Source of the DNA: Sphingomonas koreensis
GTDB lineage: Bacteria > Pseudomonadota > Alphaproteobacteria > Sphingomonadales > Sphingomonadaceae
Direction: 5' to 3'
NCBI RefSeq assembly: GCF_002797435.1
Contig: NZ_PGEN01000001.1
Coordinates: 3,904,501-3,968,500 of the forward strand
DNA length: 64,000 nt
Made by a program: the position numbers and the translations under genes. This document shows, piece after piece, positions 1-64,000 of the stretch. Each line of letters begins with the position of its first letter. Position 1 is the stretch's first letter. The notes under the pieces were generated by a model. It was given only the letters and a program-made list of their open reading frames with translations. It was not told where the DNA came from and made no database searches.

Positions 1-393
1 GAGATCGGCGAGGTCGGGCTCGTCCACCGCATTGGCGGCCTCGGCGAGGGTGAACCAGCGCCGTTCGCGCTGATGCTGCTCCTTCCATTTGGGCAGCTCA
101 TGCGTGACGGCGAGCGGGAACACATCGACATCGACCATCAGCGAGGCGCCGTTGCCGCGCGTCTTGCGATAGCGGAACGAGCCGAGCGGGGTGGGGCAGG
201 CGGCGCCGTGGACGCCGGCTTCCTCCTCCGCCTCACGCGCGGCGCAGGCGTGCGGCACCGAGCCGGCGGCCGCGGCATTGCCCTTGGGGATCACCCAGCG
301 CCCGGTGCCGCGCGACGTGACCAGCAGGATGCGCACGGGCGCATCGATGGCGGTCCCTTCGGAACGGTACGGCAAGGCGGCGATCTGGCGAAT
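1..393 (-). CDS. Nudix hydrolase, partial (3' end outside window)
   Basis: Minus-strand frame reading WVIPKGN, then AAREAEEEAGV, then a C-terminal RERRWFTLAEAA segment, the pattern of small Nudix hydrolases of the diphosphoinositol-polyphosphate type. The R-E-x-x-E-E-x-G half of the Nudix box is present, but the first Glu of the box is replaced and the loop is one residue longer than usual. The frame has no ATG or GTG between its upstream stop (436-438) and the domain. Possible starts are ATT at 391-393, which has GGGAG just upstream, or TTG at 373-375. The product probably cleaves a nucleoside-diphosphate-linked metabolite; the substrate cannot be told. It is divergent from the RND efflux operon. 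The family is fairly sure and the start is uncertain. Confidence 0.72.
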   Translation of the reverse strand, partial: MRQIAALPYRSEGTAIDAPVRILLVTSRGTGRWVIPKGNAAAAGSVPHACAAREAEEEAGVHGAACPTPLGSFRYRKTRGNGASLMVDVDVFPLAVTHELPKWKEQHQRERRWFTLAEAANAVDEPDLADL

Positions 394-434
394 GGTGGCG
401 GCTCCCGGCGCGCCGATGCCCGATTTTGCCGAAT

Positions 435-465
435 GTTACAATGATGTGACGTTTGTGTGACGTCA
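435..465. promoter_or_regulatory. Possible operator between the Nudix and RND genes
   Basis: Three overlapping symmetric elements sit in the divergent gap: an inverted repeat GTTACA-N4-TGTGAC (435-450), two direct copies of TGTGACGT 11 bp apart (445-452 and 456-463), and the palindrome TGACGTCA (458-465). Copies one helical turn apart suit a dimeric repressor, and RND pumps are often controlled by TetR-type repressors. No regulator gene is next to it, so the binding protein is unknown. A TTGACA at 513-518 could be the -35 element for the pump operon; no strong -10 follows it. Confidence 0.35.
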
Positions 466-584
466 AAGCCTGTGGACAGCGGCGGGGCGTGGCAATGCTG
501 CGGCGCAAGGTGTTGACACACTTTTGCGACAAATAGGTGAGACAAGCTTGCCTTCCTTCCCCGGTATTCATAGCGCGTTCCCCC

Positions 585-1676
585 ATGCGAATGATTCTCA
601 CCCTTTGCGCGTCCGCAACCCTTCTGGCGGCCTGCGGCGGCAACGATGCGGCGCTCAAGAAGGGGCGCGAAGCCCCGTTGGTGACGCTGGCGGCGGTCCA
701 GCCGGCGCGCTTCGTCGAGCGGATCGATGCAGTCGGCACCGCGCGCGCCAACGAGCAGGTGACGCTGACCGCGCCGGTGACCCAGCGCATCGTTCGCCTC
801 AATTTCGACGACGGCGCCTATGTGGCGAAGGGACAGGTGATCGCTGTGCTCGAGACCGCGACGCAGAGCGCCCAGCTTGCACAGGCACAGGCACGGGCCC
901 GCGAGGCGCATCAGCAACTCGAGCGGCTGGAGGCGCTGAAGGCGCGCGGTTTCGCGACGCGCAGCGCGGTCGATACGCAGGTCGCGCTCGCAGGGCAGGC
1001 CAACGCCCAGGCCGCAGAGGCCCGCGCCGGGATCAACGACCGCGTCGTGCGCGCGCCGTTCGGCGGCTGGGTCTCGCTGCGCAACATCTCCGCCGGGGCG
1101 GTGGTGACGGCGGGGACCGAGATCGTGACCGTCAGCGACGTCAGCCGCATCAAGCTCGATTTCCCCGTGCCCGAGACGCTGCTGGCGCAGTTGAAGCCTG
1201 GCCAGCCGATCGTGGCAGTCGCCGCCGCCTATCCCGACCAACCCTTTCGAGGGACGGTGGATACCGTCGATCCCGTACTGAACCCCCAGACCCGCGCGAC
1301 GACCGTGCGCGCGGTGCTGGCGAATGGCGACCGCAGGCTGAAGCCGGGCATGTTGCTGACGGTGACGATCGAGTCCGCCGAACGAACCGTGCCCGCGGTT
1401 CCCGAGCTGGCGCTGGTGGGCGAGGGCGAGAACATGTTCGTCTTCACCGTCGAGAACGGCAAGGCGAAGCGGGTGCAGGTCCGTACCGGGCTGCGTCAGA
1501 ACGGGATGGTCGAGATCGTCGACGGTCTGCGCGCCGGTCAGCGCGTGGTGACCGAGGGGGTCGTCAAGATTGCCGATGGCCAGGCGGTGCGCACCGGCGC
1601 GGCGGACAATGCCAAGGGACGATCGGGCGCGGCCGCCAAGGCGGATGAGCCCAAGGCTGGCGGCAAGGCCGGCTGA
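585..1676 (+). CDS. RND efflux pump periplasmic adaptor (membrane fusion lipoprotein)
   Basis: About 363 residues. The N-terminus is a lipoprotein signal with lipobox LAAC at about residues 14-17, so the protein should be anchored in the membrane facing the periplasm. A barrel-sandwich (lipoyl-like) half, an alpha-helical hairpin rich in Ala/Gln/Arg, the second lipoyl half (VRAPFGGWVSLRNI) and a beta-barrel follow, the normal order for AcrA/MexA-type adaptors. It would couple the inner-membrane pump to an outer-membrane channel. ATG 585 or ATG 591 can serve as start; in-frame codons further upstream would spoil the signal peptide. The stop overlaps the ATG of the pump by one base. No TolC gene belongs to this operon, so the channel must be encoded elsewhere. 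Confidence 0.9.
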   Translation: MRMILTLCASATLLAACGGNDAALKKGREAPLVTLAAVQPARFVERIDAVGTARANEQVTLTAPVTQRIVRLNFDDGAYVAKGQVIAVLETATQSAQLAQAQARAREAHQQLERLEALKARGFATRSAVDTQVALAGQANAQAAEARAGINDRVVRAPFGGWVSLRNISAGAVVTAGTEIVTVSDVSRIKLDFPVPETLLAQLKPGQPIVAVAAAYPDQPFRGTVDTVDPVLNPQTRATTVRAVLANGDRRLKPGMLLTVTIESAERTVPAVPELALVGEGENMFVFTVENGKAKRVQVRTGLRQNGMVEIVDGLRAGQRVVTEGVVKIADGQAVRTGAADNAKGRSGAAAKADEPKAGGKAG

Positions 1677-4600
1677 TGCAGCTTTCCGACGTCTCGGTCC
1701 GGCGGCCGGTCTTCGCGGCCGTCCTTTCGATCCTGCTGACGATCGTCGGCGTGGTCGCGTTCCTGAGCCTGTCGGTTCGCGAATATCCGGACACAGATCC
1801 ACCGGTCGTGTCGGTCGAGACGGTCTATACCGGCGCCGCGGCCAGTGTGGTCGAGGCGCGGATCACCCAGCCGATCGAGGAAGCACTGTCGGGGATCGAA
1901 GGGATCCAGACGATCACCTCGCGATCGCGCGACGGATCCTCGGACATCTCGATCGAGTTCCGCCCGGGCCGCGACATCGATTCCGCCGCCAACGACGTGC
2001 GCGACCGCATCGGCAGCGTGACCGAAGATCTGCCCGAGGAAGCGCTGGCACCCGAAGTGCGCAAGGTGGACGCCGATTCCAGTCCGATCCTTTTCCTGGT
2101 CGTATCGCGTCCGGGCTGGTCGCGGCTGGAGCTCAGCGACTATGTCGACCGCAACCTGGTCGACCGGTTCAGCACGATCGATGGCGTTGCCCGCGTCTTC
2201 GTCGGCGGCGAGGCGCGGCCGTCGATGCGCGTATGGCTCGACGCCAACAAGCTCGCCGCGTTCCAGCTGACCCCGGCGGACGTCGAAACCGCGCTGCGCA
2301 CGCAGAATGTGGAGCTTCCGGCCGGACGCATCGAATCGCAGCAGCAGAATGTGACGCTGCGCGTCGACCGGCCCTTTGCGTCGGCGGAGAGCTTCACGCG
2401 GCTGGTGGTCGGGCGCGGCCCGGACGGCTATCAGGTCAAGCTGGGTGACATCGCCAAGGTCGAGCAGGGCGCGGAGAACCCGTACACGACCTTCCGCATG
2501 AACGGCCAGTCGGCGGTCGGCATGGGTATCGTCCGCCAATCGGGCGCGAACACGCTGGCAGTGGCCGATGCGGCCAAGAAGACCGCGGCCGGGCTGGACC
2601 TGCCCGAAGGCATGACGATCACGGTCGGATCGGACGATTCGCTGTTCATAGGCCGCGCGATCGAGGGCGTGTGGCACACGCTGGCCGAAGCCGCGGTGCT
2701 GGTGGTGCTGGTCATCTTCCTGTTCCTGGGATCTTGGCGCGCGACGCTGATCCCGGCGGTGACGGTGCCGATCTGCCTGCTCGGCGCGTTCGCGGTGCTG
2801 TGGGCGTTCGGCTTCTCGATCAACCTGCTCACGCTGCTGGCGCTGGTGCTGGCGATCGGCCTGGTCGTCGACGACGCGATCGTCGTGCTCGAGAATGTGT
2901 ACCATCGCATCGAGGAAGGCGAACCGCCCCTGGTCGCAGCGTTCAAGGGCACGCGGCAGGTGGGCTTCGCGGTGATTTCCACCACCCTCGTCGTGTGCGC
3001 AGTGTTCGTGCCGATCTGTTTCCTCGCCGGGCAGACCGGTCTGTTGTTCCGCGAGCTCGCGGTGGCGATGATCGGTGCAGTGGCGTTTTCGGGTTTCCTT
3101 GCGCTCAGCCTGACGCCGATGCTGTGCTCCAAGATGCTCAAGAAGCAGGAGCGCGGGCGTTTCACCGGCTGGGTGGACGACAAGTTCCAGAAGCTCGAGA
3201 ATTTCTATGGCCGCTGGCTCGACAAGGCGATCAACCGGCCGCTGATCCCGATGATCGGCGTTCTGCTGTTTCTCGGCGTCGCGGTGGGCGGCTTCCTGAC
3301 GCTCCAGTCCGAGCTGGTGCCGGCCGAGGATCAGGGCGTGGCGCAGGTGCAGCTGAGCGCGCCGGAGGGTACCGGCTTCGACCAGATGGACCGCTATGTC
3401 GTCCAGACGCAGGAAAAGCTGCTCCCGCTGCTCAACGAAGGTGCGGTTCGCACCGTGATCAGCCGCACCCCGGGCGGGTTCGGCGCGAGCGACGATTTCA
3501 ACAGCGGCATGTTCATCGTCTTCCTCAAGCCTTGGGAGGACCGAACGACGACCACGCAGCAGGTCGCGCAGCAGATCAACCGCATCCTCGTCAACGAGCC
3601 GGCGATACGCGGCAACGCGCAGGTCCGCTCGGCACTGGGCCGCGGACGCGGGCAGCCGATCGGCTTCGTGCTGGCGGGGACGACCTATGAGGATCTGGCC
3701 AAGGCGCGCGACCGCATCCTGGCCGCGGCGGCGCAGAATCCGGGAATCATCAACCTCGATTCCGATTACAAGGAAACCAAGCCGCAGCTTCGCGTCGATG
3801 TGGATACGACGCGTGCGGGCGACCTCGGCGTGTCGGTGAACGATGTCAGCCAGGCGTTGCAGACCCTGCTCGGTTCGCGGCGCGTATCGACCTATGTCGA
3901 TCGCGGCGAGGAATATCGCGTGATCGTGCAGGCAGACGCGGCGGGCCGCGCGACGCTGGCGAACCTGTCGACCATCCAGGTGCGCGCTCGCGACGGGTCG
4001 CTGGTGCCGCTGTCGAACCTGGTCACCACGCGCGAGGTTTCGGGGCCGCGCGACCTGGGCCGGTTCAACAAGCTGCGCGCGATCACGTTGTCGGGTGCGG
4101 TCGCGCCCGGCTATTCGCTGGGCGAGGCGCTGACCTTCCTGCAGGAACAGGCCGCGGCGTCGCCCGAGGTGATCGCGGTGGGCTATCGCGGCGAGAGCCA
4201 GGCGTTCGTCGAGACCGGCGGGTCGATCCTGCTGGTATTCGGCCTGACCATCCTGATCGTCTATCTGGTGCTGGCGGCGCAGTTCGAGAGCTTCGTCCAT
4301 CCCGGCGTGATCATCATGACCGTGCCGCTGGCGGTGGCCGGGGGCGTCCTCGGCCTGGCGGTGATGGGGAAGACGCTGAACCTCTACAGCCAGATCGGCA
4401 TCGTGATGCTGGTAGGCCTCGCGGCCAAGAACGGCATCCTGATCGTCGAGTTCGCCAACCAGCTGCGCGACGAGGGCAGGAGCATCGCCGAGGCGATCCG
4501 CCAGGCCTCTGCCCGCCGCCTGCGGGCGATCCTGATGACCTCGATCGCGATGGCCGCGGGCGCGGTGCCGCTGATGTTCGCGAGCGGCGCGGGTGCGGCG

Positions 4601-4771
4601 GCGCGGCAGGCGATCGGCGTCGTGATCGTGTTTGGCGTCATCCTCGCGACGATGATCACCCTGTTCCTCATCCCGATCCTGTACAGCAGGCTTGCGAAGT
4701 GGACCGGTTCGCCCCAAGCAGTGAGCCGCGAGCTGGAAGCGGCGATGGGCGAACCCCAGGCTGCCGAGTGA
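1676..4771 (+). CDS. RND multidrug efflux permease (HAE1 type)
   Basis: A 1031-residue inner-membrane pump of AcrB/MexF type, full length for the family. It starts with the typical short helix (LSDVSVRRPVFAAVLS), then a large periplasmic loop containing NDVRDRI and PEEALAPEVRK. The central transmembrane block has AIGLVVDDAIVVLENVYHR, which carries the paired Asp residues used for proton relay. A second periplasmic loop and the last helices (GIVMLVGLAAKNGILIVEF) follow. It would export hydrophobic drugs or toxic metabolites by proton antiport together with the upstream adaptor, to which it is translationally coupled. The substrate cannot be read from sequence. Confidence 0.94.
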   Translation: MQLSDVSVRRPVFAAVLSILLTIVGVVAFLSLSVREYPDTDPPVVSVETVYTGAAASVVEARITQPIEEALSGIEGIQTITSRSRDGSSDISIEFRPGRDIDSAANDVRDRIGSVTEDLPEEALAPEVRKVDADSSPILFLVVSRPGWSRLELSDYVDRNLVDRFSTIDGVARVFVGGEARPSMRVWLDANKLAAFQLTPADVETALRTQNVELPAGRIESQQQNVTLRVDRPFASAESFTRLVVGRGPDGYQVKLGDIAKVEQGAENPYTTFRMNGQSAVGMGIVRQSGANTLAVADAAKKTAAGLDLPEGMTITVGSDDSLFIGRAIEGVWHTLAEAAVLVVLVIFLFLGSWRATLIPAVTVPICLLGAFAVLWAFGFSINLLTLLALVLAIGLVVDDAIVVLENVYHRIEEGEPPLVAAFKGTRQVGFAVISTTLVVCAVFVPICFLAGQTGLLFRELAVAMIGAVAFSGFLALSLTPMLCSKMLKKQERGRFTGWVDDKFQKLENFYGRWLDKAINRPLIPMIGVLLFLGVAVGGFLTLQSELVPAEDQGVAQVQLSAPEGTGFDQMDRYVVQTQEKLLPLLNEGAVRTVISRTPGGFGASDDFNSGMFIVFLKPWEDRTTTTQQVAQQINRILVNEPAIRGNAQVRSALGRGRGQPIGFVLAGTTYEDLAKARDRILAAAAQNPGIINLDSDYKETKPQLRVDVDTTRAGDLGVSVNDVSQALQTLLGSRRVSTYVDRGEEYRVIVQADAAGRATLANLSTIQVRARDGSLVPLSNLVTTREVSGPRDLGRFNKLRAITLSGAVAPGYSLGEALTFLQEQAAASPEVIAVGYRGESQAFVETGGSILLVFGLTILIVYLVLAAQFESFVHPGVIIMTVPLAVAGGVLGLAVMGKTLNLYSQIGIVMLVGLAAKNGILIVEFANQLRDEGRSIAEAIRQASARRLRAILMTSIAMAAGAVPLMFASGAGAAARQAIGVVIVFGVILATMITLFLIPILYSRLAKWTGSPQAVSRELEAAMGEPQAAE

Positions 4772-4778
4772 CGGCCGC

Positions 4779-4803
4779 GGAATGGATATGGTCGCGTAAC
4801 GTC
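4779..4803 (+). promoter_or_regulatory. EcfG-like promoter upstream of tspO
   Basis: GGAAT (4779-4783), a 16-base spacer, then CGTC (4800-4803), against the general-stress sigma (EcfG) consensus GGAAC-N16/17-CGTT: one mismatch in each box. It lies about 30 bases before the tspO start. A weak match that gains weight from the better matches at 7417 and 51940. Confidence 0.3.
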
Positions 4804-4833
4804 CGGGTAAAACTCGCCCGGTAGAGGGGTGCG

Positions 4834-5385
4834 ATGGAGATAGCGTCCAAGGGTCAGTTGCGCCTCGCCTTTCTGCGCTGGGCGATCGTCACGGTTCCGT
4901 TCATCCTGCTGCTGGGCTTCGCGTCGGGACGGCTGTTCCCGAGCGGAGAGGAGAATGGCTGGTACCAGATGCTGGTCAAGCCGGAGGCGACGCCGCCGGG
5001 ACGGGTGTTTCCCGTGGCATGGACCACGCTCTACGTGCTGCTGGGGCTGGCGCTGGCGATGATCGTCAATGCGCGCGGTTCGCGGCTGCGACGGCCGGCG
5101 CTGATCCTCTTTGCGGCGCAGATGGCGGCGAACCTTGCCTGGTCCCCCTTGTTCTTCGGCTATCATCAGGTGTCGGCGGCATTGCTGCTGCTCGTCCTGA
5201 TCCTCGCGCTGGCGCTCGCGACGACGTTCGTCTTCGCACGGATTCGCAAGGGTGCGGCGTGGCTAATGGTGCCGTATCTGGCCTGGCTCTGCTTCGCCGC
5301 GGTGCTCAATTACCAGATCGACCGGCTGAACCCGAATGCGGAAACTCTTGTGCCCGGCTCTTCGACATCCCAAATGAGTGTTTGA
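4834..5385 (+). CDS. tspO: TspO/MBR family membrane protein
   Basis: 183 residues with about five membrane helices. Family signatures are WYQMLVKPEATPPGRVFPVAWTT near the first loop, a NLAWSPLFFGYH stretch in the middle, and the C-terminal PYLAWLCFAAVLNYQIDRLN. TspO proteins bind porphyrins and tetrapyrroles and in alphaproteobacteria act in oxygen- or stress-related signalling from the membrane. The N-terminus is about 20 residues longer than in short members. It follows the RND operon after a gap of about 60 bases that holds an EcfG-like promoter, so it may be a separate stress-induced unit. Confidence 0.9.
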   Translation: MEIASKGQLRLAFLRWAIVTVPFILLLGFASGRLFPSGEENGWYQMLVKPEATPPGRVFPVAWTTLYVLLGLALAMIVNARGSRLRRPALILFAAQMAANLAWSPLFFGYHQVSAALLLLVLILALALATTFVFARIRKGAAWLMVPYLAWLCFAAVLNYQIDRLNPNAETLVPGSSTSQMSV

Positions 5386-5413
5386 AACACGTGCTATCTG
5401 GGCCTTGACTGAC

Positions 5414-5722
5414 ATGCAGAGCGACAACCGCATTTTCGACGATTTCGTGAAGTTCGTGAACGGCGCGGCCGGCACCATGGCGGGCATGGCCCGCGAGGGT
5501 GAGGCGGCGGCGCGCGAGCGATTCAAGGGTTTCGTCGGTGGCATGGACTTCGTCGCGCGCGACGAGTTCGAGGCGGTGAAGGCGATGGCAGCGGCCGCAC
5601 GCGACGAGAATGAGGCGCTGAAGGCGCGGATCGACGCGCTCGAGGCGAAGCTGGCCGGTGCTGCGGCGCCCAAGGCGGCCCCGAAGGCCGCAAAGCCGAA
5701 AAAGGGTGCGGCTGAAGCGTAA
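5414..5722 (+). CDS. UbiK/BMFP-family accessory protein
   Basis: 102 residues: an N-terminal amphipathic part (NRIFDDFVKFVNGAAGTMAGM), then FVARDEFEAVKAMAAAARDENEALKARIDALEAKL, a predicted trimeric coiled coil, ending in an Ala/Lys/Pro-rich tail. This matches the BMFP (membrane fusogenic) family that includes UbiK, an accessory factor in ubiquinone synthesis. ATG 5414 is chosen over an upstream in-frame start at 5378 because that would overlap the tspO stop and add residues absent from the family. Confidence 0.75.
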   Translation: MQSDNRIFDDFVKFVNGAAGTMAGMAREGEAAARERFKGFVGGMDFVARDEFEAVKAMAAAARDENEALKARIDALEAKLAGAAAPKAAPKAAKPKKGAAEA

Positions 5723-5749
5723 GCCCCGCTTTTCCACACCTATTTAGGC

Positions 5750-5755
5750 TATAAT
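5750..5755 (+). promoter_or_regulatory. Perfect -10 hexamer upstream of ybjN-like gene
   Basis: TATAAT in a locally AT-rich stretch (TATTTAGGCTATAATAACCA), unusual in this GC-rich window and about 80 bases before the next gene. No good -35 lies 16-18 bases upstream. The leader between it and the gene includes a GC-rich hairpin around 5768-5791. Confidence 0.4.
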
Positions 5756-5833
5756 AACCATAACCCGCTTGTGCGGCGCAGCGCCGCAAGGCACCCATGC
5801 GCTCAGGCAAGGGCCGGGCGGAGGGACGACCGG

Positions 5834-6352
5834 ATGCTCGATGAGAGCGAATATGAGCGCGACGATGCCGCGCCGATCGACATGCTGGAAACCTATTACG
5901 CCGCGCATGGCTGGAGCCATGAGCGCGAGGACGACGAGATCGTCGCACGCGTAAAGGGCAGCTGGACCGAATATGAGCTGCGCGCGATCTGGCGCGAGGA
6001 TGACGGCGTGCTCCAGTTCCTGGGCTTCCCCGACGTGCGCGTGCCCGAGGAGCGGCGCGGCGACATCTACGAGACGATCGGGCTGGTCAACGAGCAGCTG
6101 TGGATCGGCCATTTCGAGCTGTGGTCGTCGAGCGGCATCCTGCTGTTCCGCCACGCTGCGATGATTCCGGGCGAGGGCGACGGCGACACGAGCGGCGCGT
6201 CGATGACGCTCGCCCAGACCGAATTGCTGGTCGAAAGCGCGATCGACGAGTGCGAGCGTTTCTACCCCGTGTTCCAGTTCGTGCTGTGGGGCGGCAAGTC
6301 GCCGCGTGAGGCGATCGCCGCAGCGCTGATCGAGACGCAGGGCGAGGCCTGA
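5834..6352 (+). CDS. YbjN domain-containing protein
   Basis: 172 residues, acidic. It carries the YbjN fold pattern: an N-terminal helix with PIDMLETYYAAHGW, paired beta-strands with GSWTEYELRAIWREDDGVLQFLGF, and a C-terminal helix with YPVFQFVLWGGKSPREAIAAAL. YbjN proteins resemble type III secretion chaperones and act as stress or motility modulators in enterobacteria; the role in this group is unknown. ATG 5834 is taken because the domain begins right after it. Confidence 0.8.
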   Translation: MLDESEYERDDAAPIDMLETYYAAHGWSHEREDDEIVARVKGSWTEYELRAIWREDDGVLQFLGFPDVRVPEERRGDIYETIGLVNEQLWIGHFELWSSSGILLFRHAAMIPGEGDGDTSGASMTLAQTELLVESAIDECERFYPVFQFVLWGGKSPREAIAAALIETQGEA

Positions 6353-6404
6353 GGATCAGGCTCGCGATCGGCGATCATCTGCGCTTCGGCGGGGTTGATA
6401 AGGG

Positions 6405-6599
6405 ATGCCGGCCTTGCTTCGAACTGAACTCGCAACGGCGTCACGGGAACGTCTGCTCCATTATCTCGCGGGCCATTTGATGGCACTGACCAACCAGGAA
6501 GAACCGCTAACGGCCGGGCGTCTTGATGGGATCATGGAGCATGTCGCTGCTCTGAATGTCCGTTTGGCTGACAGTATCCGGATCGAGCTGAACAAGTGA
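6405..6599 (+). CDS. Small hypothetical protein coupled to proC
   Basis: 64 residues, mainly helical, with no membrane segment or known motif. The stop lies at the very beginning of the proC region (GTGA overlap at 6596-6599), which fits translational coupling. Composition and codon use look like the neighbours. No function can be assigned. Confidence 0.5.
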   Translation: MPALLRTELATASRERLLHYLAGHLMALTNQEEPLTAGRLDGIMEHVAALNVRLADSIRIELNK

Positions 6600-6610
6600 G
6601 GCAACGCCCT

Positions 6611-7414
6611 GTGACCCTTCCAAAGACCCTCTGGCTGATCGGTTGCGGCAATATGGCTGGGGCGATGCTGCGGCGCTGGGTTGCGGCGGGGACCGTGCGT
6701 GGCGCGGACGTGTTCGTGCTCAACCGGCGCGAGCAGGACCTGCCCGAGGGCGTGCGGCAGGGGCGGGTACTGCCCCAAGGCGCGCTGCCCGATGCGGTGA
6801 TGCTGGGGGTGAAGCCGCAGCAGATCGACGAGGTCGCGGGGCAGATCGCCGGGCGGATTGCCGGGGTGCCGTTGCTGATCTCCATCCTTGCCGGCGCGGA
6901 CGAGGCTGCGCTGGCGGCGCGGTTCGAGGCGCGGGCGATCGTGCGCGCGATGCCCAATCTTCCGGTCGAGATCGGCATGGGCGTCGTGGCGCTCCATTCG
7001 GAGGGCGCGAGCGCAGATGCGCGCGCGCAGGCCCAGGCGCTGATGGCGCCGCTCGGGCTGGTCGAGTGGGTCGAGGCGGTGCACTTCGCCGTGGTTGGCG
7101 CGCTCGCCGGGAGCGGGCCTGCGTTTGTCTACCGGTTCGTCGATGCGCTGGCAGCAGGCGGGGCCGCGCTCGGGCTTCCGGCGGAGCAGGCGCTGCGGCT
7201 GGCGCTGGCGACGGCCGAGGGCGGGGCGCTGCTGGCGGCGGGATCGACGGACACGCCGGGCATGCTGGCCGACAAGGTGGCGAGCCCGGGCGGATCGACG
7301 CGTGCCGGCCTGAATGTGCTCGACGCCGACGATGCGCTCATTCGGCTGATAACGGAGACGCTCGCCGCATCGGTGCGCCGGGACGCCGAAATGGCCGCTG
7401 CCGCACGCGGCTGA
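6611..7414 (+). CDS. proC: Pyrroline-5-carboxylate reductase
   Basis: About 267 residues. It opens with a Rossmann nucleotide-binding motif (LWLIGCGNMAGAML) and has the C-terminal ProC dimerisation region (ALAGSGPAFVYRFVDALAAGG, then KVASPGGSTRAGLNVL). It reduces 1-pyrroline-5-carboxylate to L-proline with NAD(P)H, the last step of proline synthesis, in the cytosol. GTG 6611 is preferred because GAGG lies nine bases upstream; GTG 6596, five codons earlier, overlaps the stop of the preceding small gene and is the alternative. Confidence 0.92.
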   Translation: MTLPKTLWLIGCGNMAGAMLRRWVAAGTVRGADVFVLNRREQDLPEGVRQGRVLPQGALPDAVMLGVKPQQIDEVAGQIAGRIAGVPLLISILAGADEAALAARFEARAIVRAMPNLPVEIGMGVVALHSEGASADARAQAQALMAPLGLVEWVEAVHFAVVGALAGSGPAFVYRFVDALAAGGAALGLPAEQALRLALATAEGGALLAAGSTDTPGMLADKVASPGGSTRAGLNVLDADDALIRLITETLAASVRRDAEMAAAARG

Positions 7415-7416
7415 AC

Positions 7417-7441
7417 GGAACGTCGCCGGTCGCAAAGGGTT
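7417..7441 (+). promoter_or_regulatory. EcfG-like promoter upstream of hemerythrin gene
   Basis: GGAAC at 7417-7421, a 16-base spacer, then GGTT at 7438-7441, one mismatch from the EcfG consensus. It stands 33 bases before the hemerythrin start, in the right orientation. Confidence 0.45.
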
Positions 7442-7473
7442 GATGTGCCACACCCTTTCGACGGAGGCAGATC

Positions 7474-8079
7474 ATGGCGACGACGACGCAGGCCCGCGAC
7501 AGCAAGGGCCGCTTCAAGGAAGAAAATGGTTCGTGGTTCGGCGGCTACGGTCCGATCGCCGGCGCGGTCGCAGGCGGTGCTGCGCTCGGCGTGCTGGCGA
7601 TGCTGGGCCGCAAGGCCGCAGTACAATCGGCAACGGCGCTGGCCGGTGACTGGATGGACGGGCTGATCGCCGAGCATCAGGCGGTGCTCAAACTGTTCGA
7701 TACCATCGAGGCGACGGACGACAAGGACACGGGACGGCGCACGATGCTGTTGATGCAGATCAAGCACGCGCTCGCCAAGCACGCGATCGAGGAAGAGAAT
7801 GTGATCTACCCCGCGCTGCGCGAGGCGGGGAAGATCGAGGAGGCCGACGCGCTCACCAAGGAGCACGGCTATGTGAAGCAGTATCTCTACGAGTTGGAGA
7901 ACATGCCCAAGACCGGTCCGGCGTTCCTTGAGAAGGTGCGGAAGTTCCGCGCCGATCTTGAGGAGCATATGGACGAGGAGGAGGAGCGGCTGTTTCCTGC
8001 GCTGCGCACGCAGCTGACGGAAGAGAAGAATGCGCTGCTCACCAAGGCGATGAACAAGGAAGGGTTCAAGGTCGCCTGA
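7474..8079 (+). CDS. Hemerythrin HHE domain protein with N-terminal hydrophobic segment
   Basis: 201 residues. Residues 1-60 hold a Gly/Ala-rich hydrophobic stretch (GPIAGAVAGGAALGVLAML) that may associate with the membrane. The rest is a four-helix hemerythrin-like domain with the metal-ligand pattern: LIAEHQAVLKLFD, KHALAKHAIEEENVIYP, TKEHGYVKQYLYE and LEEHMDEEEERLFP. Such proteins bind a di-iron centre and are linked to oxygen, nitric oxide or oxidative stress handling. GGAGG stands six bases before the ATG, and an EcfG-like promoter lies upstream, so induction by general stress is likely. Confidence 0.88.
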   Translation: MATTTQARDSKGRFKEENGSWFGGYGPIAGAVAGGAALGVLAMLGRKAAVQSATALAGDWMDGLIAEHQAVLKLFDTIEATDDKDTGRRTMLLMQIKHALAKHAIEEENVIYPALREAGKIEEADALTKEHGYVKQYLYELENMPKTGPAFLEKVRKFRADLEEHMDEEEERLFPALRTQLTEEKNALLTKAMNKEGFKVA

Positions 8080-8080
8080 A

Positions 8081-8581
8081 CTATCGCCCCAGGGCCGAGA
8101 CGCGCTTGCGCTCGGCCTCGGGGATCAACCCCTCCAATACCGCCCAGAAGCCGCCGACCGCACCCTGGCCCGCGCTCGAATAGGCAGCGGCGAGCTTGTC
8201 GCGCAGCGCTTCGAAGAGCTGGCTCTCCAGCGCCGTTCCCTCTGCGGTCAGGCGCAGCAGGCGCTGGCGGCGGTCCTCGCGGCCCGGGCGCGTCTCGATC
8301 AGCCCGCGATCGGTGAGATCCGCAAGGACGCGGCCGAGCGACTGTTTGGTGATCGCGAGCAGCGCGATCAGCTCCCCCACCGTCAGATCGGGCTGGCGCG
8401 CGATGAAGTAGAGCGCGCGGTGATGCGCGCGACCAAGGCCCTGCGCCGCCAGCCCCTCGTCGATCGAGCGCGTCAAATGGCTGTAGCCGAAATAGAGCAG
8501 CTCTACGCCGCGCCGGATCTCGGCTTCGCGGAGGAACAGGGGAGAGGCAGTTGGGACAGCCATGTTGACCTGTTTTGCCAT
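8081..8581 (-). CDS. MarR family transcriptional regulator
   Basis: About 166 residues. A winged helix-turn-helix is visible: LTVGELIALLAITKQSLGRV, then LIETRPGREDRRQRLLRLT, where the D-R-R wing tip is the family signature. It probably acts as a dimeric repressor responding to a small ligand. ATG 8581 or ATG 8563 may be the start. It is divergent from ilvE with about 80 bases between them, so it may control ilvE, itself or both. Confidence 0.88.
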   Translation of the reverse strand: MAKQVNMAVPTASPLFLREAEIRRGVELLYFGYSHLTRSIDEGLAAQGLGRAHHRALYFIARQPDLTVGELIALLAITKQSLGRVLADLTDRGLIETRPGREDRRQRLLRLTAEGTALESQLFEALRDKLAAAYSSAGQGAVGGFWAVLEGLIPEAERKRVSALGR

Positions 8582-8659
8582 CGGGCTTAGGCGTGCGCAA
8601 CCGGCATCTTGGATGCCATTGGCGTGATGGTGCTGACGCCTTGAACAGGAGAGAGTGAC

Positions 8660-9748
8660 GTGAGCAGCGCAATGTTCGAGTTCGAAGCCAACCCCAATCC
8701 GGTTCCCGCCAGCGAGCGTGCCGCGCTTCTGGAGAACCCCGGTTTCGGCAAGCTGTTCACCGATCACATGGCGATGGTACGCTGGAGCGATACCAAAGGC
8801 TGGCACGACGCCAAGGTCGTCGCGCGGGGGCCGCTCAGCCTCGATCCCGCGACCGCGGTGCTCCATTATGCCCAAGAGATTTTCGAGGGCCTCAAGGCCT
8901 ATCGTACCGGCGACGAAGGCACCGCGCTGTTTCGTCCGCTGGAGAATGCTCGTCGCTTCCGCGAATCCGCGCAGCGCATGGCGATGCCCGAACTGCCCGA
9001 CGACCTGTTCCTGGGATCGATCGAGGCGCTGGTGAAGGCCGATCGCGAGTGGATCCCGCAGATCGAGGGCGGCTCGCTCTATCTGCGTCCGTTCATGTTC
9101 GCGAGCGAGGTGTTCCTGGGCGTGAAGCCGGCGTCGGAATATCTCTACCTCGTCATCGCATCGCCCGCGGGCGCCTATTTCAAGGGCGGCGCGCCGGCGG
9201 TGACGATCTGGGTTTCCGACCACTATACCCGCGCAGCGCCGGGCGGCACGGGCGCGGCCAAGTGCGGCGGCAACTATGCCTCAAGCCTCGTTGCGCAGGC
9301 CGAAGCGATCCGCGAGGGCTGCGATCAGGTGGTGTTCCTCGATGCGGTCGAGCGCCGCTGGGTCGAGGAATTGGGCGGCATGAACCTGTTCTTCGTGTTC
9401 GACGACGGCAGCATGGTCACCCCGCCGCTGGGCGGAACGATCCTGCCCGGCATCACCCGCGAATCGATCCTGACGCTGGCGCGCGAGCAGGGCATCACGG
9501 TGCGCGAGGAACCCTATGCGATCGACCAGTGGAAGGCGGACGCGGGAAGCGGCAAGCTGGTCGAGACCTTTGCCTGCGGCACCGCAGCGGTGGTGACCCC
9601 GGTGGGCAAGGTGAAGAGCCGGGATGGCGAGTTCACGATCGGCAGCGGCGGTCCGGGCCAGGTGACCGAAGCGCTGAAGGCCCGCCTCACCGCGATCCAG
9701 CGCGGCCAGGCGCCCGACATCCATGGCTGGGTGCATCGTTTCGGTTGA
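8660..9748 (+). CDS. ilvE: Branched-chain amino acid aminotransferase
   Basis: 362 residues, the length of group IIIa (eukaryote-like) branched-chain aminotransferases. The PLP lysine is Lys201 in GTGAAKCGGNYA. Other family markers are HYAQEIFEGLKAYR, YLRPFMFASE, and the phosphate-binding ETFACGTAAVVTPVG near the C-terminus. It exchanges the amino group between glutamate and the keto acids of Leu, Ile and Val. The start is GTG 8660, with AGGAGAG about eight bases upstream. Confidence 0.95.
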   Translation: MSSAMFEFEANPNPVPASERAALLENPGFGKLFTDHMAMVRWSDTKGWHDAKVVARGPLSLDPATAVLHYAQEIFEGLKAYRTGDEGTALFRPLENARRFRESAQRMAMPELPDDLFLGSIEALVKADREWIPQIEGGSLYLRPFMFASEVFLGVKPASEYLYLVIASPAGAYFKGGAPAVTIWVSDHYTRAAPGGTGAAKCGGNYASSLVAQAEAIREGCDQVVFLDAVERRWVEELGGMNLFFVFDDGSMVTPPLGGTILPGITRESILTLAREQGITVREEPYAIDQWKADAGSGKLVETFACGTAAVVTPVGKVKSRDGEFTIGSGGPGQVTEALKARLTAIQRGQAPDIHGWVHRFG

Positions 9749-9762
9749 CCCCCTTTTCAAGT

Positions 9763-9793
9763 CGGAAGGCGCGCTCTAAGGGCGTGCCTTCCG
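9763..9793 (+). terminator. Hairpin after ilvE
   Basis: CGGAAGGC (9763-9770) pairs with GCCTTCCG (9786-9793) around a GC-rich inner part. It sits between ilvE and the tRNA. No T-run follows, so it is a weak terminator candidate or a processing hairpin. Confidence 0.4.
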
Positions 9794-9800
9794 CACATGC

Positions 9801-9875
9801 TGGGGCGTAGCCAAGCGGTAAGGCAGCGGTTTTTGGTACCGCCATGCGCTGGTTCGAATCCAGCCGCCCCAGCCA
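9801..9875 (+). tRNA. tRNA-Gln (anticodon TTG)
   Basis: A 75-base cloverleaf with CCA encoded. The acceptor arm TGGGGCG pairs with CGCCCCA, the anticodon stem GCGGT/ACCGC encloses the loop TTTTGGT (anticodon TTG), and the T arm CTGGTTCGAATCCAG is perfect. Its 3' half is repeated at 31739-31790 and 48991-49040, marking it as the attachment site of integrative elements. Confidence 0.96.
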
Positions 9876-9876
9876 G
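9827..9876 (+). repeat. Attachment repeat copy 1 (inside tRNA-Gln)
   Basis: The 3' part of the tRNA-Gln gene from the anticodon stem to the CCA end. The first 42 bases (9827-9868) are identical to 31739-31780, and all 50 bases match 48991-49040 with three changes. An integrase remnant begins 140 bases downstream, the usual arrangement for an element inserted into a tRNA 3' end. Confidence 0.85.
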
Positions 9877-10015
9877 CATTCCCTTGTGTTTCGGCTCCAA
9901 GGAGTTGAAATCACGGGAGAAGCACTGCGATGAGTTGTTCGGCGAGTTGGACCGGGTTTGACCGGTTTGGGCGGCAATTGTCTCACGATTTGTCTCATGA
10001 TTTTGTGCCTTCGGG

Positions 10016-10698
10016 GTGCCGGCCAAGGAGTCGGCACTGGCACGAATTGCAACCTTCAGCCCTGCGTCGATCGATTCGCTCAGGCAGGGCAGGCTACAGG
10101 ACCCTCGCACGCCAGACCTGATGATCGAGGTGCTGCCAAGCGGCAGGAAGGTGTGGAAGTACGAGCGTCGGCTGGCCGGCGACGGCGCATTGATCAGGCG
10201 GACCCTCGGTAGGTTCCCCACGCATAGGATGAGGACGCCCGCGAATGGGCGGCCGCATTAAATGATCAGGTCGAGACCGGCATCGATCCGCGTGAGGTCA
10301 GACGAGCGGAAGAAGCCGCAGAGCGTGCACGTGAAGCGCGTGCTTCTCGTGCGAAAAAGCCGAACAAGCCCCGTACGATCAAGGACAAGTTGGGCATCTA
10401 CACCCGCGATATCGCGCCGACGCTGGCTCAGCGTTGCATCTATGCGATGAAGTCGTCGGGGGGTATGGGAGATACCCGCCCATCGCGCCAAGAACAGCTG
10501 CGCGCGTCGTATCGAGCTTGTTGCTTGGGGGCGGCGACTGATCCATCCAATCATGAGTGGGTTTTCCCGGCCGAACGAATGGAAGGTCCGCGCACACAGG
10601 GTTGGTACCAGGCACGGGATCGCGTGCTGCCGCGCTTGATGCGCCGCGGCCTCGTGCGGCGAACGATGATGAGTGTGGGAGTTAGAACTACGTTGTAG
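10016..10698 (+). pseudogene. Tyrosine-type integrase remnant
   Basis: The first frame (10016 to about 10230) reads like the N-terminal arm-binding domain of P4-type integrases: LQDPRTPDLMIEVLPSGRKV, WKYERRLAGDG, RRTLGRFP. The reading then shifts frame near 10225-10235 and continues as DAREWAAALNDQVETGIDPR, a stretch native integrases carry next, followed by PRTIKDKLGIYTRDIAPTLA. After about 10450 similarity is lost except for a possible catalytic-domain scrap (WVFPAERMEGPRTQGWYQAR). The gene is frameshifted and internally deleted, so it should be inactive. Its position just after tRNA-Gln shows that the flanking element arrived by tRNA-targeted integration. Confidence 0.8.
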
Positions 10699-11004
10699 CT
10701 GACAGTCGGTGAGACTCAAATTCCGTGAGAACGAAGCCAGATACCAACCTTGCGAAGCGTCCGGAACAGAACGTCAGCTATCCCGGTCGTAGAGTTGGTG
10801 CCCACACGCGATCTACATTCTGGCCGGACCGAGCCCGTTCACCAGCGCGTCGGCGACATCGCCATCAGAGACAAGGCCCGGGCCGAAAAAGGGGCACCGT
10901 GTCGTAATCCTGATAATTGATGCGCGTATCAGCGGGCCGTGGCAGGGAATCTGAGCGTCTCTTCATTGGCTGTTGCTGAAAGACTGCAACGCGCCCCCAT
11001 TTCT
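10699..11004. other. Gene-free remnant stretch
   Basis: No supported coding region. It lies between two pseudogenes. Short open frames here have no recognisable motif or ribosome binding site; probably decayed mobile-element DNA. Confidence 0.5.
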
Positions 11005-11629
11005 GACGTTCGGAACGATCGCTGCCGCCCCCATGAGCCGAGCGCCAGCCGTCGCGCAGAGGCCGATCGGTCCCTTGCGCGAACACTGCGACCGCGTCGC
11101 CGATACGGATCTTGCCCGTCTCCGCGCCTCCGAAGCCGGTCGAGAGCATGTCGGGTCACATCAGCACCTGCTCATCGGTGAGACCGTCCGGGATCGGCGC
11201 GAGATTGGCCATCGCGTTGGGGACAAGCAGATAGTCGGCCTGCGCCCCGTCGACCGTGTCGCCGAAACGTCAGCCGCCGATCGCTTTCCAGCCGTGCGCG
11301 GTGCCTGCACCGCACTGCGCGTGGCAGCCGTCGAGCGATGCGTTGGACCAGCCCGACGGCGTAATCGCACCGGCGATGACTCGCTGGCCTTCGCGATAGC
11401 CTTGCACGGCCGAGCCGAGCTTCTCGATCATGCCGACTGGTTCGTGGCCGATCGTCAGGCCCGGAGCGACGGGGTATTCGCCCTTGAGGATATGGATATC
11501 CGTCCCGCAGATGGTCGTCGTGGTGATGCGCATCAGCGCATCGAGCAGGCCGACCTCGGGCACCGGCTTTTCACCCAGGACCAGCCGGCCCGGCTCAAGG
11601 AAGATCGTCGCGCGCATCTTGTTGGCCAT
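11005..11629 (-). pseudogene. Zinc-dependent alcohol dehydrogenase remnant
   Basis: The N-terminal half of a medium-chain alcohol dehydrogenase is recognisable in three frames. The first (from 11629) has TTTTICGTDIHILKGEYPV and LTIGHEPVGMIEKLG; the second has DGAQADYLLVPNAMANLAPI and STGFGGAETGKIRIGD; the third is a Rossmann-region scrap. At least two frameshifts and an in-frame stop interrupt it, and the coenzyme domain is missing, so no enzyme is made. Alcohol dehydrogenases of this type are common in hypoxia gene sets, so this may be a lost member of the island's original cargo. Confidence 0.8.
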
Positions 11630-11676
11630 GTGAAATCCTCCTTGCGGTCACCTCGCGAGGGCAGAGGCCCTCGTGC

Positions 11677-11784
11677 TCAGCGATGGGTCCAGGCGATCAC
11701 TGCCACCCAGCCATCGATCAGCGCGGTCGAGATGAATTGCAGCAGCCAGAAAAGGAGCAGCCCGCTAACAGCATAGGTTGCCAT
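11677..11784 (-). CDS. Tiny membrane protein (35 residues)
   Basis: A single hydrophobic helix followed by a short tail ending DGWVAVIAWTHR. GGAGGG stands eight bases before the ATG. It lies 79 bases downstream of the beta-CASP nuclease gene on the same strand, so it is probably cotranscribed. The tail resembles the end of another tiny protein at 13858-14019 (DFWIIVIAWLQP), which suggests a small family within this island. Function unknown; single-helix proteins of this size often bind larger membrane complexes. A GC hairpin (CGAGGGC/GCCCTCG) follows its stop. Confidence 0.6.
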   Translation of the reverse strand: MATYAVSGLLLFWLLQFISTALIDGWVAVIAWTHR

Positions 11785-11863
11785 GATTGCAGCCCTCCGC
11801 GCAGCACGCTTCGCCCGCCAGTCGGATGCGGCATGCCGATCGTCTGGCGATTTGCGTCGCTGG

Positions 11864-13504
11864 CTATTCGGCACGGGCGTCCTCCGCGGGCCGGCGCTCG
11901 CTCCGAGGATCACGCGCTCGGGGCAGCACCCTGCGCAACGGCGAGCGGCCCACCGCGGCAATTGCCTGATCGGCAGCATCCAGCGCGGTCCGGCGCTCCG
12001 CGTCGGAGGGCAGTGCGAGCAGTCGGGCCTCGAGCTTCGCGATGAATGCGGCGTAGCGGTTGCGCCAGTCATCCGGCGCGAGGAGTGTCGCGGCGTCAGG
12101 CCGCGCGCCGCGGATGCGCCGGGCCGGTTCTCCAACCTCAAGTCTGAACTGTTCCCCGAGCAGGGGTGCGAGCGGCTGAGGGAGGCCGGGAATTGCCGCG
12201 GCATCGCGAACAAGCTGCACAAGCGCTGGCTGTTCGCCATGATCGAGGAAGATCGTACCTCTCACCGGCGCCCGTTTGGTGAGCCATCTGAGCAGGCCAT
12301 CACGATCGGCGTGAGCGGAATATGCGTCGATCGTGCGCAGCCGCGCCCGCACCGGCACATCGGCACCGGAGATTCGGACGGCTGTTGCGCCGGCGGCAAG
12401 CACCGCGCCGAGCGTGCCCTGCGCCTGATAGCCAACCAGCAATATGGTCGAGTCGCCCCTTGGCAGGTTGCGAAGCAGATGATGGCGCACCCGGCCACCG
12501 GTGCACATGCCAGAACCGGCAATGATGATGGCGCCCGACAGCCGGTTGAGGCTCTTCGACTCCTCGACACTGCGCGTAAAGCGCACCTCAGGATGATCGA
12601 ACGGGGACGGACCGCCATGGGGCGGGCCTTGGAACCGGCGATACGCCTGGGTGACCCGGTCGGCGAGCGGCGCGTCGACGAACACCGGCACCGGCGCGAT
12701 ACGTCCCGCGTCGAATCCCGCGACGATATCCTCGATCAGAACTTGCGTGCGTTCGAGCGCGAAAGCCGGAATGACCAGGTTGCCGCCGTGCCCGAGTGCC
12801 GCCTCGATCTCGCGGGCGAGCAGTTCGCGACGTTGGCCGATCGTCGGAATCGTGCGGTCGCGATTGCCATAGGTCGCCTCGCATATGACATGGTCCCAGC
12901 CGCCCGCCGGCGCGGACGGGCCCGATATTGTAGCTGCGCCCGGACCGATATCGCCGGAGAAAAGCAGGGACTGCCCATCGATCCTGAGCTCGACCGACGC
13001 GGCGCCGAGGATGTGATGCGCGTCCCAGAAGCGCAACGACACGCCAGGAAGCGGCTCCAGCCATTTGCCGATCGCGAGTCCTTTGACCTGCCCGATAAGC
13101 CGCTCGACATCGTCGAAGTCGTAAAGTGGCTCGAAGGGGGGGAGGCCCGTCCGGTCGGGCCGTTCATTCCGGCGCTCCGCGTCGGCCGCCTGCAGGTTCG
13201 CGGCATCCGCGAGCAATGGTCCGAGAAGCTGTCGATTGGGCGGCGCACACCAGACGGGTGCGGTCAATCCTTCGCGGACCAGAAGCGGCAAGCGACCGGA
13301 ATGATCGAGATGTGCGTGCGTCAGGATGACGAGGTCGAGTTCGGCGGGATCGAAGGGCAGTGGCTCGTAGTTCAGCGCTTCGAGTGAGCGGGAACCCTGG
13401 TAGAGGCCGCAGTCGATGAGCACGCGATGGCGCTCCGAGCAGAGCTCCATGCACGATCCGGTGACCGTGCCTGCTGCGCCGTGAAAGGTGAGTTCGAGCG
13501 ACAT
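11864..13504 (-). CDS. Metallo-beta-lactamase/beta-CASP nuclease
   Basis: 547 residues. Metal-binding motifs appear in order: LTHAHLDHSG (motif 2), a DAHHILGAASVEL segment (motif 3), LFSGDIG (motif 4), then beta-CASP signatures ending in IIAGSGMCTGGRVRHHL and DAYSAHADRDGLLRWL. This is the architecture of Ysh1/CPSF-73-like RNases and exonucleases that process RNA 3' ends, acting in the cytosol. The C-terminal 60 residues are Arg/Ala/Asp-rich and variable. ATG 13504 is used because the fold starts immediately (LELTFHGAAGTVTGSC). It faces the promoter region with the dyad at 13605 and may belong to the hypoxia regulon. Confidence 0.88.
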   Translation of the reverse strand: MSLELTFHGAAGTVTGSCMELCSERHRVLIDCGLYQGSRSLEALNYEPLPFDPAELDLVILTHAHLDHSGRLPLLVREGLTAPVWCAPPNRQLLGPLLADAANLQAADAERRNERPDRTGLPPFEPLYDFDDVERLIGQVKGLAIGKWLEPLPGVSLRFWDAHHILGAASVELRIDGQSLLFSGDIGPGAATISGPSAPAGGWDHVICEATYGNRDRTIPTIGQRRELLAREIEAALGHGGNLVIPAFALERTQVLIEDIVAGFDAGRIAPVPVFVDAPLADRVTQAYRRFQGPPHGGPSPFDHPEVRFTRSVEESKSLNRLSGAIIIAGSGMCTGGRVRHHLLRNLPRGDSTILLVGYQAQGTLGAVLAAGATAVRISGADVPVRARLRTIDAYSAHADRDGLLRWLTKRAPVRGTIFLDHGEQPALVQLVRDAAAIPGLPQPLAPLLGEQFRLEVGEPARRIRGARPDAATLLAPDDWRNRYAAFIAKLEARLLALPSDAERRTALDAADQAIAAVGRSPLRRVLPRARDPRSERRPAEDARAE

Positions 13505-13604
13505 ATGCGGTCCGGTGAGCCTTCTCGCTTGCGTTGCCCCGGGCATGCTTGGTTGCATGCCTCGAGCCGGAAACGAGAGTGATGGCGCTCGAAGAGAGGC
13601 GGCA

Positions 13605-13620
13605 TTGGGAATGTCCCTAA
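13605..13620. promoter_or_regulatory. Island dyad site 1
   Basis: TTGGGAATGTCCCTAA, an imperfect inverted repeat between the divergent nuclease gene and the small-protein genes. It shares its layout (TTGG-N7-CCNNA) with sites at 16303, 19505, 25458, 29289 and 29313. Confidence 0.4.
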
Positions 13621-13726
13621 TGTCCGCCTCACCGAACCGGAGCGAGCAGCGTGCATCCGTATACCCACGGATTCCGGTACCTCGGCGTCTCGACCAAATC
13701 GAGGTCTCCAATCGGAGGAGCCGGTC

Positions 13727-13861
13727 ATGATCGAACCGAAATATGTCTCGCTTGCCACGATTCAGGCCAACCGCAACCGCCGCGCGCTTTCGGGTGTCTG
13801 GCTGCTGGTCGGGATAGTGGTCATGCTCGCCGCAATCGCGGCGCTTCAGCCACTGCGATGA
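13727..13861 (+). CDS. Small single-helix membrane protein (44 residues)
   Basis: A charged N-terminal part (ATIQANRNRRALSG) followed by one hydrophobic helix (VWLLVGIVVMLAAIAAL). AGGAG stands a few bases before the ATG. Its stop overlaps the start of the next small gene (ATGA), so the two are translationally coupled. No known family recognised. Confidence 0.6.
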   Translation: MIEPKYVSLATIQANRNRRALSGVWLLVGIVVMLAAIAALQPLR

Positions 13862-14019
13862 ATCATCGAAGAACGGCGCGGTGTGACGCCGCCCGGTACC
13901 CGGCGGCCATGCTCTTGACGATCGTCCTCGGGCTGGCGGGTGTCGGCGTGCTCGTCAAGCTCGGCATGATGCTCGTCCGCGATTTCTGGATCATCGTCAT
14001 CGCTTGGCTGCAACCCTAG
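13858..14019 (+). CDS. Small membrane protein ending DFWIIVIAWLQP
   Basis: 53 residues from the coupled ATG at 13858, or 36 from an internal ATG at 13909. The core is one hydrophobic helix (LLTIVLGLAGVGVLVKLGMM). The C-terminus resembles that of the 35-residue protein at 11677-11784. It is probably made with the preceding 44-residue protein as a pair. Function unknown. Confidence 0.55.
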   Translation: MNHRRTARCDAARYPAAMLLTIVLGLAGVGVLVKLGMMLVRDFWIIVIAWLQP

Positions 14020-14031
14020 CGCCGCCCCGCA

Positions 14032-14493
14032 TCACAGGGCGAGCGTCTGCTTCAGTCGGCCGAGGACCGGCCGCTGGCTTGGCAGGATCCAGTCCGAAGC
14101 TTCGGAGAGCGGCATCCAGCGCGCTGCGTCGATCTCGGGAAAGCGCATCTGCCGGCCGCTGCGGGGCGGCCATTCGAGATCAAACGTATGGCTGCGCAAG
14201 TCCGCGGGATCGAACGTGCCCTCGCAAGCAAACGCATGGACGATCTTGCCGCCGGCCTGACGGATGCTGCCGAGCGGGAGCAACGTGCCGCTTATCGCGA
14301 TCCCCAGCTCCTCCTCGACCTCGCGCCGCGCGGCGGTCTCAGGCGCCTCCCCGGCTTCGATCAGGCCCTTGGGAAGCTGCCAGGCACCGATCTGCTTATT
14401 GCGCCAGAAAGGACCTCCAGGATGCACGAGCAGAACTTCGAGCCCTATATTGGTGAGACGATAGAGAAGCACGCCAGCGCTTTGCGGAGCCAT
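14032..14493 (-). CDS. Nudix hydrolase
   Basis: 153 residues with a complete Nudix box: a run from GLIEAGE to RREVEEELGI matches G-x5-E-x7-R-E-U-x-E-E-x-G-U exactly. WQLPKG precedes it, as in predicted NTP pyrophosphohydrolases. It should hydrolyse a nucleoside diphosphate derivative using Mg ions. It converges on the small membrane protein genes, with only 12 bases between the stops. Confidence 0.9.
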   Translation of the reverse strand: MAPQSAGVLLYRLTNIGLEVLLVHPGGPFWRNKQIGAWQLPKGLIEAGEAPETAARREVEEELGIAISGTLLPLGSIRQAGGKIVHAFACEGTFDPADLRSHTFDLEWPPRSGRQMRFPEIDAARWMPLSEASDWILPSQRPVLGRLKQTLAL

Positions 14494-14533
14494 CGTCGAG
14501 CTTTCCCATGGCCGGAGAGACTGCGCAATCTGG

Positions 14534-14755
14534 CTATTCGTCCTCGCCGGGCAGGATCGCGGGGGGAGATTCGTCGGGTTGCGGATCCTCCATCGGCGTC
14601 GTGTCGGGGTCGCAGCGATCGGGCGGCGGCGGCGCGAACTCGGGCACGGCGGGCACCGGTGCTTCGGGCAGTGGTGCCCGTGGCGCCTCGGGCGGGCAGG
14701 GCGGTTTCGCGGGATCGTTTGGGGCGATTGGCGGTCGAGTCGGCATCGGTCGCAT
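14534..14755 (-). CDS. Proline-rich small protein
   Basis: About 73 residues, nearly one third proline, with acidic residues towards the C-terminus (PDESPPAILPGEDE) and no hydrophobic helix, so probably disordered. ATG 14755 is preceded by AAGGA. Function unknown; low sequence complexity makes it uncertain that this is a real gene. Confidence 0.4.
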   Translation of the reverse strand: MRPMPTRPPIAPNDPAKPPCPPEAPRAPLPEAPVPAVPEFAPPPPDRCDPDTTPMEDPQPDESPPAILPGEDE

Positions 14756-14775
14756 TCCTTGACGGTAGCAGGCGA

Positions 14776-15426
14776 TTAGCTGTTCGCTGGGTCCAGATGC
14801 TGTGCGGTCCTTCTTGCATGGCGCTCCCGGGCGAGCTCGCTGCACATGAAGCGTGCGGTCTGCTTCACCCGGCCGAGCAGCTCCGCGATGTAGTTTTCGC
14901 GCGCACCCTCAACCACGGATTCGAAATGCACATGCTCCGCCTCGCGAAAACCGAACAGGTTGGCGAGGTAGGTGTCGAAGGCCTGGCGAAGCGAGAGCCA
15001 CTGACCCCGCTCGTTGAGCCAGGGCAGGCTGGTCGCGGAGCTTGACAGCGTGAGTAGCCGCTTGCCGTGGAAAAGCGCCGCGGATGCCTCGCTCTTGAGG
15101 TAGGCGGGACGGAAGTTGGCGCCGAGCACGCGCTCGACATAGCCCTTGATGATCGCAGGCGGCGTGCCAAACCAGATCGGGTAGACGAACACCAGCACGT
15201 CGCAAGCCTGCAGCATTGCAAGCTCGGCCTCGACGTCCGGCGAGGGCGATGCACCAGCGCGTAGCAGCGGATCGAAGTCGAGTGCATAGAGGTCGCGGAT
15301 GTCAGCGTCCTGCCAGCACTCGCGCGCGACAGTTTGATAGGTCTCGGCAACCTGATGATTGAAGCTGCCGGGCGCCGGATGACCGAGCACGATCAGATGG
15401 CGCGCCGACACTGCGGAGGTCGGCAT
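14776..15426 (-). CDS. NAD(P)H-dependent flavodoxin-fold oxidoreductase
   Basis: 216 residues of the NQO1/MdaB-like flavodoxin_2 family. It shows GHPAPGSFNHQVAETY (phosphate loop for flavin), then VFVYPIWFGTPPAIIKGYVERV, the signature around the isoalloxazine site. It probably reduces quinones or electrophiles by two-electron transfer in the cytosol. It lies 12 bases downstream of a universal stress protein gene on the same strand, so both likely form one operon driven from the region near 16303. Confidence 0.85.
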   Translation of the reverse strand: MPTSAVSARHLIVLGHPAPGSFNHQVAETYQTVARECWQDADIRDLYALDFDPLLRAGASPSPDVEAELAMLQACDVLVFVYPIWFGTPPAIIKGYVERVLGANFRPAYLKSEASAALFHGKRLLTLSSSATSLPWLNERGQWLSLRQAFDTYLANLFGFREAEHVHFESVVEGARENYIAELLGRVKQTARFMCSELARERHARRTAQHLDPANS

Positions 15427-15438
15427 CCTTTCCTCCTT

Positions 15439-16242
15439 TCAGTGCGCGAGGAACAGCGGCACTGGGCATTCGCGCAGCATACGCCGCGTAACGCCGCCGA
15501 TCATCGCCTCGACCATCCGGCTGTGTCCGAACCCACCCATGACGAGATAGCTCGCCGTCATCTCCTCGAGTTCGTCGAGAATGACCGTGCTCGGAATGTC
15601 CACGCCCGAGGACCGCTGCAGCAGGCTCGCCTTGACCCCGTGCCGCGACAGATACTCCGCCGCTTCGAACGCCGGCACCCTGATCGAGCCGTCATCGACT
15701 TCGAGGATCGTCACGCGATCGGCAAGCTGGAGTAGCGGCACCGCGGCGCGCAGCGCGGCTTCAGCCTCGCGCGATCCGTCCCACGCGACCATTGCATGGC
15801 CGAAGGCATCGAAACGGCGCGCGGTCTCCGGTACCGCGAGCACCGGCTTGCCCGACTTCACCACGACCTCGCCGGCCGTGCCGAACATGTCCGGATAGCT
15901 CGTGCTATCGAGCTGCCGGTTGACCACGAGGATGTCGCTGATCGCGGCTGCATCGCGGAGCGAAGAAGCGAGGTCGCCGGTTACGTCGATCCAGCTATAG
16001 CCCACCTCTTCATCGGCCAGTCGCGGCTGCATCCGTGCGCGGTTTGCTCGCTCGGCTGCCTGTTCGTCGGCGATAAGCGTCGCCGTGCTGGCGAACACCC
16101 CGTAGTCTTCGACGGCCACGGGCAGCATCGCGACATCGACGCAGGTAAGATGACCGTCGATCGCGCGGGTGAGGTCGAGAGCGCACTGGAAGCGCGCTTC
16201 CTGCCCCGCATCGTCGTGCAGGAGCACCAGAACATTCTTCAT
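15439..16242 (-). CDS. Universal stress protein, two-domain
   Basis: 267 residues with two UspA-like halves. The second half ends in LVMGGFGHSRMVEAMIGGVTRRMLRECPVPLFLAH, containing the G-x2-G-x9-G-S/T-type ATP-binding pattern in a variant form. Tandem Usp proteins are typical members of hypoxia and stress regulons. A related protein lies at 30204-31025. It is the first gene of an operon with the downstream reductase. Confidence 0.88.
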   Translation of the reverse strand: MKNVLVLLHDDAGQEARFQCALDLTRAIDGHLTCVDVAMLPVAVEDYGVFASTATLIADEQAAERANRARMQPRLADEEVGYSWIDVTGDLASSLRDAAAISDILVVNRQLDSTSYPDMFGTAGEVVVKSGKPVLAVPETARRFDAFGHAMVAWDGSREAEAALRAAVPLLQLADRVTILEVDDGSIRVPAFEAAEYLSRHGVKASLLQRSSGVDIPSTVILDELEEMTASYLVMGGFGHSRMVEAMIGGVTRRMLRECPVPLFLAH

Positions 16243-16302
16243 GGGATCGCCTCCATCACTGTTCTGATGAGAGGCTATTGCGGGGGGCGGCGCACCGTCA
16301 CT

Positions 16303-16318
16303 GGGATATATACCTACA
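16303..16318. promoter_or_regulatory. Island dyad site 2
   Basis: TGGGATATATACCTAC, 61 bases upstream of the universal stress protein start. It matches the layout of the other island dyads. The AT-rich centre also makes it the only promoter-like sequence here. Confidence 0.35.
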
Positions 16319-16560
16319 CCGCCCGGCTGAAGCGCGGTGTCTCGGTGCCTCGATACGCGTCGAATGCCGATGCCACGACCCGCCCGTAAGGACGGGCCCA
16401 GGAAGCGATGGCGATCCTGTCCTTGCCGAGCGTGACGATCCCGCGTTCAACCAGCGGACCCAGCCGCGCGAGCGATTCGGCGAAGACCTGCGTCGTGTGA
16501 CCACGCTGCCGGGCGTCCTCGGGTCGCGCGAAATGATCGGGCAGGTAGCGGTGCGCCGGG
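16314..16560 (-). pseudogene. hemN C-terminal remnant
   Basis: An open frame directly after cydX, without a start codon, whose last 60 residues read ESLARLGPLVERGIVTL, then RPYGRVVASAFDAY, ending RFSRAV. That is the characteristic C-terminus of oxygen-independent coproporphyrinogen III oxidase (HemN). The radical SAM core is absent and the N-terminal part appears joined by a deletion. HemN makes haem without oxygen and is a common Fnr/FixK target, so this may be a lost partner of the haem-rich cytochrome bd operon. Assignment rests on the short conserved tail. Confidence 0.6.
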
Positions 16561-16561
16561 C

Positions 16562-16687
16562 TCAGGCCTCGTCGGCGCCGAACGGCTCGCCGTCGTCCAC
16601 CGGCAGGTGGAACTCGTGCCACAAGCCGTTGATGATGCCGAACCCGACCGCGAGCCCGAGGCCCAATACCCAGGTGAAATACCACAT
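16562..16687 (-). CDS. cydX: Cytochrome bd oxidase small subunit CydX
   Basis: A 41-residue single-helix protein beginning MWYFTWVLG, the hallmark of the CydX/YbgT family, then a glycine-rich helix and LWHEFHLP. It stabilises the haem centres of the CydAB complex in the inner membrane. It starts 12 bases after the cydB stop, so the operon is cydA-cydB-cydX. The acidic tail (DDGEPFGADEA) is typical. Confidence 0.9.
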   Translation of the reverse strand: MWYFTWVLGLGLAVGFGIINGLWHEFHLPVDDGEPFGADEA

Positions 16688-16699
16688 GATCGTTGATCC

Positions 16700-17845
16700 T
16701 CAGTAGAAGTCGGCGGAGGTGGTGACCTGTTGCGCTGTCACCCGGCCCCACATCACGCGCATCGCCCAGGCCGTGTAGGCGAGTACGACCGGGAGGAAGA
16801 TCAAGGTCACGATCAGCATCAGGAGCAACGTCGACTCGCTGGACGAGGCGTTCCACACGGTCAGGCTCGAGCGCGGGTCGATGCTGGACGGCAGGATGAA
16901 CGGAAACATCGAGAGACCCACCGTCGCGATGATCCCCGTTGCCGACAGCGAGGAACCGAGAAACGCCGCACCTTCGCGCTGACGAAGGATGCCGAAGAGC
17001 GCGAGCAGCGCGCCGGCAAAGCCGAGTAGCGGCGCCGCGAGCGTCCACGGAAAAGCTGCATAGTTGTCGAGCCAGGCACCAGGCGCGGCTTCGGTCACCG
17101 TGCGCAGCGGGTTGGACAAGCCGAGCGGACCCGGGCTCGCTACGACACGGTAGCCGAGCCCGGTCCACGCGACGAACGCGCCGCCGATCGCGAACAGGGT
17201 CATCGCGGCAAGCGCGGCGACGACGCCAAAGCGGCGGGCGCGGCGGTGGACGGGGCCATGCTCGACCTTGATCGCGAGCCAGGCGCTCCCGTGGAGCACC
17301 AGCATGGCGACCGAGAGCAGGCCGCACACCAGGGTGAACGGGGTGAACAGGCCGAGCAGGCCGCCCTCATACCAGGCGCGCTGATCACCATCGATCCGGA
17401 AGGGGGCTCCGGCGAGCACATTGCCCACCGCGATGCCGAACACGAGCGGAGGAACCAGCCCGCCCACGAACAATGCCCAGTCCCAGCGGGTGCGCCATTT
17501 CGGATCGGCTCTTTTCGAGCGGTATTTGAACCCGACCGGCCGCAGGATCAGCGCGGAGAGCACCAGGAACATGGCCAGGTAGAAGCCGGAGAAGCTCACC
17601 GCATAGACGAACGGCCAGGCGGCGAAGATCGCGCCGCCGCCAAGGATGAACCAGACCTGGTGGCCTTCCCAGTGCGGGCCGACCGAATTGATCACCATAC
17701 GGCGCTCAACATCGGTGCGGGCGACGAAGGGGAGCAGCGCGGCCGCGCCCATGTCATATCCGTCGGTCAGCGCGAAGCCGATCAGCAGGATACCGAGCAG
17801 GCCCCACCAGATCAGGCGCAGCATTTCATAGTCGAGGAATTCCAT
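16700..17845 (-). CDS. cydB: Cytochrome bd ubiquinol oxidase subunit II
   Basis: 381 residues, eight to nine membrane helices. It begins LRLIWWGLLGILLIGFALTDG, followed by VGPHWEGHQVWFILGGGAIF and YSGFY-like FSGFYLAMFLVL, as in classical CydB. With CydA it forms the quinol oxidase that reduces oxygen to water at very low oxygen levels without pumping protons. Eleven bases separate it from cydA. Confidence 0.95.
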   Translation of the reverse strand: MEFLDYEMLRLIWWGLLGILLIGFALTDGYDMGAAALLPFVARTDVERRMVINSVGPHWEGHQVWFILGGGAIFAAWPFVYAVSFSGFYLAMFLVLSALILRPVGFKYRSKRADPKWRTRWDWALFVGGLVPPLVFGIAVGNVLAGAPFRIDGDQRAWYEGGLLGLFTPFTLVCGLLSVAMLVLHGSAWLAIKVEHGPVHRRARRFGVVAALAAMTLFAIGGAFVAWTGLGYRVVASPGPLGLSNPLRTVTEAAPGAWLDNYAAFPWTLAAPLLGFAGALLALFGILRQREGAAFLGSSLSATGIIATVGLSMFPFILPSSIDPRSSLTVWNASSSESTLLLMLIVTLIFLPVVLAYTAWAMRVMWGRVTAQQVTTSADFY

Positions 17846-17856
17846 GGCTTGGTTCC

Positions 17857-19431
17857 TTATTCGGCGGCCTGTGCGACGGTTGCGGGCGACGGGAAGGCGT
17901 CCGGCTCATCTTCCACGGGACCGTGCCTGATGGCGGCCAGGATCAGGCGAATCTCGATGACCGCGAGCGCGCCGTAGAGCAGGGTGAAGCCGATGATCGT
18001 CGTCCAGAGCGCCGCCGGCGTCAGCGTCGAAGTCGCCAGGAAGGTCGGCAGCACGCCGTCGATCGCCCAGGGCTGACGGCCCATCTCGGCGACGATCCAG
18101 CCAAGTTCGATCGCTACCCATGGCAACGGGATCGCGAACAGCGCCAGGCGGTGGAACCAGCGCGCCTCGAGGTGCCGCCTGAAGCTCGCCAACGCAAAGG
18201 CGGTGGCGAACAGCGCGATCATGAAGAAGCCGATCAAGGCCATGACGCGGAAGCTCCAGAACATCAGCGGCACGCTCGGCACCGTGTCCCATGCCGCCGT
18301 GCGGATCTGCTCCGGAGTCGCTGCCGCCGGGTCGGCGACATGGCGTTTGAGCAGCAGGGCGAAGCCGAGGTCGCGCCTGTGCGCCTCGAATTGCGCGCGC
18401 GCGCTGGCATCTTGCGGATCGCGCTTCAGCACCTCGACCGCGCGATAGGCAATCTGCCCAGAAGCGATGCGTTCCTGCGCGTGCAGCACCAGCTCGGACA
18501 TGCCGGTCACTTCGCCATCGAGACTGCGCGTGGCGATGAGGCCGAGCGCCCAGGGAATCTCGACCGAATAGCGCGTCGTCTGTGCGGCGGAGTCGGGCAT
18601 GCCGATCAGCGTCAGGCCGGCCGGCGCCGCTTCGGTGTGCCAGGCGGCTTCGATCGCGGCGAGCTTCATCTTCTGGTTGTCGGTCAGCGCGTAGCCGCTC
18701 TCGTCGCCAAGCACGACGACCGAGAGCGAGGAGGCAAGACCGAAGGCCGCCGCGACGACGAAGGAGCGACGGGCAAATGCGGTCCATCGGCCGCGCAGCA
18801 GGTAGAAGCAGGATACGCCGAGCACGACGACGGCGGCGGTGACATAGCCGGCGCTTACCGTGTGAACGAACTTGGCCTGGGCGACCGGATTGAAGATCAC
18901 CGCGCCGAAGTCGGTCACCTCCATGCGCATCGTCTCAGGATTGAACGCCGCGCCGACCGGGTTTTGCATCCAGCCATTGGCGATCAGGATCCACAGCGCC
19001 GACAGATTGGTGCCGAGCGCAACGAGGAAGGTGACGACGAGATGCGCGACCTTCGACAGCCGCTCCCAGCCGAAGAACATCAGGCCGACAAAGGTCGCCT
19101 CTAGGAAGAAGGCCATCAGCCCCTCGATGGCCAGCGGCGCGCCGAAAATGTCGCCGACATAGTGCGAAAAGTACGACCAGTTGGTGCCGAACTGGAACTC
19201 CATGGTAAGGCCGGTGGCGACCCCCAGCACGAAGTTGATCCCGAAGATCTTGCCCCAGAAGCGGGTGACCTGCCGCCAGATCGGGCGGCCAGTCATGACA
19301 TAGATCGCTTCCATGATGACGAGCATGAAGCTCAGCCCGAGCGTCAGGGGCACGAACAGGAAGTGGTAGAGCGCGGTCAGCGCGAACTGCAGTCGCGACA
19401 GGTCGACGACGCTCGGGTCGAGCGAATCCAT
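17857..19431 (-). CDS. cydA: Cytochrome bd ubiquinol oxidase subunit I
   Basis: About 524 residues. It closely follows the E. coli pattern: RLQFALTALYHFLFVPLTLG with the haem-ligand His, GLTMEFQFGTNWSYFSHYVG, and WILIANGWMQNPVG. A long quinol-binding Q loop and GRQPWAIDGVLPT near the C-terminus are present, so this is the long-Q-loop subtype. It carries haems b558, b595 and d. ATG 19431 gives the family's usual N-terminus; ATG 19458 is an alternative. It is divergent from cydD across a 118-base region with a dyad at 19505. Confidence 0.96.
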   Translation of the reverse strand: MDSLDPSVVDLSRLQFALTALYHFLFVPLTLGLSFMLVIMEAIYVMTGRPIWRQVTRFWGKIFGINFVLGVATGLTMEFQFGTNWSYFSHYVGDIFGAPLAIEGLMAFFLEATFVGLMFFGWERLSKVAHLVVTFLVALGTNLSALWILIANGWMQNPVGAAFNPETMRMEVTDFGAVIFNPVAQAKFVHTVSAGYVTAAVVVLGVSCFYLLRGRWTAFARRSFVVAAAFGLASSLSVVVLGDESGYALTDNQKMKLAAIEAAWHTEAAPAGLTLIGMPDSAAQTTRYSVEIPWALGLIATRSLDGEVTGMSELVLHAQERIASGQIAYRAVEVLKRDPQDASARAQFEAHRRDLGFALLLKRHVADPAAATPEQIRTAAWDTVPSVPLMFWSFRVMALIGFFMIALFATAFALASFRRHLEARWFHRLALFAIPLPWVAIELGWIVAEMGRQPWAIDGVLPTFLATSTLTPAALWTTIIGFTLLYGALAVIEIRLILAAIRHGPVEDEPDAFPSPATVAQAAE

Positions 19432-19504
19432 GGGGTCAAGTCTCCGTCCCTGCGGCACATGGCCGAATGCGCGCTTTCAAGCGCCAGAACCGGTGCTGCC
19501 AATA

Positions 19505-19520
19505 TTGGGGAATTCCCGTA
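19505..19520. promoter_or_regulatory. Island dyad site 3 (cydA-cydD promoter region)
   Basis: TTGGGGAATTCCCGTA with a perfect 10-base palindrome GGGAATTCCC (19508-19517). It is centred between the divergent cydABX and cydDC operons and could control both. No Fnr-type TTGAT-N4-ATCAA box was found in this gap. Confidence 0.45.
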
Positions 19521-19549
19521 TTCAGCGCGCCACGGCCGAAACCTAGCGA

Positions 19550-21214
19550 ATGGCAATGTCCACGATTGCCCTTCAACGCGAGGCGACCCGCCGTCGCCGC
19601 CATGGCCTTGCGGAGCTTGTCGGCGATGCATCGGCTGCGCTTTCGACGACGTTGCTGCTGTGCGATGCGCTGACGGCGATCGGCTTTGCGGCCGGTCTGG
19701 CGATGGCCGTTGCGGGGCTGGCCGATGGCGGGTCGATGCTGCCGGGGGCGGCGATCGCGGTCGCTGCGGGGGGCGCGCGGGCGGTTGCTGCCATGCTCGC
19801 GCTGCGTGTCGGGGCACGCCGCGCCCGTGAGGTCAAGCTGCGCCTGCGCGAAACCGCGTTGGGCGCGACGCTTCGCCGTGCGCGCGGCAGCGACAGCGAG
19901 ACGGGCGCGCTGATCCAAGCCGTTGTCGATGAGGTCGAGGCGATCGACGGCCATATCGCGCGTTTCCTGCCGGCCCGTCGCGCGGCGGCGATGGCGCCGC
20001 TGCTCGTGCTGGGTGCCGTCGCGATCGCCAGCCCGGTTGCCGCGGCGCTCCTCGCCGGGACGTTGCTTCCGTTCGTCTTCGGGCTGGCGCTCGCCGGCGG
20101 AGCGGCCGCGAGCGAGTCGCGACGCCAATTCAAGGCGCTGTCGCGCCTTTCGGGGTTGCTCGCCGATCGTGTCCGCGCCTTGCCCGTGATCCTCGCCTTC
20201 CGGGCCGAAGGACGCGAGGCAGACCGCATCGGTGTCGCGGCGGAGGAAGTGGCGCGGCGCACGATGAAGGTCCTGCGCGTCGCGTTCCTGTCCACCGGTG
20301 CGCTCGAATTTTTCGCGGCGCTGTCAGTCGCGCTGGTCGCGGTCTATGCCGGTTTCAATCTGCTGGGTGAGCTGCCGTTTCCGGCGCCCGAGCAACTTGA
20401 CCTCGGCCGCGCCTTTCTGGTGCTGGCGCTGGCACCGGAATTCTACTTGCCGATGCGGCGCCTAGCGGCCGCCTATCATGACCGGCAGGCGGCCGAGAGC
20501 GCGGCTGAGCGCCTTGGCGCGCTGCAGGCGGCCGCTGCGCCTGCCGTCGCGGCAGAGCCGTGGTGCGCGCACGCGCCGTCGCTGCGCTTGGTCGATGTCG
20601 CGATCTGCTACCCGGATGGCGATGCAGTCGTCCGCGGCCTGTCATTTCATGCCGAACCCGGAAAGATCGTGGCGCTGGTCGGCCCTTCGGGAAGCGGCAA
20701 ATCGAGCGTGTTGCATCTTCTGCTCGGCCTGGCGCCGCTCGGCAGCGGCACGATCCTGATCGACGGGAAACCCTTGCCGCCCGGAGCGAGCCTCGCGGAC
20801 TCGTCGTCCTGGGCGGGACAGGCGCCGCTCATCCTGCCCGGAACGATCGCATTCAATATCGGCCTGGCCGCTCCGGCCGCGACCTCGTCGGATATTGCAC
20901 GCGCGGCATGCGAAGCCGGCATGGACATGATGCTGGCAACGCGGCCCGGCGGCCTGCACGGCCGCGTGGACCTGCGCGGCGGCGGTCTTTCGGGTGGCGA
21001 GCGGCGGCGCATCGGCTTGGCCCGCGCCATCCTCAAGCCCGCGCCGATCCTGCTGCTCGACGAGCCGACCGCGCATCTCGATCGCGAAGCCGAAGACGAT
21101 CTCGTCCGTTTGATCGCGAGGGCAGCGCGCGGACGGACGACGATCCTCGCGACCCATAGCGAACGGCTCGCGGCGATCGCGGATCAGGTTGTCGAGCTCG
21201 AGGGAATCCGATGA
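19550..21214 (+). CDS. cydD: ABC exporter subunit CydD (cytochrome bd assembly)
   Basis: 554 residues: an N-terminal six-helix permease domain and a C-terminal ATPase with Walker A GPSGSGKSS, signature LSGGERRRIGLARAIL and Walker B PILLLDEPT. With CydC it forms the heterodimeric transporter that exports cysteine/glutathione or affects haem loading, needed for cytochrome bd maturation. Its stop overlaps the cydC start (ATGA). Confidence 0.93.
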   Translation: MAMSTIALQREATRRRRHGLAELVGDASAALSTTLLLCDALTAIGFAAGLAMAVAGLADGGSMLPGAAIAVAAGGARAVAAMLALRVGARRAREVKLRLRETALGATLRRARGSDSETGALIQAVVDEVEAIDGHIARFLPARRAAAMAPLLVLGAVAIASPVAAALLAGTLLPFVFGLALAGGAAASESRRQFKALSRLSGLLADRVRALPVILAFRAEGREADRIGVAAEEVARRTMKVLRVAFLSTGALEFFAALSVALVAVYAGFNLLGELPFPAPEQLDLGRAFLVLALAPEFYLPMRRLAAAYHDRQAAESAAERLGALQAAAAPAVAAEPWCAHAPSLRLVDVAICYPDGDAVVRGLSFHAEPGKIVALVGPSGSGKSSVLHLLLGLAPLGSGTILIDGKPLPPGASLADSSSWAGQAPLILPGTIAFNIGLAAPAATSSDIARAACEAGMDMMLATRPGGLHGRVDLRGGGLSGGERRRIGLARAILKPAPILLLDEPTAHLDREAEDDLVRLIARAARGRTTILATHSERLAAIADQVVELEGIR

Positions 21215-22833
21215 ACGAACCGCTGTCCTTCCTGCTGGCGCGAGAGCGTCGGCGCGAACGCCGGAACCTGCTGCGCGCGAGTATCTTCGCTGCGCTCGTC
21301 AGCGCTGCCTCGGTGGTGCTGCTCGGCTTGTCGGGCTGGTTCATCACCGCAGCCGCACTCGCCGGCGCCGCAGGACCCGTGGCGGCGCATACGTTCAACT
21401 ATATGCTACCAAGCGCGGCAATCCGGCTGCTCGCGATCGTGCGAACCGGCGCGCGCTATGGCGAAGCCGTAACCGCGCATGCAGCCTCCCTCCATGCCCT
21501 TGCTCGGATCCGCCCAGCGCTGTTCCGCGGCATCGCGGCGACTCCGGTCGGGCAAGCGCTTGCCTTCACGCCCGGGGATGCCAGCGCACGGCTGGTGAAC
21601 GATGTGAGCGCGCTTGAGCAGGACATGGTGCGCCGCTCCGCGAGCGCTGGCGCCGGCGCCGCGCTGGTCTCCGGTATTTGCCTTGTCGCGCTCGCTGGCT
21701 GGGAAGCGGCTGCGGCGGTCGCCTTATGCTTCGGCGGAACACTTTGGGCAGGCGATCGTCTCGCCCGCCGCCTCGAGCCGCTGGGCATGCGCGTGCAGCG
21801 CGCCAATGGCGAACTCAAGGCGGTGGTAGGGAGCTTGGCCGAGGCGGCGCCGGAACTGCGCTGCTATGGACTTGACGACTGGGCCACGCGCATCGCCGGG
21901 TCTGCAAGCCGCGAGCTCGCGGCCGCGCGGGTCGCGCAGGCCGATCAACTGGGATGGAGTGCCATATTGCACGGTGGGGCCGTCGCGGTCGCCGGAGTGT
22001 CCGCGCTCGCATTGGCTGCACCCGCCGGCGCGGCGAACGCAGCGCTTGCTGCGCTCGCGGCGGCGATGACGATCGATGGTGCCGCACCATTGCTGCGACG
22101 CTTTGCCGAGCGCGGCAGCACGGGCGCCGCCGGGGAACGGCTCGCCGCCGCGCTCTCGCAAGCCGAGCACGTGTCCTCGGTGTCATATGAGCTGACGGAC
22201 CTTCCGACACTTGAGTTTCCGCAGCTCGAGAGCGGCGCGCTGCCAGCCGGAACTCGCGGCGCGCTGGTCGGGCGATCCGGAAGCGGCAAGACGACGTTGA
22301 TCGAGCAGCTCATCGGGCTCCGGCCAGTGCGACCCGGGCAGGCGAGGCTCAACGGCGTTGATATCGCGTTTCTCCCGGTCGAGACGCTTCGTCGCACTTT
22401 CGCGTGGTCGCCCCAGGATTCGGCACTGCTGGCCGGAACGGTGCGCGAGAATCTCCTTCTCGCCGATCCACACGCGAGTGACGCACGGTTATGGCAGGCG
22501 CTGCACGATGCCGCGCTCGACGCGCGGGTGCGCGCGCTTCCGGACGGGCTCGACAGCTGGATCGGCGAAAATGGCGAGCGCTTGTCCGGCGGCGAGCGCC
22601 GGCGGCTGTCACTGGCGCGCACCTATCTCGCTCATCTTCCCTGGCTGTTGCTCGACGAACCGACCGAAGGCCTGGACCGCGAGACCGAGGACAAGGTGGC
22701 CGAGCGGCTGAGAACACGGCTGGCCAGGACGGGGCAGGGCCTGTTGCTGGTGAGTCATCGCGCGGCGTTCGCGCATGCCGTCGCGGACCGGTTTGTCAGT
22801 CTGGAGCGACCGATCGTCAGCGCGGCCGCCTGA
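21211..22833 (+). CDS. cydC: ABC exporter subunit CydC
   Basis: 540 residues with the same permease-ATPase layout: Walker A GRSGSGKTTLIEQL, signature LSGGERRRLSLARTYL, Walker B WLLLDEPTEGLD. The N-terminus (LRASIFAALVSAASVVLLGLSGWFITAAAL) matches CydC. It is translationally coupled to cydD. The gene converges on the orphan receiver gene with an 11-base gap. Confidence 0.93.
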   Translation: MNEPLSFLLARERRRERRNLLRASIFAALVSAASVVLLGLSGWFITAAALAGAAGPVAAHTFNYMLPSAAIRLLAIVRTGARYGEAVTAHAASLHALARIRPALFRGIAATPVGQALAFTPGDASARLVNDVSALEQDMVRRSASAGAGAALVSGICLVALAGWEAAAAVALCFGGTLWAGDRLARRLEPLGMRVQRANGELKAVVGSLAEAAPELRCYGLDDWATRIAGSASRELAAARVAQADQLGWSAILHGGAVAVAGVSALALAAPAGAANAALAALAAAMTIDGAAPLLRRFAERGSTGAAGERLAAALSQAEHVSSVSYELTDLPTLEFPQLESGALPAGTRGALVGRSGSGKTTLIEQLIGLRPVRPGQARLNGVDIAFLPVETLRRTFAWSPQDSALLAGTVRENLLLADPHASDARLWQALHDAALDARVRALPDGLDSWIGENGERLSGGERRRLSLARTYLAHLPWLLLDEPTEGLDRETEDKVAERLRTRLARTGQGLLLVSHRAAFAHAVADRFVSLERPIVSAAA

Positions 22834-22844
22834 AAGGTTGCGAT

Positions 22845-23258
22845 TCAGCCCGGTCCGATCGCGGCGAGGAGGCGATGGTCGGGAACCGGCTTCTCGAGAA
22901 TTGCTGCGTAGCCCATCGCGACAGCGCTTGCCTTGAGCTTGGCGGAAGGAAATCCGGTTACGAGCACCGCACGTCCGTTCCAGTCGCGCGAGCGCAGTTC
23001 GCTCAAGAGTGCAATGCCGTCCGAATCGGGCAACCGATAATCCGCCACCAGCACGGCGGCCTGCGGTGCCGAGGGGTCGGCAAGCGCATGCGCCGCGGAG
23101 GGGTATGCGCGAACTTCGAACCCCCGATTGTAGAGCATCAGCTGCAGCCCCCGCCGCAGCGCGTCATCGTCCTCGACCAGCAGCAACTGGGGGCGTTTCC
23201 GCAGAGCCGAAGGGGAGGGCGACAAGCGCATACTTTCCTGCATCACCCAAGGACTCAT
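22845..23258 (-). CDS. Stand-alone response regulator receiver
   Basis: 137 residues containing only a CheY-like receiver: acidic pocket LLLVEDDDALRR, phospho-acceptor Asp73 in VADYRLPDSDG, the Thr of LVTGFP and Lys in LEKPVP. No output domain. It lies 33 bases downstream of fixJ on the same strand, so it is likely part of the fixLJ transcript. Single-domain receivers next to FixL-type kinases can act as phosphate sinks or kinase modulators. Confidence 0.88.
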   Translation of the reverse strand: MSPWVMQESMRLSPSPSALRKRPQLLLVEDDDALRRGLQLMLYNRGFEVRAYPSAAHALADPSAPQAAVLVADYRLPDSDGIALLSELRSRDWNGRAVLVTGFPSAKLKASAVAMGYAAILEKPVPDHRLLAAIGPG

Positions 23259-23291
23259 GCGTACCGGCGAGCCCCTGGTCGTTACGTATTC

Positions 23292-23918
23292 CTACGAAGC
23301 TGCGATCTTTCCCAAACCCGCTGCGAATGCGATCCGCAGCGCGTCGGGAAATGTATGCACACCAAGCTTGGTCATCACATTGGCGCGATGAACCTCGACA
23401 GTCCGGGGGGAGATGCCGAGATCATAGGCGATCGTCTTGTTGGGCAGCCCCTGCGCAAGCCCCTCGAGCACTTCCTGCTCGCGCGGTGTAAGCGCCGCGA
23501 TCCGTACCTTCGCCTCCGATTCGGTCGCGGCGACATCGTCCGTTCGATTGAGGCGAGCGAAGGCCGCTTCGACAGCGCGAAGCAGGTCGGCTTTGTCGGA
23601 GGGCTTCTCGAGAAAGTCGACGGCACCTTCCTTCATGGCCTGCACCGCGGCGGTCACGTCGCCATGGCCCGTGAGCATCACTACCGGCATGCTGACTCCC
23701 ATGGCGTTGAGATCACGCTGCACCTCAAGCCCGTCCTTGTCGGGCATCCGGATGTCGAGCAGGATGCATCCGGGGTCGGCATGGCGGACCTCCTTCAGGA
23801 AGATCGCACCGGATTCATAGGGTTTGACCTCGAATCCAGAGGTCTTCAGCACGAAGCTGACAGATCGCCGGATCGCCGGATCGTCATCGACGAGATGAAC
23901 CAGTTTCTTTTCCATCAT
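23292..23918 (-). CDS. fixJ: FixJ-type response regulator
   Basis: 208 residues. The receiver has DDDPAIRRSV, the phospho-acceptor in ILLDIRMPDKDG (Asp54 if the second Met is the start, the same number as classical FixJ) and KPSDKADLL. The C-terminal LuxR-type helix-turn-helix reads LTPREQEVLEGLAQGLPNKT then GISPRTVEVHRANVMTKL. It should be phosphorylated by the upstream kinase when oxygen falls and activate target promoters. It overlaps the fixL end by 35 bases. The island dyads are candidate binding sites. Confidence 0.92.
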   Translation of the reverse strand: MMEKKLVHLVDDDPAIRRSVSFVLKTSGFEVKPYESGAIFLKEVRHADPGCILLDIRMPDKDGLEVQRDLNAMGVSMPVVMLTGHGDVTAAVQAMKEGAVDFLEKPSDKADLLRAVEAAFARLNRTDDVAATESEAKVRIAALTPREQEVLEGLAQGLPNKTIAYDLGISPRTVEVHRANVMTKLGVHTFPDALRIAFAAGLGKIAAS

Positions 23919-25422
23919 TTGCCTCGACTTCCGCGCTCATCAAAGTGAAGTTGAAAATGCTGCCGCCGCCTTCGCGCGACTCGGCCCAGATGCGCCCGCC
24001 ATGCGCTTCGACGATGGTACGGCAGATCGAGAGACCGAGCCCCATGCCGCTGTCCTTGGTGGTGGCGAAGGCCTGGAACAGCTGCGGCGCAATGCTCTCG
24101 GGAATGCCGGCGCCGGTATCGGCGATTGAGATGCGGACCATGCCACCGGGCTCGCGCGCGGTACGGATCGTCAGATCGCAGATCGAGCAGCCGGCGAGCG
24201 CTTCGACCGCATTGCGAAGCAGATTGACCAGCACTTGCTGGATCTGCACGCGTTCGACAAGCACGTGCCTCACGCGCGTATCGAGTTCGAAGAATGTACG
24301 AATGCCGCGCTCGCGCGCGCCGATGAGGGCGAGCCGGCTGGCCTCATCGACCAGGTGATTGAGGTCCTCGACCCGCTTCTCGACCTCGCCCCGCGCGACG
24401 AACTCGCGCAGGCGCCGGACGATATTGCCAGCACGCAGCGCTTCGTTCGCGGTTTCGTCCAGCGTCTCCTCGAGCATGGCACGGGCGTCGCTGCCCGGAT
24501 CCGCCAGCAGGTCGCGCGCGCCCTGCATGAAATAAGTGATCGCGGCGAGCGGTTGGTTGAGCTCGTGCGCCAGCGTTGATGCCATCGTGCCCATCGCGCT
24601 GAGACGCGAGACATGGATGAGCTCCGACTGGAGTTCCTTCAGCCGCAACTCGGCGCGCTGCTGCTCGGTGAGGTCGCGGATGAAGCCGGTGAAGATGCGA
24701 TGCCCTTCGCTGGCCGCCTCGCCGACGGCAAGTTCCATTGGGAATATGGTGCCGTCCCGCCGCTGGCCGGACACGATCCGGCCGATGCCGATGATCCGCC
24801 GCTCGCCGGTATCGAGATACCGCTCAATATAATGATCGTGCCGCTCGCGGTCCGGCGAAGGCATCAGCATGTCGATGTTCTTCCCTACCACATCCGCCTC
24901 GGTCCAGCCGAACAGCCGCTCCGCCGCCGCGCTGAACGACAGGATTGTCGCATGTTCGTCGATCACGATCATCGCGTCAGGCACGGTCGCGAGGATCGAG
25001 CGCAAGTGCAGCTCGCTGCGCGCGAGCGCGGTCTCCGTCGCCTTGCGCGCGGTGATGTCGTAGAGCGTCTGGCCAAAGCCGCGCAGGACGCAATCGGTGT
25101 CCCACAGCGCGATCAAGGTGATGTCGGCAAAGAATTCCGAGCCGTCGCGGCGCGCGCGCCAGCCCTCATCGCGAAGGTGCGTCCGCTCGCGCGCCTTGGC
25201 AAGATCGTCGGCGGGACTGCCTCGCTCGCGCCGGTCGGCGGGGTAAAGCAGATCGAACGGCTGACCGAGCACCGACTCGGCGGTCCAGCCGGTGAGCAGT
25301 TCCGCACCCCGGTTCCACGATTTGATCCGACCCTCGGTGTCGATGAGGAAGGATGCACGATCGTTCACGCTCTCGACGAAGAGCGCGAGTTCGTCCGGGT
25401 CAGGAAGCGCTTGGCTGGTCAC
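23884..25422 (-). CDS. fixL: Oxygen-sensing PAS histidine kinase FixL
   Basis: About 512 residues. A first PAS domain precedes a second PAS with RHDHYIERYLDTGERRIIGI and RIVSGQRRDGTIFP, the haem-binding segment of FixL. His195 lies where the haem-ligand His of known FixL proteins stands (194 in Sinorhizobium, 200 in Bradyrhizobium). The kinase core has the H-box His286 in LAHELNQPLAAI, the N-box LVNLLRNAVEAL and G-boxes ADTGAGIP and GMGLGLSI. There are no membrane helices, so it should be a soluble sensor. GTG 25422 is chosen because GGAG lies about nine bases upstream; in-frame starts further up lack a ribosome binding site. Confidence 0.92.
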   Translation of the reverse strand: MTSQALPDPDELALFVESVNDRASFLIDTEGRIKSWNRGAELLTGWTAESVLGQPFDLLYPADRRERGSPADDLAKARERTHLRDEGWRARRDGSEFFADITLIALWDTDCVLRGFGQTLYDITARKATETALARSELHLRSILATVPDAMIVIDEHATILSFSAAAERLFGWTEADVVGKNIDMLMPSPDRERHDHYIERYLDTGERRIIGIGRIVSGQRRDGTIFPMELAVGEAASEGHRIFTGFIRDLTEQQRAELRLKELQSELIHVSRLSAMGTMASTLAHELNQPLAAITYFMQGARDLLADPGSDARAMLEETLDETANEALRAGNIVRRLREFVARGEVEKRVEDLNHLVDEASRLALIGARERGIRTFFELDTRVRHVLVERVQIQQVLVNLLRNAVEALAGCSICDLTIRTAREPGGMVRISIADTGAGIPESIAPQLFQAFATTKDSGMGLGLSICRTIVEAHGGRIWAESREGGGSIFNFTLMSAEVEANDGKETGSSRR

Positions 25423-25457
25423 GAAGTCTCCATCCCGTCCACTGCGGTACAATCCCA

Positions 25458-25473
25458 TTCGGAACATTACCCA
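25458..25473. promoter_or_regulatory. Island dyad site 4 (upstream of fixL)
   Basis: Read on the minus strand: TGGGTAATGTTCCGAA, 36-51 bases before the chosen fixL start. It fits the island pattern and would allow autoregulation of fixLJ. If fixL starts further upstream the site would lie inside the gene. Confidence 0.35.
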
Positions 25474-25756
25474 TGGGTGGCTTTCCCGGCGACTCTTAAG
25501 CGAACCTCCTGGATGGAGGAGATCTTGAATGCGCGCTTGCCTTCTCGCACCTGCCGTCGCCGGTGTGCTGGCGAGACCTGCCGATGCCCGGACCGAAGCG
25601 GAAGACGTTCTGATTCGGATGGGGAGCATGATCGCTTTGTCGGCCCCCAGTGTTCCCCGCTTTCCCGGGCGGGGAGGTCACAGTCGGCGACAGCATCGAT
25701 CCGATTGTCGCAGGCTTGGCGCGGGTGCGCGTCTTTGAAGCAGGATCTAACGCCCG

Positions 25757-25969
25757 TCAGTTCAAGCGGGCGGGGGACGCATGGGACTCCAGGAGATCCC
25801 GTGCCGCACCAGGCTTGAGCGCATCGGGCGTGAGGATAGCCGTGGCGCCCGGCTTCAACCGCTCGACTGCGTCCCGCACCGAGCCCGAGTCCAGCGAATG
25901 GCCTGCTGCGCTGATCGTGGCGCCGCAGGCCAGCCCGACGGCGATGGCGAACGCCGGGATGCGTTTCAC
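25757..25969 (-). CDS. Small secreted protein
   Basis: 70 residues from GTG 25969, which overlaps the stop of the upstream oxidoreductase (GTGA). It has a Sec-type signal peptide (KRIPAFAIAVGLACGATISAAG) and a short mature part of about 47 residues containing ERLKPGATAILTPDALKPGA. No known family recognised; probably a small periplasmic protein made with the oxidoreductase. Confidence 0.55.
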   Translation of the reverse strand: MKRIPAFAIAVGLACGATISAAGHSLDSGSVRDAVERLKPGATAILTPDALKPGAARDLLESHASPARLN

Positions 25970-26556
25970 GCCCCGCGGCTGCCAAGATCGAGCATTTCGG
26001 CGAGCCATTCCTCGCGCTGCTCGGCCGAGCCCTCGACACCGCCGATCAGCGTCTGAGCGACCGGCCGGATGCCCGCAAGCTTCAGAATGTTGCGCTCCAG
26101 GCTCTTCACGCTGTGAGCGCCGAAATAGAAGCGATAGAAGAAGGCCGGCATGCCCATCGTCACCACAAGGCGCGCGGACTTGCCCTTGAGCAGGCCGCGC
26201 GGTCCGCGTGGCCCTTCGGCGATCGCGAAGCCCGGCCGCGCGACCTGCTCGAGAAAGCCCTTGAGCAGCGCGGGCACATCGCCCAGCCACAGCGGATACA
26301 GGATCACGAGGTGGTCGGCCCAGGCGATGGTCGCTTGCGCTTCCGCTATTTCCGGCACGGGCTTGCCGTCGGTCCATTCGGTGCGCGAGCGGATCAGCGG
26401 AAAATCCATCCCGGCCAGCTCGATCCGCCGGGCCTCGAGACGGCCGATCAGCGCGCCGTCCGCATAGGCGTCGGCCAGCGCGTGGACGAAGCGGGCGCGG
26501 TCGGGATCGGGATGCCCGTCGATGATCGCGATCCGGCGCTTGGCTTGCGTCGCCAT
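25966..26556 (-). CDS. NAD(P)H-dependent flavodoxin-fold oxidoreductase
   Basis: 196 residues of the flavodoxin_2/NQO family: IIDGHPDPDRARFVHALADAY then VILYPLWLGDVPALLKGFLEQV and the GMPAFFYRFYFGAHS segment seen in KefF-like quinone reductases. A second member of the family lies at 14776-15426. It is one base downstream of the acyl-CoA synthetase gene, so it belongs to that operon. Probably reduces quinones. Confidence 0.85.
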   Translation of the reverse strand: MATQAKRRIAIIDGHPDPDRARFVHALADAYADGALIGRLEARRIELAGMDFPLIRSRTEWTDGKPVPEIAEAQATIAWADHLVILYPLWLGDVPALLKGFLEQVARPGFAIAEGPRGPRGLLKGKSARLVVTMGMPAFFYRFYFGAHSVKSLERNILKLAGIRPVAQTLIGGVEGSAEQREEWLAEMLDLGSRGA

Positions 26557-26557
26557 G

Positions 26558-29227
26558 TCAGCTGACCGGTTCGGGCTGCCGCAGCACCTTGCGGACGAGC
26601 GTCTCGGTCGGGCTGTCGGGGCATGGCGTGGTCGTGAAGCCCATCTCGCGCTCGAGCTGGAGTGCGGCATGGTTCTCGCTGCTTTCGAGCGACTCGACGC
26701 TGCCGATCCCCTCCGCTTCGGCGTAACGCAGCACGTGCTGCATGAGCGTCCAGCTGACGCCTTTGCGTTTCCATCCGGTTCGAACCGAGATCGCAACTTC
26801 GGCGCGCGTGCGATCCGGATCGCTGACGAGGAAGGCGCTGGCGACAAGCTCATCCCCGGCGAAGGCGAGGAAGTGCATGGCGCGGCGGTAATCGATCTGG
26901 GTCATCGCGGCGAGGCGCTCGTGACCGACCTCATGGATCGCGGAGAGGAAGCGGAACCGCAGGTCCTCGGGCGAGACCTGGCCGAAGAACTCGGCGAGCC
27001 GGGGCTCATCGTCGGGCATCACCGGCCGCACGTGAAGCGCAACCCCCTCGCGCGTGGTGAGATCGGCGGCCCATTCGGCCGGCACCGGGCGGATCACCAT
27101 GCGCGATTGCGCCGGCCGCTCGGTGATCTGCATCCGCGCATCGAGGGCGAGGGCGCCATTCTGGTCCAGGAGAAGCGGATTGATATCGAGTTCGGCGATA
27201 TCCGGCAGCTCCGCCGCGATCCTTGCGACCGCATTGAGGACCTGCACCAGCGCGTCGATATCCGCTGCCGGCTTGTCACGATAACCGGCGAGCAGCCGTG
27301 CGACCCGCGTGCCTGCGATCATGTCGCGGGCGAGCGCATCGTCGAGCGGCGGCAATCCCAGCGCGCGATCATGGATCACCTCGACCGCCTTGCCGCCGGC
27401 TCCGACCGCGAGCACCGGGCCGAAGGTCGGGTCGTCGGACATGCCGACGAGAAGCTCGTGCTTGCCCTGCAGGTCCGCCATCGGTTCGACCTCGAACCCG
27501 AGCAGCCTTGCCGACGGATGTTCCTGTGCGATGCGCCTGGCCATCGCCTCGGCGGCGTGGACCGCGCTTGCGGCATCGTGGAGATCGAGCGCGACGCCGC
27601 CGACATCCGACTTGTGCGTCAACTCGTGGCTCACGATCTTCACCGCATAGGGCGGGTCGATCAGCGCGCATGCGGCCCAGATCGCCCCGGCGGTCTGGGC
27701 GAAGCGGCCATGCTGGATCGGCACGCCGAATGCCTCGAGGATCGCCTTCGCCTCCGTGGCGGTGAGCGTGGTCCGTCGATCGAGGCGTGCGCCGCGGATC
27801 ACGGCCATCGCTTTGGCGCGGTCCCGGACCGCCATGCCGAGGCGCGCGGGCGCGCGCATCAGCAATTCGCGAGCGGCGCGCGCCGCGATCAGATAGCCGA
27901 AGCCGCGCACGGCATCGTCCAGATTGTCGAACACCGGAATTCCCGTACCAGCGAATATCGGTCTTGCGGCATCGGCATTATGTGGTCCCATCCAGCAGGC
28001 CAGCACCGGTTTGTGGCGGGGAAAGTCGTTCCTGCCGACCTGATCCACGATCGCTCGCGCGATCTCGGTTCCGGCCGCCAACGCCGTCGGGCAGTGCATG
28101 ATCAGAATGGCGTCGGCGTTGGGGTCCGCCGCCGCGGCCTCCAGGCCGGCGACGAAGCGCTCGGCGCGCGCATCGCCGACGACGTCGACCGGATTGGCGC
28201 GCGACCATCCGCGCGGCAGTGTTGCATCGAGCTCTGCGATGGTTTTCGGCGCGAACTGGGCGAGGCGGCCGCCAACCCGTTGAACGGCATCGGCCGCAAG
28301 CACGCCCGCGCCGCCGCCATTGGTGACGATCGCGAGCGAGTCGCCGCGAAATGGTTGACGGCGCGCCAGCACTTGGGTCGCGTCGAACAATTCGGTGAGC
28401 GTCTCCACCGTGACGATCCCGGCGCGCCGAAAGGCGGTCAGATGCACGTCGTAAGCGCCGGTGATCGCGCCGGTATGCGTCAGTGCCGCGCGATCGGCGG
28501 CTTCGGTGCGTCCCGCCTTGAGCGCAATGACGGGCTTGATCCGCGCTGCGGCGCGCGCAGCCGAAATGAACTTCGCTGGGTCGCTGATACTCTCGATGTA
28601 GAGCGCGATCGCATCGGTCTTCGGGTCGGCGGCGAACAGATCGATCAGGTCGCCGAAATCCGCGTCCGCTGCGTCGCCGAGCGATACGATCCCGGAAAAT
28701 CCCACATCGCGCTCGTTGGCCCAGTCGATCATCGAGGTCACCAGAGCCCCGCTTTGCGACACCAGCGCGAGCCCGCCCGGGCGGGGTGCCGCTTGTGCGA
28801 ACGAGCCGTTGACCCGCGCGTGTGGCATCATCACGCCGAGGCAGTTCGGCCCGATGATGCGGAGGAGGTGAGGTTGCGCGGCGTCGAGTATCGCCTGGCG
28901 CAGCGCCGGCTCATGGAACCCGGATGAGATCACGATAGCGAGGCGCGTGCCCTTGGCGCCCAGCTCGGCGATGATGTCCGGAACGGTGGAGGCCGGCGTC
29001 ACGATGATCGCGAGATCGGGTGCGACGGGCAGGTCGGTCACGCTCGGCACCCACCAGTCGCCGTCGAGCTCGACCTGCTTGGGATTGACCGTGAACACGG
29101 GTCCATCGAAGGCGCCGTCCAGCATATTCTCAAGCACGCGCTGTCCGAGGGCGCCGGCACGGCTCGATGCGCCGACGATCGCCACGCTGCGCGGCTGCAG
29201 CAGCTTGTCGAGGTTTCGAATGGTCAT
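26558..29227 (-). CDS. ADP-forming acetyl/acyl-CoA synthetase fused to GNAT acetyltransferase
   Basis: About 889 residues. Domain order: CoA-binding Rossmann domain (SVAIVGASSRAGALGQRVLEN), succinyl-CoA-ligase-like domains, an ATP-grasp domain, and a C-terminal GNAT domain with RTGWKRKGVSWTLM as acetyl-CoA loop. Lysine acetyltransferases of the Pat/PatZ type have this layout. The segment ALTHTGAITGAYDVH keeps the His that ADP-forming synthetases phosphorylate, whereas the inactive E. coli PatZ half, as recalled, lacks it. The protein may therefore both make ATP from acetyl-CoA and acetylate proteins. ATG 29227 places the Rossmann motif near the N-terminus. Confidence 0.88.
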   Translation of the reverse strand: MTIRNLDKLLQPRSVAIVGASSRAGALGQRVLENMLDGAFDGPVFTVNPKQVELDGDWWVPSVTDLPVAPDLAIIVTPASTVPDIIAELGAKGTRLAIVISSGFHEPALRQAILDAAQPHLLRIIGPNCLGVMMPHARVNGSFAQAAPRPGGLALVSQSGALVTSMIDWANERDVGFSGIVSLGDAADADFGDLIDLFAADPKTDAIALYIESISDPAKFISAARAAARIKPVIALKAGRTEAADRAALTHTGAITGAYDVHLTAFRRAGIVTVETLTELFDATQVLARRQPFRGDSLAIVTNGGGAGVLAADAVQRVGGRLAQFAPKTIAELDATLPRGWSRANPVDVVGDARAERFVAGLEAAAADPNADAILIMHCPTALAAGTEIARAIVDQVGRNDFPRHKPVLACWMGPHNADAARPIFAGTGIPVFDNLDDAVRGFGYLIAARAARELLMRAPARLGMAVRDRAKAMAVIRGARLDRRTTLTATEAKAILEAFGVPIQHGRFAQTAGAIWAACALIDPPYAVKIVSHELTHKSDVGGVALDLHDAASAVHAAEAMARRIAQEHPSARLLGFEVEPMADLQGKHELLVGMSDDPTFGPVLAVGAGGKAVEVIHDRALGLPPLDDALARDMIAGTRVARLLAGYRDKPAADIDALVQVLNAVARIAAELPDIAELDINPLLLDQNGALALDARMQITERPAQSRMVIRPVPAEWAADLTTREGVALHVRPVMPDDEPRLAEFFGQVSPEDLRFRFLSAIHEVGHERLAAMTQIDYRRAMHFLAFAGDELVASAFLVSDPDRTRAEVAISVRTGWKRKGVSWTLMQHVLRYAEAEGIGSVESLESSENHAALQLEREMGFTTTPCPDSPTETLVRKVLRQPEPVS

Positions 29228-29288
29228 CGGGGCGCCCTTTCGCTGGTGATCCCGCAAAGGGTGCTCGGCTTGGTGGGCGCGGCCTATC

Positions 29289-29328
29289 CGGGATGGCCCG
29301 TAGATGCCGCCTTCGGGAATCTACCGAT
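29289..29328. promoter_or_regulatory. Two island dyad sites (5 and 6)
   Basis: Two copies, about 24 bases apart: CCGGGATGGCCCGTAG-like at 29287-29303 and TCGGGAATCTACCGAT at 29313-29328, the latter with perfect TCGG/CCGA arms. They lie between the divergent acyl-CoA synthetase operon and the genes leading to hsp20. Confidence 0.4.
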
Positions 29329-29380
29329 TATGCGCGAGTGGCGGGTTGCCTAGCCTCGATCGAAGTCATGGAGGATTGCC

Positions 29381-29590
29381 ATGCTTGATCGTGAACTGGT
29401 TCGCGGTTCGACGCCATCGCCGGATCTCCAGCCCGAGTATCTGCCGATGATGCTGTTCGCGGCGTGGTGGAATCTCGTGCTGGACAGCTGGTGCCCTGCC
29501 TGCCCGCCATACGGGCGGCGATCCGCCGATCATGACTTTGCCGTCCCCAAACCGATCGAGGAGGCGGGCGAGCGAGCTTTGTTCGCCTGA
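29381..29590 (+). CDS. Small hypothetical protein upstream of hsp20
   Basis: 69 residues with a central hydrophobic, aromatic stretch (MMLFAAWWNLVLDSW) and a Cys-Pro-rich turn. GGAGG precedes the ATG by about seven bases. It lies 29 bases before hsp20 on the same strand and downstream of two island dyads, so it is probably the first gene of that transcript. No known family recognised. Confidence 0.5.
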   Translation: MLDRELVRGSTPSPDLQPEYLPMMLFAAWWNLVLDSWCPACPPYGRRSADHDFAVPKPIEEAGERALFA

Positions 29591-29619
29591 GTTCAGTTCA
29601 TTCGACCAGGAGAGATGCG

Positions 29620-30096
29620 ATGAATGACATTACACCGATTGCACGCGACCCTTCCCCCGCCCCGGAGACGCCGTTCGGCTGGCTCCGGCACGAGATCGAT
29701 CGGCTGTTCGAGGATGTCGGACGCCCCGCGCGCGGGCTCACGCACCTAGCGGCCGGGTTTGGCCCGGTGCCGGTCGTCGAACTAGTCGAGCGCGAAGAGG
29801 ACTATCGCCTGACCGCCGAGCTTCCCGGCGTGAAGGAAGACGATGTTGACCTCTCCATCACCGATGGCGTCCTCACGCTGAAGGGCGAGAAGCACGAGAA
29901 CGAGGAGCGCAAGGACGGCAGCTTCATGCTGAGCGAGCGGCGCTATGGTGCGTTCGAACGGCAGATCCGGCTGCCGTCCGACGCGGACGCCGACAAGATC
30001 GATGCCAAGTTCAAGAAGGGCGTGCTCACGCTGACCATCGCGAAGGACCAGCGAAAAGCGCAGCAGGCGCGCAAGATCCCGGTCAACGCCGGCTGA
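29620..30096 (+). CDS. Hsp20/alpha-crystallin small heat shock protein
   Basis: 158 residues. The alpha-crystallin domain runs from VVELVEREEDYRLTAELPGV to the conserved A-x-x-x-G-V-L motif in FKKGVLTLTI. The N-terminal arm is short and the tail ends in KIPVNAG, an I-x-V-type anchor for oligomer assembly. It acts as an ATP-independent holdase chaperone. Its place with universal stress proteins in a hypoxia island parallels the alpha-crystallin gene of the mycobacterial DosR regulon. Confidence 0.93.
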   Translation: MNDITPIARDPSPAPETPFGWLRHEIDRLFEDVGRPARGLTHLAAGFGPVPVVELVEREEDYRLTAELPGVKEDDVDLSITDGVLTLKGEKHENEERKDGSFMLSERRYGAFERQIRLPSDADADKIDAKFKKGVLTLTIAKDQRKAQQARKIPVNAG

Positions 30097-30101
30097 GCAT
30101 G

Positions 30102-30151
30102 CGACGGCGCTCGCGCGCCGCACACCCTCCGCACCCGCGCGAGCGCCGTCG
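30102..30151 (+). terminator. Strong hairpin after hsp20
   Basis: A perfect 16-base stem (30102-30117 with 30136-30151) around an 18-base loop, beginning five bases after the hsp20 stop and followed by TCTTTCGACTT. It would at least reduce read-through into the next stress gene and protect the hsp20 mRNA end. Confidence 0.7.
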
Positions 30152-30203
30152 TCTTTCGACTTGCCCACGCCATACGGCGCCGGGCGAGTCCTGGAGAAGA
30201 CGG

Positions 30204-31025
30204 ATGCCGAAGAATATTCTGGTGATCGTGGAAGCCCCCGCAAAAGCCGCGCCGATTGTCGACGCCGCGACAGCGCTCGCGCTGGCGCATGAAGCGTGCC
30301 TCGACATTGCCGTTCTCACGCCAGGGCCCGTGGCGAGCCCGGCGCTGGTTCCCTTTGGCGCGATGTACCTGCTTGATGAGGTGGTGGCGCGCGACTCGCG
30401 GGCGAATGTCGCTGCGGTCGAGGCGCTCGTCGCAGGTGCATCTTGCTCCGTGGCTGTGTTCGGGTTGTACGATGACGTCGCCTGGCTTGCCGGCGATCTG
30501 CGCCGAAGTCGGCAGATCGCCGATCTCACCGTGATCGGCACGCCCGAGGCGTGGGAACTCCACTGGCTGCGGCGCCGGGTGGTCGAGACCCTCATTCTTT
30601 CATCCGGAACGCCGATCCTGATTCTTCCCCCGGATCATCGGATCGCGCGCGTGCGTCACGCCGTGTTCGGCTGGAAGCCGAGCCCGGAGGCCATCCGCGC
30701 CCTGCACGATCTTGTCCGCTTGCTCGAGCCCGAAGCGCGAGTGGACATCGTGATGGTGAGCGACCGGCCCCGGCAGGCGGGCGACGACACCGGGGCGGAA
30801 GTGAAGCGGCACCTCACCCGGCACGGTTTCGCCGCCGAGCTTCACCGCGTTGCGGATGGCGGACTCTGCGAGGCGGATGCGCTCCAGCAATTCGCGATCG
30901 AGAGGCATGCCGACCTGCTCGCGCTCGGCGGCTTCGCGCATTCGCGGATCCGTGAAGTGATGCTCGGCGGCGTCACACGCCGCATCATCGATGATGCGCG
31001 GATCCCCGTCCTGCTCTCGCATTGA
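30204..31025 (+). CDS. Universal stress protein, two-domain
   Basis: 273 residues. The first half is diverged; the second ends in LALGGFAHSRIREVMLGGVTRRIIDDARIPVLLSH, almost the same ending as the protein at 15439-16242, so the two are paralogues. ATG 30204 has GGAG at a proper distance; the frame is open further upstream but runs through the terminator. Probable nucleotide-binding stress protein. Confidence 0.85.
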   Translation: MPKNILVIVEAPAKAAPIVDAATALALAHEACLDIAVLTPGPVASPALVPFGAMYLLDEVVARDSRANVAAVEALVAGASCSVAVFGLYDDVAWLAGDLRRSRQIADLTVIGTPEAWELHWLRRRVVETLILSSGTPILILPPDHRIARVRHAVFGWKPSPEAIRALHDLVRLLEPEARVDIVMVSDRPRQAGDDTGAEVKRHLTRHGFAAELHRVADGGLCEADALQQFAIERHADLLALGGFAHSRIREVMLGGVTRRIIDDARIPVLLSH

Positions 31026-31036
31026 AGGATATTTCC

Positions 31037-31408
31037 ATGACCTGGCACCTGATCCGCCTCGATCTCGCGCGCGCCGCTGCTTACCCGGATGGGTCGCACG
31101 AGCATTGCTATCTGCTACGCCTCCCGCTCGATGACGCGGGCCTGATCGACCAGGCAGCGCTTCACGCCGCGCCGGAGCAGGCAACGGTCTTGCGATCGCG
31201 GCCCGACCAGCCCGAGCGCACCGGACATGTGGGTCGCGCGGGTGCGGGCTGGGTGTTTTCATATGAGCCGGGCGAGGGCGATGACGAAGCGCTGTTTCAT
31301 CTGGAAACGCATCCGCTGCGCGAAGGTGACTTCCTGACCTTGACCGAGGCGTCGGGCGAGACGCTGTGCTTCGAGGTGATTTCCTCACGTGCCCTGGCCG
31401 ATGCCTGA
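31037..31408 (+). CDS. Hypothetical protein in stress operon
   Basis: 123 residues, mixed alpha/beta, without signal or membrane segment. It begins TWHLIRLDLARAAAYPDGS and has a beta-rich centre (GAGWVFSYEPGEGDDEALFHLETHPLREGDFLTL). It starts 11 bases after the universal stress protein stop, so it is cotranscribed with it. No function recognised. Confidence 0.65.
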   Translation: MTWHLIRLDLARAAAYPDGSHEHCYLLRLPLDDAGLIDQAALHAAPEQATVLRSRPDQPERTGHVGRAGAGWVFSYEPGEGDDEALFHLETHPLREGDFLTLTEASGETLCFEVISSRALADA

Positions 31409-31710
31409 CCGCCCATGTGATGGGCAGGCGTTCTGGAGCGAGCCGCGTGCGGCGTGCCACCAACCCGCAAATTGAGAGTTCATGAGAGACGCGAGCCTTG
31501 CATTGGACACAGTAGCGTTCGCGCGATCAACCAAAGCGCGAATGGCAGCTTTCGCATGGGTGCAGAGATGAGCGGACATGCAGCTACAGGCCCAATTGCC
31601 GCCATTCGACACTCGGCGTCTGTCTTACGACTTGTCTCACTATTTTGGGTTGAGACATGCGGGCGAAATCACCGAGAAAATATACCGCATTCTTCAAGGG
31701 TTTTCAGCTC
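31409..31710. other. Intergenic right end of first island
   Basis: No supported gene. It contains GTCTCA-N11-TGAGAC (around 31634-31656) in a stretch resembling the sequence next to the integrase remnant at 9979-10004, and the motif AATATACCGCATT (31679-31691), which recurs at 48932-48944 before the third attachment repeat. Confidence 0.55.
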
Positions 31711-31790
31711 TAGTGGGCAATCCCAAGCGGTAGGGATTCGGTTTTTGGTACCGCCATGCGCTGGTTCGAATCCAGCCGCCCAGCCAGCAT
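31711..31790 (+). repeat. Attachment repeat copy 2 (degenerate tRNA-Gln)
   Basis: 31739-31780 is identical to tRNA-Gln 9827-9868, and the match continues to 31790 after a one-base deletion. The 5' half is only loosely tRNA-like (CCAAGCGGTAGG) and cannot form the acceptor arm, so it is not a working tRNA. It is the probable right end of the 22-kb first island and the left end of the second. Confidence 0.85.
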
Positions 31791-31825
31791 GCGACGCCTC
31801 GTCGCGCTTGTCAGCGGTGCCCCGC

Positions 31826-32338
31826 TCAGGCCGGTTGCAGTCGTATCGCACGTGGCTCTGCCGGAGGCAGACCGCCGGTCTCCGCCTGCGTCATCAATTC
31901 CTGTTTGCGGGCGAGCAGCGCATCGCGCAGCGCGACCAGGTCGACGTCGGTCTTGCGGCACTGAGCGAACATGCCTTCGGAAGGCATCTCCTCCTCATGG
32001 ACATGGTGCTTGATCTCTTCGGAGAGCACCATGACCTTCGCATCGTAGAAATCGTCGCCCGGCTCGGCCGCCGCAATGTCGTTGACCAGGACCTTCGCGC
32101 CATCATGCTCGACATAGGCCTCGTCGAGCAGGTCGTCGTCGATCTTGCCACGGAACGCCGGATAGAAGATCTCTTCCTCGATCATCGTGTGGATCTTGAG
32201 CTCGAGGCAGATCTGCTGCGCGAGCTTGCGTTTCGCTGCGGCGCCGCCGGCCTTTTCGAATTGCTCGAACAGGTCCTCGACCTTGCGATGGTCGGCCTTC
32301 AGCACTGCGATCGCGTCGGTATAGGATTGCTCTGCCAT
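31826..32338 (-). CDS. Hemerythrin HHE domain protein
   Basis: 170 residues. Di-iron ligand pattern: LKADHRKVEDLFEQFEK, KIHTMIEEEIFYPAF, YVEHDGAKVLVNDI and EIKHHVHEEE. It resembles the protein at 7474 but lacks that protein's hydrophobic N-terminus, so it is cytosolic. Likely linked to oxygen or nitric oxide response. ATG 32338 has GGAGAG upstream. It is the first gene after the second attachment repeat. Confidence 0.88.
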   Translation of the reverse strand: MAEQSYTDAIAVLKADHRKVEDLFEQFEKAGGAAAKRKLAQQICLELKIHTMIEEEIFYPAFRGKIDDDLLDEAYVEHDGAKVLVNDIAAAEPGDDFYDAKVMVLSEEIKHHVHEEEMPSEGMFAQCRKTDVDLVALRDALLARKQELMTQAETGGLPPAEPRAIRLQPA

Positions 32339-32489
32339 GGGTCTCTCCGTGCATAGTGACACTGCACAGCAAAGCCCGACTTCGTGTGGAGTTCCACGCA
32401 GCGAAGCAAGAATGGCCGTGCTCTAACCCATGTTATGCTATTGAGATCGTAGGGGTCTCACCCTGCCCAGCAGGCTTTGGTGGCGTGTC

Positions 32490-32684
32490 GTGAATCTGAG
32501 GCGACGCCAGCAGTTCCGCCAAGAAATCTGCTTACGCTGGATCAGCGTCCAAGGAGGATATGACCGGCTGGAGGAGAAGATCGACGCGCTGATCCGGCTC
32601 AAGGCCGGCGACGAAGCCGACGCCATCATCGCCGATATCGACCACCGTTTCCTGCGCACGCACGGCCATGCGCAGCCGCATTGA
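32490..32684 (+). CDS. Possible small protein
   Basis: 64 residues from a GTG start. The last 40 residues (DRLEEKIDALIRLKAGDEAD and on) look like a helical coding segment, while the first 20 are Arg-rich and less convincing. No clear ribosome binding site. It may be a fragment of a longer gene. Confidence 0.3.
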   Translation: MNLRRRQQFRQEICLRWISVQGGYDRLEEKIDALIRLKAGDEADAIIADIDHRFLRTHGHAQPH

Positions 32685-32793
32685 CGCGATAACGAGGATG
32701 CGCAGTCAGCGCCTTGAACACCAACCTGGTTTAGGGAAGCCCGCTCGAATCCCTGTAGGATGGCGCAAATCGGGTGGGGTCAGGAGAGAAGCC

Positions 32794-32976
32794 ATGAACG
32801 ACTCTAACCTCAACTATCTACGAGCGCGCGCGCGTCACGAACGCACCGTCGCGCTCGCCAGCGAAGACAATTGCGTAGCGCTGGTGCATCTGCGGATGGC
32901 GGATGAGTATGAGCGCCGCGCTCAGATGCTCAAGGATGCGGTATCGCCGGCCCATGCCGAGCCCACCGGGCTGTAA
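32794..32976 (+). CDS. Small hypothetical protein
   Basis: 60 residues, helical and charged: NYLRARARHERTVALASEDN then HLRMADEYERRAQMLKDA. AGGAGAG stands about eight bases before the ATG, which supports translation. No function recognised. Confidence 0.55.
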   Translation: MNDSNLNYLRARARHERTVALASEDNCVALVHLRMADEYERRAQMLKDAVSPAHAEPTGL

Positions 32977-33279
32977 GGCCCGATGTCAGGTGCGACCGCG
33001 CTTGCGGCGAGCGTCCCATCCTCTCTTGGCAGCGGCAGAGCAGTCCGCGGATATTTCCGGTTCGATCGCAGTCATAGATGAGGGCGGCAGGGGCATGACC
33101 CAACTTCGCTTTGATCAGACCGAACTGAACCGAGCGGGAGGCAGCGGCGCCTGACCTGATGGCGCGACCGCCAATTGCTTTTCGCCTGCTTGGGCATCGG
33201 CTTCTTTCAGCGCGACTAACCTCGGTAAGTGCATGAGGTTAAATCTTTATCGATGGGTACTGCAATTCAGGAGACTGGA
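32977..33279. other. Gene-free region before Crp/Fnr gene
   Basis: No supported gene and no clear promoter motif or dyad. It probably holds the promoter of the regulator that starts at 33280. Confidence 0.5.
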
Positions 33280-34038
33280 ATGCAGCCACCCTTTCACAGG
33301 CTTGCGGAATTCGTGAGCCTGACGTCGCAGGATATGGACGTCATGAACGGATGGCTTGCCGGATACCGCAAGGTTTCCCGTTTGCGGACGCTGCGGCGGG
33401 AAGGTGATCCCGTGACTGGCGTGTATTTTCTGCTCGAGGGATGGGTGTGCTCGTCCCTGATGTTGCGCAATGGGCGGCGGCAGATCGCGAAAGTACATCT
33501 GCCCGGCGACATGCTCGGCATACCGAGCCTCGTGCTGCCGACCGCGGGCGAAACGCTCGAAGCCGTTACAGACATCAAGGTCTCGCTCATTCCCGCCGCC
33601 GCGATCGGAGAGCTGTTCGAGCATCGTCCGCGCCTTGCCATCGGCCTGTTCCTGAACGCCCAGATGGAGCATGTCGCCTTGACCCAGAAACTTTCCTGGG
33701 TGGGCGCGGGTAATGCGATGGAGCGGATGTCCGCCTTTTTGCTCGATCTGTTTGCCCGGCTCGATGCTGGGCGGCTGACGGAGGGCGGGCGCTTCGATTT
33801 CCCGCTCACGCAGCCGCAATTGGGCGAGTTGCTCGGGCTTACCGCGGTGCACGTCAATCGCACATTGAAGCGGCTCGACCAGACCGGTTTCATCGTCAGG
33901 GGGAGGGGGTGGCTCAGGATCGCGGATCTCGCCGGCCTGCAATCGCTCGCCCCCAATCTTCCGCCACGCTTTTCGGGTCCCGCCGCCTGGTCGCGCCTAG
34001 GCGGCCAACCCGCTGCGCAGATCCTCACCTGGCCGTGA
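33280..34038 (+). CDS. Crp/Fnr family transcriptional regulator
   Basis: About 252 residues. An N-terminal cyclic-nucleotide-binding-like beta-roll (GDPVTGVYFLLEGWVCSSLM, then HLPGDMLGIPSL) leads through a dimer helix to the helix-turn-helix TQPQLGELLGLTAVHVNRTLKRL. The cysteines needed for an Fnr iron-sulphur cluster are absent, so it is not a classic oxygen-sensing Fnr. AGGAG lies just before ATG 33280; upstream in-frame starts at 33229 and 33253 lack one. It precedes the hybrid kinase gene. Confidence 0.88.
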   Translation: MQPPFHRLAEFVSLTSQDMDVMNGWLAGYRKVSRLRTLRREGDPVTGVYFLLEGWVCSSLMLRNGRRQIAKVHLPGDMLGIPSLVLPTAGETLEAVTDIKVSLIPAAAIGELFEHRPRLAIGLFLNAQMEHVALTQKLSWVGAGNAMERMSAFLLDLFARLDAGRLTEGGRFDFPLTQPQLGELLGLTAVHVNRTLKRLDQTGFIVRGRGWLRIADLAGLQSLAPNLPPRFSGPAAWSRLGGQPAAQILTWP

Positions 34039-34144
34039 TAGGCCGGCGACTTCGCGCCGAACAGCAGATGATTGAACGCATCCACTTGAATACATTTGAA
34101 TATGCAGGCGTTAGGAAGGGCTTCTACGAGGAGATGGGCTGGGC

Positions 34145-36976
34145 ATGGTTGAGGGGAACGCCGACATTTTTCCCGGCAAGGGAGAGATGGCGCGCATCAT
34201 GCGCGAGCATCGCTGGGAGGACACGCCGCTGGGCGACGCCAGCGGGTGGCCCGACGCGCTCAAGATCCCGCTGCGGATGCTACTGACGACCCGCTTCGAA
34301 ATGTGGCTCGGCTGGGGGCCGGATCTGCGCTTCTTCTACAACGACGCCTATATCCCGACGCTCGGCATCAAGCATCCGGCGATGCTCGGCCGGCCATTCC
34401 GCGAGGTATGGGCAGAAGTCTATGACGAGGTTGCCGATCAGGTCGAACGCGTTCGGGCGGGCGAGGCGACTTGGAACAAGGCGCTGTGCCTTCTGCTCGA
34501 GCGCAGCGGGTTTCCCGAAGAGACTTATCACAGCTTCTCCTACAGTCCGCTTCACCAGGCCGACGGGAGCGTCGGCGGTCTGCTTTGCGTGGTCAATGAG
34601 GAGACCGCGCGGATCATCGGCGAGCGGCGTCTCGAAACCATGCGTCAACTCGGGCTCGCACTAGCCGGCACCATCGATCATGATGCGGTTCGGGCTGCGG
34701 TGCACGGTGCCTTTGCCGCCAATCGACGCGATTTTCCGTTCATCGCTTTGCGCATTGCTGACGGCGCGTCCGCTGAGGATGACGAGTTGCTGTTCGAGCC
34801 CGCTGCCCCGAGCTTGCCCGCGCAGTTGACTGAGGCCGGGCAGATCGTTGCCCTTTCGCCGGACATGGCCTGGCCTGCCGGCGACTGGGACCGGCCGCCT
34901 CGAGAGGCGATCGCGATTGCAATCCCCGGTATCGCCGGTGGGGCCGACGCCGGCGCGCTTTTGCTGGGGCTCAATCCTTATCGCGGGGATGATACGGAAG
35001 TCCTGGATGTCGCGCGGCTGATCGCCGGGCAGATCGGCGGTGCGCTCGCCAGTATCGCCGCCCTCCAGGCCGAGCGGCGGCGCGGTGACCGGATGTGGAG
35101 CATCTCGCGCGACCTGATGGTCGCGGTCGACGCGAGCGGCGTATTCCGCCTGGTTAGCCCCTCCTGGACGCGCATCCTGGGGCATCCGGTCGAAGCCGTG
35201 ATCGGGCATCCTTTCACAGAGTTCATGCATCCCGACGATGTCGCAGCGAGCAACAAGGCGCTCGCGAACGCGTTCGGCGCGCGTGAGCTGACGAACTACG
35301 AGAACCGCTTACTGGCCACGGACGGCAGCTATCATCGCATCGAATGGCATACGACCCTCGAGGACGGGCTGGTCTATGCCTATGGGCGCGATGTGACCGA
35401 GCGCAGGTTGGTCGAGGATAAGCTGAGCGACAGCGAGGAGCAGTTCCGTCATCTGGTCCAAGGCGTCACCGACTATGCTATCTACATGGTCGATCTGGAC
35501 GGCCGCGTCTCGAGCTGGAACGAGGGCGCGCGCCGGATCAAGGGCTATGAGCCGGGCGATATCATCGGCAAGCACTTCTCGCGCTTCTATACAGAGGAGG
35601 ATCGCGAGGCCGGGGAGCCGTCTCGTGCGTTGGAGACCGCGCGGAGCGAAGGGCGTTTCATTGCCGAGGGCTGGCGGGTCCGCAAGAATGGAGAGCGCTT
35701 TCGTGCCAGTGTGGTGATCGATGCGATCCGCGACGACGAAGGCCGGCCGATCGGTTTCGCCAAGATCACGCGTGACATCACCGAGCGCGAGCAGACCCAG
35801 CGCGAACTCGAGGTGGCGCGCGAGGCCTTGTTCCAGTCGCAGAAGATGGATGCGATCGGGCAGCTGACCGGTGGCGTGGCCCACGACTTCAACAATCTGC
35901 TCATGGCGGTGCTGAGCAGCCTGGAGCTCCTGCGCAGGCGCCTGCCCGAGGATCCGCTGTCGCAGCGACTGCTCAATAATGCCGTCGAGGGTGCCCAGCG
36001 TGGCGCGACGCTGACCCAACGCATGCTCGCCTTTGCCCGGCGCGAGGACCTCAAGGTCGATCGGGTCGATCTCTCGCAGCTGCTCACCGGCATGAACGAC
36101 CTCGTCCAGCGTTCGATCGGCCCGGAGTGGCCAATCTCGACCAGCTTCCCGCTCAAGCTGCCCGCGGTACGCGCCGACGCCAACCAGCTGGAGATGGCGC
36201 TGCTCAATCTGATCGTGAATGCGCGCGACGCGATGCCTGCCGGGGGGCCGATCCTGATCTCGGCCAGCTGCGAGATGACGAAACAAGGCATGGCCGCCAG
36301 CTTGCCGGCAGGCAGCTATGTAAAGCTGGTGGTAAAGGACAAGGGTATGGGCATGGACGCAGAAACGCTGCGGCGCGCGACTGAGCCGTTCTTCACGACC
36401 AAGGGTGTGGGTAAGGGCACCGGGCTCGGCTTGCCGATGGTGCACGGCATGGCGCAGCAGATCGGTGGCACATTCGAGCTGCTGAGCGAGATCGGCGAGG
36501 GGACGAGGGCGGTGCTGTGGTTGCCGGTGGCGGAGGAGGCTCCGGCCGCGGTTGCAGACTCTGCTCCCGCCAAGGAAGGCCCCCGGCACACCGCCCGCCT
36601 CAGCATCCTCGCGGTGGACGATGATGCGCTTGTCCTTATCAACACTGCTGCGCTGCTCGAGGATCTCGGACATGAGGTGATCGAGGCGGATTCGGGTGCT
36701 GAAGCGCTCAAGGCGTTTCAGGACCGCGACGATATCGATCTGGTAGTCACCGATCAGGCGATGCCCAATATGACCGGAGTCGATCTGATCGCCGCCATCG
36801 ACGGCATCCGGCCCGGCACGCCGGTGATCATCGCCAGCGGCTATGGCGAAGGTGTCGAGACGCCGGGCCGCGACACCGTGCGCTTGAGCAAGCCGTTCAA
36901 CCAGGTTCACCTTGCCGAAGCGATCGCGCGGGCGATGGAGATGGAGCGCGAACGGGGCCAGCATGGGGCAACCTGA
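34145..36976 (+). CDS. Hybrid PAS histidine kinase with receiver
   Basis: 943 residues. Order: an N-terminal PAS-like region (MWLGWGPDLRFFYNDAYIPT), a GAF-like segment, two PAS domains (around 310-420 and 430-560), a HisKA domain with His580 in GGVAHDFNNLL, the ATPase domain (NLIVNARDAMPAGG, then GTGLGLPMVHG), and a C-terminal receiver with Asp870 in VVTDQAMPN. No membrane helix, so a soluble sensor. A second histidine-containing or receiver partner is not nearby. The signal is unknown. Confidence 0.9.
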   Translation: MVEGNADIFPGKGEMARIMREHRWEDTPLGDASGWPDALKIPLRMLLTTRFEMWLGWGPDLRFFYNDAYIPTLGIKHPAMLGRPFREVWAEVYDEVADQVERVRAGEATWNKALCLLLERSGFPEETYHSFSYSPLHQADGSVGGLLCVVNEETARIIGERRLETMRQLGLALAGTIDHDAVRAAVHGAFAANRRDFPFIALRIADGASAEDDELLFEPAAPSLPAQLTEAGQIVALSPDMAWPAGDWDRPPREAIAIAIPGIAGGADAGALLLGLNPYRGDDTEVLDVARLIAGQIGGALASIAALQAERRRGDRMWSISRDLMVAVDASGVFRLVSPSWTRILGHPVEAVIGHPFTEFMHPDDVAASNKALANAFGARELTNYENRLLATDGSYHRIEWHTTLEDGLVYAYGRDVTERRLVEDKLSDSEEQFRHLVQGVTDYAIYMVDLDGRVSSWNEGARRIKGYEPGDIIGKHFSRFYTEEDREAGEPSRALETARSEGRFIAEGWRVRKNGERFRASVVIDAIRDDEGRPIGFAKITRDITEREQTQRELEVAREALFQSQKMDAIGQLTGGVAHDFNNLLMAVLSSLELLRRRLPEDPLSQRLLNNAVEGAQRGATLTQRMLAFARREDLKVDRVDLSQLLTGMNDLVQRSIGPEWPISTSFPLKLPAVRADANQLEMALLNLIVNARDAMPAGGPILISASCEMTKQGMAASLPAGSYVKLVVKDKGMGMDAETLRRATEPFFTTKGVGKGTGLGLPMVHGMAQQIGGTFELLSEIGEGTRAVLWLPVAEEAPAAVADSAPAKEGPRHTARLSILAVDDDALVLINTAALLEDLGHEVIEADSGAEALKAFQDRDDIDLVVTDQAMPNMTGVDLIAAIDGIRPGTPVIIASGYGEGVETPGRDTVRLSKPFNQVHLAEAIARAMEMERERGQHGAT

Positions 36977-37067
36977 CTTGCGCCGTCACCTGGCACGCAA
37001 CACGCCTTATGTCGGCTGGTTTGCGCCACTGCGCTGACTACCAATGCGCGTCATGGCAACTGGGCGC

Positions 37068-37814
37068 TCAAAGCGGTTCTGGCTCAAGATAAAGATAGGC
37101 TGGATCGAACTGTGCAAGATCGCGCAAGCCAGCCTGATCGAGAATATCTACGCGCCCGTTGCGGAACACGGCCAGCTCGCGCTCGCGCAATGTCTTGAGA
37201 ACCCGGTTAACATGAACCGGTGTGAGGCCCAGGCAATCGCCCAGATCGGTCTGGGTCAACGGGAAGTCGAAGCTGCCCTCGCGCGTCAGGCCGACGATCT
37301 CAAGGCGCAGCGCCATTTCGCAGAACAGCGTCGCGATGCGCTCGAGCGCCGGCGCTTGCGCGATAGACGTCACCCAGTGCCGATGGTTGGCGGCATCAAG
37401 GCTCGTGTGGAACCAGTAGATCCGCGCAAGGCGGGGAAAGGCTTCGAACATCGCCTGAAGGCGATGGTGCGGTACGAATGCCAGCTGGCATGAATTGAGC
37501 GTCTCGATGTCGTGATCGAGGCGCTTGAGCGTGTAGCTGTGCAGGTCGATGAAGTCGCCCGAGACATGGAGCTCCGCCATGTGCCGTTTACCATTGGGAA
37601 GCTGCTTGGCGCGGCACATGAAGCCGCTGAGCAGGAGCGTGCTGCGGTCGATGACCTCGCCTTCCCGGATCACGGTGGAGCGCGGCGGGAAGATGCGAAC
37701 CTCATCGGGCAGGGCACGGATCGCCGCGATCTCGTCGGCATTGAGGACATGGCGCTGCGAGACGCGGGTAAGGTGACGTGCGAGGTCGATCATCGCGCCG
37801 AGCTTACCCACCAT
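37068..37814 (-). CDS. Crp/Fnr family transcriptional regulator
   Basis: 248 residues. A beta-roll with FPPRSTVIREGEVIDRSTLL and VSGDFIDLHSYTL, then the helix-turn-helix TQTDLGDCLGLTPVHVNRVLKTL. No N-terminal cysteine cluster. ATG 37814 or ATG 37793 may be the start. An almost perfect Fnr/FixK box lies 53-66 bases upstream at 37867, so the gene may be under Fnr-type control, possibly its own. It converges on the hybrid kinase. Confidence 0.87.
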   Translation of the reverse strand: MVGKLGAMIDLARHLTRVSQRHVLNADEIAAIRALPDEVRIFPPRSTVIREGEVIDRSTLLLSGFMCRAKQLPNGKRHMAELHVSGDFIDLHSYTLKRLDHDIETLNSCQLAFVPHHRLQAMFEAFPRLARIYWFHTSLDAANHRHWVTSIAQAPALERIATLFCEMALRLEIVGLTREGSFDFPLTQTDLGDCLGLTPVHVNRVLKTLRERELAVFRNGRVDILDQAGLRDLAQFDPAYLYLEPEPL

Positions 37815-37866
37815 GGACGTTGGGCGATACGATTATCAGCCTGTTACTGGCTTAGCAGGCCCAGTC

Positions 37867-37880
37867 CTTGATCTGGATCA
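37867..37880. promoter_or_regulatory. Fnr/FixK-type box
   Basis: TTGATCTGGATCAG against consensus TTGAT-N4-ATCAA: one mismatch in the last base. It lies between two divergent genes, the Crp/Fnr regulator (start 37814) and the 78-residue gene (start 37956). Confidence 0.55.
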
Positions 37881-37955
37881 GCATAATTCTTCAGTTTCCT
37901 ACGCAACACGCTGGAAACTCAGCCGTTATTTGCGAGGTCGCGGAAGGAGAGCGTG

Positions 37956-38192
37956 ATGACTACCCCATCCGATTTGTCGATGCCGCGCGACGATCCCGGC
38001 ATCGCCACGGCCGAGCAGGGCTTTGTGCTGCTCGACGGGCCCAATGGCATTGCCATGACGATGACCCCGCACGCTGCCGACGTGACCGGCCGGAACCTCA
38101 TCGAAGCCGCGCAGACTGCCTGGTGCCAGCGTGGAAAGGATCCCGACCTGGAGGGCAAGGCAGCTGCGGAGCCGCCCGGCGGTATCGACTGA
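37956..38192 (+). CDS. Small hypothetical protein
   Basis: 78 residues, soluble. It contains a probable two-stranded segment GFVLLDGPNGIAMTMTP followed by a helix. GGAGAG precedes the ATG by a few bases. Divergent from the Crp/Fnr gene across an Fnr-type box. No function recognised. Confidence 0.6.
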   Translation: MTTPSDLSMPRDDPGIATAEQGFVLLDGPNGIAMTMTPHAADVTGRNLIEAAQTAWCQRGKDPDLEGKAAAEPPGGID

Positions 38193-38381
38193 TCTGGGTT
38201 GGTGCCAAGCCTTCGGCACTGGCCATTCCCGATCCGGCGTTGAGGAGGAACGATGTCGCGTCGCTCATTGGCTGTCTGCAGGCGCTCGTGAACGACCGGC
38301 ATGAACGTCGATCAGGCGGTGCTCTGGCCATCGACGGGACGTGCTTGACAGCGCAGCGCCGTCCCAGCCAACTGCCGCGCA

Positions 38382-39476
38382 ATGCAATCCCGTTCGAGAT
38401 CCGAAGCCGCGCGTTCGGGCGCAGGCAAGCCTGCACAGCCGACGATGGACGACGTTGCTGCACTTGCCGGTGTCGCACGATCGACGGTCTCGCGGGTGTT
38501 GAGCCAGCACGCCCATGTCCGCGCGGAAGTGCGCGACCGGGTCATGCGCGCGATCGATGTGCTCAACTATCGGGTCAATCCGCAGGCGCGCGGCCTCGCC
38601 AGTAAGGTCGGCAAGACGCTGGTGCTGGTGCATTGCACCGCGCCCGATGCGGACCCCAATTCCTACTATGATTCCGCGCTCGAGCTCGGCGCGCTGCGCG
38701 CCGCTACGGCGGCGGGGTTCGAATTGTCCACCCTCAGCCTGTTCACCAACGACCCGCGCGGCGCCGACAGGCTGGTCGCCTTGCTGACGTCCGGGCGTTG
38801 CGCAGGCGCGATCCTGACGCCCCCCATGTCGGACGACGCTGCGCTCGCGCGTCGCCTTGTCGAATTGGGCTGCCCGGTGGTCTGCATCGCGCCCGGAGAG
38901 GAGGTGCGAGGCATCCTCTCCGGCGTCGGTCTCGATGAGGAGGCCGCAGGACACGAGATGGGCGCCTATGTGATCTCGCTCGGCCATCGCCGTTTCGGCT
39001 ACCTGCTCGGTATCGAGGGCCATCGGTCCGCGGGGGAGCGCTATGCCGGTTTCCTGCGGGCATTGCGCGAGGCTGGCCTGCCCCGGAGCGCCGTCACCGC
39101 GGTGCGCGGCGACTTCACTTTTCGCAGCGGCGTGATTTGCACCCAACAGCTGCTCGATACCGGCGAACCGCCCAGCGCGATCGTCTGCGCGAACGACGAC
39201 ATGGCGGTCGGAGCGCTGCTGGCAGCGCACCGGATGAACCTCGCTCTGCCTGCCGACCTGTCGGTCGTCGGCTTCGACGACGCGCCGATTTCGGCCCATA
39301 CTTGGCCGCCGCTGACCACTGTCCATCAGCCCGTCCGCGCGATCGCGACGTGCGCGGTCGAGCTTCTGATCGACATCGCGACACGCGGCCCGGCCCCGAT
39401 GGCCGCGTTCGAAGCGGTTGAACATCGCCTCGTCATACGCGAATCGGCCGCCGCTCCGCATTCAGAGCACCGCTAG
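38382..39476 (+). CDS. LacI family transcriptional repressor
   Basis: 364 residues. The helix-turn-helix is TMDDVAALAGVARSTVSRVL, followed by the hinge VNPQARGLA and a periplasmic-binding-protein-like sugar domain (GFDDAPISAHTWPPLTTVHQP near the end). The N-terminus is about 20 residues longer than usual, so a later start is possible. It stands just upstream of the beta-glucan cluster, and two perfect operators of the LacI type flank that cluster's promoter, so it is very likely the local repressor, released by a glucan-derived sugar. Confidence 0.92.
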   Translation: MQSRSRSEAARSGAGKPAQPTMDDVAALAGVARSTVSRVLSQHAHVRAEVRDRVMRAIDVLNYRVNPQARGLASKVGKTLVLVHCTAPDADPNSYYDSALELGALRAATAAGFELSTLSLFTNDPRGADRLVALLTSGRCAGAILTPPMSDDAALARRLVELGCPVVCIAPGEEVRGILSGVGLDEEAAGHEMGAYVISLGHRRFGYLLGIEGHRSAGERYAGFLRALREAGLPRSAVTAVRGDFTFRSGVICTQQLLDTGEPPSAIVCANDDMAVGALLAAHRMNLALPADLSVVGFDDAPISAHTWPPLTTVHQPVRAIATCAVELLIDIATRGPAPMAAFEAVEHRLVIRESAAAPHSEHR

Positions 39477-39529
39477 ACTCCATCTGCCATCTGCCCGCGG
39501 CCATCATTGCATGTGAGATTCCGTGTCTC

Positions 39530-39543
39530 TGGAAGCGCTTCCA
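39530..39543. promoter_or_regulatory. LacI-type operator 1
   Basis: TGGAAGCGCTTCCA, a perfect 14-base palindrome with the central CG typical of LacI/GalR operators. It lies 81 bases upstream of an identical second copy. Confidence 0.85.
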
Positions 39544-39578
39544 TATAGCCGCTGCCAGAGGCCTTTGATGAGCACAGA

Positions 39579-39607
39579 TTGACGAGTGCCAGCTTCAGCG
39601 ATAGAGA
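39579..39607 (+). promoter_or_regulatory. Promoter of the beta-glucan cluster
   Basis: TTGACG (39579-39584), a 17-base spacer and TAGAGA (39602-39607). Transcription would start inside operator 2, so a bound repressor would block it directly. Confidence 0.5.
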
Positions 39608-39610
39608 AAC

Positions 39611-39624
39611 TGGAAGCGCTTCCA
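39611..39624. promoter_or_regulatory. LacI-type operator 2
   Basis: TGGAAGCGCTTCCA, identical to operator 1. The two centres are 81 bases apart, with the promoter between them, an arrangement that permits DNA looping by a tetramer or cooperative dimers. Confidence 0.85.
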
Positions 39625-39689
39625 ATCGGTGGTGTTCCAAGGATGCAGGACAGGTAGTCCGCACGTAGAATGAAGGGGAGGAGTTCGAG

Positions 39690-42539
39690 ATGGGGCAGGC
39701 GCCTGGGGCAGGTTGCGTCACTTCAGCATTGTGGAAGCTCGGCCTGACGGCATCGTCGCTGGCGCTGATCGCGGGCGTGCCGTCGATCGCCGTCGCACAG
39801 GAGGCCGCAGCGCAGGATGATCCGGTTCAACCCGAGGCGGAGGTGGTCGTCACCGGCCTGCGCGCCGGGCTTGAAAGCTCGATCAACACCAAGCGGAACG
39901 AAACCTCGATCGTCGAGGCGGTCTCGGCCGAGGATATCGGCAAGCTGCCCGACACCTCGATCGCCGAGTCGATTGCGCGTCTGCCCGGCCTTGCCGCCCA
40001 GCGCGTCAACGGCCGCGCGCAGGTCATCTCCATCCGCGGCCTGGCGCCGGATTTCACCACCACGCTGCTCAACGGCCGCCCGCAGGCGAGTTCGGGCGAC
40101 AACCGTGCCGTCGAGTTCGACCAATATCCCTCCGAGCTGCTGTCGAGCGTCGTCATCTACAAGACGCCCGATGCGGGCATCTCGGGCATGGGCCTGTCGG
40201 GCACCGCGGACTTGCGCACCGTTCGACCGCTCGCCTTCGGCAAGCAGGCGATCGCGCTCAACATCCGCGGCGAGCTTACCGAGGGCAAGCGGCTGAACGC
40301 CGATGTCCGCAACTGGGGCGGCCGCATAAGCGCCAGCTATATCGACCAGTTCGCCAACGATACGATCGGCATCGCGATCGGCTATGCGCATCTCGATTCG
40401 CCGTCCAAGAACATGCACTACAAGGCCTATGGCTACGAGGCGTTCGGCTTTGCGGTGACGCCCGACAGCGCTGACAAGGCGCTGCTGCTCAACGGCCAGG
40501 AGGTCTTCGCCACCTCGCGCCTCAACCGGCGCGACGCCTGGATCGGCATCCTCGAATGGCAGCCGGGCGAGACCGTGCACGTGACCGCCGATCTCTATTA
40601 TTCGAAGTTCCGGCAGGAAGAGACGATGCGCGGCGCGCAATGGTTCTCGAACGGCTGGGCCGACAATGCGACCTTCACCAACGTCCAGACGGAGGACCGC
40701 GGCGGATCGCTGTTCGGCGTCAGCGGCAGGGTCAACAATGTCGCGCCGATCATCCGCAACGACCGCAACACGCGCAACGACGAACTGTTCTCCGCCGGCC
40801 TCAACGGCGAGTTCAAGATGGACGACCGGACGACGTTCGAGGCGGATCTGTCCTATTCGACCAACAAGCGCCGCGAGCAGATCCTGGAAACCTATGCGGG
40901 CTATGGCCGGGGCACCGGCTTCGTCTCGGGCGCGACGCCGAATGTCGGGCGCACGATGGACTCGATCGATTTCAACGTGCCCGACAATGGCTATCCGACC
41001 TATCGTGCGGGGCTGAATTATGCCGATGCGGCGCAGGTCTCGCTCGGCGACCGTGCGCCCTGGGGCGGCTGGGCGCATGACGGTTCGATCCGCTTCCCCG
41101 ATGTCAAGGAAAGCATCTATGCGATCGACCTTGGCATCGAGCACAGGGTGGGCGGCTTCATCGACAAGCTGACCGCCGGCATCAATTTCACGCGTCGCGA
41201 AAAGAGCAAGCGCGTCGATGATTTCGACCTGTTCCTCAAGAATGGCCGCCAGCAGGTCTATGTCGATCCCCAGTATCTGGAGAAGCCGACCTCGCTCGGC
41301 TATACCGGCTTCGGCGACGTCCTCGCGATCGACCTGGAACGGGCGCTCGACGTCTACTGGAATCGCGCGCCGATCCTAGACGCCAATTATTTCGACAAGA
41401 ATTGGGATATCGAGGAAGAGCTGCTCACCGGCTTCGTCAAGGCCGACTTCAAAGCCGGGCCGGTGCGCGGCAATATCGGCGTCCAGTTCGTCCAGCAGCG
41501 GCAGAAATCGACCGGTATGGTGATCAACGGGCTTGAGCCCGGTCAGCCGATCGTGCCGACGACGCGCACCGCGGGCGCCGAGTATCTCGATATCCTGCCC
41601 AGCGCGAACATCATCTGGGAACTCGGCGGGGGGCACCGGCTGCGCTTTGCGGCGTCCAAGACCATGGCGCGCCCGCGCATGGACGAGATGCGCGCGAACG
41701 TCACGCCCAGCTTCAACGCGATGCAATGTTCGAGCGGTCCGGGCTGCGCGCCGGGGCAGACGGTCAATCCTTGGTCGGCCACGGGCGGCAACCCCAACCT
41801 CAAGCCGTGGCGGGCCACGGCGTTCGACGTGGCGTATGAATGGTATATCAATCGGACGACCTATTTCTCGGTCGCCGGGTTCTACAAGGATCTCGATACC
41901 TATATCTATCAGCGAACCGATAAGTTCGATTTCAGCGGCATTCCGGTTCCCGTCATCGGCCAGACCGCCTATGCCAATCAGGTGATCAGTCCGATCGGAC
42001 AGATCACGCTGCCCGCCAACGGCAATGGCGGCATCATCAAGGGAGTCGAAATCAGCGGCGCGCTGGATTTCGGCACGATCGTCCGGCCGCTCGCCGGGCT
42101 CGGCGTGATCGGCAGCCTCTCGCTGACCGACTCCGACCTCAACCCCGCCGACAATGGTCAGGACGTGCGGATCCCGGGCCTGTCGGGCACGATCTACAAT
42201 ATCACCGGCTATTATGAGAGCGGCGGCTTCCAGGCGCGCGCCAGCTATCGCTACCGGTCGAAGTTCAAGGGCGAGGTGGTGCAGCTGTTCGCGACGCGCG
42301 GCTTTACCGAAATTCTCGCCGACCGGCAGGTCGATGCGCAGATCGGCTATACGTTCGAGCGCGGGCCGCTCCAAGGGCTCGGCGTGCTGTTCCAGGTGAA
42401 CAACGTGACGGACTCGCCCTATCGTACGCGGCTCGGCCTCGATGGCGGCGGCACGACGACTGCCGATGGCGGTACGCTGCTCGAGACTTACGAGAAGTAC
42501 GGCCGGCAGTTCCTTCTGGGGTTCAACTACCGGTTCTGA
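39690..42539 (+). CDS. TonB-dependent receptor (sugar type)
   Basis: 949 residues. Signal peptide (residues about 20-38, cleaved near AVAQEA), then a TonB-box-like EVVVTGLR, a plug domain (DIGKLPDTSIAESIARLPGL, RGLAPDFTTTLLNGR) and a 22-strand barrel ending in FLLGFNYRF with terminal Phe. The plug phrases match the TIGR01782 receptors used by sphingomonads and caulobacters for oligosaccharide uptake. It would import glucan oligomers across the outer membrane. GGGGAGG lies before the ATG. It is the first gene of the LacI-controlled cluster. Confidence 0.94.
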   Translation: MGQAPGAGCVTSALWKLGLTASSLALIAGVPSIAVAQEAAAQDDPVQPEAEVVVTGLRAGLESSINTKRNETSIVEAVSAEDIGKLPDTSIAESIARLPGLAAQRVNGRAQVISIRGLAPDFTTTLLNGRPQASSGDNRAVEFDQYPSELLSSVVIYKTPDAGISGMGLSGTADLRTVRPLAFGKQAIALNIRGELTEGKRLNADVRNWGGRISASYIDQFANDTIGIAIGYAHLDSPSKNMHYKAYGYEAFGFAVTPDSADKALLLNGQEVFATSRLNRRDAWIGILEWQPGETVHVTADLYYSKFRQEETMRGAQWFSNGWADNATFTNVQTEDRGGSLFGVSGRVNNVAPIIRNDRNTRNDELFSAGLNGEFKMDDRTTFEADLSYSTNKRREQILETYAGYGRGTGFVSGATPNVGRTMDSIDFNVPDNGYPTYRAGLNYADAAQVSLGDRAPWGGWAHDGSIRFPDVKESIYAIDLGIEHRVGGFIDKLTAGINFTRREKSKRVDDFDLFLKNGRQQVYVDPQYLEKPTSLGYTGFGDVLAIDLERALDVYWNRAPILDANYFDKNWDIEEELLTGFVKADFKAGPVRGNIGVQFVQQRQKSTGMVINGLEPGQPIVPTTRTAGAEYLDILPSANIIWELGGGHRLRFAASKTMARPRMDEMRANVTPSFNAMQCSSGPGCAPGQTVNPWSATGGNPNLKPWRATAFDVAYEWYINRTTYFSVAGFYKDLDTYIYQRTDKFDFSGIPVPVIGQTAYANQVISPIGQITLPANGNGGIIKGVEISGALDFGTIVRPLAGLGVIGSLSLTDSDLNPADNGQDVRIPGLSGTIYNITGYYESGGFQARASYRYRSKFKGEVVQLFATRGFTEILADRQVDAQIGYTFERGPLQGLGVLFQVNNVTDSPYRTRLGLDGGGTTTADGGTLLETYEKYGRQFLLGFNYRF

Positions 42540-42573
42540 TCCTCTCCCCGGACAATCGCTTCCCCGGGGCATT

Positions 42574-42609
42574 GCGGGAGGGCATGCGAGTGCCTTCCCG
42601 CCCCTTTTT
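42574..42609 (+). terminator. Rho-independent terminator after the receptor gene
   Basis: An 11-base stem (42574-42584 with 42591-42601, one G-T pair) with a six-base loop, followed by CCC and five T. It lies between the receptor and the glycosidase genes and would lower, rather than abolish, expression of the downstream genes if they share the promoter. Confidence 0.85.
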
Positions 42610-42651
42610 CGACGGTGCCGGGCTGATCCGGCCTAGCCAAGAGTGCCTGCA

Positions 42652-44601
42652 ATGATGCGTAGCCTGACTGGTCTTGCCTTGCTCCTCCCGATCCTTGTCG
42701 GGTCCACGGCCGCGCAGGACGCGCGGCGCAGTACGTCATGGCGGGGGGACGACTGGCCTGTGCAGACTTCGCCGATTCTGCGCGATGACGCGATGGAGGC
42801 GAGGATCGCCGGGATCGTGGCAGCGATGACGCTCGAGCAGAAGATCGGGCAGATGACCCAGCCGGATATCCGCTACGTCACGCCCGATGAGGTGCGGACC
42901 CACTATATCGGCTCGGTCCTGAACGGCGGCGGCGCATGGCCGGGAATGCGGAAGGACGCTGCGCTGGCCGACTGGACTGCCTTGTCCGACGCCTATTACC
43001 GCGCGTCGATGTCCACCGACATGAAGGTGCAAGTGCCGGTGATCTGGGGCACCGACGCGGTACATGGACATGGGAATGTCGCCGGCGCGACGCTGTTTCC
43101 GCACAATATCGGCCTCGGCGCGGCGCGCGATCCCGGCCTGGTCGAGCGGATCGGCCGCGCGACCGCGAAGCAGGTTCGCGCGACCGGCATAAGCTGGGTG
43201 TTCGCGCCTACGCTCGCGGTCGGCGAGAATCGCCGCTGGGGCCGGACCTATGAAAGCTATTCGAGCGATCCGGCGATCGTTGCCAGCTATGGCGCGGCCA
43301 TGGTGCGGGGGCTGCAGGGCGGCCTCAAGGGCGACGGCGACGTGGTCGCGACCGCGAAACACTATCTGGGCGATGGCGGCACCTTCCAGGGCGTCGATCA
43401 GGGCGAGAACCGCGCGAGCCGCAAGCACATGATCCAGGTCCAGGCTGCGGGCTATTATCCTGCGCTCGATGCCGGCGTGCAGACGGTGATGGCGACCTAC
43501 AACAGCTGGAAGGATGTCGCTGCCAGCAAGGATTACGGAAAGATTCATGGCAACCGCGAGCTGCTGACGGACGTGCTCAAGGGGCGGCTGGGCTTTGACG
43601 GTTTCGTCGTTTCCGACTGGAACGGCATCGAGCAGGTGCCCGGTTGCAGCAAGGCGCATTGCCCGCAGGCGATCAATGCCGGGATCGACATGGTGATGGT
43701 ACCGGAGGACTGGAAGGCGTTCATCGCGAACACCGTCGCCGATGTGCGCGAAGGCCGCATCGCAATGGCGCGGATCGATGACGCGGTGACCCGCATCCTG
43801 CGCGTCAAGCTCCGCTCAGGACTGTTCGAGCGCAATCCGGCTGCAACCGCCTGGGCGGCGCGGCCCGAGGCGCTCGACGATCGCGCGCTGGCACGCGAGG
43901 CGGTGCGCAAGTCGGTCGTGCTGCTCAAGAACGGCGGTGCGCTGCCCCTGGCGCCGGACAAGCGCGTACTGGTGGTGGGCGCAAGCGCGGACAGCCTTTC
44001 CAACCAGACCGGCGGGTGGTCGCTCACCTGGCAGGGAACCGAGAACGGCAATGCCGATTTCCGCGGTGGCACGACGCTGCTCGCCGCGTTGCGCAAGGCG
44101 CTCGGCGAGGCCAACGTCACCTATTCGCCCGACGGGAGCAACGTCGATGTGACGCGGTTCGATCGCGTTGTCGCGGTGATCGGCGAGACGCCCTATGCCG
44201 AATATCACGGCGACGTCCGCTTCCCCAGGCCGGTGGCGCACAGCCAGCTGCGCCCGTCCGACCGCGCGGTGATCGACGCGGTTGCGGGGAAGGGCGTGCC
44301 GGTCGTGACAATCCTCTATTCGGGGCGCCCGGCCTATGCGAACGACCTGATCAACCGCTCCGATGCGTTCGTGGCGGCGTTCCTTCCGGGGACCGAGGCG
44401 GATGGCCTGGCAGACGTGCTGCTGAAGCGCGGGCATGACTTTACCGGGCGGCTGTCCTTCGCCTGGCCAGGCTCGGCGTGCTCGACCGGCGAGGCGCCAG
44501 GAGACATCGTGCAGTTTCCGCGCGGCTATGGGCTGAGCTATGGCAAGGCGAAGCGGACCGTTCGGCTTCCCGAGCCGGCGGTGCCCGCCGCATGCCGATG
44601 A
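42652..44601 (+). CDS. Glycoside hydrolase family 3 beta-glucosidase
   Basis: About 649 residues with a signal peptide (SLTGLALLLPILVGSTAAQ). The catalytic (beta/alpha)8 domain has MTLEQKIGQMTQP, GTDAVHGHGNVAGATLFPHN, KHYLGDGGT and the nucleophile Asp322 in GFVVSDWNGIEQ. The C-terminal alpha/beta sandwich ends near 640; it lacks the extra C-terminal domain found in longer ExoP-like relatives. It should release glucose from beta-linked oligosaccharides in the periplasm. No strong ribosome binding site, so expression may be modest. Confidence 0.92.
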   Translation: MMRSLTGLALLLPILVGSTAAQDARRSTSWRGDDWPVQTSPILRDDAMEARIAGIVAAMTLEQKIGQMTQPDIRYVTPDEVRTHYIGSVLNGGGAWPGMRKDAALADWTALSDAYYRASMSTDMKVQVPVIWGTDAVHGHGNVAGATLFPHNIGLGAARDPGLVERIGRATAKQVRATGISWVFAPTLAVGENRRWGRTYESYSSDPAIVASYGAAMVRGLQGGLKGDGDVVATAKHYLGDGGTFQGVDQGENRASRKHMIQVQAAGYYPALDAGVQTVMATYNSWKDVAASKDYGKIHGNRELLTDVLKGRLGFDGFVVSDWNGIEQVPGCSKAHCPQAINAGIDMVMVPEDWKAFIANTVADVREGRIAMARIDDAVTRILRVKLRSGLFERNPAATAWAARPEALDDRALAREAVRKSVVLLKNGGALPLAPDKRVLVVGASADSLSNQTGGWSLTWQGTENGNADFRGGTTLLAALRKALGEANVTYSPDGSNVDVTRFDRVVAVIGETPYAEYHGDVRFPRPVAHSQLRPSDRAVIDAVAGKGVPVVTILYSGRPAYANDLINRSDAFVAAFLPGTEADGLADVLLKRGHDFTGRLSFAWPGSACSTGEAPGDIVQFPRGYGLSYGKAKRTVRLPEPAVPAACR

Positions 44602-44617
44602 CGTTCCCGGGGGGAAC

Positions 44618-46123
44618 ATGAAGCAGATCAAGCGCATACTGATCGTCGGCGGCGGATCGGCGGGGTGGATGACCGCCGCGCTGCTCGCGCGCCTGTTCGA
44701 GGGGCTTTACGAAATCACCCTCGTCGAGTCCGAGGAGATCGGCACCATCGGCGTGGGCGAGGCGACGATCCCCGCGATCAAGAAGTACAACGAACTCCTG
44801 GCGCTCGACGAAGACGATTTCATGCGCCGTACGCAGGGCAGTTTCAAACTGGGTATCCAGTTCGTCGACTGGTGGCGCAACGGCGAGAGCTATATCCACG
44901 GCTTCGGCCTGATCGGCCAGGACCTCGGCTGGCTGCGCTGCCACCATTACTGGCTCAAGATGCGTGGGCAGGGCCGCGCATCGGACTTCTCAAATTATTC
45001 GATCAACACCGCCGCCGCGCTCGCGGACAAGTTCATGCGCGCCGATCCGCGGATGACTGAATCGCCGATCGGGCATATTGCGCACGCGTTCCACTTCGAC
45101 GCTGGCCTCTATGCCCGATACCTGCGCGACTACGCCGAGGCGCGCGGCGTCCGGCGGCGCGAGGGCAAGGTGATGGACGTAACGCTGCGGGGCGATGACG
45201 GGTTCGTGGAATCCGTGACGATGGCCGACGGCGAAGTGATCGCCGCTGATTTCTTCGTCGATTGCTCGGGCTTCCGCGGACTGATCATCGAACAGGCGAT
45301 GCAGACCGGCTATGAGACCTGGACGCACTGGCTGCCCTGCGACCGCGCGATCGCGGTGCCCTGCGCGCGGATCGAGCCGTTCACTCCCTATACGCGGGCG
45401 ACGGCGCGCACTGCGGGCTGGCAGTGGCGCATCCCGCTCCAGCACCGCACCGGCAACGGTCATGTCTATTCGAGCCAGTATATCGACGATGCCGAGGCCG
45501 AGCGTCAGCTTCTCGACAATCTCGACGGCGCGCAACTCGCCGAGCCCAACCGCATCCGCTTCACCACCGGCAAGCGCAAGCAGATCTGGAACCGCAACTG
45601 CGTCGCGATCGGGCTCGCCTCGGGCTTTCTCGAGCCGCTCGAATCGACGAGCATCCACCTGATCCAGTCGTCGATCATCCGGATGGTGCGGCTGTTGCCC
45701 GATGCCGGCTTCGATCCCGCCGGCATCGCCGAATTCAACCGTCAGACCGACTTCGAGTACGAGCGCATCCGCGACTTCATCATCCTTCACTACAAGGCGA
45801 CGGAGCGGGACGACACGCCCTTCTGGCGCTATTGCCGTGACATGGACGTCCCCACCACGCTCCAGCGCAAGATCGACCTGTTCGCGGCCAACGGCCGCAT
45901 CTTCCGCGAGGACGAAGAGCTGTTCGCGGAAGAGAGCTGGATCCAGGTGTTGCTGGGCCAGGGCGTGATGCCGCGCGGCTATGACCCGCTGGTCGATGTC
46001 AAGGACGAGGGCGAGATCGCGCAGTATCTGGGCGACATCGAGCGGGTCATCCGCAAGTGCGTCGATGTGATGCCCGACCACGCGGCCTATGTCGCGAGGA
46101 CCTGCCCGGCACGAGCTTCCTGA
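44618..46123 (+). CDS. Flavin-dependent tryptophan-halogenase-like protein
   Basis: 501 residues. FAD-binding GGGSAGWMTAALLARLF, then GVGEATIPAIKKYN, Lys77 in SFKLGIQFVDWW (equivalent to Lys79 of PrnA), the halogenase signature AGWQWRIP and FLEPLESTSIHL with Glu342 (equivalent to Glu346). The halogenation residues are therefore intact. Such genes are common in sphingomonad and xanthomonad sugar loci next to TonB receptors, where their substrate is unknown and halogenation has rarely been shown. It starts 16 bases after the GH3 stop. Confidence 0.9.
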   Translation: MKQIKRILIVGGGSAGWMTAALLARLFEGLYEITLVESEEIGTIGVGEATIPAIKKYNELLALDEDDFMRRTQGSFKLGIQFVDWWRNGESYIHGFGLIGQDLGWLRCHHYWLKMRGQGRASDFSNYSINTAAALADKFMRADPRMTESPIGHIAHAFHFDAGLYARYLRDYAEARGVRRREGKVMDVTLRGDDGFVESVTMADGEVIAADFFVDCSGFRGLIIEQAMQTGYETWTHWLPCDRAIAVPCARIEPFTPYTRATARTAGWQWRIPLQHRTGNGHVYSSQYIDDAEAERQLLDNLDGAQLAEPNRIRFTTGKRKQIWNRNCVAIGLASGFLEPLESTSIHLIQSSIIRMVRLLPDAGFDPAGIAEFNRQTDFEYERIRDFIILHYKATERDDTPFWRYCRDMDVPTTLQRKIDLFAANGRIFREDEELFAEESWIQVLLGQGVMPRGYDPLVDVKDEGEIAQYLGDIERVIRKCVDVMPDHAAYVARTCPARAS

Positions 46124-46145
46124 CGGCGTGGTGAGGAGAGAAACG

Positions 46146-47558
46146 ATGCGGATCATGGCCGGATTTTCCACGCTGGCGCTGGCTGGATGTGCCGCCGCTG
46201 CGACGCCGGGGACGGACAGCGTCGAGGCATGGCTGACGCTGCCGGACCAGTCGGCGCTGCTCGCGCAGCAATCCCCGATTCCTTTCGGTGGCGAGGGCGG
46301 GACGATAGTGATCGCTGTCGACCCCGCGCAGCGCTTTCAGAAGATTGTCGGCTTTGGGGCCTCGATCACCGACGCTTCGGCTTGGCTGATCGAGAAGAAG
46401 ATGTCTCCGGCGCAGCGTGACGCGCTGCTCAAGGACCTGTTCGGTCCCGCGCCGGGGATCAATCTGAGCTTCACCCGCCTGACCGTCGGCGCGTCCGATT
46501 TCTCGCGCACGCACTACAGTTATGACGACAGGCCCAAAGGCCAGACCGATCCGCAGCTAAGGCATTTCTCGATCGCTCCGGCAAGAGAGGTGGTGCTCCC
46601 CGCCGTACGGGCTGCCCGGCGGATCAATCCGAAGATCGCGCTGATGATATCGCCGTGGAGCGCGCCGGGCTGGATGAAGAGCACGGATTCGCTGATCAAG
46701 GGCACGCTAAAGCCGGAGGCCTATGCGCCCTTCGCCGCCTATCTGCGCCGCACCGCGCAGGAATTCGCACGCGAGGCCGGGCCGGTCGATTATCTCAGCA
46801 TCCAGAACGAGCCGGATTTCGAACCCGAAGACTATCCGGGCATGCGGCTCAGCCCCGCCCAGCGCGCCGAGGTGATCGGCCGGCATGTCGGACCCGAATT
46901 CGCGCGTGCGGGGCTGAATACGAAGATCCTCGACTGGGACCACAACTGGGACAAACCCGAACAGCCGCTCGGCGTGCTGGCCGATCCGGTGGCTGCCAAA
47001 TATGTCTCGGGTGTCGCGTGGCACTGCTATGGCGGCGATGTCGCCGCGCAGTCGAAGGTGCGGGAGGCGCATCCCGACAAGGATGCCTTCTTCACCGAAT
47101 GCTCGGGCGGCGAATGGTCAAAGGCCTGGCCCGACAGCTGGGCCTGGACGGTGCGGACGCTGGTGATCGGTAGTGTCCGGCATTGGGCGCGCGGCGTGCT
47201 GATGTGGAACCTGGCGCTTGACGAGAATTACGGGCCGCGTCTCGGCGGGTGCGGGAACTGCCGCGGCGTGGTCAGGATCGACAGCAAGACCGGCCAGGTG
47301 ACCCGCAACCCTGAATATTATGCGCTCGGCCATGCCAGCCGCTTCGTCGAGCAGGGCGCATGGCGCATCGCCTCCGCGAGCACTCCGGGCGGGATCGAGA
47401 CTGTCGCGTTCCTCAACCCGGGGGGGACGCGAGTGCTGCTGGCGTTCAATGCGGGCGCCGCGGGGCAGGCCTTCGCCGTCGAGGCGGATGGCCGACGTTT
47501 CGCCTATACTCTTGCGCCGGGCGCGGCGGTCACCTTCCGATGGCGGGCGCCGCGCTGA
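46146..47558 (+). CDS. Glycoside hydrolase family 30 enzyme (beta-1,6-glucanase or glucosylceramidase-like)
   Basis: About 470 residues. Lipoprotein signal with LAGC. The catalytic domain has FQKIVGFGASITDASAW, MISPWSAPGWMK, acid/base Glu222 in SIQNEPDF and nucleophile Glu318 in FFTECSGGEW, the GH30 pattern; the C-terminal beta-sandwich follows. GH30 subfamilies include endo-beta-1,6-glucanases. Together with GH3 it suggests growth on beta-1,6- or mixed beta-glucans. GGAGAG precedes the ATG. Surface or periplasmic location depends on lipoprotein sorting. Confidence 0.9.
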   Translation: MRIMAGFSTLALAGCAAAATPGTDSVEAWLTLPDQSALLAQQSPIPFGGEGGTIVIAVDPAQRFQKIVGFGASITDASAWLIEKKMSPAQRDALLKDLFGPAPGINLSFTRLTVGASDFSRTHYSYDDRPKGQTDPQLRHFSIAPAREVVLPAVRAARRINPKIALMISPWSAPGWMKSTDSLIKGTLKPEAYAPFAAYLRRTAQEFAREAGPVDYLSIQNEPDFEPEDYPGMRLSPAQRAEVIGRHVGPEFARAGLNTKILDWDHNWDKPEQPLGVLADPVAAKYVSGVAWHCYGGDVAAQSKVREAHPDKDAFFTECSGGEWSKAWPDSWAWTVRTLVIGSVRHWARGVLMWNLALDENYGPRLGGCGNCRGVVRIDSKTGQVTRNPEYYALGHASRFVEQGAWRIASASTPGGIETVAFLNPGGTRVLLAFNAGAAGQAFAVEADGRRFAYTLAPGAAVTFRWRAPR

Positions 47559-48811
47559 GCACCCGCGCCGCCTTTGCTGCGGTCGCGGCGCTCTTCTTCG
47601 CCTGGGGCTTCGTCTGCGCCAATAACGATCCGCTGATTGCGGCGGTTCGTCACGTCTTCCGCCTGTCCTGGACCGAGGCGCTGCTTACGCATATCGTCTT
47701 CTTCTTCGCCTTCGCGACCGTCTCGCTTCCGGCTGCTGCATTGCTCGCACGGGCAGGGGCGACGCGGACGATCCTGATCGCGCTTGGGTCGATGCTAGCC
47801 GGTTGCCTCGTCATTCAGGCGGTGCGCTGGGTACCAGCGTTTGGAGTCGTCCTCGGCGGACTATTCCTGCTCGCCGCCGGTGTCGCCACGCTTCAGGTCG
47901 CCGCCAACCCGCTCGCGGCGGCGCTGGGACCGCCCGGGCAGCGTCACTTCCGCCTCACGCTGGCACATTCGCTCAACTCGCTCGGCATGGTCTGCGGCGC
48001 CCATTTCGGCGCGCAGTTCCTGCTGGCGGAAGTGAATCTCACGCCGGCGATGCCCGCCAGTCGCGTCGCTGGCGCACCGACCATCGCGCACGCCTTTCTG
48101 GTGATCGGCGGCCTCACCTTCGGTCTCGCCCTGCTGACCCTGGCCGTGCGTCGGACGATCGAGCGTGCTGCGCCAGCCCCTGCGCCGGGGGGCGGGCTGG
48201 GCGATGCGTTGCGGTCGCGCTGGGCGATCGCGGGCGCAGCTGCGATCGGCCTCTATGTCGGCGCCGAGGTATCGATCGGTAGCGTGCTGATCCCGTTTCT
48301 GTCATCTCCCGACACGCTGGGGCTCCCCGCCGCGGTCGCGGGGGCCTATGTCGCCAATCTCTACTGGGGTGGCGCGCTGGCCGGACGCTTTCTCGGCAGC
48401 TGGGCGTTGCGCTTCATCCCCGCGGCGCGACTGCTGGCACTGTTCGCGGGGAGCGCCGCAGCCCTGTGCCTGGCGGCGCTTGTCCTGCCCGGACCGGCCG
48501 CAGCCTGGTGCGTGCTCGCGATCGGGTTGTTCAACTCGATCCTGTTCCCGACCGTCTTCGGCCTAACGCTCGAACGGTCTGGCGTGAGTGAGGCGGCGAC
48601 GTCGGGACTGCTGTGCGTCGCCATCGGCGCTGGCGCAGTGCTGCCCTTCCTGGTCGGCCGGATCGCTGATCTGGCCGGCCTCGGTTGGACCTTCGTGATA
48701 CCGATGATCGGTTACGTCTATATTCTGGGGTTCGCTTTCCGAGCGGCGGCGAGCCCCGATACCGGAAGCAGCGCCGTCAATCGACGTCCAAGGTCTCGGG
48801 CTGAACGATGA
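47540..48811 (+). CDS. MFS sugar transporter (FucP/glucose-galactose type)
   Basis: 423 residues, twelve membrane helices. LFFAWGFVCANNDPLIAAVR matches the first helix of FucP-like proton symporters; FLVGRIADLAGLGW and the LPFL loop lie near the end. It would take the released sugar from periplasm to cytosol. ATG 47540 overlaps the GH30 gene by 19 bases; no other start gives a proper first helix. It is the last gene of the cluster. Confidence 0.88.
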   Translation: MAGAALSTRAAFAAVAALFFAWGFVCANNDPLIAAVRHVFRLSWTEALLTHIVFFFAFATVSLPAAALLARAGATRTILIALGSMLAGCLVIQAVRWVPAFGVVLGGLFLLAAGVATLQVAANPLAAALGPPGQRHFRLTLAHSLNSLGMVCGAHFGAQFLLAEVNLTPAMPASRVAGAPTIAHAFLVIGGLTFGLALLTLAVRRTIERAAPAPAPGGGLGDALRSRWAIAGAAAIGLYVGAEVSIGSVLIPFLSSPDTLGLPAAVAGAYVANLYWGGALAGRFLGSWALRFIPAARLLALFAGSAAALCLAALVLPGPAAAWCVLAIGLFNSILFPTVFGLTLERSGVSEAATSGLLCVAIGAGAVLPFLVGRIADLAGLGWTFVIPMIGYVYILGFAFRAAASPDTGSSAVNRRPRSRAER

Positions 48812-48930
48812 GCTAGCATACGAAGCTGTTGAAAATTCACGGCTTGAAGCCGCCTGACACTGCCGTTGGCCCGCGGGAGAAGAAGCTTCGTCGGGTGGCT
48901 CGGTTGGGACAGTGGGTCAAATTCACAAGA

Positions 48931-49040
48931 GAATATACCGCATTTCAAGTGCTTATAGGCTTTTTCGAGCGCTTGCCGGCGGTAGGAATTCGGTTCTTGC
49001 TACCGCCATGCGCTGGTTCGAACCCAGCCGCCCCAGCCAG
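48931..49040 (+). repeat. Attachment repeat copy 3 with flanking element end
   Basis: 48991-49040 matches the tRNA-Gln 3' part with three changes in 50 bases. About 58 bases upstream stands AATATACCGCATT, the same motif and spacing as before copy 2. The acceptor arm cannot form, so it is not a tRNA gene. It is the probable right end of the second island. The rest of the 340-base gap (48812-49152) holds no supported gene. Confidence 0.82.
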
Positions 49041-49152
49041 TTCTTCACTGAATTCCTGATTTGAGCGGTCCGGTTCGCTGGTGGGGGCGGCGTGCAATCG
49101 CGAATGGATCGGCAGTTCCCTGTGTATCTCGGGCTGAGTGGAGATACGGCAA

Positions 49153-50721
49153 TCAGCTTGCCATGACCCGAAGGGTGGCGACCCGATCGGCTTCCTCGGC
49201 GGGCTTGTCGCGACGGATCCGCAGAATCCGGGGAAAGCGCATCGCCAATCCCGATTTGTGCCGCTTCGACAAATGAATGGAGTCGAAGACCACTTCGAGT
49301 ACCAGCGTTTTCTCCACCTCACGGACCGGCCCGAACCGGGCCACGGTGTGGTTGCGCACGAAATTGTCTAGCCATTTCAGCTCTTCGTCGGTGAACCCCG
49401 AATAGGCCTTGCCGACCGGGAGCAATTCGCCCGCATCGCTCCAGCAGCCGAATGTGTAATCCGAATAGAAGCTCGCACGGCGCCCGTTGCCGCGCTGCGC
49501 GTACATCATCACGCAATCGGCGGTAAGCGGATCACGCTTCCATTTATACCACAGGCCGGCACGCCGTCCCGGGACATAGGGAGCATCCCGCCGCTTGAGC
49601 ATGACGCCCTCGATCGCAGCGTCGCGCGCGCCCGTACGCCGCGCGGCAAGGTCGTCCCAGTCCTTGGCATCGATCACCTGCGAAAGATCGAAATGGCTGG
49701 CGGCAAGACGGGGCAGGAAGGTCTCGAGCCTGCGCCGCCGATCATGCCAGGCCAGACTGCGCAGATCCTCGCCATCCACCGCCAGCAAGTCATAGACCCG
49801 CACGAATGCCGGATACTCGGCCAGCATCTGCTTCGACACCGTCTTGCGGCCGAGCCGTTGCTGGAGGGCGTTGAAGCTTGCCGCCTCACCGCCCTGCGCG
49901 TCGCCGCGTACCAGCAGCTCGCCGTCGATCACCGCATCCTGATCGAATGCCGCGATCAGTTCCGGGAACGCTCCGCTGATTTCCTCCCCGCCGCGGCTGT
50001 AGATGCGGGTCTCGCCACCGCCATGCACGATCTGGACGCGGATCCCGTCCCATTTCCATTCTGCGGCATAGTCATCGAGATCGACGGACCCGGCCTCGAG
50101 CGGATGCGCCAGCATGAACGGGCGGAAGAAGGGAAGATCGGAAAGATCCGGCCGCGCCGCTCTGCCTTCGCCCCATGCGAAGATCGGCGCGTAGGGTGGC
50201 GGTATCGCGTGCCAGACCTCCTCGACATCGTCGATCTGCACGTCGAAAGCCTGGGCAAATGCCTGTTTCGCCAGCCGCGCCGATACCCCGATCCGCATGC
50301 CGCCAAGCGCGAGCTTGAGCAGCGCGTATCGCCCATCGGCATCGAGCCGGTCGAGCAGCCCCGCGACGACCTGCGGGGCATCGGCGCGCGTCGCGGCGGA
50401 AAGCGCGGCGACCGCCTCGGATACGCTGGGATCATCCTGCTTGCGCAGCGCGTCCGGCCAGAGGAGGGCCGCCGTCTCCGCCGTATCGCCGACGAAATGC
50501 CGGGACAGCCGGAACAGCTCCTCGTCGACTCGCGTCGCGAGCAATGCCCGTACCATCGCGGATTTAACCGCCGGAAAATCGAGCGTCTCGGTCAGCGCGG
50601 CGATCGCCCAGCCACGATCGGGGTCGGGGGTATGGCGCAGATAGTCGGCGATCAGTGCCAGCTTGGTATTGCGGGAGCGGGTGTAGATCAGCCGGTCGAT
50701 CAGGGCGGCAAATCGCTTCAA
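49153..50721 (-). CDS. ATP-dependent DNA ligase (cisplatin-response type)
   Basis: 522 residues. An N-terminal DNA-binding region, then the adenylation motif EWKWDGIRVQ with Lys223, further nucleotidyltransferase motifs (VIDGELLV, EGVMLKRRDAPY, WYKWKRD), and a C-terminal OB domain. It seals nicks in repair using ATP. TTG 50721 is the start: GGAGGAGG precedes it and TTGA overlaps the stop of the partner exonuclease gene. The pair is a known conserved unit for ligase-associated repair. Confidence 0.9.
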   Translation of the reverse strand: MKRFAALIDRLIYTRSRNTKLALIADYLRHTPDPDRGWAIAALTETLDFPAVKSAMVRALLATRVDEELFRLSRHFVGDTAETAALLWPDALRKQDDPSVSEAVAALSAATRADAPQVVAGLLDRLDADGRYALLKLALGGMRIGVSARLAKQAFAQAFDVQIDDVEEVWHAIPPPYAPIFAWGEGRAARPDLSDLPFFRPFMLAHPLEAGSVDLDDYAAEWKWDGIRVQIVHGGGETRIYSRGGEEISGAFPELIAAFDQDAVIDGELLVRGDAQGGEAASFNALQQRLGRKTVSKQMLAEYPAFVRVYDLLAVDGEDLRSLAWHDRRRRLETFLPRLAASHFDLSQVIDAKDWDDLAARRTGARDAAIEGVMLKRRDAPYVPGRRAGLWYKWKRDPLTADCVMMYAQRGNGRRASFYSDYTFGCWSDAGELLPVGKAYSGFTDEELKWLDNFVRNHTVARFGPVREVEKTLVLEVVFDSIHLSKRHKSGLAMRFPRILRIRRDKPAEEADRVATLRVMAS

Positions 50722-51737
50722 GCCTCCTCCTCCAGGTCGCGTCCAACGAGATGCAGGGCTCGCGCCTTGCGCTGGTTGAGCGCGCACCAGCGCAACAAGC
50801 CTTCCTCACTGCCATGCGTGATCCAGCTCTCCTTCGGGTTCACCTCTGCGATCGTCGTCGTCAGTTCATCCCAGTCTGCATGATCCGAAATCACGAGCGG
50901 CAGCTCGACCATCCGCTGCCGCGCGCGTTGCCGCACACGCATCCAGCCCGAGGCCATGGCGGTGATGGGATCGGGCAGCCGCCGGGACCAGCGGTCATTC
51001 AGGGCGGCGGGTGGCGCGAGCACGATCTGTCCCCGCATCGCGTCCTTGGCGGTTTCGCTGACCAGCCGCAAATCACCCAGTTCGACGCCATGCTCGGTAT
51101 AGAGCGCGCACATCCGTTCCAGCGCGCCGTGGATATAGATGGGCAGCGCCCATCCACCCGCGCGCAGTTCGGCGATCACCCGCTGCGCCTTGCCCAGCGC
51201 ATAGGCGCCGACGAGGACGCAGCGCTCAGGTTCGGCGCGGACCGCGGCGATCAGTTTGCCAACCTCGTCCGCGGTCGGCGGGTGTCGGAACACCGGCAGG
51301 CCGAAGGTCGCCTCGGTAACGAGGATATCGCACGGCACAACCTCGAACGGCGCGCAGGTCGGGTCCGGCCGTCGCTTGTAGTCCCCGGTCACGACGATCC
51401 GTTCGCCTGCATAGTCCATCGCGATCTGTGCGCTGCCCAGCACGTGCCCGGCCGGATGAAAGGTGAAACGCACCCCGCCGCGTTCGAATCCGTCCTGATA
51501 GGAAAAGGCAGCATTGTGAGCCGCCCCGGCATCCACACCGTAGCGCAGCGACATGATTGCTAATGTCTCAGGCGTTGCGAACACGGCGCCATGCCCGCTG
51601 CGCGCATGATCGGCATGGCCATGCGTCACGACGGCGCGTTCTACCGGTTGGGACGGATCAATCCACAGATCGGCAGGCCGCACATACAGCCCGTGTGAAT
51701 GGGGTTCGACCCAGCTCGCCGCGCCCGCGCTCACCAC
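50718..51737 (-). CDS. Ligase-associated MBL-fold DNA exonuclease
   Basis: 339 residues. Metal site HGHADHARSGHG, then PAGHVLGSAQIA, TGDYKRR, TEATFGLPVF, ISDHADWDEL and a final TVHGSEEG-like THGSEEGLLRWC, the Snm1/Artemis-like exonuclease pattern. It trims DNA ends before ligation by the coupled ligase. GTG 51737 is the only start before the fold. Divergent from the sigma factor gene. Confidence 0.9.
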   Translation of the reverse strand: MVSAGAASWVEPHSHGLYVRPADLWIDPSQPVERAVVTHGHADHARSGHGAVFATPETLAIMSLRYGVDAGAAHNAAFSYQDGFERGGVRFTFHPAGHVLGSAQIAMDYAGERIVVTGDYKRRPDPTCAPFEVVPCDILVTEATFGLPVFRHPPTADEVGKLIAAVRAEPERCVLVGAYALGKAQRVIAELRAGGWALPIYIHGALERMCALYTEHGVELGDLRLVSETAKDAMRGQIVLAPPAALNDRWSRRLPDPITAMASGWMRVRQRARQRMVELPLVISDHADWDELTTTIAEVNPKESWITHGSEEGLLRWCALNQRKARALHLVGRDLEEEA

Positions 51738-51939
51738 GACGAAGTCAACGCGTGCTCATCATGTGCCGGGCGGGCGGAGACGGCCGGCGAGGGTGACCTT
51801 GGGCGCATTCGGGTTGGTGCTCTGCTCTCGCCGATCCTCTCGCAGAAAACCGCCGCACGGGGGAAGAGTTCCCGCTTCGCCTATCCACTCTGGAGGCACG
51901 CCAGGACAGCCGTCCGGAAGCGCCCGCCAAATCTGCTGG

Positions 51940-51964
51940 GGAACCGTTACGTGATTGGAATGTT
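51940..51964 (+). promoter_or_regulatory. EcfG-type promoter of the sigma factor gene
   Basis: GGAAC (51940-51944), a 16-base spacer, TGTT (51961-51964), one base from consensus. It lies downstream of a possible start at 51955 or overlaps it, which supports ATG 51997 as the real start. Confidence 0.55.
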
Positions 51965-51996
51965 GTGCTTTTATCTCTAGCAGCTGGGAAGATGCC

Positions 51997-52653
51997 ATGG
52001 GTGGCGCGCTATCATCGGATTCCTGTTCAACGCCGATCGCGGATCGCGATTTCAAGCAAATGCTGGCCGACGTCATTCCCCAATTGCGCGCATTCGCACG
52101 CAGCCTTTGCGGCGAACGCGAGCTTGCCGATGACCTGGTGCAGGAGACGATGCTCAAGGCTTGGGGAGCCAGGACGGTGTTCGAACCCGGCACCAACTTT
52201 CGGGCCTGGACCTTCACGATCCTGCGGAACCATTATTTCACGCTTCAGCGCCGCAAGCGCTTCGTTGGGCAGTGGGACGATCTGGTCGCCGAGCGCCTGC
52301 TCTGCGCGCCGGCCGCGCAGGATGGTGTCGTCGAGCTTCGCGATATGCTGCGCGCGCTTCAGCAACTTCCGCCGGACCAGCGAGAAGCGCTGGTCCTCGT
52401 CGGCGCCGGAGGCATCTCCTACGAAGAGGCGGCGAAGATCACCGGCGTCGCGACCGGTACGGTGAAGAGCCGGGTTTCGCGAGCCCGGGCCACGCTCGAG
52501 GCGCTGATGGGAGACGGAAAGCTGGCGCAGACACGGGCCGAGTTCGACGAGGCGGACGATCCGGTCGTTAGCATCTTCGCATATATCGAAGGCGCAAAGG
52601 CGCGCGGCCGTGCGGTGCCCGAAAGCGGCAGCCTCGACGCGTTGGCCGCCTAG
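51997..52653 (+). CDS. ECF sigma factor, EcfG-like
   Basis: 218 residues. Region 2: LPQ-type LRAFARSLCGERELADDLVQET followed by WTFTILRNHYFTL; region 4: LQQLPPDQREALVLVGAGGISYEEAAKITGVATGTVKSRVSRAR. The region 2 wording is close to EcfG, the alphaproteobacterial general-stress sigma factor. No NepR anti-sigma or PhyR gene lies here, so this would be an extra copy outside the main locus. It may recognise its own promoter and the similar sites at 4779 and 7417. The C-terminal 40 residues extend past region 4. Confidence 0.88.
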   Translation: MGGALSSDSCSTPIADRDFKQMLADVIPQLRAFARSLCGERELADDLVQETMLKAWGARTVFEPGTNFRAWTFTILRNHYFTLQRRKRFVGQWDDLVAERLLCAPAAQDGVVELRDMLRALQQLPPDQREALVLVGAGGISYEEAAKITGVATGTVKSRVSRARATLEALMGDGKLAQTRAEFDEADDPVVSIFAYIEGAKARGRAVPESGSLDALAA

Positions 52654-52675
52654 CACCCAGACAGAAGGAGGGCGC

Positions 52676-53629
52676 ATGCTCGAAACGGATACGGACGTCC
52701 TGGACGACTTTGGCGAGGCGGTTCTCAACGGCCTCTCGCTTGCGCAGAAGGCGATCCCTGCGCGCTATTTCTATGACCGGCGCGGCTCCGAGCTGTTCGA
52801 GGAAATCACTCGGCTCCCCGAATATTACCCGACCCGTACCGAGACCGATCTTCTCCGCGTGCATGCCGGCGATCTCGCACGGCTTGCCGGTTACGGCCGT
52901 ACGCTGGTTGAATTCGGGGCGGGTTCGGCGACCAAGACTCCTTTGCTTCTGACCGCGATTGCCGCGCCCACCTATGTCCCGATCGACATTTCGGGCGAGT
53001 TCCTGAACGATTCGGCCGCCGCCCTCAAGCAACGCTATCCGACGGTGCAGGTGCTCCCGGTTATCGGCGATTTCACCAAGTCCCTTGTTCTTCCCCGTTT
53101 CAGTGGCCCGCTTACCGGCTTCTTCCCCGGTTCGACCATCGGTAACTTCGGACACCGGGCCGCGACGGACCTGCTGCGTTCGTTTCGCGCGATCCTCGGC
53201 GAGAATGCCCGTCTCGTCATCGGCATCGACACACGCAAGAATCCGCGGCTTCTCGAAGCGGCCTATGACGATGCGTGCGGCGTGACGGCTGCCTTCAACC
53301 TCAACCTTCTTCACCGGATCAATCGCGAGCTCGGCGGGACGATAGCCGTGGACGCCTTCGAGCATCGTGCGGTCTGGCACGATGGGCTTGGCCGGATTGA
53401 GATGCACCTTCTTGCGAATATGGATATGACGTTCCGTGTGGCGGGGCAGCAGTTCAGCATGCGAGCGGGCGAAACGATCCATACCGAGAACAGCTACAAG
53501 TATACCCCTGAGGAAGCGCGGCTGCTCGCGCGAGCCTCGGGGTGGGAGCCGCTGGCGTTCTGGACCGATCCGCACAATTGTTTCGGCCTGCATGTCTGGG
53601 CCGCGGCCGACGATGAGGCCGGGCCGTGA
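52676..53629 (+). CDS. egtD: L-histidine N-alpha-methyltransferase
   Basis: 317 residues. AIPARYFYDRRGSELFEEIT at the N-terminus, the SAM site LVEFGAGSATKTPLLL, YVPIDISGEFL and GSTIGNFGH, as in EgtD. It trimethylates histidine to hercynine, the first step of ergothioneine synthesis. AGGAGGG precedes the ATG. It starts 22 bases after the sigma factor stop and may share its stress promoter. Confidence 0.93.
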   Translation: MLETDTDVLDDFGEAVLNGLSLAQKAIPARYFYDRRGSELFEEITRLPEYYPTRTETDLLRVHAGDLARLAGYGRTLVEFGAGSATKTPLLLTAIAAPTYVPIDISGEFLNDSAAALKQRYPTVQVLPVIGDFTKSLVLPRFSGPLTGFFPGSTIGNFGHRAATDLLRSFRAILGENARLVIGIDTRKNPRLLEAAYDDACGVTAAFNLNLLHRINRELGGTIAVDAFEHRAVWHDGLGRIEMHLLANMDMTFRVAGQQFSMRAGETIHTENSYKYTPEEARLLARASGWEPLAFWTDPHNCFGLHVWAAADDEAGP

Positions 53630-54822
53630 CGCAGAACGCCCGACCGGTGCGGTCCGGCCGACCGGATCCCGAGCAGCGCTTTCGATTGGTCCGCGATGCA
53701 ACCGAAGCCCTCACCGCGACCTTGTCGGCGGAAGATTGTCAGGTTCAGTCGATGCCCGACGCCAGTCCGGCGAAATGGCATCTTGCACACACAAGCTGGT
53801 TCTTCGAGACATTCCTCCTTTTGCCGTTGCTTCCCGGCTATCGCGCCTTCGATCCCGCCTATGCGACCCTCTTCAATTCTTACTATGTGGGTGTCGGCGC
53901 GCGCCACCCGCGCGCCGAACGGGGCCTGATCTCACGCCCCTCGCTCGAAGATATCCATGCCTATCGCCGGCATATCGACAAGGCCATGCTCCATCTCATC
54001 GCCAGCGTCGCTCCGGCGCGGTGGCTGGGTCTGCTTGAGCTCGGTATCCATCACGAGCAACAGCACCAGGAACTCATTCTGATGGATATTCAGCATGCGC
54101 TTTCCTGCAATCCGATCGCGCCGGCCTATCGTGAGAAGGGCCCCGGGTTCGCCGCACCAGGCGAGCTTGAATGGAGCGAGATCCCGGGTGGCTTGTACAC
54201 GATCGGTGATAACGGCGAAGGCTTCGCCTTCGACAACGAGGGGCCTTGTCATCGGATATGGCTGGAGCCCTTTCGTATCACCAACCGGCTGACAACGGCG
54301 GGCGAGTATCTCCGCTTCATTGAGGATAATGGCTATCGGCGGCCGGAGTTGTGGCTGTCCGACGGGTGGGCCGCGGTTGAGGCGAACGGCTGGGGCGCGC
54401 CGCTCTACTGGCATCAGAGCGACTCCGGCTGGACCCGTTTTGCCCTGGACGGACGCCAGCCGCTCGATCTCTCCGAGCCCGTTCTCCATCTCAGCTATTA
54501 TGAAGCGGATGCCTATGCCCGTTGGGCGGGCCACCGCCTGCCGACCGAAGCGGAATGGGAGACCGCGGCGACCCGATCTTCGCTCCGGCAGCTATTCGAC
54601 CAGGGCTGGCAATGGACCGCTTCCCCCTATGTCGCCTATCCCGGCTTCGCGCCCGCTGCAGGAGCCGTCGGCGAATATAATGGGAAATTCATGGTCAATC
54701 AGATGGTCTTGCGCGGTGGATCGCTCGCGACCCCGGTCGGCCATTCCAGGCCGACCTACCGTAACTTCTTCCCACCAGCCGCGCGCTGGATGTTCTCGGC
54801 GCTCAGGCTTGCGTCCGGCTGA
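53626..54822 (+). CDS. egtB: Ergothioneine sulfoxide synthase EgtB
   Basis: 398 residues. DinB-like N-terminal domain with iron ligands in WHLAHTSWFFE and GIHHEQQHQELILMD, then a C-terminal sulfatase-modifying-factor (FGE-like) domain with RLPTEAEWETAA and NGKFMVNQMVLRGGS. It joins hercynine with a thiol (gamma-glutamylcysteine or cysteine) and oxygen, using non-haem iron. GTG start overlapping the egtD stop. No egtC amidohydrolase or egtE lyase is nearby, so the last steps must be encoded elsewhere or use cysteine directly. Confidence 0.92.
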   Translation: MTQNARPVRSGRPDPEQRFRLVRDATEALTATLSAEDCQVQSMPDASPAKWHLAHTSWFFETFLLLPLLPGYRAFDPAYATLFNSYYVGVGARHPRAERGLISRPSLEDIHAYRRHIDKAMLHLIASVAPARWLGLLELGIHHEQQHQELILMDIQHALSCNPIAPAYREKGPGFAAPGELEWSEIPGGLYTIGDNGEGFAFDNEGPCHRIWLEPFRITNRLTTAGEYLRFIEDNGYRRPELWLSDGWAAVEANGWGAPLYWHQSDSGWTRFALDGRQPLDLSEPVLHLSYYEADAYARWAGHRLPTEAEWETAATRSSLRQLFDQGWQWTASPYVAYPGFAPAAGAVGEYNGKFMVNQMVLRGGSLATPVGHSRPTYRNFFPPAARWMFSALRLASG

Positions 54823-54917
54823 ATCGAAGGCGGCGGTTGCGTGCCTATCTTGAAGTGCCCCTATCCATGGCGGGGGTTGGATCTGACCAACATACTGTCT
54901 TGATGCGGGAAAATGTG

Positions 54918-54932
54918 GAACATATAAAGAAC
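54918..54932 (+). promoter_or_regulatory. LexA (SOS) box
   Basis: GAACATATAAAGAAC, an exact GAAC-N7-GAAC, the reverse complement of the alphaproteobacterial LexA box GTTC-N7-GTTC. It ends two bases before the ATG of the radical SAM gene, so a bound repressor would block transcription of the following operon. Confidence 0.7.
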
Positions 54933-54934
54933 TC

Positions 54935-56173
54935 ATGGCCCAGCTCGATGTCCGGGAAAAGCTCGCGATCCTTGCCGATGCGGCAAAATATGACGCGTCG
55001 TGCGCCTCGTCCGGGACGAAGAAGCGCGACAGCGCCGGCAGTAAGGGGATCGGATCGACCGAAGGTATGGGCATCTGTCACGCCTATGCGCCGGACGGCC
55101 GCTGCATCAGCCTGCTCAAGATCCTGCTGACCAACAGCTGCATCTTCGACTGCCATTATTGCATCAACCGCAAGAGTTCGAACGTTCGCCGTGCGCGCTT
55201 CACGGTGCGGGAAGTGGCCGATCTCACCCTCGCATTCTACCGGCGCAATTATATCGAGGGGCTATTCCTCTCGTCCGGCATCATCCGCTCACCCGACTAT
55301 ACGATGGAGCAGATCGTCGAGGTGGCCCGGACATTGCGGGAAGATCATGATTTTCGCGGCTATATCCATCTCAAGACCATTCCCGATGCCGATCCCGACC
55401 TGATCCGCCGTGCGGGCCTCCACGCCGACCGGATCTCGATCAATGTCGAGCTGCCGACCGTCGCGGGCCTGGAGCGGCTAGCGCCCGAGAAGAACGCGGG
55501 ACGGATCGAGGGTGCGATGGGCACGATGGACGCGGCGATACTTGACGGCGCCGATGCGAAGGCGCGTTACAGGTCGGCGCCCGATTTTGCCCCGGCAGGC
55601 CAGTCGACCCAGATGATCGTCGGGGCGGACGCGGCCACCGATGCGGCGATCGTGAAACGCGCGGCGTCGCTTTATGACCGGTTTCACCTCCGCCGCGTCT
55701 ACTACTCGGCCTTCTCGCCGATTCCGGATGCGAGCGCGGTGCTCCCGCTCATCCGGCCGCCATTGATGCGCGAACACCGGCTCTACCAGGCGGACTGGAT
55801 GATGCGCTTCTACGGCTATTCCAGTCGTGAGGTCGCGGATTCGGCGGACGCCGGGGGCAACCTTCCGCTCGATATCGATCCCAAGCTCGCCTGGGCGCTC
55901 AAGCACCGCGACTTCTTTCCGCTCGACGCCAATCGGGCACCGCGCGAGGCATTGTTGCGCATTCCTGGGCTCGGTGTGCGCGCGGTGGACGGCATCATCG
56001 CCGCGCGGCGCCATCGCCGGCTTCGGCTCGAGGATATCGGCCGCCTGACCGTCTCGATCGCGCGATTGCGCCCGTTCCTCATCGCCGCCGACTGGCGCCC
56101 CACCGCGCTCGCCGATGCGCTGCTGGCGCCGCGCGCACCCAAGGCGAGGCAGCTGGAGCTGTTCGGTGCGTGA
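54935..56173 (+). CDS. Radical SAM protein linked to uracil-DNA glycosylase (TIGR03916 type)
   Basis: 412 residues. The iron-sulphur motif is CIFDCHYC (C-x3-C-x2-C), followed by the SAM-binding region (GLFLSSGIIRSPDYT) and a C-terminal helix-hairpin-helix (LLRIPGLGVRAVDGIIAARR) that should bind DNA. The family is named a putative DNA modification or repair protein because it is nearly always next to a UdgX-type gene, as here. Reaction unknown. Probably SOS-induced through the LexA box at its start. Confidence 0.9.
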   Translation: MAQLDVREKLAILADAAKYDASCASSGTKKRDSAGSKGIGSTEGMGICHAYAPDGRCISLLKILLTNSCIFDCHYCINRKSSNVRRARFTVREVADLTLAFYRRNYIEGLFLSSGIIRSPDYTMEQIVEVARTLREDHDFRGYIHLKTIPDADPDLIRRAGLHADRISINVELPTVAGLERLAPEKNAGRIEGAMGTMDAAILDGADAKARYRSAPDFAPAGQSTQMIVGADAATDAAIVKRAASLYDRFHLRRVYYSAFSPIPDASAVLPLIRPPLMREHRLYQADWMMRFYGYSSREVADSADAGGNLPLDIDPKLAWALKHRDFFPLDANRAPREALLRIPGLGVRAVDGIIAARRHRRLRLEDIGRLTVSIARLRPFLIAADWRPTALADALLAPRAPKARQLELFGA

Positions 56174-57569
56174 ACTCCGCACGGCCCATCTTGCCGCGCC
56201 GGACGATTTCGATGGCTGGCGAAGCGCGGCCCGGGCGCTGATCCTGGACGGCACCGCGCCGGATGACGTGCTATGGCAGGTCGAAGGCGAAGACGATCTG
56301 TTCGGTGCGCCACCCACGATGGCCGCCATTGCCGAAGGTGCCTTTTCCGTTCCGCGGCCCTTCGTCGATCTCGCGCGGACCGTGATCTGTCACCGCGATC
56401 CCGAGCGCTTCTCGCTGCTATTCGGATTGCTCTGCCGTCTGCGCGAAGAGCCGCGGGCGATGGAGGACGGGGCCGATCCGCTGATTCGCCGGCTCGCCCG
56501 CCTGGCCAGCGCGGTCCGGCGCGACATGCACAAGATGCGCGCCTTTCTGCGTTTCCGCGAGCTGAGTGAGGGGGAGGAGGGGCGCTATGTCGCCTGGTTC
56601 GAGCCCGAGCATCACATCGTGCGCGCCAATGCGGGGTTCTTCGTGCGCCGCTTTGCCAGCATGCGCTGGTCGATTTTGACCCCCGACCTCTCGCTCCACT
56701 GGGACGGTGAAGCGCTGTCGGAAGGGCCGGGCGCGAGCAGGGCCGAGGCGCCGGACGGTGATCCGGTGGAGGCAGTCTGGAAGACTTACTATGCGTCAAT
56801 CTTCAACCCGGCGCGCGTGAAGATCGGCGCGATGCTGAAGGAGATGCCGAAGAAGTACTGGAGAAACATGCCCGAGACCGCGCTGGTGCCGGGCCTGATC
56901 GCGGGCGCACAGAGGCAGGAGAGGGCAATGGTCGCGACCTCCGCCGCCGGGATGACCGGCGACAATGCGACGAAGAGCTGGAACGCGCTGCGCACCGAGG
57001 CCAAGCGCTGCACCCGCTGCGACCTTCATCGATGCGCGACGCAGACGGTGTTCGGTGAGGGGCCGCTGGATGCCGACATTGTCTTCGTCGGCGAGCAACC
57101 GGGCGATCAGGAGGATCTCGCGGGCAGACCCTTTGTCGGCCCAGCGGGGCAGCTTTTCGACCGTGCGCTGGTTGAGGCCGGAATCGATCGCACGCGCGCC
57201 TACGTCACCAATGCGGTCAAGCATTTCAAGTTCGAGCGGCGGGGCAAGCGGCGCATTCACGACAAGCCCAACGCGGGTGAAATCTCAGCCTGCCGCTGGT
57301 GGCTGGAACGCGAACTGACGCTGATCCGCCCGCGGATCACCGTCGCGCTCGGCGCGACGGCGGCGCGATCGCTGTTCGGCAGGGCCGTGACGGTTTCGGC
57401 GCTGCGCGGCGAAGCGCAGCCGCTGCCCGAGGGCGGGGAGGCCTGGGTCACCGTCCATCCCAGCTATTTGCTGCGCGTGCGGGAGGACAAAGACGAGGAA
57501 TATGCGCGCTTCGTGGAAGATCTTCGCCGGATCGGTGCGCAGCGGGCAGGCCGATGGAGGGATTCATAG
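56166..57569 (+). CDS. DUF4130 (TIGR03915)-UdgX fusion, uracil-DNA binding protein
   Basis: 467 residues. Residues 1-260 are the TIGR03915/DUF4130 'DNA metabolism' domain (FVDLARTVICHRDPERFSLL, KMRAFLRFREL). Residues 280-467 are a family 4-like uracil-DNA glycosylase with cysteine cluster CTRCDLHRC, GEQPGDQED and the R-loop KRRIHDKP. His365 in that loop is the residue UdgX uses to bond covalently to the abasic sugar after removing uracil. GTG 56166 overlaps the radical SAM gene by eight bases, so both are made together. Confidence 0.9.
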   Translation: MRELRTAHLAAPDDFDGWRSAARALILDGTAPDDVLWQVEGEDDLFGAPPTMAAIAEGAFSVPRPFVDLARTVICHRDPERFSLLFGLLCRLREEPRAMEDGADPLIRRLARLASAVRRDMHKMRAFLRFRELSEGEEGRYVAWFEPEHHIVRANAGFFVRRFASMRWSILTPDLSLHWDGEALSEGPGASRAEAPDGDPVEAVWKTYYASIFNPARVKIGAMLKEMPKKYWRNMPETALVPGLIAGAQRQERAMVATSAAGMTGDNATKSWNALRTEAKRCTRCDLHRCATQTVFGEGPLDADIVFVGEQPGDQEDLAGRPFVGPAGQLFDRALVEAGIDRTRAYVTNAVKHFKFERRGKRRIHDKPNAGEISACRWWLERELTLIRPRITVALGATAARSLFGRAVTVSALRGEAQPLPEGGEAWVTVHPSYLLRVREDKDEEYARFVEDLRRIGAQRAGRWRDS

Positions 57570-60080
57570 TTGCGGCAATCGCTGCGCCGCGAAGCCCCAG
57601 CCTTTCAGCGTCTTCGACCGTTCCCACAGCGTTTCGGCGTCCCCGATATCGAACGGGTGCGCGTCCTTCATCCCCGAAAGCTCGGTCCAGTCGATCGGTA
57701 TCGCGACAGGCGCGCCTGCCCGCGCCCGCGCGGAATAGGGCAGGATTGCGGTGCTGCCGCGCTGGTTGCGAAGCCAGTCGATGAAGATGCGGCCCTTGCG
57801 CTTCGCCTTGCTCATCGTCGCGACGAAGCGATCCAGTTCGGCCGCGCTAAGCGCATGGGCGAAGCGGGAAGCGAAATCCTTGTGCGTTTCCCAGTCATGA
57901 CCGGGCGTCAGCGGCACGACGACATGCACGCCCTTGCCCCCCGACAACATGGCAAAGGAGACGAGACCGATGGCGCTCAGTTGGTCGCGGATGTCGGCGG
58001 CAGCCGTCCGCACGCGGGCGAAGTCCATGCCCTCGTCCGGATCGAGGTCGAAGATCATCCGGTCGGGCAGCTCGACCGCGTCGGCGCGAGACGCCCAGCC
58101 ATGGAATTCGATCGTTCCCATCTGGACGCAGGCGAGGAGGCCGTCGGCATCGTCGACATAGATATAGTCCTCTGTCCCGCCGTCCTTCTCGCGGATCGGC
58201 ACGTGATGGACATGATCACCGAATGCGCCGCTGTCGTGCTTCTGGAAGAAGCAGTTCCTGGAGCGCCCCTGCGGGCAACGGACCAGGCTGACCGGGCGGT
58301 TGGCGGCGAAGGGGAGCATCAGCGGGGCGATGCGCGCATAATAGTCGGCCAGATCGCCCTTGGTCTGACCGCTGTCGGGGAAGATGACGCGTTCGCGGCT
58401 GCTGATCTTCACCCCGCTCTCGGGCGGCGGCGCGGGGGCCGGCTTTTCCGGTTTCACAGACTTTGCCGGTTTGTCGGTGCGCAGGCCGAGGAAGCTGCCA
58501 TGGCGGACGCGACCGTCACCGGTGAATTCGGCGAAGGCGACTTCCGCGACCAGCTTCGGCTCGATCCAGTGCGCGCCGCGCGCCTCGGCGCGGGGAACTT
58601 CGGCGGGGGCGTCCCGGGTGGCGAGCGGTTTCATCGCGGCGGCGAGTTCGTCCATCGTGCCCGAGTCGAAGCCGGTGCCGACCTTGCCCTTGTAGGTCAG
58701 CGTCTTCCCCTCATGCTGGGCGAGGAGGAGTGAGGCGAAGGCGCGGCCCTTCGCCTTGCTCGCGGTCCAGCCGATCACCACGAATTCCTGCCGGCGGGTG
58801 CATTTGACCTTGACCCAGTTGCGAGTGCGACCGCTGCGATAGGCGTCGTCGATGCGCTTGGCGATGATCCCTTCCTGCCCCGCATCGCATAGCGACCGGT
58901 AGAGCCTTTCCCCCGCGCCGATCAGGTGATCGGCAACTCGGATCGGTGACTCGGCATGGGCGAGCAGCGCTTCCAGCCGCTCCTTGCGCTCGATCATGGG
59001 CAGCGGCTTGAGGTCGGCTCCGTCGAGCGAGAGCAGGTCGAAGGCGAAGAAGTGAAAGGGCGTGTCGGCGCGCTGTTCGCCGTGGCCGCGCTTGAGCACC
59101 GATTGCAGCACGGAGAAGCTAGGATTGCCGTTCGCATCGAAGGCGACCACCTCGCCGTCGATCAGCGCGGGCGGAAGGTCGAGCGCGGCGATGGCCTGTA
59201 CCAGAGGCCCGAACTTGGCGGTCCAGTCTAGGCCGTTGCGGGTGTAGACCTTCACTTCGCCGCCGCGCGCCGCGATCAGCAGGCGATAACCGTCATATTT
59301 GATTTCGTGCAGCCACTCATTGCCGGTGGGCACATCATCGACCAGCGTCGCCAGCTGCGGCTTGACGAAGCGGGGGAGCGGGGCCGCGCGCGACTTGCTC
59401 TTTTCCTGTGCCTTGCCCCCGATGCGGGCATTGTGCACTTTCGCCGCCTGCATCTTCCGGGCGAATGCCTTGCCCTTGATGCCCTTGAGCGACTGGGTGC
59501 CGGCGGTGTCCGCCTCGATCTGCGCCAGCGACCGGCCGGTGAGCACGCTGGTGAGGCCGCGTTCGACCAGCGTGTCGCCCTGGCCCGCCTCCGCATCGTC
59601 GATCTTGCGTAGCAGCCAGTTCTCGCGCTTCTCGCCCGGGCGACCCTTCATGCGCACCAGCAGCCATTCGCCTTTCATCCGCTCGCCATGGAGGACGAAG
59701 TGGAGATGGCCGTCCTCCAGGTCGTCGGCGCGCTTGCCAGCGACCGGCTCCCAGGTGCCGCGATCCCACAGCATGACGGTGCCGCCGCCATATTCGCCTT
59801 TCGGGATATTCCCCTCGAACTCCCCATAGTCGAGCGGGTGATCCTCGGTGCGGACCGCCAGGCGTTTGTCGGCGGGGTCGCAGCTCGGGCCCTTTGTGAC
59901 CGCCCAGCTTTTGAGGACGCCGTCGATCTCGAGCCGGAAATCCCAGTGAAGCCGCGTCGCGGCGTGCTTCTGGACGACGAAGCTGTTGCCGCGCTTCTTC
60001 GCGACCTTGCCCCTGGGTTCCTTCGTGCGGGTGAAGTCGCGTTTAGCGTTGTAGATATCCAGGGGGTTCGCGGCCGTCAT
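57564..60080 (-). CDS. ligD: DNA ligase D (NHEJ)
   Basis: 838 residues in the order phosphoesterase, ligase, polymerase. Phosphoesterase: HAATRLHWDFRLEIDG and GEYGGGTVMLWDRG. Ligase: adenylation Lys261 in HEIKYDGYRL and DGEVVAFD. Polymerase: the catalytic pair in MIFDLDPDEGMDF and VVVPLTPGHDW. With Ku it repairs double-strand breaks by end joining. ATG 60080 overlaps the mgtC-like stop (ATGA). It converges on the udgX fusion with a six-base overlap. Confidence 0.95.
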   Translation of the reverse strand: MTAANPLDIYNAKRDFTRTKEPRGKVAKKRGNSFVVQKHAATRLHWDFRLEIDGVLKSWAVTKGPSCDPADKRLAVRTEDHPLDYGEFEGNIPKGEYGGGTVMLWDRGTWEPVAGKRADDLEDGHLHFVLHGERMKGEWLLVRMKGRPGEKRENWLLRKIDDAEAGQGDTLVERGLTSVLTGRSLAQIEADTAGTQSLKGIKGKAFARKMQAAKVHNARIGGKAQEKSKSRAAPLPRFVKPQLATLVDDVPTGNEWLHEIKYDGYRLLIAARGGEVKVYTRNGLDWTAKFGPLVQAIAALDLPPALIDGEVVAFDANGNPSFSVLQSVLKRGHGEQRADTPFHFFAFDLLSLDGADLKPLPMIERKERLEALLAHAESPIRVADHLIGAGERLYRSLCDAGQEGIIAKRIDDAYRSGRTRNWVKVKCTRRQEFVVIGWTASKAKGRAFASLLLAQHEGKTLTYKGKVGTGFDSGTMDELAAAMKPLATRDAPAEVPRAEARGAHWIEPKLVAEVAFAEFTGDGRVRHGSFLGLRTDKPAKSVKPEKPAPAPPPESGVKISSRERVIFPDSGQTKGDLADYYARIAPLMLPFAANRPVSLVRCPQGRSRNCFFQKHDSGAFGDHVHHVPIREKDGGTEDYIYVDDADGLLACVQMGTIEFHGWASRADAVELPDRMIFDLDPDEGMDFARVRTAAADIRDQLSAIGLVSFAMLSGGKGVHVVVPLTPGHDWETHKDFASRFAHALSAAELDRFVATMSKAKRKGRIFIDWLRNQRGSTAILPYSARARAGAPVAIPIDWTELSGMKDAHPFDIGDAETLWERSKTLKGWGFAAQRLPQL

Positions 60081-60553
60081 TGCTTGTCCTCGCCATCCGG
60101 ATTCAGCCAGCGGCGTTCGACAAAGCCGAGCAGGCTCAGCATCGCGACCGCGACGATGGTGGCGCTGACGACGAGCGGCCACAGCGCTGCGCCGCAGGCG
60201 ATGCCGATCATCGAGGCGAGCCAGACATGCGCGGCGGTGGTGAGATTCCTGATCTCGCCCTTGCTGAACACGATCAGCCCGGCCGCGATGATGCCGGTGA
60301 ACGCGGCCGACGCCTCGAATACCCGCAGCGGGTCAATACTGCCCTGTCCGCGCAGCTGTCCGTGCAGGGCGATGGCACAGACCGTCATCAGCGCGCTGGT
60401 GAAGCAGATCATGCCATGCGTGCGCAGACCCGCGGGATGGCCGCGAAGCTCCCGGTCCAGTCCCAGCAGCAGCCCCAGGACGGTCGCGGCCCCGAGCCGC
60501 AGCAGCACCGGCCCGTCGATCAGGTGAAGCGGTGTATCCGGGTTTAGGATCAT
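60077..60553 (-). CDS. MgtC/SapB family membrane protein
   Basis: 158 residues, four to five membrane helices: RLGAATVLGLLLGLDRELRGHPAGLRTHGMICFTSAL matches the conserved N-terminal part of MgtC/SapB proteins. These affect magnesium homeostasis and acid survival, often by acting on other membrane proteins. Placed between ku and ligD with four-base overlaps on both sides, it is made together with the NHEJ proteins; why is not clear. Confidence 0.88.
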   Translation of the reverse strand: MILNPDTPLHLIDGPVLLRLGAATVLGLLLGLDRELRGHPAGLRTHGMICFTSALMTVCAIALHGQLRGQGSIDPLRVFEASAAFTGIIAAGLIVFSKGEIRNLTTAAHVWLASMIGIACGAALWPLVVSATIVAVAMLSLLGFVERRWLNPDGEDKQ

Positions 60554-61437
60554 CCTGCGCGCTTGCGTTTGGCGGGGCTTGCCCGCTTGGTTGTCGCGGG
60601 TGCCTTCGCTGGGCTACGCGCCTTCTTCGCGGCGGGCTTGCGTGCGGCCTCGCCGGCTGATTTCTTGAGAGCGGCCATCAGGTCGATGACGTTGCTTCCG
60701 CTTCGCCCGCCCGGCTGGTCGTCGACCTCCTCGATGATGCGCTTGCCCTTGGCCTTTTTCTTCTTGTCGATCAGCCGGTGGAGCGCATCGACATAGCGAT
60801 CGTGGAACTCCTCCGGCTTGAACGGGGCGGTGCGCTTCTCGATGATGCTGGTGGCAAGGTCGAGCATGTCCTCATCGGCGGTCTCCTCCGGCATGCCGCG
60901 GAAATAGGTCTGCGCCTTGTTCACCTCATCGGCATAGCGCAGCACTTCGAGCACCAGTCCGCGCCCGCACGGCTTGAGCGAGACAAGCTGCTCGCGCCCG
61001 CGCACCGAAAGCTGGCCGAGGCCGACCTTCCTCGTCTGGCGCAGGGCGTCGCGCAGCACGGCATAGGCCTCTTCCGCCAGATCGTCGGCGGGGACGACGA
61101 AATAGGGCTTTTCGTAATAGAGGACGTCGATCGCGTCCGCGTCGACGAACTGGATGAGATCCAGCGTCTTGCGGCTCTCGATCTTCACCGCGTCGATCTC
61201 GTCCTGCTCGAGCAGGACGTAATTGCCCTTCGACAGCTCATACCCTTTTAGGATTTCGTCGCGATCGACCGGCCCGACGCCGCTGACCACCTTTTCGTAC
61301 CGGATCGGCTTGCCGGTGGGTTCGTGGATCTGGCGGAAACTCACCGCGGCGCCGGATTTGGTCGCGGGATAGACCTCGACCGGGATGGACACGAGCGCCA
61401 GCTTGATCTGGCCTTGCCAATATGCGCGTGCAGCCAT
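60550..61437 (-). CDS. ku: Ku protein (NHEJ)
   Basis: 295 residues. The Ku core runs from YWQGQIKLALVSIPVEVY through GYELSKGNYVLLEQDEIDAV to MLDLATSIIEKRTAPFKPEEFHD. A Lys/Ala/Pro-rich C-terminal tail of about 50 residues, typical of bacterial Ku with a basic extension, may thread along DNA. GGAGG precedes ATG 61437. A weak EcfG-like sequence (GGAAC-N16-CGCT, 61482 to 61458 on the minus strand) lies upstream. Confidence 0.94.
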   Translation of the reverse strand: MAARAYWQGQIKLALVSIPVEVYPATKSGAAVSFRQIHEPTGKPIRYEKVVSGVGPVDRDEILKGYELSKGNYVLLEQDEIDAVKIESRKTLDLIQFVDADAIDVLYYEKPYFVVPADDLAEEAYAVLRDALRQTRKVGLGQLSVRGREQLVSLKPCGRGLVLEVLRYADEVNKAQTYFRGMPEETADEDMLDLATSIIEKRTAPFKPEEFHDRYVDALHRLIDKKKKAKGKRIIEEVDDQPGGRSGSNVIDLMAALKKSAGEAARKPAAKKARSPAKAPATTKRASPAKRKRAG

Positions 61438-61710
61438 GCGGAACCTCCAGACCGTCAAGCGTGCGGAGGGGGGGATGGTTCCGATGGCTTTGATCTGACC
61501 GAACATCCGCGTCGAAACGCCCGGAACGGCGGCGCCACGAGATCGATTCCGTTTCTGCGCATCTTGCCGAATCGTTCGGCACGCGCGCGACGGATCGGAC
61601 GCCCTTTGCGGCAATTCCGATTGGCGGGCACCGTGCGCGAAAATCCCGTGGCGGTCCCGGCGTGGTTCGGCTTAGACTGGCGGGACCCCGCATCAGGCTC
61701 GGGAGGGGCG

Positions 61711-63075
61711 ATGAGTATCTACCGGTGGTTCTGGATCTGCGCTGCCGCCGTCGCGACACCCGCATTGGCCCAAGATGCCGATCCGGCCGCACTCGACTAT
61801 GGCGCTGCGCAGGCGCGGCTGCTTCAGCGATCGGATGCCATCGCCGCGTCGGACGCCAATGTTCGCAGCAAGGAGGCGCAGGAAGGGGCAACGCGCACGC
61901 TGACTCGTCCGGATGTGGATTTCGAGGCGCAGCTGCTCGAATATCAGAAGACCCTGTATCTGCCGCTCGGCTCGCTGGCACCGGTGGCGCAGGCGTTCGG
62001 GATCCGCGATCCGCTGCGCTTCCAGCAGCGGCGCGACAGCGCCAGGCCGATCGTCACCGCGACGCTGCCGATCTATACCGGCGGGCAGATTTCCGGCACC
62101 CAGGCCGGCGCGAAGGCACAGGTCGCGCAGGCGAGGGCGGACCAGGCGCTCGCGGTCGACAATGCGCTCGTTCAGCTGGTGAACGCCTATTACGGGCAGC
62201 AGCTGGCGGAGCGGGCGCTGGGGGTACGCCGCGATGTTCTGACCGGTCTCGAGCGCCATGTGTCCGACGCGACGAAACTGGAACGCGAACGGTTCATCAG
62301 CCGGGCGCAACGGCTGCAGGCCGAAGTCGCGCGCGACGATGCGGCGCGCGAATATGAAAAGGCGATCGCGGACCTAGCCACGGCGAACGCGGCACTTGCC
62401 GGCCTGCTCCGCGCGCCTGCCGGGGTACGACCGATCAGTCCGCTGTTCATTATCTCGCACAGCCTTCCCCCTCTTGCGGTATTCAAGGCGGCGGCGCTCG
62501 ACCACCACCCGCAGCTTGCCCGGCTGGAGGCGCTCGAGGATCAGGCGGCGGCCGGCGTCACGCTGCAGCAGAGCAAGCTGCGGCCGACGGTCTATGCATT
62601 CGGCCAGTATAATTTCGACCGCCGGGATTCGCTGCTCACCGATCCGGACTGGTCCGTCGGGATCGGGGTCAAGTACAAGCTCGCCTCAGGCCTTGGCCGT
62701 CGCCAGTCGGTTGAGGCCGCAAGGCAGGTCGCGGAGCAGGCAAGAGCGGGCGTCCGGGAGGCACGGACGCAGCTTGAGATCGGCGTCACCCAAGCCTGGT
62801 ACGCGGTCGAGGCCGCACGGAAACGTTTCCTGCTTCTCGACGGCGCGGTGGCCTCGTCGCAGGAAAATCTGCGGCTGCAGACCTTGTCCTTCCGCGAGCA
62901 GCAGGCGACGTCGCTCGACGTGATCGATGCCGAGCTGGGGCTGGGTCGCGTCCGCGTTCAGCGCGCGCAGGCGGCGAACGAATATGTGCAGGCGCTCGCC
63001 CAGTTGCTGAATGTCAGCGGGCAGATGTCGAAGATGCCGGACTATGTCGCACAGGCCGACAAGGTGATCCCATGA
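61711..63075 (+). CDS. TolC family outer-membrane efflux channel
   Basis: 454 residues. Signal peptide (FWICAAAVATPALAQ), then two repeated helical hairpins; typical phrases are ATLPIYTGGQISG and VGIGVKYKLASGLGRRQSVEAARQVAEQARAG, and SFREQQATSLDVIDAELGL near the end. It should form the trimeric exit duct of a tripartite pump. GGGAGG precedes ATG 61711. Its stop overlaps the adaptor gene start. Confidence 0.92.
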   Translation: MSIYRWFWICAAAVATPALAQDADPAALDYGAAQARLLQRSDAIAASDANVRSKEAQEGATRTLTRPDVDFEAQLLEYQKTLYLPLGSLAPVAQAFGIRDPLRFQQRRDSARPIVTATLPIYTGGQISGTQAGAKAQVAQARADQALAVDNALVQLVNAYYGQQLAERALGVRRDVLTGLERHVSDATKLERERFISRAQRLQAEVARDDAAREYEKAIADLATANAALAGLLRAPAGVRPISPLFIISHSLPPLAVFKAAALDHHPQLARLEALEDQAAAGVTLQQSKLRPTVYAFGQYNFDRRDSLLTDPDWSVGIGVKYKLASGLGRRQSVEAARQVAEQARAGVREARTQLEIGVTQAWYAVEAARKRFLLLDGAVASSQENLRLQTLSFREQQATSLDVIDAELGLGRVRVQRAQAANEYVQALAQLLNVSGQMSKMPDYVAQADKVIP

Positions 63076-64000
63076 ACGAAGAGACGCCCGCAGAAGCCGC
63101 CAAGCCCGAGCCGCCCCCTCGTAAGGCTGTGGTGCCTGAAAAGCCGGAAGCTGCGCCCGCCCCGGCGACGGAGCCTGATCCCGTACCTGAAGCGGAGCCG
63201 GCACAGCGCGATCGGCCTCGCTGGTTGCTCCAGGTCATCGTCATTGCGATCATTGCAGCGCTCGGCACTGGCTTGTGGCTCAGCTACCGGCCCGTGCCCG
63301 ACCAGATTCAGGGCATGGTCGATGCGCGTGAGTTGCGCGTCACCAGCAAGGTGACCGGGCGAATCGCCGCATTCCATGTCGAGGAAGGCCAGGCGGTGCG
63401 TGCAGGGCAGCTGCTCTACACGATCACCAGCCCCGAAGTCGCCGCGAAGGAGCAGCAGGCCGGCGGCGCGCTTGCAGCAGCACAGGCGGTGGAGAGCAAG
63501 GCCGAGGAGGGCGCGCGGACCGAGGATATTCGCGCTGCCGAAGCCCAGTGGCGCCGTGCACAGGCTGCGGCTGATCTGGCCGGAGCGACGGCGGCGCGGA
63601 CTCAGCGGCTGTTCAACGAAGGCGTGATCGCCGGGCAGAAGGCGGACGAGGCGCGCACGAACGCCATCGCCTCCGCCGAAGCGGCCAAGGCCGCGCGCGC
63701 GCAATATGACCTGGCGCGTGCAGGTGCGCGGCGGCAGGACAAGGCGGCGGCGGCCGGGCAGGTGCAGCAGGCGCGCGGCGCTGCGGCGGAAGTCGCGGCA
63801 GCCGCGGCCGAGACGCGCATCCTTGCGCCATCGGACGGCGAAGTCGGCAAGCGCCTTGCCCAGCCGGGCGAGCTGGTGCCGCAGGGCTTTCCCGTCTTCC
63901 TGCTGACCGACGTGGCGCGGCCCTGGGTCACGCTCAACCTGCGCGAGGATCAGCTGCGCGGCCTTGCCCGCGGCGCCGAGATCAGCGGCACGATCCCGGC
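63072..64000 (+). CDS. HlyD/EmrA-type membrane fusion protein, partial
   Basis: The first about 310 residues are in the window; the 3' end is outside. A Pro/Glu/Ala-rich cytosolic N-terminus of about 50 residues precedes one membrane helix (WLLQVIVIAIIAALGTGLWLSY). The lipoyl half (VTGRIAAFHVEEGQAVRAGQ) and a long Ala/Gln coiled coil follow, then the second lipoyl half with ILAPSDGEVGKRLAQPGELV. It would link TolC to an inner-membrane ABC or MFS exporter encoded further on. Confidence 0.9.
   Translation, partial: MNEETPAEAAKPEPPPRKAVVPEKPEAAPAPATEPDPVPEAEPAQRDRPRWLLQVIVIAIIAALGTGLWLSYRPVPDQIQGMVDARELRVTSKVTGRIAAFHVEEGQAVRAGQLLYTITSPEVAAKEQQAGGALAAAQAVESKAEEGARTEDIRAAEAQWRRAQAAADLAGATAARTQRLFNEGVIAGQKADEARTNAIASAEAAKAARAQYDLARAGARRQDKAAAAGQVQQARGAAAEVAAAAAETRILAPSDGEVGKRLAQPGELVPQGFPVFLLTDVARPWVTLNLREDQLRGLARGAEISGTIP

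Follow-up and report, generated by a model that had tools for sequence, protein, structure and literature searches.

Probable successive integration of two elements at the 3' end of a tRNA-Gln gene in Sphingomonas koreensis

Our analysis of a 64,000-nt stretch of the Sphingomonas koreensis genome (hereafter the window) indicates that two elements probably integrated in succession at the 3' end of a tRNA-Gln(TTG) gene, a reading to which we give a probability of roughly three in four. Two successive integrations had been proposed in a preliminary description of this DNA. For the 22-kb interval next to the tRNA gene, the proposal is backed by a pair of arm sites and by the preference of its integrase family for tRNA-Gln; for the 17-kb interval beyond it, what speaks for integration is only a third copy of the tRNA end together with its inner flank. 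On this view, copy 3 would mark the distal attachment site of the element that integrated first at tRNA-Gln. An element of related type would later have entered at the tRNA and displaced its predecessor outward, with copy 2 as the trace of its own distal end. Every integration would have rebuilt the tRNA and set down a duplicate of the 3' part distally, and the older 17-kb interval would subsequently have lost its integrase and one arm site. The three copies, the integrase remnant, the paired arms of the proximal island and the site preference of the integrase family can be read directly from sequence; recombination, the succession of the two events and the status of the second interval as an island we infer.

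The tRNA-Gln copies and the ends of the intervals

The intact tRNA-Gln gene (anticodon TTG; 9801-9875, forward strand) is the sole tRNA called by ARAGORN in the window, and its 3' part from about 9827 represents the attachment core (attL). The preliminary description had reported that this 3' half recurs twice downstream, and alignment bore out both recurrences. Copy 2 (31739-31790, forward strand; E 1.5e-20) shares with the tRNA a longest exact run of 43 nt, starting at 9827 in the tRNA and at 31739 in the copy; the similarity extends back to 31723 (93% over 59 nt) and, allowing for a single missing base, continues to about 31790. Copy 3 (48991-49040, forward strand; E 1.2e-15) is identical to 9827-9876 at 47 of 50 positions. 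Both E-values were computed against the 4.40-Mb genome, where the search also returned a fourth, weaker copy (83%, E 3e-7) at C1:2218555, 1.7 Mb away. Copies 2 and 3 cover the tRNA from position ~27 to the 3' end, and the stronger second copies of relatives begin at positions 21-34 and finish at 75-77. All three copies in the window have the same orientation, the second island of such a tandem accretion being putative. Three changes in 50 nt of copy 3, set against the exact 43 nt of copy 2, fit an older age of copy 3.

Just after the intact tRNA lies the remnant of a tyrosine-type integrase gene of the Arm-DNA-bind_3 family (10049-10638, forward strand), so that this element of the preliminary description proved real. 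In a tblastn search with the intact homologue located at the tRNA-Gln of a relative (G065), residues 8-72 were followed by residues 71-161 in a different frame, residues 162-296 were missing, and residues 297-333 were retained; Pfam gave weak collinear matches under the curated cut-off. The integrase gene at the tRNA end of the 22-kb interval is thus present but broken, and since it is frame-shifted and without its middle part, it is not expected to mobilise the island.

Paired predicted integrase arm sites occur at both ends of the 22-kb interval. The left site, a tandem repeat TGTCTCACGATT-TGTCTCATGATT (9979-10005, forward strand), begins 103 nt past the tRNA, and the right site, TGTCTTACGACT-TGTCTCACTATT (31621-31647, forward strand), 118 nt before the core of copy 2. 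Under a matrix derived from 12 arm sequences in other genomes, which had been aligned with the window's pair already known, these sites ranked first and second of 127,948 positions (scores 38.9 and 25.8). The next non-overlapping site in the window scored 9.9 and the top score in 120 kb of controls was 18.7; a score of 18.7 at locus L058, in a stretch without a tRNA copy, we treated as noise. Because the arm repeat ranks at the top at both ends, we read copies 1 and 2 as attL and attR of island 1. Flanked on one side by the tRNA gene and on the other by a direct copy of that gene's 3' end, the 22-kb interval is well supported as a single integrated element.

The 17-kb interval likewise carries 3'-end repeats, copies 2 and 3, on both flanks. 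Neither to the right of copy 2 nor next to copy 3 did the matrix scan detect an arm site or tblastn an integrase of the remnant's family, and Pfam scans of the larger ORFs revealed no other integrase family; neither an integrase of its own nor a left arm site was therefore detected by these three approaches. What copies 2 and 3 do have in common is their inner flank. A shared upstream motif had been claimed for them, and indeed AATATACCGCATT has exactly two occurrences in the window, at 31679-31691, beginning 60 nt ahead of the core of copy 2, and at 48932-48944, beginning 59 nt ahead of that of copy 3. It is a portion of a longer, 97-column similarity between the flank of copy 2 (31648-31743, forward strand) and that of copy 3 (48902-48995, forward strand). 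The alignment scored 69 against a mean of 19 in single-base shuffles (z 19.7), and 0 of 1000 shuffles scored as high. Resemblance of the copy 3 flank to the left arm stayed at chance level (score 25, equalled or exceeded in 38 of 1000 shuffles). An unexpected pair, the DNA right of copy 3 and a flank from G079, reached z 5.2 among the many pairs compared, so that values of z near 5 carry little meaning in this comparison. For copy 3 the best reading is an older attR, left by a related element. As this copy is without an arm repeat and no integrase was found, we can only infer that interval 2 is an island.

Gene content of the two intervals

Island 1, the proximal and presumably younger interval of about 22 kb (9877-31738), carries low-oxygen and stress cargo. 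It encodes a metallo-beta-lactamase/beta-CASP RNase-like protein (11864-13711, reverse strand; NCBIfam, under curated cut-offs); CydB and CydA of the cytochrome bd oxidase (16700-19458, reverse strand; Pfam PF02322, PF01654); CydD and CydC, the ABC exporter for bd oxidase assembly (19550-22833, forward strand; Pfam ABC_tran); a FixJ-like response regulator with a PAS histidine kinase (23292-25629, reverse strand; NCBIfam FixJ 239 bits at a cut-off of 255, Pfam PAS/HATPase); an acyl-CoA ligase fused to an acetyltransferase-like domain (26558-29257, reverse strand; NCBIfam TIGR02717 and NF058543, under cut-off); and Hsp20 with a universal stress protein (29620-31025, forward strand; Pfam). The cyd module was found on plasmids as a block, with homologues there annotated as cydD. 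In one relative (G084) the module lies ~8 kb right of tRNA-Gln, a co-location that is suggestive but of little weight, since by a rough estimate it is within reach of chance.

Interval 2, of about 17 kb (31791-48990), would be an older, reduced island. It opens 36 nt right of copy 2 with a gene for a hemerythrin-domain protein (31826-32362, reverse strand; Pfam PF01814), followed by a Crp/Fnr-type (FixK-like) regulator and a PAS hybrid histidine kinase (33229-36976, forward strand; Pfam, with NCBIfam under cut-off). Farther on comes a beta-glucan operon (38382-48811, forward strand; Pfam, NCBIfam) of LacI, TonB-dependent receptor, GH3, Trp halogenase-like, GH30 and MFS genes, the GH30 being endo-1,6-beta-glucanase-like (NCBIfam, under cut-off). 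The operon has the same order in G069, G132 and G127 and, without GH3, in G074, G124 and G135. It sits at scattered places in relatives; its position ~12 kb right of tRNA-Gln in G074 is suggestive and carries little weight. As a block the operon was not found on plasmids, where 34 records match and the best covers 29% of the query at 66% identity.

The labels given earlier to the two intervals, "hypoxia" and "regulator/glucan", fit roughly, except that the FixK-like regulator and the hemerythrin gene lie across copy 2 from the FixLJ-like genes. Two points of content speak against the two-island reading: the FixLJ-like genes of interval 1 and the FixK-like gene of interval 2 are readable as one module split by copy 2, and base composition marks no border, both intervals resembling their surroundings. 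Pfam revealed no relaxase, conjugation or transfer genes, such as would mark an ICE or IME, among the larger proteins scanned in the window.

The tRNA-Gln site in related genomes

We compared the right flank of tRNA-Gln in relatives, one genome per species, over 20 kb in 12 of them (40 kb in G015, G026 and G030) and over ~1.5 kb in 53. In none of these flanks is tRNA-Gln joined directly to the DNA that lies right of copy 3 in the window. The predicted empty site, with tRNA-Gln fused to about 49041, was thus not found in them, and the flank right of copy 3 is itself rearranged. The tRNA copies aside, blastn of both intervals against the 12 longer flanks gave only two matches, both to parts of the halogenase gene and both in G025; the 22-kb interval is accordingly absent from the same place in these relatives, although a precise empty site was not seen. 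The other expectations of the preliminary description fared better. G087 and G065 each carry a single island at the same tRNA, of 40 kb and 135 kb respectively. Neither of the two outcomes named as contrary to the proposal was encountered: none of the genomes searched has the same genes in the same order at this place, and the repeats do not form a dispersed family, being rare in the genus, where 7 of 151 genomes have two or more tRNA-Gln copies at E<=1e-6.

The tRNA-Gln site is an integration hotspot whose right flank is hypervariable across the genus. Among 25 genomes chosen by the tRNA alone, a match of at least 150 nt within 1.5 kb right of tRNA-Gln occurred in 6 of 300 genome pairs, against 211 of 276 pairs on the left, for which 24 genomes had enough flank. 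A wider set of 54 genomes gave 19 of 1,431 pairs on the right and 1,226 of 1,378 on the left, but is biased, as 29 of the 54 were retrieved with a query containing the left flank. From the 53 relatives we also scanned the two longest ORFs within ~1.5 kb right of tRNA-Gln; of these 106 ORFs, 4 matched Phage_integrase and 3 Arm-DNA-bind_3 (Pfam, E<=1e-5), so that an integrase lies directly at the tRNA in few of these flanks.

The integrase family favours tRNA-Gln. Intact relatives of the remnant were found at 25 loci, 24 of them with upstream DNA, and in 19 of these 24 the gene lies to the right of a tRNA-Gln end: 17 have a tRNA-Gln called by ARAGORN (at one, L267, itself a second copy) and 2 only a 3' fragment, while 3 have tRNA-Thr, 1 has tRNA-Arg, and 1 has nothing recognised. 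At least one partial second copy (E<=1e-5) is present in 13 of the 19 genomes with this family at the tRNA-Gln end, or in 10 of 16 when G186, G188 and G190, whose integrase locus is itself at the second copy, are omitted. This proportion and the genus-wide 7 of 151 come from different tRNA-Gln queries and E cut-offs, and at least four genomes are common to both sets. G188 has a comparable array of its own: 16.6 kb downstream of its intact tRNA-Gln lies a second copy with an integrase of the same family behind it, and a separate contig carries the third.

Copies of the attachment site can also land elsewhere, as shown by the fourth, weak copy in the genome studied here and by two relatives. In G071 the second copy lies 0.64 Mb from its tRNA. 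The second copy of G079, once considered a single-island case, was dropped, the DNA adjoining it being found at 2.80 Mb in our genome, 1.1 Mb from tRNA-Gln.

Alternative readings and known island arrays

Such stray copies bear on a different account, which we consider rather unlikely: that only the 22 kb integrated, copy 3 being a stray attR moved by rearrangement and the 17 kb ordinary or rearranged chromosome. The right neighbour of copy 3, an ATP-dependent DNA ligase with a ligase-associated exonuclease (49153-51737, reverse strand; NCBIfam TIGR04120 and TIGR04122, above cut-off), does sit elsewhere in close relatives, 1.3 Mb from tRNA-Gln in G026 and on separate contigs in G015 and G030. 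Synteny with G026 picks up only at 102632 in window coordinates, so this zone has been rearranged, and interval 2 has no detected integrase or left end. Yet copy 3 keeps the orientation of copy 2, lies 17 kb from it and shares its 97-column inner flank, and relatives have the glucan operon at scattered places, in G074 on the right of tRNA-Gln.

Still less probable, in our judgement, is a single element of 39 kb that spans copies 1 to 3 and has copy 2 as an internal leftover. It would explain why there is one integrase remnant only and why oxygen-related regulators stand on both sides of copy 2, and copies 1 and 3 could recombine as a pair; the partner of the left arm, however, is at copy 2, not at copy 3. 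That the copies are decayed tRNA gene duplicates, produced by local duplication independently of integration, we regard as highly improbable. Copy 2 does keep some 5'-half similarity, from 31723. The 5' end of the tRNA is nevertheless absent from the copies, such copies accompany the integrase in many genomes, copy 2 accompanies an arm repeat, and of the direct-repeat families of the window, at least 60 in number, the 20 largest include no duplicated DNA flanking the copies.

Successive integration would make the window an example of a known process, since tandem accretion has already been recognised. CIME302 of Streptococcus thermophilus is reportedly an att-flanked segment without its own integrase beside a related element. 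Compared with ICESt1 and CIME302, both intervals of the window are without a functional integrase, and the proteins scanned included none for transfer. ICESt1 and CIME302 are named for tandem accretion in two sources (PMC3146451, PMC8978831), the former of which also describes cis-mobilizable elements as att-flanked, without an integrase of their own and adjoining a related element.

According to PMC3146451, Dehalococcoides has a row of islands downstream of one RNA gene, ssrA, each with a 3'-end repeat; some of these tandem islands are without integration genes, and a short conserved motif stands just upstream of each repeat. The window is alike in its stacked 3'-end repeats, its integrase-less interval and the motif before the repeat, but the target in Dehalococcoides is tmRNA and the enzyme a serine recombinase, as against tRNA-Gln and a broken Arm-DNA-bind_3 tyrosine-type integrase here. 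CGI48 at tRNA-Trp of Shewanella putrefaciens (PMC8978831) is likewise composite and at a tRNA gene, but nested and able to excise, whereas our array is side by side with a broken integrase. The tRNA-Gln islands of the related genomes G065 (135 kb), G183 (129 kb) and G087 (40 kb) and the G188 array have the same target. G065, G183 and G188 share the integrase family and arm-repeat plan of the window, with the integrase intact there and broken here; the 40 kb of G087 show no integrase of this family, and its inner flank differs from the window's. Literature searches listed no paper whose title or abstract opening describes a sphingomonad tRNA-Gln island hotspot.

We tentatively suggest, at somewhat less than even odds, that the 3' end of tRNA-Gln(TTG) may serve sphingomonads at large as a plug-in site for one integrase lineage with paired tandem arm repeats, at which whole modules for respiration and sugar use are exchanged and stacked, and that integrase-less stacks stay cis-mobilizable via copies 1, 2 and 3. 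If so, either island, or both, could be mobilised through these copies by an incoming element of that family. Our results set borders and a probable route of acquisition for the low-oxygen respiration module, perhaps also for the beta-glucan operon, and within the genus they point to a hypervariable integration site at one tRNA gene. The arm-repeat matrix offers a simple means of searching for the distal ends of such islands, even where the integrase is no longer functional.

Copies of the tRNA-Gln 3' end and their reading

The genome is a single contig of 4,398,689 bases, of which the window covers 3904501-3968500, and tRNA-Gln(TTG) at 9801-9875 is the only tRNA that ARAGORN calls in the window. 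A whole-genome search bore out the preliminary description in that the 3' part of this gene recurs at 31739-31790 (copy 2; a 43-nt exact run, then one base missing; E 1.5e-20) and at 48991-49040 (copy 3; 47/50 identical; E 1.2e-15). The upstream motif said to be common to both copies, AATATACCGCATT, is indeed present at two places in the window; its first base lies 60 nt ahead of the core of copy 2 and 59 nt ahead of that of copy 3. Such copies are rare in the genus. The tRNA was matched in 148 of its 151 genomes, and at least two matches at E<=1e-6 were found in 7 of the 151, namely our genome with four and G065, G071, G079, G087, G095 and G144 with two each; this is not the dispersed repeat family that had been named as grounds for refutation. 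The fourth match in our genome, at 2218555-2218601 of the contig (L132:10556-10602), is weak (83%). It is followed by GGGATTCGGCTCC, a sequence similar to that found behind tRNA-Gln in relatives with the integrase. No tRNA was called at that locus, and no integrase of the family typified by the intact enzyme beside tRNA-Gln in G065 lies nearby.

We read the array as two elements that entered the tRNA-Gln 3' end one after another, with a probability of roughly three in four. The tRNA's own 3' part and copy 2 would be attL and attR of one ~22-kb element (island 1, 9877-31738), and copy 3 would be attR of an element that is older and of a related type, its greater age being suggested by decay (three changes in 50, versus an exact 43-nt run) and by its distal place. 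The earlier proposal of two successive integrations thus stands in part: paired arm sites accompany the first two copies, whereas neither a left end nor an integrase of the older element was found in interval 2 (31791-48990). A hemerythrin gene ends 36 nt beyond copy 2. Its further prediction, an empty site joining tRNA-Gln to the DNA right of copy 3, found no support in these genomes, as the genes for ligase and exonuclease that adjoin copy 3 on the right sit elsewhere in close relatives (in G026, ligase at 2.08 Mb and tRNA at 3.40 Mb); a 3.7-kb query around them matched somewhere in 41/41 genomes. Judging by these genomes, copy 3 is therefore not a marker of the tRNA's old chromosomal neighbour.

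Passages in PMC3146451 describe islands stacked downstream of one RNA gene, Dehalococcoides ssrA, some of them without an integrase, and tandem accretion is described in general there and in parts of PMC8978831. The window's array belongs with these known arrangements. In the literature searched, judged by titles and abstract starts, we found no tRNA-Gln site with such an arm-repeat plan. The relative G188 likewise has three tRNA-Gln copies, the intact gene, one 16.6 kb downstream and one on another contig; unlike the window, where no such integrase was found behind copy 2, it carries a family integrase right behind its second copy. ARAGORN calls that second copy (L267:3587-3663) tRNA-Gln: here an att fragment joined to a different 5' half passes as a tRNA gene.

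Arm sites and the integrase family

The inner flanks of family elements, next to the tRNA at one end and to the far copy at the other, carry a tandem repeat of roughly TGTGTCCCGATT-TGTGTACCGATT. A weight matrix made from 12 such arm sites of other genomes, none from the window and all aligned after the window's own pair had been seen, ranked 9979 first (38.9) and 31621 second (25.8) among the window's 127,948 positions. The third score (14.7) overlaps the first site, the next is 9.9, and the maximum in six control stretches (120 kb) was 18.7. The first of these predicted sites lies 103 nt to the right of the tRNA, the second 118 nt to the left of copy 2; compared directly they score 40, against a mean of 18.6 for single-base shuffles, with 0/1000 as high. 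Copy 3 has no arm site (best matrix score in its flank 0.8), and its inner flank and that of copy 2 are alike over 97 alignment columns. In several elements (L299-L302) the stretch that separates arm repeat from core at the far copy has a short inverted repeat, different in each, such as CATGGAAATCCATG in L299.

The reported integrase remnant right after the intact tRNA was recovered at 10049-10638 by tblastn with the G065 integrase, as residues 8-72, 71-161 in another frame, and 297-333; no further integrase of this family was found in the 164 kb surrounding the tRNA. Two pieces of the remnant, each in its own frame, match Arm-DNA-bind_3 (Pfam) collinearly, at profile positions 20-53 and 57-83, both under the curated cut-off.

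Scanning a GTDB-based collection with a three-sequence integrase alignment returned 25 loci, 24 under the names of genera that we take to be sphingomonads and one under an Actinobacteria bin. Of the 24 loci with upstream DNA, 17 have the integrase directly preceded by a tRNA-Gln that ARAGORN recognises; in one of the 17, L267, this is the second copy of G188 described above. The others showed a tRNA-Gln 3' fragment without intact tRNA (2), tRNA-Thr(TGT) (3), tRNA-Arg(CCT) (1) or nothing recognised (1). The integrases adjoining tRNA-Thr (L260, L265, L268) or tRNA-Arg (L263) are 59-64% identical to the tRNA-Gln one, and this lineage seems to have changed target.

One or two partial 3'-end copies (query start 21-34; E<=1e-5) occurred in 13 of 19 genomes with the integrase at a tRNA-Gln end, or in 10/16 without three whose integrase locus itself lay at the second copy; at least four of the 19 also belong to the 151-genome set. 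In G177 there is instead an almost complete second copy at a distance of 118 kb, and five of the 19 had no countable second copy. The integrase lies right behind the second copy in G095 and G186, and is truncated there in G071. Partial copies accompany the G065-type integrase, yet other elements produce them too: in a 40-kb interval in G087 no integrase of this family was found. One copy in G095 (L207, contig C125) is flanked on both sides by family integrases, which share 44% and 65% identity with the G065 enzyme. In G179 (L302, contig C77) the integrase behind the second copy is just 26% identical to it, and tRNA-Gln may thus serve integrases of more than one type.

tRNA-Gln flanks in relatives

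When 25 genomes retrieved with only the tRNA as query were compared (1.5 kb right of the tRNA, blastn matches of at least 150 nt), right flanks matched in 6/300 genome pairs and left flanks in 211/276 (24 genomes). By this contrast tRNA-Gln is a hotspot. All 54 genomes gave 19/1,431 pairs on the right and 1,226/1,378 on the left, but 29 of them had been fetched with a query including the left flank, and the contrast is weaker in the unbiased subset. The sole right-flank match of our genome was G065, across the integrase region. In the 20 or 40 kb compared to the right of tRNA-Gln in 12 relatives, island 1 had no match, and interval 2 was matched only by part of a halogenase gene (G025).

The zone right of tRNA-Gln has likely been rearranged. 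From the tRNA as far as window coordinate 102632, a distance of 93 kb that includes 49041 to ~102632, almost nothing is shared with the corresponding flank of G026, a complete relative; synteny with it returns no earlier than there. A 3.9-kb block found 13-15 kb to the right of tRNA-Gln in both G026 and G015 lies at 0.58 Mb on the minus strand in our genome, a displacement that suggests a large rearrangement.

Cargo of the two intervals

Island 1 carries genes for a beta-CASP-like protein, universal stress proteins, cydAB, cydDC, a FixJ-like regulator with a PAS kinase, an acyl-CoA ligase with an acetyltransferase-like domain, and Hsp20. Counting ours, at least 81/151 genomes have a match (E<=1e-60) to one or another of its blocks, in various places; G114 has most of the set inside 31 kb. 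The cyd block also occurs on sphingomonad plasmids, such as those of Sphingomonas parapaucimobilis and S. panacis, with 74% identity over 63% of a 7.5-kb query.

Interval 2 holds the hemerythrin gene, a Crp/Fnr-type regulator, a hybrid kinase and a LacI-TonB-GH3-halogenase-GH30-MFS operon, and parts of it are matched in 137/151 genomes, in many of them through the halogenase gene alone. As a block, the operon was not found on plasmids. It is present in six of nine relatives chosen for having such matches, three with GH3 and three without, and in G074 it lies ~12 kb right of tRNA-Gln. Copy 2 lies between a FixK-like gene on its right and FixLJ-like genes on its left, and these genes might function together. 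A broken zinc alcohol dehydrogenase gene lies at ~10865-11740 on the minus strand, with an ADH_N piece at 11270-11629 and stops around it.
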